Of a stretch of 64,000 nucleotides of DNA, positions 1 through 64,000 are shown piece after piece (the stretch's first letter is position 1; the number at the start of each line of letters is the position of its first letter). The DNA is from Bolinopsis microptera. Taxonomy: Eukaryota > Ctenophora > Tentaculata > Lobata > Bolinopsidae. A program made the position numbers and the translations under genes. The notes under the pieces were generated by a model, which had not been told where the DNA came from, made no database searches, and saw only the letters and a program-made list of their open reading frames with translations. Where the stretch lies: positions 8,119,460 to 8,183,459 of the forward strand of contig NC_087083.1 of the NCBI RefSeq assembly GCF_026151205.1, read 5' to 3'.

Positions 1-255
1 TAGGAGGACTATAAGTGACCAACTCTGCCCAGCTGAGGTAATCTGTGCTCCACCGTGGCGAGAAACTGCCTGAATAGAAAAGGTAATTAAAACAATATAT
101 ACATTCAAAGATTCAATTATCAGCGCTTTTCCGTAGAGAAAATCGATTATAAGCGCTTATTTTTTAACCGCTTATAAGCGCTTTGTATGCGTTGATAAAT
201 GGTGTATTTTCGGAAAAAACGCCTAAAAAGCGCCTAAAAAGCGCTCAGTAAGCAA
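1..255. other. Left edge, AAGCGCTT-rich palindromic stretch
   Basis: No gene is visible. Between about 120 and 265 the motif AGCGCTT and its extension TTATAAGCGCTT recur several times in both orientations, interspersed with GCGCCTAAAAA. This looks like a decayed repeat. It lies just downstream of the stop of the minus-strand secreted-protein gene, so part of it could be that gene's 3' UTR. Confidence 0.4.
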
Positions 256-3200
256 TTATAAGCGACAACGAGAAAATTTCATTTGTGGCAACTTGCCTGA
301 ACTAAGTGGTGGTGCCCCATACTTTGATAACTCAGTAATTATTCGCTGTTGCCAGTTGTTTATTAGTTCTAGTGCTGCTTTTGAGAATTCTTGGTCACCT
401 TTTTCGGATTGTCGCCTCTGTAGTTTGGTTTGGAGTTACGTTGAGATTTTTATATTTGGTAATTAATTGTAAAATAATGCAAATTTATACTAATTTTACA
501 GCTGTAAATAATGCATCTATCATTTTGTTAAAATACACCATAAACTATAATATACGTGCAATGGTGGCCTGGCTTGCTCTTCACAATAGGTAGGTGCTCT
601 TTCTAAAAAGAATCTTAAAACTATCTCTCAGGGGAATCCCTGCTATATTTTAATACTTACAAATTAATTCTTTAATTCAATAATTAATTAATTACAATTA
701 ATAATTGTGACACATTTACTAACGTGAAAACGCCGCTTGAACTTATGTTGTCGATTGAGATTCGTTATTCTTTTCTCCAACAAATTTTTGATAAAACCAT
801 TCACATACTCTTTGCTGAGTCTATTTTCTGTATTTTTAAACTCCTCACTGTCCTGAAGGTTTTAATATTACCTTATATGGTAGTGTCCCTATGGTAACTA
901 TATATTACCTTATATGGTAGCTAAATTTCACCGAGACTAATTTGGATGCATTTATACCTCGTAGAAAGTTAATATACTGACATCCAATTTATACTTATTA
1001 TAGTGGGAAAAAATGGGGTTCAAAATTTGATTTAGAAAAATAACTGAGGTAGAAAAAGAAATCCATATAAATAAGAAACATTTTATACGAAACAGTTTTT
1101 TTAATTCACCCTATCAAAAGAGATGTAAAATGATTTGAGGTGTAAAATATCCTGATTAAAAAATAACCATGTATTTGAAATGTAAAATATCCTGATTAAA
1201 AACTAACCATGTATTTGAGATTTAAAATATCCTGAATTAAAAACTAACCATGTATTTAAGGTTACCTGGTTACCTGGTTACCTGGTTACCTGGTTACCTG
1301 GTTACCTGGTTACCTGGTTACCTGGTTACCTGGTTACCTGGTTACCTGGTTACCTGGTTACCTGGTTACCTGGTTACCTGGTTACCTGGTTACCTGGTTA
1401 CCTGGTTACCTGGTTACCTGGTTACCTGGTTACCTGGTTACCTGGTTACCTGGTTACCTGGTTACCTGGTTACCTGGTTACCTGGTTACCTGGTTACCTG
1501 GTTACCTGGTTACCTGGTTACCTGGTTACCTGGTTACCTGGTTACCTGGTTACCTGGTTACCTGGTTACCTGGTTACCTGGTTACCTGGTTACCTGGTTA
1601 CCTGGTTACCTGGTTACCTGGTTACCTGGTTACCTGGTTACCTGGTTAAAAACTAACCATGTATTTGTCAACAATCTTTAGCTTCTTCTCGTTAATATCT
1701 TCCTCCTTTACATTTTCCCACTCATTTGTATTCTTATATTCACATACTACATGCTCAGTTTTCTCCGCTTTTATACTATCAATCTGCAAATAAATTATAA
1801 TATATCTGTACATGACAGTAACACCCTGATTTACAATTTGTAGTTTGTGTGCAGGGGTTTGTGTCGGCAAATGACCTCACAGGAAGTTCGGTGACCATCT
1901 AGCGCACCGTTTCCACACCAAACAATTTTTATTTGAGAATACCTATTTCTGTAATCGTGCATTTCCTGGTTAAAGTGCATTTTTCAGAAAAGCACAATAT
2001 GTTTTGTTTTGAAGGCTATAAGTCAATCATTTCTTGTGATATCGAACTGAAATGTTACACGAAGTTTATTCATATCTTATTCAAGATGTGTGTAAAATTT
2101 TGATATATCTGAACAGGCTGCGTTTTTATAAAATTTGTTAAGTCAAAAAGTGGTAATTTTACTTTTCAGGCTTGTTTTGACCAAGTTCGTCAAGAAACAT
2201 CGGATTGTTTTGACAGTTGACATGAAATTGTTCACTGAATTTTGCCGCAGTTTTTGATGCCCTAAAAATGTGTTTATTCAACTGGAAAGTTGATCTTTTG
2301 GACATCAAAGCCAAACAACAAATTTAGGCATATTTTTCGGTTTCATATTTACAGATTTTTCTAACATTTCGATAGGAATGTGCTAAAGACTTTCGAAAGA
2401 GTGCAAAATTACCGAAACTAGCACATTTATATATGAGTTATGAATAATCAAACACCCTAAAATGCTTCCTTTTAAAGTTATGGTAGAAAATGTGATTTTT
2501 GTATCTGCAAACCCAAGCATGAATTTCGCCGCGGTTACACCACGCAAGATCAAATTTCCCTACAATGTAATTGTTGTATTGCATCCCAGAGTGCTAGTGG
2601 TGTTTGGCGCACGTTATAATCGTTTTTATCATATTAGCTGGCCAAGCTTGGTACAATCAGTGAATCCACTTTGAAGTGTCCAATTCCACAATCCTACATC
2701 AAGCGTCAAATCGACAACAAAGTCAACAGACTGAATCAGGAAACTTGGTTAACTGACGGTCCCAGACACACCAAACTGACACTCGGCCACAAGCACGCCA
2801 AAATCATCAAAAACCTCAACACTACACTCAGCAACAATAGACAAGATTACAGAACTGCAGTTCACCTCATCACGGGTCACTGCGGCTTAAACAAACACCT
2901 TCACACCATTTGCAAATCAAACACCAGTGCTTGTCCTATGTGCGGCGACGGAGAGGAAACTGTCTCACACTTCCTTGGACAGTGTCCGGCTATTGCCCAA
3001 ATTAGAGGTCAATATTTCCAGGACTACTACCTCTCTGTCAATGACATATTCGACAACCAACACATCACCACGATTGTCAATTTCGCAAACCGCACCAAAC
3101 GCTTAATTGTGCCGGAAGAGCTGGATCAGACCGGGGTGACTTAAAGTATTATCTCAAATGCTGTCTCGTCTCGTTTTACTTTTCCAAACCCACTGGGTTT

Positions 3201-5006
3201 GGAAAAGTAAAACGGTTTAACCCAGCTGGCATTTAAGCGTATCATTTTGACTCATATCACTTCTTACAGTTACACCATCCTCCACCATTCACTCTGATTT
3301 CACCGGCAACTTTCCCCAGGGTTGCCACACCCCAGAGGTAGGCAGAGCATCTCAATGCTATCCTCTCGTGGGCTATCTTGGCCCAGCCTCTCTTTTTTTT
3401 AAAAAGAAAAAAAAAAGGCGTGAACAAATTTAAAACTTTGACGCGTCACGTCGATTTGGGGTTTGGTTGTAGAACACTTCATATTTTTCGTGGTTTTGTT
3501 TTGTGTTAACAATGCGTACATCATGTCACGTCATATAATTATTGTTTCGCACGCAAACTTTATTGACTGTTATATAATATTCCGTCTCATCTTAGTTATT
3601 ATTTGAATCTAACATTAACTAATAAATTTTGATGCTAGATGGTCACTAAACTTCCTATGAAGCCATGAGGTCATTCGGGCTGGAAATTTTTGGTGTATGC
3701 CCACCAACTAAAGGTGCTGTGAAGTATTACTGTAATTAATTGATAAATTTCAGAATTGATGAAGATGTAGACCATCGAAAATATTTTTGTGTGATTAACT
3801 GCTTGTTTCATTTGTTGAGCTCGCTAGTGGAGGAAAAACAGAATTTTCACCTACCATTAGGTATCAACATTATAACTGTAGTACTATCTCAACTGACGTA
3901 TACCGACTCAAGGTTCCGTGAAAGTTGGGGAAATGTTAGCGTGATCTATAATTTACATAGTTACAATGCATTTTTCATGATTCGAACTGTACCACCGGAC
4001 ATAACCGGACTTAGTCGGACTGAACCGGACTTAGCCGGACTGAGCCGGACTTAGCCGGACTGAGCAAGACTTAGCCGGACTGAGCAAGACTTAGCCGGAC
4101 TGAGCAAGACTTAGCCGGACTGAGCCAGACTTAGCCGGACTGAGCCAGACTTAGCCGGACTGAGCCGGACTTAGCCGGACTGAGCCAGACTGAGCCGGAC
4201 TGAGTCAGACTTAGCCGGACTGAGCCAGACTTAGCCGGACTGAGCCAGACTTAGCCGGACTGAGCCAGACTTAGCCGGACTGAGCTGGACTTAGCCGGAC
4301 TGAGCCAGACTGAGCCGGACTGAGTCAGACTTAGCCGGACTGAGCCAGACTGAGCAAGACTTAGCCGGACTTAGCCGGACTGAGCCGGACTTAGCCGGAC
4401 TGAGTCAGACTTAGCCGGACTGAGCCGGACTTAGCCGGACTGAGTCAGACTTAGCCGGACTGAGCCAGACTGAGCAAGACTTAGCCGGACTGAGCCGGAC
4501 TTAGCCGGATTTAACTGAATTCAGCTGGACTTAACTGAATTCAGCTGGACTTAGCCAGACTTAGCCGAAATAAGCTAGAAGTTAATGACACAATAACAAT
4601 GGTTGAAAAAAGTAAAAAATCACCTTGTAACCCTTTTCTATACACTCCAACACTTCATCATTGGAGCTTTGACAGCTTTTCCAGGCTTTAGTTTTCTTCA
4701 CAGACTGGGGTAAAGAGCTCAGTACGCCGTGACAGGTCGGATCCTCCTGAATTAAACGGATTAAACGATTCAAAAGTTAAATTACAATGGTAATGGCTGA
4801 CCCAATATAAAAAGTAAATTTACCCAAAAGTATATACAAGAAAGAAAATTGGAAACACCATAATATAATAAACAAAAAATACTTCCCACAAATTTGTTGA
4901 ATGAGGTAAATAAAAAATAACTCTTCTAAAAGTGTACCTGGATATCCCCTGCTAGCACCACCTGATGGCTCCAGGATAAGAGCAACAAAACAGACACGGT
5001 CAGCAT
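256..5006 (-). CDS. Unrecognised secreted protein, five exons
   Basis: Minus-strand exons, 5' to 3': 4938-5006, 4624-4746, 1658-1783, 724-852, 256-417. Lengths 69, 123, 126, 129 and 162 nt are all multiples of three, so every intron is phase 0, and the joined frame encodes about 202 aa ending in TAA. Exon 1 reads as a classic signal peptide (MLTVSVLLLLSWSHQVVLA, then GDIQ). Exon 2 has four cysteines (PTCHG, KSCQS, LECIE region), exon 3 one (VVCEY). Exons 4-5 are lysine/arginine rich, include a helical stretch (LELINNWQQRIITEL), and end near SRCRL. Acceptors are CAG-type; donors are GTACAC, GTGATT, GTTAGT and GTTAGT. I do not recognise the family. Intron 2 contains a LINE fragment and a 0.55 kb minisatellite; the exon 3 donor is tandemly duplicated. 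Splicing is inferred from sequence only. Confidence 0.68.
1117..1257. repeat. 42-bp tandem copies of the exon 3 donor region
   Basis: Three imperfect units of about 42 bp each end in AACCATGTATTT. On the minus strand this is AAATACATG followed by GTTAGT, the exact end of exon 3 (1658) plus its donor. One unit carries GTTATT instead. The copies lie in the intron downstream of the functional donor, on the far side of the 8-bp microsatellite. Confidence 0.75.
1258..1648. repeat. (CCTGGTTA)n 8-bp tandem array, about 49 copies
   Basis: A nearly perfect array of the octamer CCTGGTTA. It sits inside one unit of the flanking 42-bp repeat, where the ordinary unit reads CCTGATTA, so the octamer probably arose by expansion within that unit. 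It begins about 9 nt into the intron from the exon 3 donor at 1658. Open frames through it are artefacts of the repeat. Confidence 0.95.
2510..2665. repeat. Dispersed repeat, copy A (left part)
   Basis: The stretch with GCCGCGGTTACACCACGC followed by ATCAAATTTCCCTACAATGT recurs at about 51208-51300. A second shared block, including GTCACGTCGAT and GGTTTGGTTGTAGA, occurs at about 3435-3520 here and at 51435-51515 there. The LINE fragment at 2667-3417 therefore seems to interrupt this copy. The family is not identified. Confidence 0.6.
2667..3417 (+). mobile_element. 5'-truncated non-LTR retrotransposon (LINE) fragment
   Basis: The plus-strand frame 2674-3144 encodes about 156 aa resembling the C-terminal end of a LINE ORF2. 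It has an RNase H-like tail segment (RTAVHLITGHCGLNKHL) and a CPMCGDGEETVSHFLGQC zinc-knuckle-like block of C-x2-C...H-x4-C type, which closes the ORF2 of many jockey/I/RTE-related elements. The 3' UTR holds a perfect hairpin at 3172-3214, and the copy ends in an A-rich tail with TTTTTTTTAAAAAGAAAAAA at 3390-3416. No reverse transcriptase remains, so the copy is 5' truncated and dead. It lies in intron 2 of the secreted-protein gene, antisense to it. Confidence 0.75.
3172..3214 (+). other. Perfect 21-bp hairpin in LINE 3' UTR
   Basis: A left arm of 21 bp starting CGTTTTACTTTTCC is followed by one base and its exact reverse complement. It sits just after the LINE stop codon, where some non-LTR elements carry a 3' stem-loop recognised by their reverse transcriptase. 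Confidence 0.8.
4001..4570. repeat. (CCGGACTKAG)n 10/20-bp minisatellite
   Basis: About 57 copies of a 10-bp monomer, CCGGACTTAG or CCGGACTGAG, largely alternating to make a 20-bp higher-order unit. Variants include AAGACTTAG and CCAGACTGAG. It ends about 55 bp from exon 2 of the minus-strand secreted-protein gene. Confidence 0.95.
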
Positions 5007-7019
5007 TTCAAATGGCGGGGGATGGGTCACTTTACATAGGTAACATAAGTAACATGGGTCACTTTACAAGCATTAACATGTTTGTTGCTGCTATAATTGA
5101 TTTTCTATCGGCTTGTTCTGAGAACGTTGAGATTCCTATTTGACAAATTAAGTCGTGAGGTATTGTTCCGCCATTTTGAAAATTAATGTTGATCTGACCA
5201 TTATAGCTTTATAGGTAGCACATACTGTTAAATCGATTTCATTGATCATGCAACTATTTTTAGTGTGCTAGCCGGGCTTTAAATCTGCAGAAGAATGTAA
5301 AAAAGATGAGAATAAATCTTAGGTTTTTAATTTTGGTCATCATAAAAATATATTTTGTTTGTTAATTTATGAAAATTGTAAATTTGAATTTTAAAAGAAT
5401 TTACTTTCATAAAATATTTTTACATTCAAAATAAAAAACGTATTAAAAAAATCGTTAAATGAATACAAAGTGTTACAAAAAATTTTATAAAAAACTTTAT
5501 GCTAACACGGCTCAAGCGGTACAAGCGGCTCGTCACAGTTTCATCAGGTTCCACTCTTAACATCAATCAAACCATATTAGGCTCCCACGTTTCACACTTC
5601 TCATTGGTCAGTACGATTCCCGCCATTTTCACTCCACACTAGATACATACCTACACACTTCACGTCATGCACCTGTTCACCGTTGTAGAACTCCATGCTT
5701 CTGTATCATGTGTAGTTTATTCAGTAGTAGTTTTAGGAATGTACAGTATTTACTACAAATGTTTGTCGTCGTATAAACTAATTTTGTTATGAATTTTGTT
5801 ATGACTTTTTTGTATCGAATTTTTGGATAAATTTGATTGATTAAAAATAAATAAATTTACACAAATTTTGCCTCAGATATATGTTTTTTACGTTTTGCAT
5901 TTTTAACACTTGTTTTTAGATCATGAATACGATGTAGTTACATTGAAACGTCGAGTAAACTCCTTTCCCTAATAAGAGCATTTTTACTTGTCGCAACAAC
6001 CGGGATAAAGATAATTTTACACGGAATACATATTATGTCTAACTTCTATGTTAATCCTACGATACATTATATATATTGCTTTGGAAAGTTGTACAGCACG
6101 GTTTTGTTATAATATATAAACATTTCCCTAGAGTTATCATATAGGTAAAAATTATTCCGTTAACTGTAAAGCAGAAAGTAAACGATTTCACAAAAGCTTT
6201 GAGAGAGAAAGAAAAAGCTGTATAAAAATGGAAAATGTACGTCCTAATAATAAGGACGTACTGCCTACCTGCCTAGGTCGGTCCAGATGAAATCTGGAAC
6301 GAGTTTCGTGTCAGCGCATGTCTCCATTTATCTCTATCACTCATGAGCAGACGTATCATGTTAAGTTGTCTAGCTCGATGAAATATAGATAAGCGGGTGC
6401 GTGGCAAAAAACTTTGCGAGTACCAAGGTATTGCTAGAGCCCACTAGCATCAGAAATTAGGTGTTTCATCCACATCTCTAGAAGTATTGTACCTGTGTAA
6501 TCAATTACTACTGGCTGATATTTGAGCTGAAAGTTAATTCTGGTCCTATCTGTACAACATGTTAACATTTTATCATGTGATATGATCCTGTATCTAGCCC
6601 GTTAGAACTCATAAATAAAAACTACTTAATTCTTTTACCTGCAAATATAGAAAATATTCCTCAAATGGCATAATCGCAGCTTAGTCACACTGTTATTTAT
6701 TAACGCATATCGGAGAGATGTGTACAATAATACGAACAGTATATTGTGCAGTTTAGACTAATGTAGGTTTAGGTGGAACAGGTGGGGTAGTGGCCGGGGG
6801 GGGGGGGGGGAGAGGGGGTATCTCTTTTGTTTAGACTCGCTATCTGTCGGACAGTACTATTAAACTACGTCAGTTGATCTGACGATATTGGTTTTTCTGT
6901 AGAGATGGGTGTATTTTTAGATAGCCTCTTTGAAGGCGAAGTCTTAAAGATGGAACAATCAAACACATTATATTATTAAAATGATGTGCTCAATATTACA
7001 ATTCAAAGTCACGTGTTCA
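5007..7019. other. Intergenic, no gene seen
   Basis: AT-rich spacer between the secreted-protein gene and the GPCR, which are in the same orientation. It should contain the promoter of the former and the 3' UTR of the latter; TTTATT at 6697 would be an AATAAA signal on the minus strand. Also present are a short hairpin (ACGTCCT..AGGACGT near 6240-6262) and a 14-G tract near 6797. Confidence 0.5.
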
Positions 7020-8072
7020 CTATAAAGCTGTGTCCTGATTGGCTGTCGGGTTCCTGAAAGTTATCCCCTCCACCACACTAGTCGTCTCTATAGCTGGAAG
7101 ATTACCTGAGGATACTGGTACCAGCTGGTGTAATCCTGGTACTGGTGGTCGAACAGGATTAGAAGTAAATTTACCTCTTCTCATTCTACTGCCACAAAAT
7201 ACAATCTTCCTTGCAAGATCCTGAACGTACTTTCCAAATCTTCTGTTCGTTATTGTGTACAATATTGGGTTGCCACAGACATTAAGAAATATAAAGTGAA
7301 ATGCCATGAGGTCCATAGCAGGAGACACTTTAATTCCTTGGCCTTTGAGTAAAGTAACCACCGCAAACGGGGCAATACTACAGATGAAGAGACCAGATAA
7401 GAGTAAAGTGGTGATCAAACCTTTCAAGTTAACGGAACTGTTTGGGCTGTGTCTCTTCTTTTGTCGATAAGCCACCAAGAGTAAAATCAAGTTGAAAACT
7501 GTGATGAGGATAATGGGTACTATAGCCTGTAGGATGAGTGCAGTCCCCCATAAAGGGGCAGCATCCTGATTTGTATAAATTGTAGTGAGGCATTCAGCAC
7601 TCGCAGGTACAAACACAAAATTGGACTTGTAGCCTAAAGATATCGCTGGTCCAGCCATCGCGAAAATCCAGATCATTAAAATAGCTAGATGAATGGACCT
7701 CTTTGAAATTACATGGAATGGGGAAGCAATCATTCTGAGTCTGTAGGCTGATATTGCCAGGACAATGAGGCTGTTTGCACCGCCAGAGATGAACGGCAGA
7801 TGAGCGCTGATGAAGCAATAGATGTCACCCATAATGTACCTCCCTGCGAAGTAGGTGACAGTGATAGGTATCACCGCCACTATAGTGTATAGCATATCCG
7901 CCACTGCCAGGTTCCTTACCAGTACAATGGAGATCCGGTCTAGTTTTATGGCGTTATACCGGATAGATGAGTAGACGACGAGGCCGTTTCCAACCAGACC
8001 CATTATTACAACCAGCAGGCAGAATGTTGCCAGGGGAACCACTTGTGCTGTGCTCAGCGTCAACTCCAACAT
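7020..8072 (-). CDS. Class A (rhodopsin-type) G protein-coupled receptor, intronless
   Basis: A single-exon receptor of 350 aa with seven hydrophobic helices. Visible landmarks are GN in TM1 (residues 28-29, N1.50), LAVAD in TM2 (D59, 2.50), the conserved disulphide pair C86 at the start of TM3 and C161 in ECL2, P186 in TM5, and NPILY at 268-272 in TM7, followed by helix 8 and a cysteine at about 293 that could be palmitoylated. The DRY motif is replaced by AYRLRM (109-114), and TM6 has CSIAPF rather than CWxP. Both departures occur among cnidarian lineage-specific receptors, and intronless receptors are common there. Ligand and G protein coupling cannot be read from the sequence. The start MLELTLSTAQ gives a short, normal N-terminus without a signal peptide. 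Confidence 0.93.
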   Translation of the reverse strand: MLELTLSTAQVVPLATFCLLVVIMGLVGNGLVVYSSIRYNAIKLDRISIVLVRNLAVADMLYTIVAVIPITVTYFAGRYIMGDIYCFISAHLPFISGGANSLIVLAISAYRLRMIASPFHVISKRSIHLAILMIWIFAMAGPAISLGYKSNFVFVPASAECLTTIYTNQDAAPLWGTALILQAIVPIILITVFNLILLLVAYRQKKRHSPNSSVNLKGLITTLLLSGLFICSIAPFAVVTLLKGQGIKVSPAMDLMAFHFIFLNVCGNPILYTITNRRFGKYVQDLARKIVFCGSRMRRGKFTSNPVRPPVPGLHQLVPVSSGNLPAIETTSVVEGITFRNPTANQDTAL

Positions 8073-9251
8073 TCCTCCTTATCTAATTATAATGATTTGT
8101 TCAAATTAGGCAATTTTAGACAAGATTTACTACAACAGCTTGAGAAAGAGTAACGAGCACTAAAAACAAATAATTGATATTCCGTGGATATGAAAATATC
8201 ACCATGTTCGTGTCCCTCGACGTGACGATAAAAATGATGCGAAGGACAAAGGACGAAGGTGCTAGCAGCAGCTGCAGCCGATGCTATTAAATACGGAGTG
8301 CTCAAGGCAATCGTACAAATACGAAAAAAAACATTTCTTGCCGATGGAGGATTAACTTGGGGCCATATGTCCGTGGGGTCCCTAAATTTCGGTAAAATTA
8401 ATATAGATAATACACTTTTATAGAAAATTGCCATAAATGTTTGCGCAGATGGTTCCATAAATCAGTAAAACTATCGCACTATCTATTAAAATTGAAGACA
8501 ACAACTCTCACTTGATAGTTGATGGGTAATTTGGATTCTGAACAAATAATCGATATAGCTCTGTAGTCGATGCATTACGGAAAATTTGAAAATGTTGAGT
8601 ATCGGCAGAAGACAACAACTATAACAAGGTCAGGTGATCAGGTGATCAGGTGATCAGGTGATCAGGTGATCAGGTGATCAGGTGATCAGGTGATCAGGTG
8701 ATCAGGTGATCAGGTGATCAGGTGATCAGGTGATCAGGTGATCAGGTGATCAGGTGATCAGGTGATCAGGTGATCAGGTGATCAGGTGATCAGGTGATCA
8801 GGTGATCAGGTGATCAGGTGATCAGGTGATCAGGTGATCAGGTGATCAGGTGATCAGGTTTTCTTCTGCTGCTGCTCAGCCTCCCCCGATTATGTCATGT
8901 TGGTAATCGCACTATATACTTATATAGTTCTAAAACTTCTAAAATTATTATACATCTGAATGTAGGTGAAAAACTTATAAATTTCCATTATCCATCTCAA
9001 ACACCATGAGTAGTGTGTGATAGACTGATAGAGTCTTTAATCCTATAGCACCATGAGTCGTTCGTAATGGAGTTTTTAACCCTATAGCTGAACGGTACGT
9101 ATCGCATCTCGTAATCCATTACGTGCCGTCTACAGCTGCAGTACGTGCCATCTAACTATAATGATGACTGTATCACGTACTCAGAAAGTGCCGTATAGGT
9201 TAAACAAAGACTCCATCTCATAATCAATTACGTGCCGTATATCTGGAGTCT
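8073..9251. other. Intergenic between GPCR and TRPM2-like gene
   Basis: No convincing gene. It should hold the GPCR 5' region and the TRPM2-like 3' UTR (an ATTAAA on the minus strand near 9034-9039 is a possible poly(A) signal). It also has an octamer array at 8633-8858 and, at 9000-9240, loosely repeated TACGTGCCGTCTA / CCATGAGT words. Confidence 0.5.
8633..8858. repeat. (AGGTGATC)n 8-bp tandem array, about 28 copies
   Basis: A perfect octamer array that embeds the palindrome TGATCA once per unit. Read on the plus strand each unit also resembles a splice donor (CAG then GTGATC). No exon was found next to it. Confidence 0.95.
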
Positions 9252-42252
<33,001 letters not shown>

Positions 42253-42956
42253 GTTCCTCACAGGCCAGACATGAACAAGTAGTATGTTCCACACAAGTAC
42301 GCTACTCAATAAACTAGAAACTGTTATAATCCGTTAAGTGGGCAGTACACGAAAACGTGAATGGTTAATGGTTATAATATACAGCTTATAGTTTACAAGT
42401 TTATTATAAATCTTCCGTGGAACTAGATGTGCTCAGTTATTTTTTCCCTGGTCTGTTAAATGTACACAGGATATGTATAAATGTACACTAGATGTGTACC
42501 TATATATCCAGTGTACATTTAACACACCAGGGACAAGATATTCGATATATCTAACGAAACGGTTTAAGGACCAGAAAGTATTTTGTAAGTTAAACAAAAG
42601 GTTTTGGCCAACTTATAAAAAGTCTCGTGCAGATTGCAGATTGAACCAAAATATGTTATAATTGTACCGTGTAAAGTGTACCATGCTTTTTGGTGCACAT
42701 TCCGCAGTTGTTTGTGTTCAGAGATAGATAAACAACACATGTGTCAGCAAAGCTTCTGGGATATATCAGACGTGTGGATACAAAGCTTCTGGGATATATT
42801 ATAGTTGAATACACAAACATTTGTTTCTATGAGAAGGGTGAGCAAGAAATGTTTGGCACTCAAAGCGTAATAGTCTAATCCAGGTTTTTGAGGTTTATCT
42901 TGGTACTTTATCATGGTACTGTATTTGAACAAAACCCACCATTGGGTAGAGTGAAC

Positions 42957-43312
42957 CGCTGCCAGTGTCTCTTTTTCCTGAATCCCAAACAAAAGTAAAT
43001 TATATTAATATGAATGACCGTCCGTAAATGCAAAATGATACCGAGAATGAAATCGGTCGCCCCCTTCTTCCATTGGAATATTATATTAAGAAAAACTTCC
43101 CGAAGGCAGCTCTACTCGGCAATAATGATTCCATAAACATCAGCTAATTAGACACTAACTACCACCCTTATCCGGAAATGTGGCCTCGGCCACTTTATTC
43201 TGCTGATGCACAATGATTATACTTTAAAACAATTCATGATTGTTTGATTCTACGTCACGTCGGAATCGCAAGTAGGATAAATCAAAATAATCATTCAATT
43301 GTACTTTGCCTT
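42957..43312. repeat. About 355-bp dispersed duplication, copy 1
   Basis: From GCTGCCAGTGTCTCT to TGTACTTTGCCTT, almost identical to 46103-46452 in the same orientation. The only differences seen are a short indel near TTTTTCCTGAATCCC and one base near ACGTCACGTCG. High identity and defined ends suggest a recently active non-autonomous repeat or a recent duplication. Confidence 0.88.
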
Positions 43313-43399
43313 AGCTATGCTACAAATAATTAACTTGTGAATAAATATTATTCGTTACTTTTTATTCAATAATTTATTAAAATATTAAATTTATTCGAA

Positions 43400-43990
43400 T
43401 AGCTTACATGTAATAATGTAATATCCGGATTGAAACATTATCTATTAATCGCATAACGAATAGCGTACACTTGCACATGAGCCTATAAATACTATTTGTT
43501 ACGTCATTAAATTAACTCGTGTAACCCGTGCCTACGGCCGGGGGTGGGGGCCGGGACTTCACTATCGCAGTTAAATTTCAAAAGTATAAACGGTGCGAAG
43601 GTTTAAACGGTGTAAAAGCATGATCACTCGCTCAGTCAAAACCAACACGTATCCAATAGTAATACTTAATAGGCAATCTTGCAGCTCCTAGCTCTACTGC
43701 CAAATTACCTAATTATAAACCAATGCTGTAATTAGAGAATTAGGGGTCGAGCTGTAAATGGGGAGAGAGAGTGTGAGAGAGGGGAAAAAGTGAAACACTT
43801 TAGTGTCACATTTGGGGTACAAAACCATCAATTAAACCACTTACCACCGGCCGATTTATAAAAACTTTGCTTATTTGCTTCCTCATAGTTTTCTCGGCAC
43901 TATACCGAAAAGAACCAGTCCCTTAACTCTAACCGTTTTCTTGATAAAGCCGTTCGGAAATTACACGCGCACAGACGCACACACATTTTG
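43400..43990. repeat. Dispersed repeat cluster
   Basis: 43513-43600 is the inverted counterpart of 27405-27480, and 43790-43990 of 38630-38820. As the two blocks lie close together only here, this may be the most complete copy of one larger unidentified element. Confidence 0.55.
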
Positions 43991-44278
43991 AGATTTTTAG
44001 TATAGATTCGAATAGCCTACACTTGCATTTGACTTATTGACATTGTTCGGCATCCTATTGTACTGCTACAAAGTCGTGTTTCAAACTGCATTCGATAATA
44101 CAGTCATGTCAATTGCTTGACTGCATGACCGATATGTTCGAAACGTTCGGGACACATGTGTAGAACACACTCAGGTGTACTAACTTAAGTATACAGGTTG
44201 GTTTAACCACTGAGTTTTACAAAAACAACCCACTTCGATGCAGTTATTGTTTTGTTCTAATTTTTCTATGAGTGCAGA

Positions 44279-44415
44279 TCAATTAGGCACGAGTGTTGTT
44301 CAATTAGGCACGAGTGTTGTTCAATTAGGCACGAGTGTTGTTCAATTAGGCACGAGTGTTGGTCAATTAGGCACGAGTGTTGGTCAATTAGGCACGAGTC
44401 TTGGTCAATTAGGCA
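44279..44415. repeat. 21-bp tandem repeat (CAATTAGGCACGAGTGTTGTT)n
   Basis: About six and a half copies, the later ones with GTTGG. The plus-strand frame with repeated QLGTSVV through it is probably not a gene: it has no clear signal peptide, no splice context and no other support. Confidence 0.9.
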
Positions 44416-44856
44416 ATTAGTAATGATAATAGTTTTGCTCTGATCTTACTTTTATAAGTGCTTAGTGCTGGAGATTTTTTTTTCTGACTTGACAGCACAA
44501 ACATTGGTTACGATGTAGTATTAGACCTAATTCTACTGTTTTCATTTCAAATTCGTTGATGGCACTTACCCATGAGCAACATTTGCAACTTTTATCCAAC
44601 CTGAAAGAGCATTTGGGTAGTACACTGTAAATAAATAATAAGTTTGATCTGACAACCCAATGAAAGAGCATATTTAATATAACACAACTCTATGATAGCA
44701 CGTGATGCGTCAATTAGATACGGAAAATTGAACAGGGTCGCCAACAATAACATCAAAGCTGTGACCTAATTCACCTTTGATATGGTGTATCAGACTAAAA
44801 TATCTATTATCACATGCTGACATTCACCAAGTGTAAACTCTGCCCTGACTCACTAA

Positions 44857-45638
44857 GATCAGCTTGGGTGGGCGACAATTGACCCCCCGACAATTGACCC
44901 CCCGACAATTGACCCCCCGACAATTGACCCCCCCGACAATGTAATTTAATACAATTGACCCTGACCCTGACCCTGACCCTGACCCTGACCCTGACCCTGA
45001 CCCTGACCCTGACCCTGACCCTGACCCTGACCCTGACCCTGACCCTGACCCTGACCCTGACCCTGACCCTGACCCTGACCCTGACCCTGACCCTGACCCT
45101 GACCCTGACCCTGACCCTGACCCTGACCCTGACCCTGACCCTGACCCTGACCCTGACCCTAACCCTAACCCTAACCCTAACCCTAACCATAACCCTAGCC
45201 CTAACCCTAACTCTAACCCTAACCCTAACCCTGACCCTGACCCTAACCCTGACCCTGACCCAGGACTCTGACCGTAACCCTAACCCTAACCCTGACCCTG
45301 ACCCTGACCCTGACCCTGACCCTGACCCTGACCCTGACCCTGACCCTGACCCTGACCCTAACTCTAACCATAACCCTAACCCTAACCCTTACCCTGACCC
45401 AGGACCCTAACCCTAACCCTGACCCAGGATCCTGACCCTAACTCGATCAATTGACCCCAGTGTAATTACATGGGGGGTCAATTGTCGGGGGGTCAATTGT
45501 CGTACTTAACCCTAGATTTCGCGACAATTGACCCCAGTGTAATTACATAGGGGTCAATTGTCGGGAGGTCAATTGTCGGGGGGTCAATTGTCGGGGGTCA
45601 ATTGTCGGGGGGTCAATTGTCGCGGTACCGATCAGCTT
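44857..45638. mobile_element. Inverted-repeat element with telomere-like core, 9-bp target duplication
   Basis: The element 44866-45629 (764 bp) is flanked by GATCAGCTT at 44857-44865 and 45630-45638. The paralogous copy at about 47030 lacks it. Its ends are inverted: GGGTGGGCGACAATTGACC on the left and, read from the right, GGTACCGCGACAATTGACC. Several further copies of CGACAATTGACCCCCC follow on the left and of the reverse complement on the right. The core, 44958-45440, is CCCTGA hexamers with blocks of CCCTAA (telomere type). An 8-9 bp duplication with GG-starting ends recalls Merlin or MULE elements, but no transposase is present, so the class is a guess. Confidence 0.8.
44958..45440. repeat. 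(CCCTGA)n / (CCCTAA)n interstitial telomere-like array
   Basis: About 30 uninterrupted CCCTGA hexamers are followed by mixed CCCTAA, CCCTGA and a few CCAGGA variants. CCCTAA is the complement of the canonical metazoan telomere repeat TTAGGG; the one-base variant CCCTGA dominates here. Open frames through it (TLTLTL, DPDPDP) are artefacts. Confidence 0.95.
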
Positions 45639-46102
45639 ATCTTCACCGTGTAATGAGCTGGCTACTTCTTTGTTCTTCAGTCCTTTTCAGTTATGTCACT
45701 ACATCTAGTCGAGAGTAGTTTCTTTTATTTGTTGGTGGTATTTATCCGAAGATTATCGAATAGACTTTAAATATACGCTAAGAAAAGTAAAATTAATCAC
45801 TGCTTTCCCTTTCTCTTCTATTTCTCTTCTATTTCTCTTCCCTTTCTCTTTTCTTTCTCTTCTATTTCTCTTATATTTCTCTTCTCCTAAAATCTTTATA
45901 TTGCAATTGTTTAGTCAGCCAACCAGTTGCTCGAAATCTTGAATTCTAATGCATCGCTTACTTCAATAACTAAAATTGGTCAATATCTATAGCTAAAAAT
46001 TGACCAATGAGCCACTTAAAAAGTAAAAAGAGTGCTCCTTCACCGCATTTGTGACGTTTATTGGAGATCAGACAATACGTCGATAAGATCACGTATAGTG
46101 GA

Positions 46103-46452
46103 CTGCTGCCAGTGTCTCTCTTTCCCAAACAAAAGTAAATTATATTAATATGAATGACCGTCCGTAAATGCAAAATGATACCGAGAATGAAATCGGTCGC
46201 CCCCTTCTTCCATTGGAATATTATATTAAGAAAAACTTCCCGAAGGCAGCTCTACTCGGCAATAATGATTCCATAAACATCAGCTAATTAGACACTAACT
46301 ACCACCCTTATCCGGAAATGTGGCCTCGGCCACTTTATTCTGCTGATGCACAATGATTATACTTTAAAACAATTCATGATTGTTTGATTCTACGTCACGT
46401 CGTAATCGCAAGTAGGATAAATCAAAATAATCATTCAATTGTACTTTGCCTT
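46103..46452. repeat. About 355-bp dispersed duplication, copy 2
   Basis: Second copy of 42957-43312. It sits between the two halves of the 44.7-47.5 kb segmental duplication. Confidence 0.88.
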
Positions 46453-46837
46453 TTAACATGGTTTCAAGGCACCTGAATGAGGCCATTTCGGGGTTGTTTA
46501 AAATTAAAATTCGTATAAGGTCGTATAACAGTGCTGGCGCGTATTTAATGCAAATTTCTTTAAAATCTCCACATAACTATTTTTATTCCTGTCATCTTTG
46601 ACATTGAATTAGAATATTTTGAACTAAAAATTAACCTGTTGAGCGACTCATGAGCCCTGCGATTTTTACGTGCTCAGAGTTGTGATTCTTCTGGGATGAA
46701 CGAGGGGGAATAATGGCCGACGGTCGTGCTTGCCGGCACTGTGATCAAAGGAGTAGGACAAGTGACATTCATAGGTGCTTATTGCTTAAATTAAGTTAAC
46801 GAGCGTTATGTGTTTCAGCTTCTAGACAATTTCCTCC

Positions 46838-47505
46838 ATTTCAACACAACTCTATAATACTAATAGTACGTGATGCACCAGAACAGTCTCGCCAACAAGC
46901 AATCACCAAGTACCAACAATAACATCAAAGCTGTGACCTAATTCACCTTTGATATGGTGTATCCGACTAAAATATCACATGCTGACATTCACCAAGTGTA
47001 AACTCTGCCCTGACTCACTAGGATTAGCTTATTTTCAGATCACGTGTAATGAGCTCGGTAGCTTCTTCACTTTCTTCAGTCTTTTTGATTAGATAGCAGG
47101 TAATTTCAAGAGTTTAAATAATGTCACTACATCTAGTTGAGTAGTTGCTTTTATTTTTTGGTGGTATTTATCCGAAGATTATCCACTAAACTTTTATATC
47201 CAGCTAAGCAAAGGAAGATTAATCACTGCTTTCTCTTTCATTTTCCCTTTCTCTTCCCTTTCTCTTCCCTTTCTCTTATATTTCTCTTCTCTTTCTTAAA
47301 ATCTTTATATTGTTTAGTCAGCCAACCAGTTGCTCAAAATCTTGAATTCTAATGCATCGCTTACTTCAATAACTAAAATTGGTCAATATCTATAGCTAGA
47401 AATTGACCAATGAGCCACTTAAAAAGTAAAAATAGTGCTCCTTCACCGCATTATTTGTGACGTTTATTGGAGATCAGACAATACGTCGATAAGATCACGT
47501 TTTTG
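46838..47505. repeat. Segmental duplication, copy 2 (empty site)
   Basis: Matches copy 1 but runs directly from CACTAGGATTAGCTT into ATTTTCAGATCACGTGTAATGA, and so preserves the pre-insertion site of the element found in copy 1. Confidence 0.85.
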
Positions 47506-48535
47506 TTGACATGATCATGTGATTGATGATCCTGATAAAGAAGTAAATTTCACGGAGCTGCATGGCAGTATTGTCCTTATCACAATGATACTGCAAGTAT
47601 TCGTGGACTATTTGTGGCTTTATCTATTATAGTCCTGGTTATTTAAACGTGAGCATGATGTCTGAAGAACACAAAAGGTTCTGTTTAAATTTTTTAAATT
47701 TGTGATTTCAAGCACAAGTTCATGCAACTGCTTTGATTAGTATAGACCATTTCGACTTCTTCTGCCAAGGCGATGTCTGGGGTAGTTAAATTAAATACTG
47801 ATCACGAATGCCTTCGAGCTTTTATTTTAATGTCCGATAAGGTAGGTATAATAAATAGGTATAATAAGGATCGAGTGACCTTTCATTTCTTAGCAAGTTT
47901 TTTGTATCGAAGACAATACATTTCCACGTGTGCATCCGGAAACAGATCTGACAGAGGAATTTAACAAAGGAAGTCACATAAGCCCGTGCTTCAAACTTAA
48001 CTGAATATATATCGTTTGATTTCTATTCGATTTGTTGTATTTTGTTCTGCCACTGGATTTGGTATTGATATCTGACATCAATTTATCTTTGAGATGATAT
48101 TAAGGTTACTGCATGGAAGTTATGTTGAACCGGATGCAAATTCCTCTCTAATATGGCAACTAATTCGAATTTCACAATTCGTCACCCATTAAGCAACAAA
48201 GCCTATTTTGCAATCAGTTTACGTCCTGATCAATAGCCCTGTTCATAAAACATCAATTTAGTCATGAAGGAGTGCTTTTAGTGCTCCGACATTTTGGGGT
48301 CTTATAGTAATACTAATGGTAGAAAACTTAAGGTTTTGATCTGACACATGTGCTAAATTTTACAGATCTTTCTTATTTATAATTTATAAATTGGGTGATT
48401 TGGTCCGATCTTTTGGTGACTCAGGATTTTTTGTTGCTTAGTGGCCGTGGTCACCACTTTTCCTTTGTATTTGTTTTTGAGGGTCGCACTTATATCGAAA
48501 ATTCTTTATATCTTAATCATCGGTCAGTTTAAGTA

Positions 48536-51500
48536 ATGAGCAGCCCAATGTTTTGGAACATGATGACGATAATTGCTGGACTTAGCATGCTGCTGATGAT
48601 TTCAGGTGAGTTTCAGAACCTTAAATAAGTTGGATTATAGATGGTTTGACTAAATTAGTATTAGTAAACTGTGAGTCACAAATCAAAACTCCGATTTAAC
48701 GTACCATATACCCAAATAATGGTATATATATATATATAGACTACCTATAAGTATAGTAAATATAATATACATTTTATATACCAGATACCGCATTGTACTA
48801 ACAAATTTCTTCTCAGATGCTGAAATCCAGTGTATACAGGGAGCTAACAGCACTGCTCCTTTCGTTAATTGTCCTGTCGGTACTGTCTCCTGTTATAGGT
48901 ACGTTATCAATTAGTTCAATTAGTTCAATAAGTTCAATTAGTTCAATTAGTTCAATTAGTTCAATTAGTTCAATTAGTTCAATTAGTTCAATTAGTTCAA
49001 TTAGTTACTTGAAAGCTTCCAATCGTATCTTCTTTTCGTGGTTATCCCTGATAAAAAGGCAGCGAACTAAAAAGAGCATGGAAGGGTCTTAGAACTCGGC
49101 AAAATTTCTTTATTCGCGATTTTATCTTCCACAGCTGCTCACCACAAATTGTGAAGGGCCTGAACGGAACCCCTCGGTTTCAGTTCCTTGTTTAAAACTG
49201 TCGTACAGCAAGGACATTCACCGCGGTCGCCAAAATATAGTGAGATAGTAGTGTTGAAAGTATTATGATCCAACTATCAGTATTTCATCATGAGACTAAT
49301 AAACTAAAACAGCGAACTACTCCAACATTTGATATTTATATGCGCAATAGTGACATTAATATGCGGGTACAGGGTATTGTTTTGAACGGTCTTAGAAGGG
49401 AAATAGTTGTATATACCATGGGTTATAATTATAATAGTACTACAACATTATTTGGCTGCCGTGCTTTTATACGTTTTTTTGTTCCAATCTGGAACGATTA
49501 ACAACTAAGTTATCACTTAACTTAACTAAGTTATTATTTAGCTTAACTAAGTTATAACTTAACTTAACTAAGTTATTACTTAACTTGACTTTATTATTAT
49601 AACAAATCTCATGATAAGCTAAAATAAATAATTAAAAATTGCGTTGGTTTTTAAAATAACCATGAAACTAAACCCACTGTCAGGCCCAAGCTAACAGAGC
49701 ATGTAGGGTTTGCCAGCGGAGTGGATTACGGATGTGGGCCGTGTGACCCGGAACTCTCGTTTGAGTGTGCGGAATGCAGCGTGTCCGGGTGTAACCAGCC
49801 ACCAGGTTAACTTTTCTACTGTATTTTTCATACGCCATTACCACATGTTGTTCGATTTACTTTGTACTTGTTAATGAGTGTTTTCTGATGTTCCAGGTGA
49901 GCGACCACGTGCTATTACTTATTATAAATACCTTACTTCACCTGTAGTGCTGGAGGAGAGTTACTCGTGCTACAACTACAAAGTAGCAGGAGGTGCTATC
50001 ACCAGACACCCAACTCTCACCACCTGTTGGAGATCTAAAGGCTCAGCTATCACCTGCAACATGTAAGTTTAGGTTATCTGAAACACTAATTGGTCACTAA
50101 TTGGTCACTACTTGGTCACTAATTGGTCATTAATTGGTCACCACCTGTTGGAGATCTGAAGGTACAGCTATCACCTGCAACATGTAAGTTTAGGTTATCT
50201 GAAACACTAATTGGTCACTAATTGGTCACTAATTGGTCACTAATTGGTCACTAATTGGTCACCACCTGTTGGAGATCTGAAGTTACAGCTATCACCTGCA
50301 ACATGTAAGTTTAGGTTATCTGAAACACTAATTGGTTACTAATTGGTCACTACTTGGTCACTAATTGGTCACTAATTAGTCACCACCTGTTGAAGATCTG
50401 AAGGTACAGCTATCACCTGCAACATGTAAGTTTAGGTTATCTGGAACACTAATTGGTCACTAATTGGTCTGACTATGATGCTCTAAAAGTGATACGCTAT
50501 CTTTTCATTTGCACAGATCACCATATCATATGCATATGTTGGCCGTGATCAAAACAGTTTGTATTTTCTGCTTGATAAATTTGTCCAAACGTGACCTAGC
50601 AATCGTAACTTGATGACAAATTTTAAACAAAATGTCATTTATAGTTTATACGTGATGTTTTAAAAACTTATCATCGTGCAATTTTACTTTAAACATTTTT
50701 ATGAATGCAGGCAAATAATTATTACTTTAATATTATAAAGAAAGCCTATTCCGAACATATTCTGAGAATTGAGAACCATTGCTTTGTAGGCGCTGTAAAG
50801 TCTATACTCATCTGAATATAAATTTAGTCACAAATCATAATGTTACGTTAATCTTTAGAATTATAATGTATAATTTTTATAATGCTTAATGTTACACTTT
50901 CTCTGATAAAGAATTAAGGAAGCTGAGTAGAAGCATATGAGAAATGGTAGATTTGAGTTTATTGGTCACTAATTGGCCACTTATTAGTCACTAATTGTCC
51001 ACTAATTGGTCACTAATTAGTCACTATAACACTGTTCTATTCAGGCCGGCCAGTACAGCAGATTACAAAAGTGTTAGTGGTTGTGGACCATGCGGGGAGA
51101 CAGCAAAAGAACGGGGGACATGTGTAGAATGTTATTCAGACTCTTGCAATCAGATCGGTGAGAAATCAATCAATTTGCATAACTTAATTAAGATTGAATT
51201 TAACAAGAATTTCGCCGCGGTTACACCACTTGGTCATTTCGTGTTAAATTCCTGTTAAATTCCACCACGCACGATCAAATTTCCCTACAATGTAATCGTT
51301 TTACTTAAATTGTAATCAACCGTAAGCATTTGAACCCCCCCCCCCCCCCCCCCCCTCGGCTGATTACGTAATATGTGAACGACCCCATATTAGGCGTACA
51401 AAACTTGAAAATACTGCACGCATCTGCAACGTGTCACCGTCACGTCGATCTGTGGTTTGGTTGTAGACCATGCACTTCATATTTTGCGCGGTTTTGTTTC

Positions 51501-51783
51501 GTGTTAACAATTGGAATACGCTATATTAATATAGTGCTCCAACCATGCTTTACTCTCACTTTAAAATCCTGTCGAAATTGACCGCAATTGACTGTGACCA
51601 CGGTGAATGAGCCGTAATGTAGCACGCCGCTGGGTCAGTCAGTTCATTATAGATTAATAAATGGATTATAAATGTGTTTCAACTTAATTATTTTCAGTAA
51701 GAGAGAGTGATCGTGCCCATCTCCACCACCGAACAAGAAGATCAGTCTCCGCTGAATGTGTCTCCCAGTGTCCTTACAGCTAA
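48536..51783 (+). CDS. Secreted protein with two three-finger (Ly6/uPAR-like) domains
   Basis: Exons: 48536-48605, 48817-48898, 49684-49805, 49897-50062, 51045-51157, 51698-51783. All phases match and the product is about 212 aa. Exon 1 is a signal peptide (MFWNMMTIIAGLSMLLMIS). Domain 1 (exons 2-3) has IQCIQG, VNCPVGTVSCYR, YGCGPC, CAECSVSGCN. Domain 2 (exons 4-5) has YSCYNYK, TTCWR, ITCNM, SGCGPC and CVECYSDSCN. Both close with the C-N pair typical of three-finger folds, and each domain is split over two exons at the same place. Exon 6 adds a basic, furin-like RTRRS and two cysteines (AECVSQCPYS), then stop; there is no GPI signal. Three-finger proteins act as receptor modulators, adhesion factors or toxins, and the sequence does not decide which. 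Likely poly(A) signal AATAAA at 52315. Confidence 0.88.
48909..49008. repeat. (CAATTAGTT)n 9-bp tandem repeat
   Basis: About eleven copies start roughly 11 nt after the exon 2 donor of the three-finger gene. The donor itself is not copied. Confidence 0.92.
49495..49600. repeat. AACTTAACTAAGTTAT imperfect palindromic repeats
   Basis: Four to five copies of AACTTAACTAAGTTAT/ATTACTT in intron 2 of the three-finger gene. Each unit is nearly self-complementary. Confidence 0.75.
50010..50480. repeat. 121-bp tandem array of exon 4 end, donor and ATTGGTCACTA words
   Basis: CACCACCTGTTGGAGATCT through CAACATGTAAGTTTAGG, the last about 50 nt of exon 4 plus its donor, occurs four times at 121-bp spacing (CAACATG at 50057, 50178, 50299, 50420). 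Copies are separated by runs of the 12-mer CTAATTGGTCAC. Only the first copy is continuous with the exon body. Confidence 0.95.
51208..51515. repeat. Dispersed repeat, copy B, with poly-C tract
   Basis: Copy of the repeat near 2510-3520 (GCCGCGGTTACACCAC, ATCAAATTTCCCTACAATGT, GTCACGTCGAT, GGTTTGGTTGTAGA). In it, a run of about 20 C at 51338-51356 is followed by TCGGCTGATTACGTAATATG and TGAACGACCCCATAT, a block that recurs at 60478-60513 after another poly-C tract. Confidence 0.75.
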
Positions 51784-52549
51784 TTGGTCACTAATTGGTC
51801 ACTAAGTTTCCCTACAGTTAAAGTTACGTTCCTCTTCTACATATCTAAACTATTAGTTGTGCGACTTTTCCATGTTATCTGCTATGCAGCTTATACTGAG
51901 CGACCAAATTCAGAAAATGTCTTAATAATGAAAAACCAATACAAAGCTAAGAAAATAAGCATTCGCACATCGTGATAATGATTAATATTATATTTATATC
52001 TCGAGTCATAAATGCTTAAATAGTAAACTGGTTACTGGAAGCTCTCAATCCGTTCCTCTTTTTGTGCTCATCTCTCCTTACGTGCTCATGCTCGAGGCCG
52101 GTTGCTGATCACTCGACACTCAAGCAACATATATTTTGTTATATTAATGCTATTCATGCAAACAAGTAAAACGAATCTGTTATGTCATGTATCCTATATG
52201 ATTTTACATTTTAATTTTTTCTACAGAACAAACAGCATTCATAAATATTTTTAACTAATAACGGGGGATGACGGGGATGCAGGCCTCAGTTTGTGTTTGT
52301 TGTTTTGATCTACAAATAAAGAAGAGTGTATAATGAAGTTCAATTAATTAAATTCTTTTGAATAAATAAAGGTAACCATTATGTGTCGAGATTATTATTT
52401 TTCTCTTATAGTTTATTCCATCTGATGTCTGATTGTACCACCATGTCTGTCGTATAATATAGTTTTTAGACGTTAGTGTTACGAATAAGCAGTTTAAAGG
52501 AAATTGAGAATTTTTTTGTTGGAGAATTCTAAATTATTAAAGTTTTATC

Positions 52550-52650
52550 TTTGTTTGGACAGCCGCTCTGACATTAGTAGCTAGTACCATTCTTGGTTAC
52601 TAGTTGCTAATATGAGCGGGATATAAATACTTTGTTATTATTATTATAAA
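52550..52650 (+). mobile_element. LINE/SINE 3' tail remnant
   Basis: The sequence ATGAGCGGGATATAAATAC followed by TTATTATTATTATA resembles the 3' ends of CR1/L2-type LINEs and their SINE partners, which end in short microsatellites. A similar GAGCGCGGTATAAATAC block is at about 62308-62325. No coding part remains. Confidence 0.5.
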
Positions 52651-52794
52651 GGGTCTCAATAAGAGGTCTCGACTGCATAGGCGTCAAACCTTGGCAGTCG
52701 GTAGTTTTCCTCTGGCCCGGGATCAGCTGACCCTAGGGACCAGAGGGTAAAGGTGTAGAGACTATGTGTATCTACAAATCTTTCGAGGTTGTTT

Positions 52795-53340
52795 TTACAA
52801 GAGACAGGGCTTGCTACGCAAGGGAAGAAAACCGGGAGAAACAATCACAAATTATACAAATAAATATTATAAAACCTAGCAAAAAGAAATTCAAACAATC
52901 CTACACTACTACAAATGTTTATTACATACTACAATGTAATACACGATAAATAAATGCTGTATAAACAAGAAACAGGGCTTGCAGGGCAAGGGACGGAACA
53001 CAGGGACTGGCTACAGAGTGTATAAAACAGTGATTCAGCAAGTACCCATTGGGTATTGCTGAATCTGACCCACAAAATACCACAATCAATACAAGAATAT
53101 ACAATATTTAAACAAACATCATGTTTATACAAGAATCAGGGCATGCAGAGCAAGAGAAGAAAAATAAGAGAAAAACTCCAACACATGTATACCCCTTAGT
53201 CCAGTAAATAACAATAATTACTTGTACACAAAACTGTATAATATAAAATACATAACAAATACACAGTCTACCCAATATACGGGTTAAAAATTGTATAAAC
53301 AAGAGACAGGGCTTGCATAGCAAGGGAAGAGATATAAGAG
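52795..53340. repeat. About 165-bp tandem repeat, four copies
   Basis: Each unit starts with ACAAGAGACAGGGCTTGC and GCAAGGGAAG (about 52797, 52965, 53130, 53298). Units have diverged between these cores. The core is itself a partial inverted repeat (GCTTGC..GCAAG). Confidence 0.8.
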
Positions 53341-54811
53341 GACCAGGTAAAAAGTGTTTATTACAGTATCCAGTGAAGAATAAACTAAATATAAAGTATC
53401 TACAGTGTATTATACTCTCATTAATTATTATTATTATTATTAATAGAATTATTCTAAACCATAATCTATTGTTCACAACTTATTTGTTTAAAGAAAATGA
53501 GATAATGAGAAATATCAAAAGCGAATTTGAATTAAAACATATCGTTTCATTTTTTTAAACCTGTGAGAATGCGAGGTGGTTAAATTAAATGAAGTTGAAC
53601 TAATTACCTATTCATAAATTATTTGGGTTTTGGTTAAACATGCATGGAACAGTTAAATTTTGAATATAGTTTTATTCATAATAATCGAGGATTTAAACTT
53701 TAAATTTTCAGCCAAAATTGAAAATTAAAGGTAGGAATTGACTAAATTTACTATTTAAGGTGGCCCACAAATTTCCTTTATGATAATTGCTTTTACTTAT
53801 ACTCCAACCCCAAATCACTTCCTCAATGGATAAACGAAAAAAGAGGTCCGAAAAACTTTGAACCGACAATTATATTATAGGCATGTTCAGTATTTTTGAC
53901 TGGATCAACTAATAAAGAATTTTGATTACTATACGTTGTTTGTCTAGCTTATGAATTGCAATTGTTTGTGTAGTTACGTCACCACGACGAAAATGAGTTT
54001 GTGACAAATTTCCAGCTTTATCAATTAAGCTGAAAATATCCATATAATAAGAGCAATAAGAGTGAAACGTTGGCTATAACAATGGATTTTGAAGTCTTTG
54101 GTTTTTATTAGTTCACTCACCAGCGCACTATCCTGTAATTGTGGGGTTTGAAGCCGAACGAAGCAGCCGCCAGTCTTGAAACCCAAAACTATTACTCAAC
54201 CCTGACACAAACCAAAATCTCGAAGCTTGATTGACGATGTCAATCCATCGAGATCGTTGCTCTGCGAAGCAAGAATGCTAGTTTGCGCGGCGCGTCGAAG
54301 CGGCGAAGTCCTCCAACTCGAAGCAAACCATAACCCTTGTAGTAGGTTTATATCATGTAATAAGCGGTTTATATTATGGTTTATATTATGGTTAATATTA
54401 TGTAATAAGATTAAAGAGTTGGATCATCAGATTCTTTTCTCCAATGTTGATAAACTGGTTGCCAAACAGCCAGCCAACATGATTCACGTCACATCATGTC
54501 CACATATATAAAGATATATATAAGCTGAAGTTATAAAACAACGTAAAAAGTCTCCACTTCTCATATCTACGTTTGGGCTGTATGCAGCTGCTGTCTGTAT
54601 CACATTTTAACCGGTGTAGTTGTCATGGTAACCACATCTCGTGTTCATGTTAGAGAGAAGCTTTTCTATCGAGCTCAGGCCAGATTCAAACGTATTTCAT
54701 TTTGTTTGATAAACATGTTTTTTTTATTTCGCGTTTGTTTCGTTTTTAAACCTCACTATTATAATATAAGTTTGCTATGTTAACGTAATAAGAGCATTTA
54801 ATTTCACAGAG

Positions 54812-57800
54812 ATGAGCAGCCAATCTCTGGTCTGCCCCAACAGTGATGATGATCAGGCTGACTGTAAGGTAGGACAACATTTCAACAATGTTCCTTATTT
54901 TAAACCATAGCACAATAACAACAAGATGTGTCAAAATCTTCAAAAACAGAAACGATCTATAAAACTGGTTAATTTTTAGGTTGTTTTGGTTGTGATGTTT
55001 GCTATGTCTATATTAGTATATTAATTGTATCATTATTAATTACATTGCTAATTATGTCTATATTGTTGAGTATTTATATTACAAGCTGGATTCGTCTGCA
55101 ATCGTCTATAAACCATGAAAAATAAATCTTGAATTGAAAATAATTCAACAATCAGGTTGTAACAGAACAAGTACCTTTGACGCAGGTTATCCTGCCTAAA
55201 GCAAAGTCTGAGGTTAATACTTATTTCAACTATTTATTATAGTATATTATATATAGTATATTATATATTATTGAAGATACTTATTTTACTTCGGCTTATA
55301 TTGTAACCAGGAGGCGAAGATGGATCCTGGTTACACCCTGGTTACACCCTGTTTACGACCTGGTCACAACCTGGTTACAACCTGGTTACAACCCTGGTTA
55401 CACCCTGTTTACACCCTGGTTACACCCTGGTTACACCCTGGTTACACCCTGGTTACACCCTGGTTACACCCTGGTTACACCCTGGTTACACCCTGGTTAC
55501 ACCCTGGTTACACCCTGGTTACACCCTGGTTACACCCTGGTTACACCCTGGTTACACCCTGGTTACACCCTGGTTACACCCTGGTTACACCCTGGTTACA
55601 CCCTGGTTACACCCTGGTTACACCCTGGTTACACCCTGGTTACACCCTGGTTACACCCTGGTTACACCCTGGTTACACCCTGGTTACACCCTGGTTACAC
55701 CCTGGCCCTGGTTACACCCTGGTTACACCCTGGTTACACCCTGGTTACACCCTGGTTACACCCTAGTTACACCCTGTTTACACCATGGTTACACCATGGT
55801 TACACCCTGGTTACACCCTGGTTACACCCTGGTTACACCCTGGTGACACCCTGGTTACACCATGGTTACACCCTGTTTACACCCTGGTTACACCCTGGTT
55901 ACACCCTGGTTACACCCTGGTTACACCCTGGTTACACCCTGGTTACACCCTGGTTACACCCTGGTTACACCCTGGTTACACCCTGGTTACACCCTGGTTA
56001 CACCTTGGTTACACCCTGGCCCTGGTTACACCCTGGTTACACCCTGGTTACACCCTGGTTACACCCTGGTTACACCCTAGTTACACCCTGTTTACACCAT
56101 GGTTACACCCTGTTTACACCCTGGTTACACCCTGGTTACACCCTGGTTACACCCTGGTTACACCCTGGTTACACCCTGGTTACACCCTGGTTACACCCTG
56201 GTTACACCCTGGTTACACCCTGGTTACACCCTGGTTACACCCTGGTTACACCCTGGTTACACCCTGGTTACACCCTGGTTACACCCTGGTTACACCCTGG
56301 TTACACCCTGGTTACACCCTGGTTACACCCTGGTTACACCCTGGTTACACCCTGGTTACACCCTGGTTAAACCCTAGGGAACTGGTACGGTTTAGGAAGC
56401 ATAGTATTACAGGGTAGGCCAAAAGTATGTAACGTTACTTTTGGCCCACCCTGTATATATTTACATTACTTTGTCAAAGAGTCCAAGGCTTTGCTGCACC
56501 AATAAATTCGTAGTGTTGTTTTTCGTTTAAATCATTTTTAGTTATTCCGTTTGTTGCTACAAGGAAACATGCTATTTATATATTATCAGGAAGAGGAAAT
56601 AGATAAGTTATAAAAACACACTTTTACAATTTACAGGGTAATATAGGCTTGGCAGGTCCAATTAAACGCTTAGCTAACGAACAAAATGGAAACAAGACAT
56701 CTTTCCGGCACTCTGGCTATCAATTCTTTGATAATTTCAGTGAGTTTACCTTTATTTTGTTCTAAGATGTAATGCATAACTTTATCAACCAATAAAAATA
56801 CCCTGCACTATTATAACAGCCAACAATAACGATATCATCAAGATAAACCCATTTTAATTGAAAAGCAATCTATTACCTAAATAAAATACTCTAAGACATG
56901 ACCTTTTACTGTAGGTGACTCCGAGAACGAATCTACTGTTCTGTCAGACATCCAGGAACCAGTTATAACAGAAGATCAAGAAGTGGAGCCTGAAAATACT
57001 GTGAGTTTATGAAATAGAACTATAACAAATGTTCATTTTAAAGATCATCTATGAAGTTTTATGATTATTTGCAATTCCTGTGGCAGGGATGATATTGACT
57101 TACGTTAAAATATATTTTGCCAGTAAATGTGCGCTTTCGAGGGTTAATGAATGAATGAAATTGAACGCTTTAACCCATATAATACCAACAACTCTAAACG
57201 TTCGAATTTTTTGATGAAATTTTGTTTCCTAAGCACTAAGACACCAACTCCGACGATGCAATAATTATTTTGAAAAAATTTATATTTTTTATAGCTTTTT
57301 CGACCCGTACTTTTAAAAGTTCATTGTTGGAGCTTACTTTTTTGAAACATTGCATCGTACTTTTAAAAGTACATCATATTTGAATGATGTACTTTAAAAA
57401 GTACGGGTTTAATGAATAATGTACTTTTAAAAGTACGGGTTTAATGAATAGTGTACTTCTGGAGGTACGTTACTTAATTAAACAGAAACTCAGGGTCAGA
57501 TAATAAAACTAAAAGCCCTTGTCAGAATGGCTGAATAAAATTTAAACAATACATACAAAATTTAAGTGGTACACTAAACAAATCGTGATGGTGGGAACAG
57601 CTATACTTATAAACTACTATCATAATTCCATTTACCAATTTACTAGAATTTTACGAAAATTTTCAGGTTTCGTGCTTTTTACTCTAACTGATTATAAGTC
57701 TAAGGATAAACAAAGCACACAAAGTGCAACGTCACACACTTCACACTTAGCCAAACGCTTTTCACAACTTAAAGAATACCGAAAATGGTGAGAATGAGAA

Positions 57801-60800
57801 GAGAGTAGCAGAGGCTGAGACAATTCTAGAGGAATAGAAGAAAGTAGCAGAAGCTGAGCGTGTTCTAGAGGAGCAAAGGAGAGTAGCAGAAGCTGAAAGA
57901 GTTCTAGAGGAACAGAAGAGAGTAGCAGAAGCTGAGAGAGTTCTAGAGGAGCAGAAGAGACTAGCAGAAGCTGAGATAGTTCTAGTGGAAAAGAAGAGAG
58001 TAGCAGAGGTGGAGACAATTCTAGAGGAACAGAAGAGAGTAGCAGAAGCTGAGCGTATTCTAGAGGAACAGAAGAGAGTAGCAGAAGCTGAGAGAGTTCT
58101 AGAGGAACAGAAGAGAGTAGCAGAAGCTGAGATAGTTCTAGTTGAAAAGAAGAGAGTAGCAGAGGTGGAGAGAATTCTAGAGAAACAGACGAGAGTAGCA
58201 GAAGCTGAGAGAGTTCTAGAGGAACAGAAGAGAGTAGCAGAAGCTGAGCGTATTCTAGAGGAACAGAAGAGAGTAGCAAAGGTGGAGAGAATTCTAGAGA
58301 AACAGACGAGACTAGCAGAAGCTGAGGGAGTTCTAGAGGAACAGAAGAGACTAGAGAGTAGCAGAAGCTGAGCGTATTTTAGAGGAGCATAAGAGAGTAG
58401 CAGAAGCTGAGAGAGTTCTAGAGGAACAGAAGAGAGTAGCAGAGGTAGAGAGAATTCTAGAGAAACAGAGGAGAGTAGCAGAAGCTGAGAGAGTTATAGA
58501 GGAACAGAAGAGAGTAGCAGAGGTGGAGAGAATTCTAGAGAAACAGACGAGAGTAGCAGAAGCTGAGAGAGTTCTAGAGGAACAGAAGAGAGTAGCAGAA
58601 GCTGAGCGTATTTTAGAGGAACAGAAGAGAGTAGCAAAGGTGGAGAGAATTCTAGAGAAACAGACGAGAGTAGCAGAAGCTGAGAGAGTTCTAGAGGAGC
58701 AGAAGAGAATAGCAGAAGCTGAGCGTATTCTAGAGGAACAGAAGAGAGTAGCAGAAGCTGAGCGTATTCTAGAGGAACAGATGAGAGTAGCAGAAGCTGA
58801 GAGAGTTCTAGAGGAACAGAAGAGAGTAGCAGAGGTAGAGAGAATTCTAGAGAAACAGAGGAGAGTAGCAGACGCTGAGAGAGTTATAGAGGAACAGAAG
58901 AGAGTAGCAGAGGTGGAGAGAATTCTAGAGAAACAGACGAGAGTAGCAGAGGTGGAGAGAGTTCTAGAGGAACAGAACAACTCAGCTGAGGAAATGCATA
59001 GACTACAAGGAAAGGAATCTTATGTTGGAACAGCAGATTGCTGATGGCACACAATCATGTCAGTATTTAATAGTTAACATACATTGGAGTTCGGAAACCA
59101 GTTACAAGATCTAGGATTGTGAACATTAAGCGGGGGGGGGGGGGGGTTATCAGGTACCAAGTTGAGAAATCACGGTACTGACTGTGTTTTGGTATATAAA
59201 ATAAGATACCCTCCCATAAATTGCTTTAAACAGCTCATTAAACATTGGGAAATGGACAAAGTATACCCACTATTTAATAGGGGTTTTGTTTCCAATGCAG
59301 TCGAATTAAATAAAAAGTTACAAAAAAAGGAAACAAAATTTTTAAAAAACCCAAAAAAAAGGAAAAAAAAGTCAAAACCCAAAAAAACCCATTCCCAAAA
59401 TTGAAATTTGAGGTAAAATGGATTTTTGGGGTTGGACACCCCCTTAGTACCTTGTACTAACTGATTTTCTGGGAAATGAGCAGCAGACCCACCACTTATT
59501 ACAAAAGTACTAACAGTAACTGTGTTTTGGAAGAAAATATGACCCACCCCCCGCATTAAGTAAGAGTATATTGAAGGCCGCTCTGCAAGACGCGGAATAA
59601 CCGGGAGAAAACGTGGATCCTTCAAGATCGACTAAATCCCAGAAGTCACAACAGAAAGTTTCTGTTGTGACTTCCGTACTGATTCAGAACAATTTACCTG
59701 CCATTACAGTCTTACCGACGTTAATCATGCCAGCACACATTGTGTAGTCTATATAAATTATAAACCTGTACTTTTAAAAGTACATTTTTCGTGAAACCTG
59801 TCCTTTTAAAAGTACAATATTTGAAGATAATGCACTTTTAAAAGTACGTACTTTTAAAAGTACATCATTGTCTAGAATGATGTACTTTTAAAAGTACACC
59901 CAATTAACATCTCAATTAGAGGCAATTTATGATTTTTATGTCGCCCCACATTATTGCCTATTTATTGCACAATCGTTTAGGCAATATTAAAAAACCAAAT
60001 TTGGGATCTATCAAAGTTGGAGAATTGGCTGGTGGTACCGAGGATTTACCATTTTTCAAAGTACCATTTTTGACCACCTTTGCCAACATCCTATAAATTT
60101 CTTGCTTTTTTTACCCATCTGGCCAGGGTGTTAAAATCATCAACAGACCTTTTCTAACCTAATGCAAAAAACTGTATTAAAAAATATTTGTCACGAGACA
60201 AGTTAGGTCACTGTTTATGAACCGTACTTTTAAAAGTACCGTGGAAGAATATGGGTTAAACAACATTTTCTTCTACTTGGATCAGTAAGTCCAACTCTTC
60301 ATACATTTCAGCAAGCCATCAGTGTGTTCTACTCTATTTTAATCCTTGTGGTAAATGTAGGGTTCATCTTAGCCGCTACTTTTGTCTTCATGATCGTCGA
60401 AAACAGGGTAAGATCTTAAACTTAAAGAATCAACAAAATTAAAAAATACAATAGCCCCCCCCCCCCCCCCCCCCCCCTCGGCTGATTACGTAATATGTGA
60501 ACGACCCCATATACAATAAGCGTACTCATCCACTAACCACTTGGTAATATAAAACTCAAAACTGAAAATATTGCACTTGCTAATAGGGGGAGACGAAAAG
60601 GAACGCTGAGGCGTACGAAACACTTCAACACTTTGAAGGACATATAGACAATGCAACCAACATCCTTGCAGGTTTGTATTTATACATGCGTGTGTATGTG
60701 TTCGAGTGTGTGTGGGCATTGAATCGATTTGCTTGAATCTCAAAAATGGTGAGCTAAATGCCAGTTTTACAGGTTCTAATCCGAGGTATAAGAGCTATAA

Positions 60801-63456
60801 GTATAACTTTAGGTAGTGAGTTATGTAAAATTTAAGGGTACAACTGGATTTGGAGGAGTAATTATAGGGCCTACGAAATATTTTCCGCCGGTATTTTGTC
60901 GAGCTGAACATCCTGTACCCTTTGAACAACCCCGATTTCAGTTTGAGAAATTACCACGTTACAGTATATAAACCTATTTATTAAACATATTTATAGTATA
61001 ATAGTAGTTACTTATTGACCAGAGTTGCTGACACTGCAACAGCAGATGTGCAGAAAGAATAACGACAGAGTGGGTAATGATTGGGTTTTCTGGGGATCAT
61101 TCCAGTTCTGTAACACCGTCATAACAACTCTTGGTGGGCAACTGTAGTTATTGTTTCAGTTAAGCGTCTTACTTCAATATCTGTCATTTTTAGGCAAAGT
61201 TTAGATTTCGGAGTTATAAATTCTAAAATTTTAACTTTTTTATCTTCCTTATGATATAATTATATGTATATTGTCCTCAAATATATCGTCCTTCTTATAT
61301 TATGATAGTACTCACACCATTTTGGTTAAAAACGCTTATATCCTAATTCATAATTCCTATATATGTATACAATGTATACAATGTATACAATGTATCAGTA
61401 TACAATATATGCGAGTAAAAATCGCCCCTTCGTTTAGGATACGGTCTAGTGTACCCCCACACAGCAATAGCAAAGTACATCACCATGGTGTACGGTCTAT
61501 TTGGAATACCCATATATCTCTGCTACATCGCCTACTTTACGGATTATGTGCTGCTAGGGTTGGATGCTATCAGGTGCTGCATACAGCGCTGGACACAGTA
61601 AGTGTGTTTATTATGTGCTGCTAGGGTTGGATGCTATCAGGTGCTGCATACAGCGCTCGACACAGTAAGTGTGTTTATTATGTGCTGCTAGGGTTGGATG
61701 CTATCAGGTGCTGCATACAGCGCTGGACACAGTAAGTGTGTTTATTATGTGCTGCTAGGGTTGGATGCTATCAGGTGCTGCATACAGCGCTGGACACAGT
61801 AAGTGTGTTTATTATGTGCTGCTAGGGTTGGATGCTATCAGGTGCTGCATATAGCGCTGGACACAGTAAGTGTGTTTATTATGTGCTGCTAGGGTTGGAT
61901 GCTATCAGGTGCTGCATACAGCGCTGGACACAGTAAGTGTGTTTATTATGTGCTGCTAGGGTTGGATGCTATCAGGTGCTGCATACAGCGCTGGACACAG
62001 TAAGTGTGTTTTAAGGGACGATTTCACGCCTCTTAAACGCCCCTTAAAAACGTTTAATACTTTTAAGTTAAAACAAAGACATTCTAAAATATATCTCTAC
62101 TTATTGTTTTACATTCTACAAGTACAACATGTACCCTATTTTACATTCTAAAACATGTGCCCTATTTTTATGTTCACGTGATTAGTATTAGTAAGCTTTT
62201 ATTTTGTAAATTAGATATAATTAGTTAGGTAGACAAATATATGTATATTTATATAGAAGAGCAGTTCCAACATCAGTTATTTCATATTTTCAATTTGTAT
62301 TCTTGGTATGAGCGCGGTATAAATACACTGCTTCTTTTTTATTTTAACTATTCTAAGTCACCAAGTAGCATTAAATACGTTTTCTTGCAGCTGGAATTGG
62401 ATGGTAAAATCTCAAATCCGAATAGCTCTCATGCGATCTCTGTTCGCCACAATTTGTCTTTTTATTTACATCGGTGAGAAAACTTACTTAAAATGATTCC
62501 CAACACCCGATTTTATTGATGGAAGTTATGATTTGATACAATAACAATAATTCAATTACATTGATTACAATGATTACAATGATGACAACGACTACAATGA
62601 TTACAATGACTACAATGACTACAGTGTATCGTTTACAGCGGTACACTTGTGGGTAGTATACCCTTCCGAGAGGGACTGGGAGGAGCCCCACATGAAGAGA
62701 TCACTAATGCAAATGTTCTATTGGCAGGTAAGCAAGTAAATAAAGTCAAATTTTATTAATATTATGTACAGTATATATTATTACGTATATACAGAGACTG
62801 TTGGACGTTGGTAGTATAACACCCTACCAACGAGATACAGATATTATATATATATTATTACTATTACTATAAAATATATTACTATTTTACCATTTTGTTA
62901 TTCCTGGCCTCATACCGTATAAGCTTTTTGGATCATGGTGTTAATCGTAGTGACAACCGACGTTATTAATTTCTGACAGAATTTCACTCAATTTCCTCAG
63001 ACGATAAGGTTTACGACTATTGGTTTCGGTGATATTGTGGTGCTGTTGGGACATGAGATCCCCAAGCTGATGTCCTCTACTTTACTGGGGCTTCCACTTG
63101 GGATTTGCTGCATGAACGTTTACTTTTCAGCCATCAGGTTGTTTTTTAATAAAACAATTATTTTTTAATTGAATCTATCGAATTTTTTAATTGAATCGGT
63201 CCTTCCGAGTACGTAGATGTTTTTGAGAACATGTATCAATTAACAACTTTAGTTAAAAGAGATGCCTGACTCATCACATAGTATGTTTAAATATTATACA
63301 AATTTATCGATTAATTCTAATTTAATAATTAGTTACATAGTATGTAGTTTATAATAAGCTGGATTTTATCCCAGGAGTATGTCTGGCACAAAGATGTTCC
63401 AAAACTCTACTGTTTACGAAAAGTTTAGGTCATGTTGCGGCAGAAAACAACAGTGA
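54812..63456 (+). CDS. Two-pore-domain (K2P) potassium channel
   Basis: Exons: 54812-54868, 55156-55212, optional exon from 55311, 56637-56739, 56915-57000, 60312-60407, 60587-60671, 61023-61133, 61438-61597, 62391-62473, 62639-62727, 63001-63137, 63375-63456. All phases match; about 381 aa without the optional exon. An acidic N-terminus (about 100 aa) precedes M1 (FYSILILVVNVGFILAATFV). The extracellular cap is followed by pore 1 (NTVITTLGYG, about 192-201), M2 (YGLFGIPIYLCYIAYF), M3 (LFATICLFIYIG), pore 2 (RFTTIGFGD, about 312-320), M4 (GLPLGICCMNVYF) and a very short C-tail. The paired GYG/GFG filters with two pore loops define K2P leak channels, which work as plasma-membrane dimers setting resting potential. 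Subfamily not assigned. Poly(A) signal AATAAA at 63687. Confidence 0.92.
55311..56370. repeat. Optional K2P exon running into an 11-bp donor array (GGTTACACCCT)n
   Basis: After acceptor TTGTAACCAG, a short segment from 55311 (EAKMDPGYTL) enters about 93 copies of the undecamer, each offering CCTG/GTTACA as a weak donor. Neighbouring exons require a phase 0 exit, which every third unit from the second onward provides. No unit contains a stop in any of the three frames, so alternative donors would add multiples of 11 residues. The exon could also be skipped without a frameshift. A few units are altered (CCTGGCCCTGG, CCATGG, CCTGTTTAC). Confidence 0.75.
56408..56455. mobile_element. 44-bp hairpin flanked by TA, mariner-MITE-like
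   Basis: CAGGGTAGGCCAAAAGTA and its complement (one mismatch) face each other across eight bases and are flanked by TA on both sides. Such tiny hairpins with TA flanks resemble the residual ends of Tc1/mariner-type MITEs. Confidence 0.55.
57790..58985 (+). repeat. 39-bp tandem array encoding RVAEAERVLEEQK-like units
   Basis: About 30 copies of a 39-bp unit inside the long K2P intron. In one frame each reads as a 13-residue coiled-coil unit (for example RVAEAERILEEQK), but that frame is broken by TAG at about 57834 and by a 7-bp insertion near 58345. As 39 is a multiple of three, a long open frame is expected from the repeat alone. It may be a decayed coiled-coil exon or plain satellite. A possible splice-bounded segment (about 57668-57785) precedes it. 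Confidence 0.7.
59131..59147. repeat. Poly-G tract
   Basis: A run of about 16 G. Flanking DNA to 59560 contains two loosely similar blocks (GTACTGACTGTGTTTTGG and CAGTAACTGTGTTTTGG). No gene is seen. Confidence 0.7.
59642..59674. other. Perfect 16-bp hairpin
   Basis: GAAGTCACAACAGAAA, one base, then its exact complement. It is in the K2P intron near the palindrome cluster; origin unknown. Confidence 0.7.
60453..60513. repeat. Poly-C tract and dispersed block shared with 51338-51392
   Basis: About 24 C followed by TCGGCTGATTACGTAATATG and TGAACGACCCCATAT, identical to the block after the poly-C tract at 51338. It lies between two K2P exons. Confidence 0.85.
61543..62010. repeat. 67-bp array of K2P exon end and splice donor, seven copies
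   Basis: ATTATGTGCTGCTAGGGTTG through GGACACAGTAAGTGTG, the last about 55 nt of the exon 61438-61597 plus its donor, is repeated at 67-bp spacing (GGACACAGTAAG at 61591, then 61658, 61725 and on to 61993). Only single-base differences are seen (CGACACA, ATATAGC). Reading past the first donor gives CAG TAA, so downstream donors would truncate the channel. Confidence 0.96.
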
Positions 63457-63686
63457 ACAGAGTACACGTGTTGACTTTATTAACTAAAACGTAGCGATCA
63501 TAGTTGAAAGTGAGCTACAAATAACTAAAAATACTGGAAATTAGTCCGAGAATCAACTGACTGACTGGTCACCTTATTTGATTGATTAACACTTATTGCA
63601 ATTAAATGGTTTAAACATTGTCTACGATTGACTCATGATTGACTATTTGGTAACTGATTAAAGTGATAATTCATATTTTTGTATGC

Positions 63687-63692
63687 AATAAA
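63687..63692 (+). promoter_or_regulatory. Poly(A) signal of the K2P gene
   Basis: AATAAA about 230 nt after the K2P stop codon, before the convergent minus-strand gene. Confidence 0.6.
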
Positions 63693-63894
63693 GATTAATA
63701 CAACGGTATAAACTACAAAACATCTTAAACTTTTAAAATCTAAATGACATCAACAACAACAAGACAACAAATCATAAATATTCACTCGTATCTTCGGCTG
63801 ATTCATAACCTTAAAACATTTTTGTATCTGAATAAATTGATGCGGTGTTAAAAATATCAAAACATTACTGATTTTGTTAACTTTTGTTTATTAA

Positions 63895-64000
63895 TCAAGA
63901 CTCAGAAGGGCCTCCTGCTAAAGAAACGTTCCAGTCTTCAAATATGGTTTTGAGGTTCTCACCAAAATTGAAAACAACATTAAACTTATCATTGCCTAAT
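63895..64000 (-). CDS. Last coding exon of an unidentified minus-strand gene (partial)
   Basis: On the minus strand an open frame enters from the right edge and ends in TGA at 63895-63897. The last residues include NDKFNVVFNFGENLKTIFED and end AGGPSES. AATAAA lies three bases after the stop (63887-63892), giving a very short 3' UTR or an alternative early poly(A) site. Codon-like composition and this layout suggest a true gene end, tail to tail with the K2P gene. The family is not recognisable from about 34 residues. Confidence 0.5.
   Translation of the reverse strand, partial: LGNDKFNVVFNFGENLKTIFEDWNVSLAGGPSES

Follow-up and report, generated by a model that had tools for sequence, protein, structure and literature searches.

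Tandem repeats spanning exon-intron junctions in several genes of the ctenophore Bolinopsis microptera: probably repeat growth tolerated by splicing

The DNA analysed here, called the window, is a stretch of 64,000 nucleotides of a chromosome-scale contig of the ctenophore Bolinopsis microptera (C12:8119460-8183459); genome-wide counts given below cover 264.65 Mb. It holds a TRPM2-like gene, a cysteine-rich gene (the 'three-finger' gene of the initial annotation), a K2P gene and a putative gene at 1-2 kb. The TRPM2-like gene was rebuilt on the minus strand as 38 exons, with exons 2-38 in an uninterrupted frame, and its exon numbers are about 1-2 lower than those used initially. A Bolinopsis microptera protein at NCBI (1224 residues) is 100% identical to residues 303-1526 of the 1526-residue model. 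An extra exon at 15294-15369 was discarded as spurious once the gene was rebuilt, and an open reading frame at 15086-15427 showed no relative in a PDB search or in a viral-contig scan. The exon positions of K2P were set by an NCBI Bolinopsis protein together with a Mnemiopsis protein. A hand-spliced draft of K2P, with one exon misframed, matched Pfam Ion_trans_2 (E 7e-19). The window copy differs from the NCBI Bolinopsis K2P protein by at least 3 substitutions, and this protein may derive from a duplicate copy of the gene. The exon structure of the cysteine-rich gene was read by eye from the DNA, as was that of the putative gene; the cysteine-rich product gave zero Pfam matches, and its sole PDB match is at chance level (E 0.098).

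Repeat arrays are frequent in this region (8.3 per 10 kb in the window vs 4.6 in the comparison segments). Introns are rich in them, with 34 across the 36 TRPM introns and 38 across 79 dynein/myosin introns. A telomere-like hexamer array (GGGTCA/GGGTTA) lies at window 44873-45622 between inverted CGACAATTGACCCC arrays, and on C5 the same CGACAATTGACCCC flank motif borders an (ACCCTA)72 array located within a dynein intron. TRPM intron 13 contains an inverted repeat pair (22100-25790) with an 80-residue open reading frame in each arm (22150-22392, plus strand; 25485-25727, minus strand). Inside the K2P span and outside the K2P protein models, a 39-bp repeat is present 30 times with long open frames (RVAEAERVLEEQK-like; 57797-58977).

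The initial annotation had described about 13 junctions at which the exon edge and its splice site are copied into the intron. Each junction signature (33 bases for donors, 37 for acceptors) was aligned to at most 300 bases of its own intron, other introns serving as the null. In the TRPM2-like gene, a score of at least 16 was reached by 6 of 36 donors (introns 18, 20, 22, 25, 27 and 35) and 2 of 36 acceptors (introns 21 and 26), for a null rate of 0.04% of 2797 alignments. All these structures are on the minus strand. At the intron 18 donor (20393-20516; exon end 20458), a 62-bp unit present 2.0 times takes in 57-59 exonic bases, and the protein is contiguous there in both P0041 and P0042. 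The intron 20 donor (19420-19660; exon end 19641) carries a 47-bp array of 3.1 copies (19500-19643) including 3 exonic bases; a diverged copy of this donor lies 213 bases further downstream. At the intron 22 donor (16755-17065; exon end 17034), an exon-edge copy of about 45 bp lies at +265, with (CT)108 at 16802-17018 sitting between the two donor copies. The intron 25 donor (15440-15590; exon end 15569) has a diverged copy at +103. The intron 27 donor (14206-14302; exon end 14283) carries 3 copies of a 32-bp unit made of 20 exonic and 12 intronic bases, and the intron 35 donor (10127-11619; exon end 11607) about 75 copies of a 20-bp unit that includes 13 exonic bases (CTGG|GTAAGT). On the acceptor side, the intron 21 acceptor (17140-17275; start of exon 22 at 17150) has a diverged copy of the acceptor and exon start 114 bases upstream. 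At the intron 26 acceptor (14451-14904; start of exon 27 at 14455), a 34-bp unit is repeated 13.4 times; it ends CAG|GTATG and shares just 5 exonic bases.

The NCBI Bolinopsis protein is contiguous across all 8 affected TRPM2-like junctions. At 6 of them, a Mnemiopsis protein (73% identity) is also contiguous to within 8 residues; alignment gaps lie near the other two. Intron 2 had also been counted among the affected donors. Its array (40556-40656, minus strand) does begin at the donor GT, but copies no exonic bases and is not junction-spanning.

On the plus strand, the K2P donor reported at 61.6 kb was borne out by the NCBI K2P protein model, which is contiguous there and places the array at exon 8 (61543-62011; exon end 61597): a 67-bp unit of 55 exonic and 12 intronic bases occurs 7 times. 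The other proposed K2P donor, at 55.3 kb, did not stand, as the 11-bp array found there (55326-56375, plus strand) is internal to intron 2, about 110 bases beyond the donor, and contains no K2P exon. The exon 4 donor of the cysteine-rich gene (50017-50469, plus strand; exon end 50062, by eye) shows a 121-bp unit in 3.7 copies that is plain in the DNA, as had been claimed. This unit contains a nested 11-bp array. The 11-bp unit, CACTAATTGGT, is found over 50084-51805: inside the exon 4 donor unit, ahead of the next acceptor, and again in the intron that follows; arrays resembling it are present on other chromosomes. Finally, the claimed donor of a secreted-protein exon at 1.66 kb (1133-1670, minus strand; exon end 1658) is a probable one: the repeat, with 40-bp unit copies around 48 copies of AGGTAACC, is present, and the exon itself is putative.

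In total, 8 donors whose exons are supported by a model or directly read, 1 probable donor and 2 acceptors are affected in the window. An exon-edge copy was thus retained for 10 of the junctions first listed (6 donors and 2 acceptors of the TRPM2-like gene, K2P exon 8 and the cysteine-rich gene), while 3 were negative or putative. The unit lengths, given initially as 8 to 265 bp, correspond to spacings of 20 to 265; the 8-bp AGGTAACC satellite is located between two 40-bp copies and is not a junction unit. The units differ between genes, and the AGGTAACC 8-mer beside one junction is the only dispersed sequence, in agreement with the earlier view that no single transposon is involved.

An inverted copy of part of the window is found at about C12:8.65-8.70 Mb, and is 93-99% identical to the window in the main aligned pieces. 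It covers C12:8653475-8696000 against window 26417-62100, and includes the TRPM N-terminal part, the cysteine-rich gene and K2P. This copy could be a true duplication or a misplaced second haplotype. An LTR-type retroelement in TRPM intron 9 (window 30070-38290), holding an open reading frame labelled gag-like by eye (35075-36172, plus strand), is absent from it. The two copies differ in array size. The K2P array spans 1773 bases in the duplicate vs 701 in the window, a difference of 16 extra 67-bp units; from alignment coordinates, about 23 units are present in the duplicate, 99% identical here, vs 7 in the window. In the cysteine-rich gene, the 44-bp segment that runs up to the exon 4 acceptor has about 18 copies in the duplicate (again from coordinates) and a single one in the window. 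An 11-bp intronic array is shorter in the duplicate, and the TRPM2-like intron 2 donor array is identical in both (L074). Array turnover is fast, and the earlier suggestion of an ongoing process agrees with these differences between near-identical copies.

Collapsed or expanded repeats are a common assembly error, and the two copies of the region, 0.5 Mb apart, might be haplotypes that were misplaced, so that the arrays might be artefacts. However, the single diverged copies in introns 20, 21 and 25 are not explicable as collapse, and the structures recur on other chromosomes, which makes an artefactual origin extremely improbable.

This recurrence was assayed in 35 merged segments (187,594 bases) obtained from a search for the myosin and dynein families and from five further 10-kb stretches. 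In a paired-intron set of 79 dynein/myosin introns, 0 of 158 junctions reached a score of 14, suggesting that the effect is confined to the window. This set was limited to introns with both exons aligned, and the suggestion was overturned by single-ended calling on 109 donors and 97 acceptors, which revealed one acceptor and three donors in dynein/myosin genes, two of these donors being clear and the third weak (score 14). At a score of at least 18, chance would give 0.11 donors and 0 acceptors. The clear dynein donors, near C8:10868328 and C6:2559687, correspond to a 49-bp unit in 2.1 copies and a 32-bp unit in 5.1 copies; the acceptor, a 51-bp unit in 2.0 copies, is at the dynein C8 locus.

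A search for pairs of the consensus donor word AGGTAAGT led to an ADAM22-like exon (locus L076; PDB match E 4.5e-9, Pfam none) followed by a 44-bp donor array of 8.2 copies. It is one of 8 loci chosen out of 12 listed; the four passed over were a pair of copies of the same 32-bp satellite and two loci of low complexity. Two of the 8 were read as exon edges (L076, by its ADAM22 similarity, and L081, which is plausible); for the others, the sequence ended or showed no clear exon. The coding-score test applied to the flanks of these pattern-chosen loci is a weak one, passing 36% of 36 true exon ends. Altogether, boundary-spanning units were found at 10 window junctions, 3 dynein junctions and 1 ADAM22-like exon. 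Both sides of the intron are affected, acceptors being represented by TRPM introns 21 and 26 (the latter through its 5 exonic bases) and by the dynein C8 case.

The arrays could be at junctions by chance or by preference. We set each Tandem Repeats Finder array of the TRPM and dynein/myosin genes randomly over its intron and edge, and scored a hit when at least 3 exonic bases were included. This model is blind to copies that are diverged or set apart by a spacer, as in TRPM introns 21, 22 and 25, in the observed and expected counts alike. For TRPM, 4 donors were hit vs 2.03 expected and 1 acceptor vs 2.16 (36 junctions each); for dynein/myosin, the numbers were 2 vs 1.62 (110 donors) and 1 vs 1.39 (98 acceptors). 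Combining both, 6 of 146 donors were hit vs 3.65 expected, and 2 of 134 acceptors vs 3.55. The total thus counted is near random (8 seen vs 7.2 expected), so a special junction mechanism is unneeded to explain it. Mid-intron positions score as duplicated no less often than junctions: 21 of 105 reached at least 16 in TRPM vs 8 of 72 junctions, and in the paired-intron set of dynein/myosin 18 of 240 did so vs 0 of 158 junctions. Random placement alone is nevertheless insufficient to explain the gap in donor rate between TRPM (6/36) and dynein/myosin (3/109; Fisher P 0.008).

Within this near-random total, arrays lean toward donors, which is suggestive only given the small numbers. The donor dominance first given as 11 vs 2 keeps its direction and is weaker: the window holds 9 donor and 2 acceptor cases (P 0.065, two-sided). 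Including the dynein cases, the ratio is 12:3 (P 0.035); with the putative exon and the weak dynein donor removed, it is 10:3 (P 0.09). Such a lean would be expected if events that accompany transcription or splicing (e.g. R-loops, U1 binding or co-transcriptional nicks) started or grew arrays at 5' splice sites, in the sense orientation only. The junction-favouring mechanism of the initial annotation is of this type; it is unnecessary for the total, and has on its side the donor hits and an enrichment of donor words in tandem.

This enrichment was measured with two consensus donor words, AGGTAAGT and AGGTGAGT, and four control words, a tandem pair being defined as a word repeated with a gap of 8-38. 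Genome-wide, AGGTAAGT gave 1515 pairs and AGGTGAGT 1507, vs 38 for TGAATGGA, 223 for TGAGTGGA, 240 for GATGAAGT and 531 for TGAAGTAG. Both donor words are thus above all four controls, by 2.8 to 40 times, in pair counts that are inflated by a few large satellites. Single occurrences, counted for two words, were 10,758 for AGGTAAGT vs 7,965 for TGAATGGA. AGGTAAGT exceeds its reversed word 40-fold, but this contrast was rejected as decisive, because tandem occurrences of the reversed word are unusually scarce (19 places); four control words were used for this reason. The reversed word has one large multi-copy array, which itself carries a donor on the opposite strand. Counting loci, AGGTAAGT has 11 pair loci on C1, two of them from one satellite family, and for AGGTGAGT the matches listed, which cover C1 up to 15.8 Mb, include at least 8, one array being common to both words. 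By comparison, GATGAAGT has 6 loci on C1 with one match each, and all 19 loci of TGAATGGA lie outside C1. An average word of AGGTAAGT composition, taken from the 35 segments and scaled to C1, would give 8.2 pair loci, of which 3.2 with at least 3 copies. The AGGTAAGT excess therefore rises with copy number, from 11 vs 8.2 for pairs to 7 vs 3.2 for at least 3 copies; 7 of the AGGTGAGT loci listed also have at least 3 copies.

Donor motifs within genic arrays point in the same direction. Among 88 dynein/myosin arrays, a donor motif scoring at least 6 was found in the sense orientation in 10 vs 4.8 expected (p 0.025) and in antisense in 5 vs 3.4 (p 0.25); two of the ten sense arrays are the dynein junction cases themselves. 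In the TRPM span, 6 arrays had a sense motif vs 2.2 expected, and 0 an antisense motif vs 2.0. Without regard to strand, a motif at score 7 was present in 10 of 87 arrays vs 4.2 expected, and 3 of 150 draws were as high. A strong donor was also found in 3 of 8 arrays met via the control words vs 0.36 expected, with threshold and arrays chosen post hoc; at other thresholds, the numbers were 3 vs 0.79 (score 7), 2 vs 0.23 (8.5) and 1 vs 0.17 (9). These arrays were picked among the matches listed, excluding one repeat copy and C4:12255102 (two matches, 27-base unit, no strong donor), whose inclusion gives 3 of 9. From the word pairs, the sense-strand excess and the control-word arrays, a modest donor excess in arrays, roughly 1.5- to 5-fold, is possible.

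The 12:3 ratio, the donor words and the sense motifs would all fit a donor-linked process. However, the placement total fits randomness, and a few large satellites dominate the word matches, two of the 11 C1 loci being one family. Moreover, just two donor and four control words were tested, the direct contrast between 10 sense and 5 antisense arrays in the dynein/myosin segments is not significant (P 0.30), and an acceptor-edge segment was likewise amplified about 18-fold in the duplicate gene. We therefore consider it unlikely that a donor-linked process starts the arrays or makes them grow. It is equally unlikely that sense-strand 5' splice-site arrays are born or expanded several-fold more often, with splicing or transcription at donors driving minisatellites.

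The (CT)108 tract at 16802-17018 is bordered by the 45-bp duplicate containing the donor of intron 22. Likewise, arrays of AGGTAACC, an 8-bp unit forming near-perfect arrays at many genomic places, have direct duplicates, 12 to 59 bases long, on their flanks in the window (1260-1648) and at L002, L004 and L006. In some cases, a short-unit satellite might thus have inserted or grown at a break and left a direct duplication of its flanks that includes the junction. But strong flank duplicates (score at least 16) occur in just 4 of 47 arrays, a sample that includes loci chosen for containing AGGTAACC, and 2 of these 4 share flanks. Furthermore, no inserted satellite is seen at TRPM introns 18, 27 and 35 or in K2P, and growth at the seam of a pre-existing duplication would give the same picture. 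Satellite insertion at a break is consequently a very doubtful origin for these cases.

The arrays might also be functional, as spare donors, as regulated exon extensions or as intermediates of intron gain through AG|GT tandem duplication. Indeed, many copies retain the strength of the exon-proximal donor, and dual-specific AG|GT sites are reported to be enriched in human tandem-repeat genes (PMC10809524). Nevertheless, AG|GT is present at only 5 of 13 duplicated donors, and copy number varies widely between near-identical duplicates. The first spacing is divisible by three in 2 of the 13 donor cases, so alternative donor use would mostly shift the frame. A function for the arrays is for these reasons highly unlikely.

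The reading that we favour, and hold to be likely, is that the arrays are mirages, the name given to such repeats in amphioxus: a founding tandem duplication chanced to straddle an exon-intron boundary, and tolerance by splicing then acted as a filter. Tandem duplications would arise often in the introns of this ctenophore. A duplication within an exon would be harmful and lost; one in an intron or across its edge would leave an intact exon and a working splice site, and would be tolerated, its surplus copies turning into intron sequence. Later, ordinary turnover (slippage, unequal exchange) would lengthen or shorten the array. We infer selection as the filter, an idea already present in the initial annotation, from three observations with which it agrees: in none of the 13 donor cases was a copy found that is stronger than the exon-proximal donor, the TRPM protein model runs on contiguously at 8 of 8 junctions, and the placement total is near random. 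From what is generally known of splice-site choice, a donor copy downstream should do less harm than an acceptor copy upstream. Donor-side events might thus outlast acceptor-side ones, as extra upstream acceptors (AG sites) probably disturb splicing more than downstream donors. Altogether, the arrays probably represent repeats that grow in the ordinary way and are filtered by what splicing tolerates, with a hint of donor favouring. Whether donors are hotspots of repeat birth or mere places of forgiveness is a question testable on one annotated genome.

Unlike an introner or transposon, the ctenophore arrays share no single sequence family across junctions, the units being gene-specific. In human UBC, dual-specific splice sites form tandem arrays (PMC10809524); the ctenophore arrays are likewise made of potentially usable splice sites, but the UBC sites bound coding ubiquitin monomers, whereas the ctenophore copies are intronic by protein models. 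In the Rogers model (cited in PMC3087553), introns are gained when AG|GT is duplicated in tandem; a potato RdRp case (PMC4974935) belongs here. There too the duplication takes in the splice signal. In contrast, the ctenophore copies are within existing introns, and 8 of the 13 duplicated donors are not AG|GT. Among ctenophores, tandem repeats are reported to make up 13% of the Hormiphora genome (PMC8527503), and no report of mirage-type repeats in this phylum stood among the papers listed by literature searches.

The closest likeness is with the mirages of amphioxus, minisatellite-like tandem repeats across exon-intron boundaries described in Adh3 and globin genes (PMC3087553) and in PGBD5, troponin C being mentioned as another example (PMC3902484). 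In these amphioxus repeats, unit length is varied, AG/GT signals are present in many of the copies though not in all, haplotypes differ in copy number, and regular splicing is reportedly undisturbed (PMC3087553; PMC3902484). The ctenophore arrays similarly span a donor or an acceptor, with varied units and copy-number differences. They differ from what is described there in that they belong to another phylum, reach about 75 units, were compared with random placement and are described from genome sequence and protein models. Thus, the junction-spanning arrays are real and of a kind known from amphioxus, in a phylum apparently new for it. They extend this little-known phenomenon to a ctenophore and to several gene families, and bring to it a random-placement test and array sizes that differ between near-identical copies.
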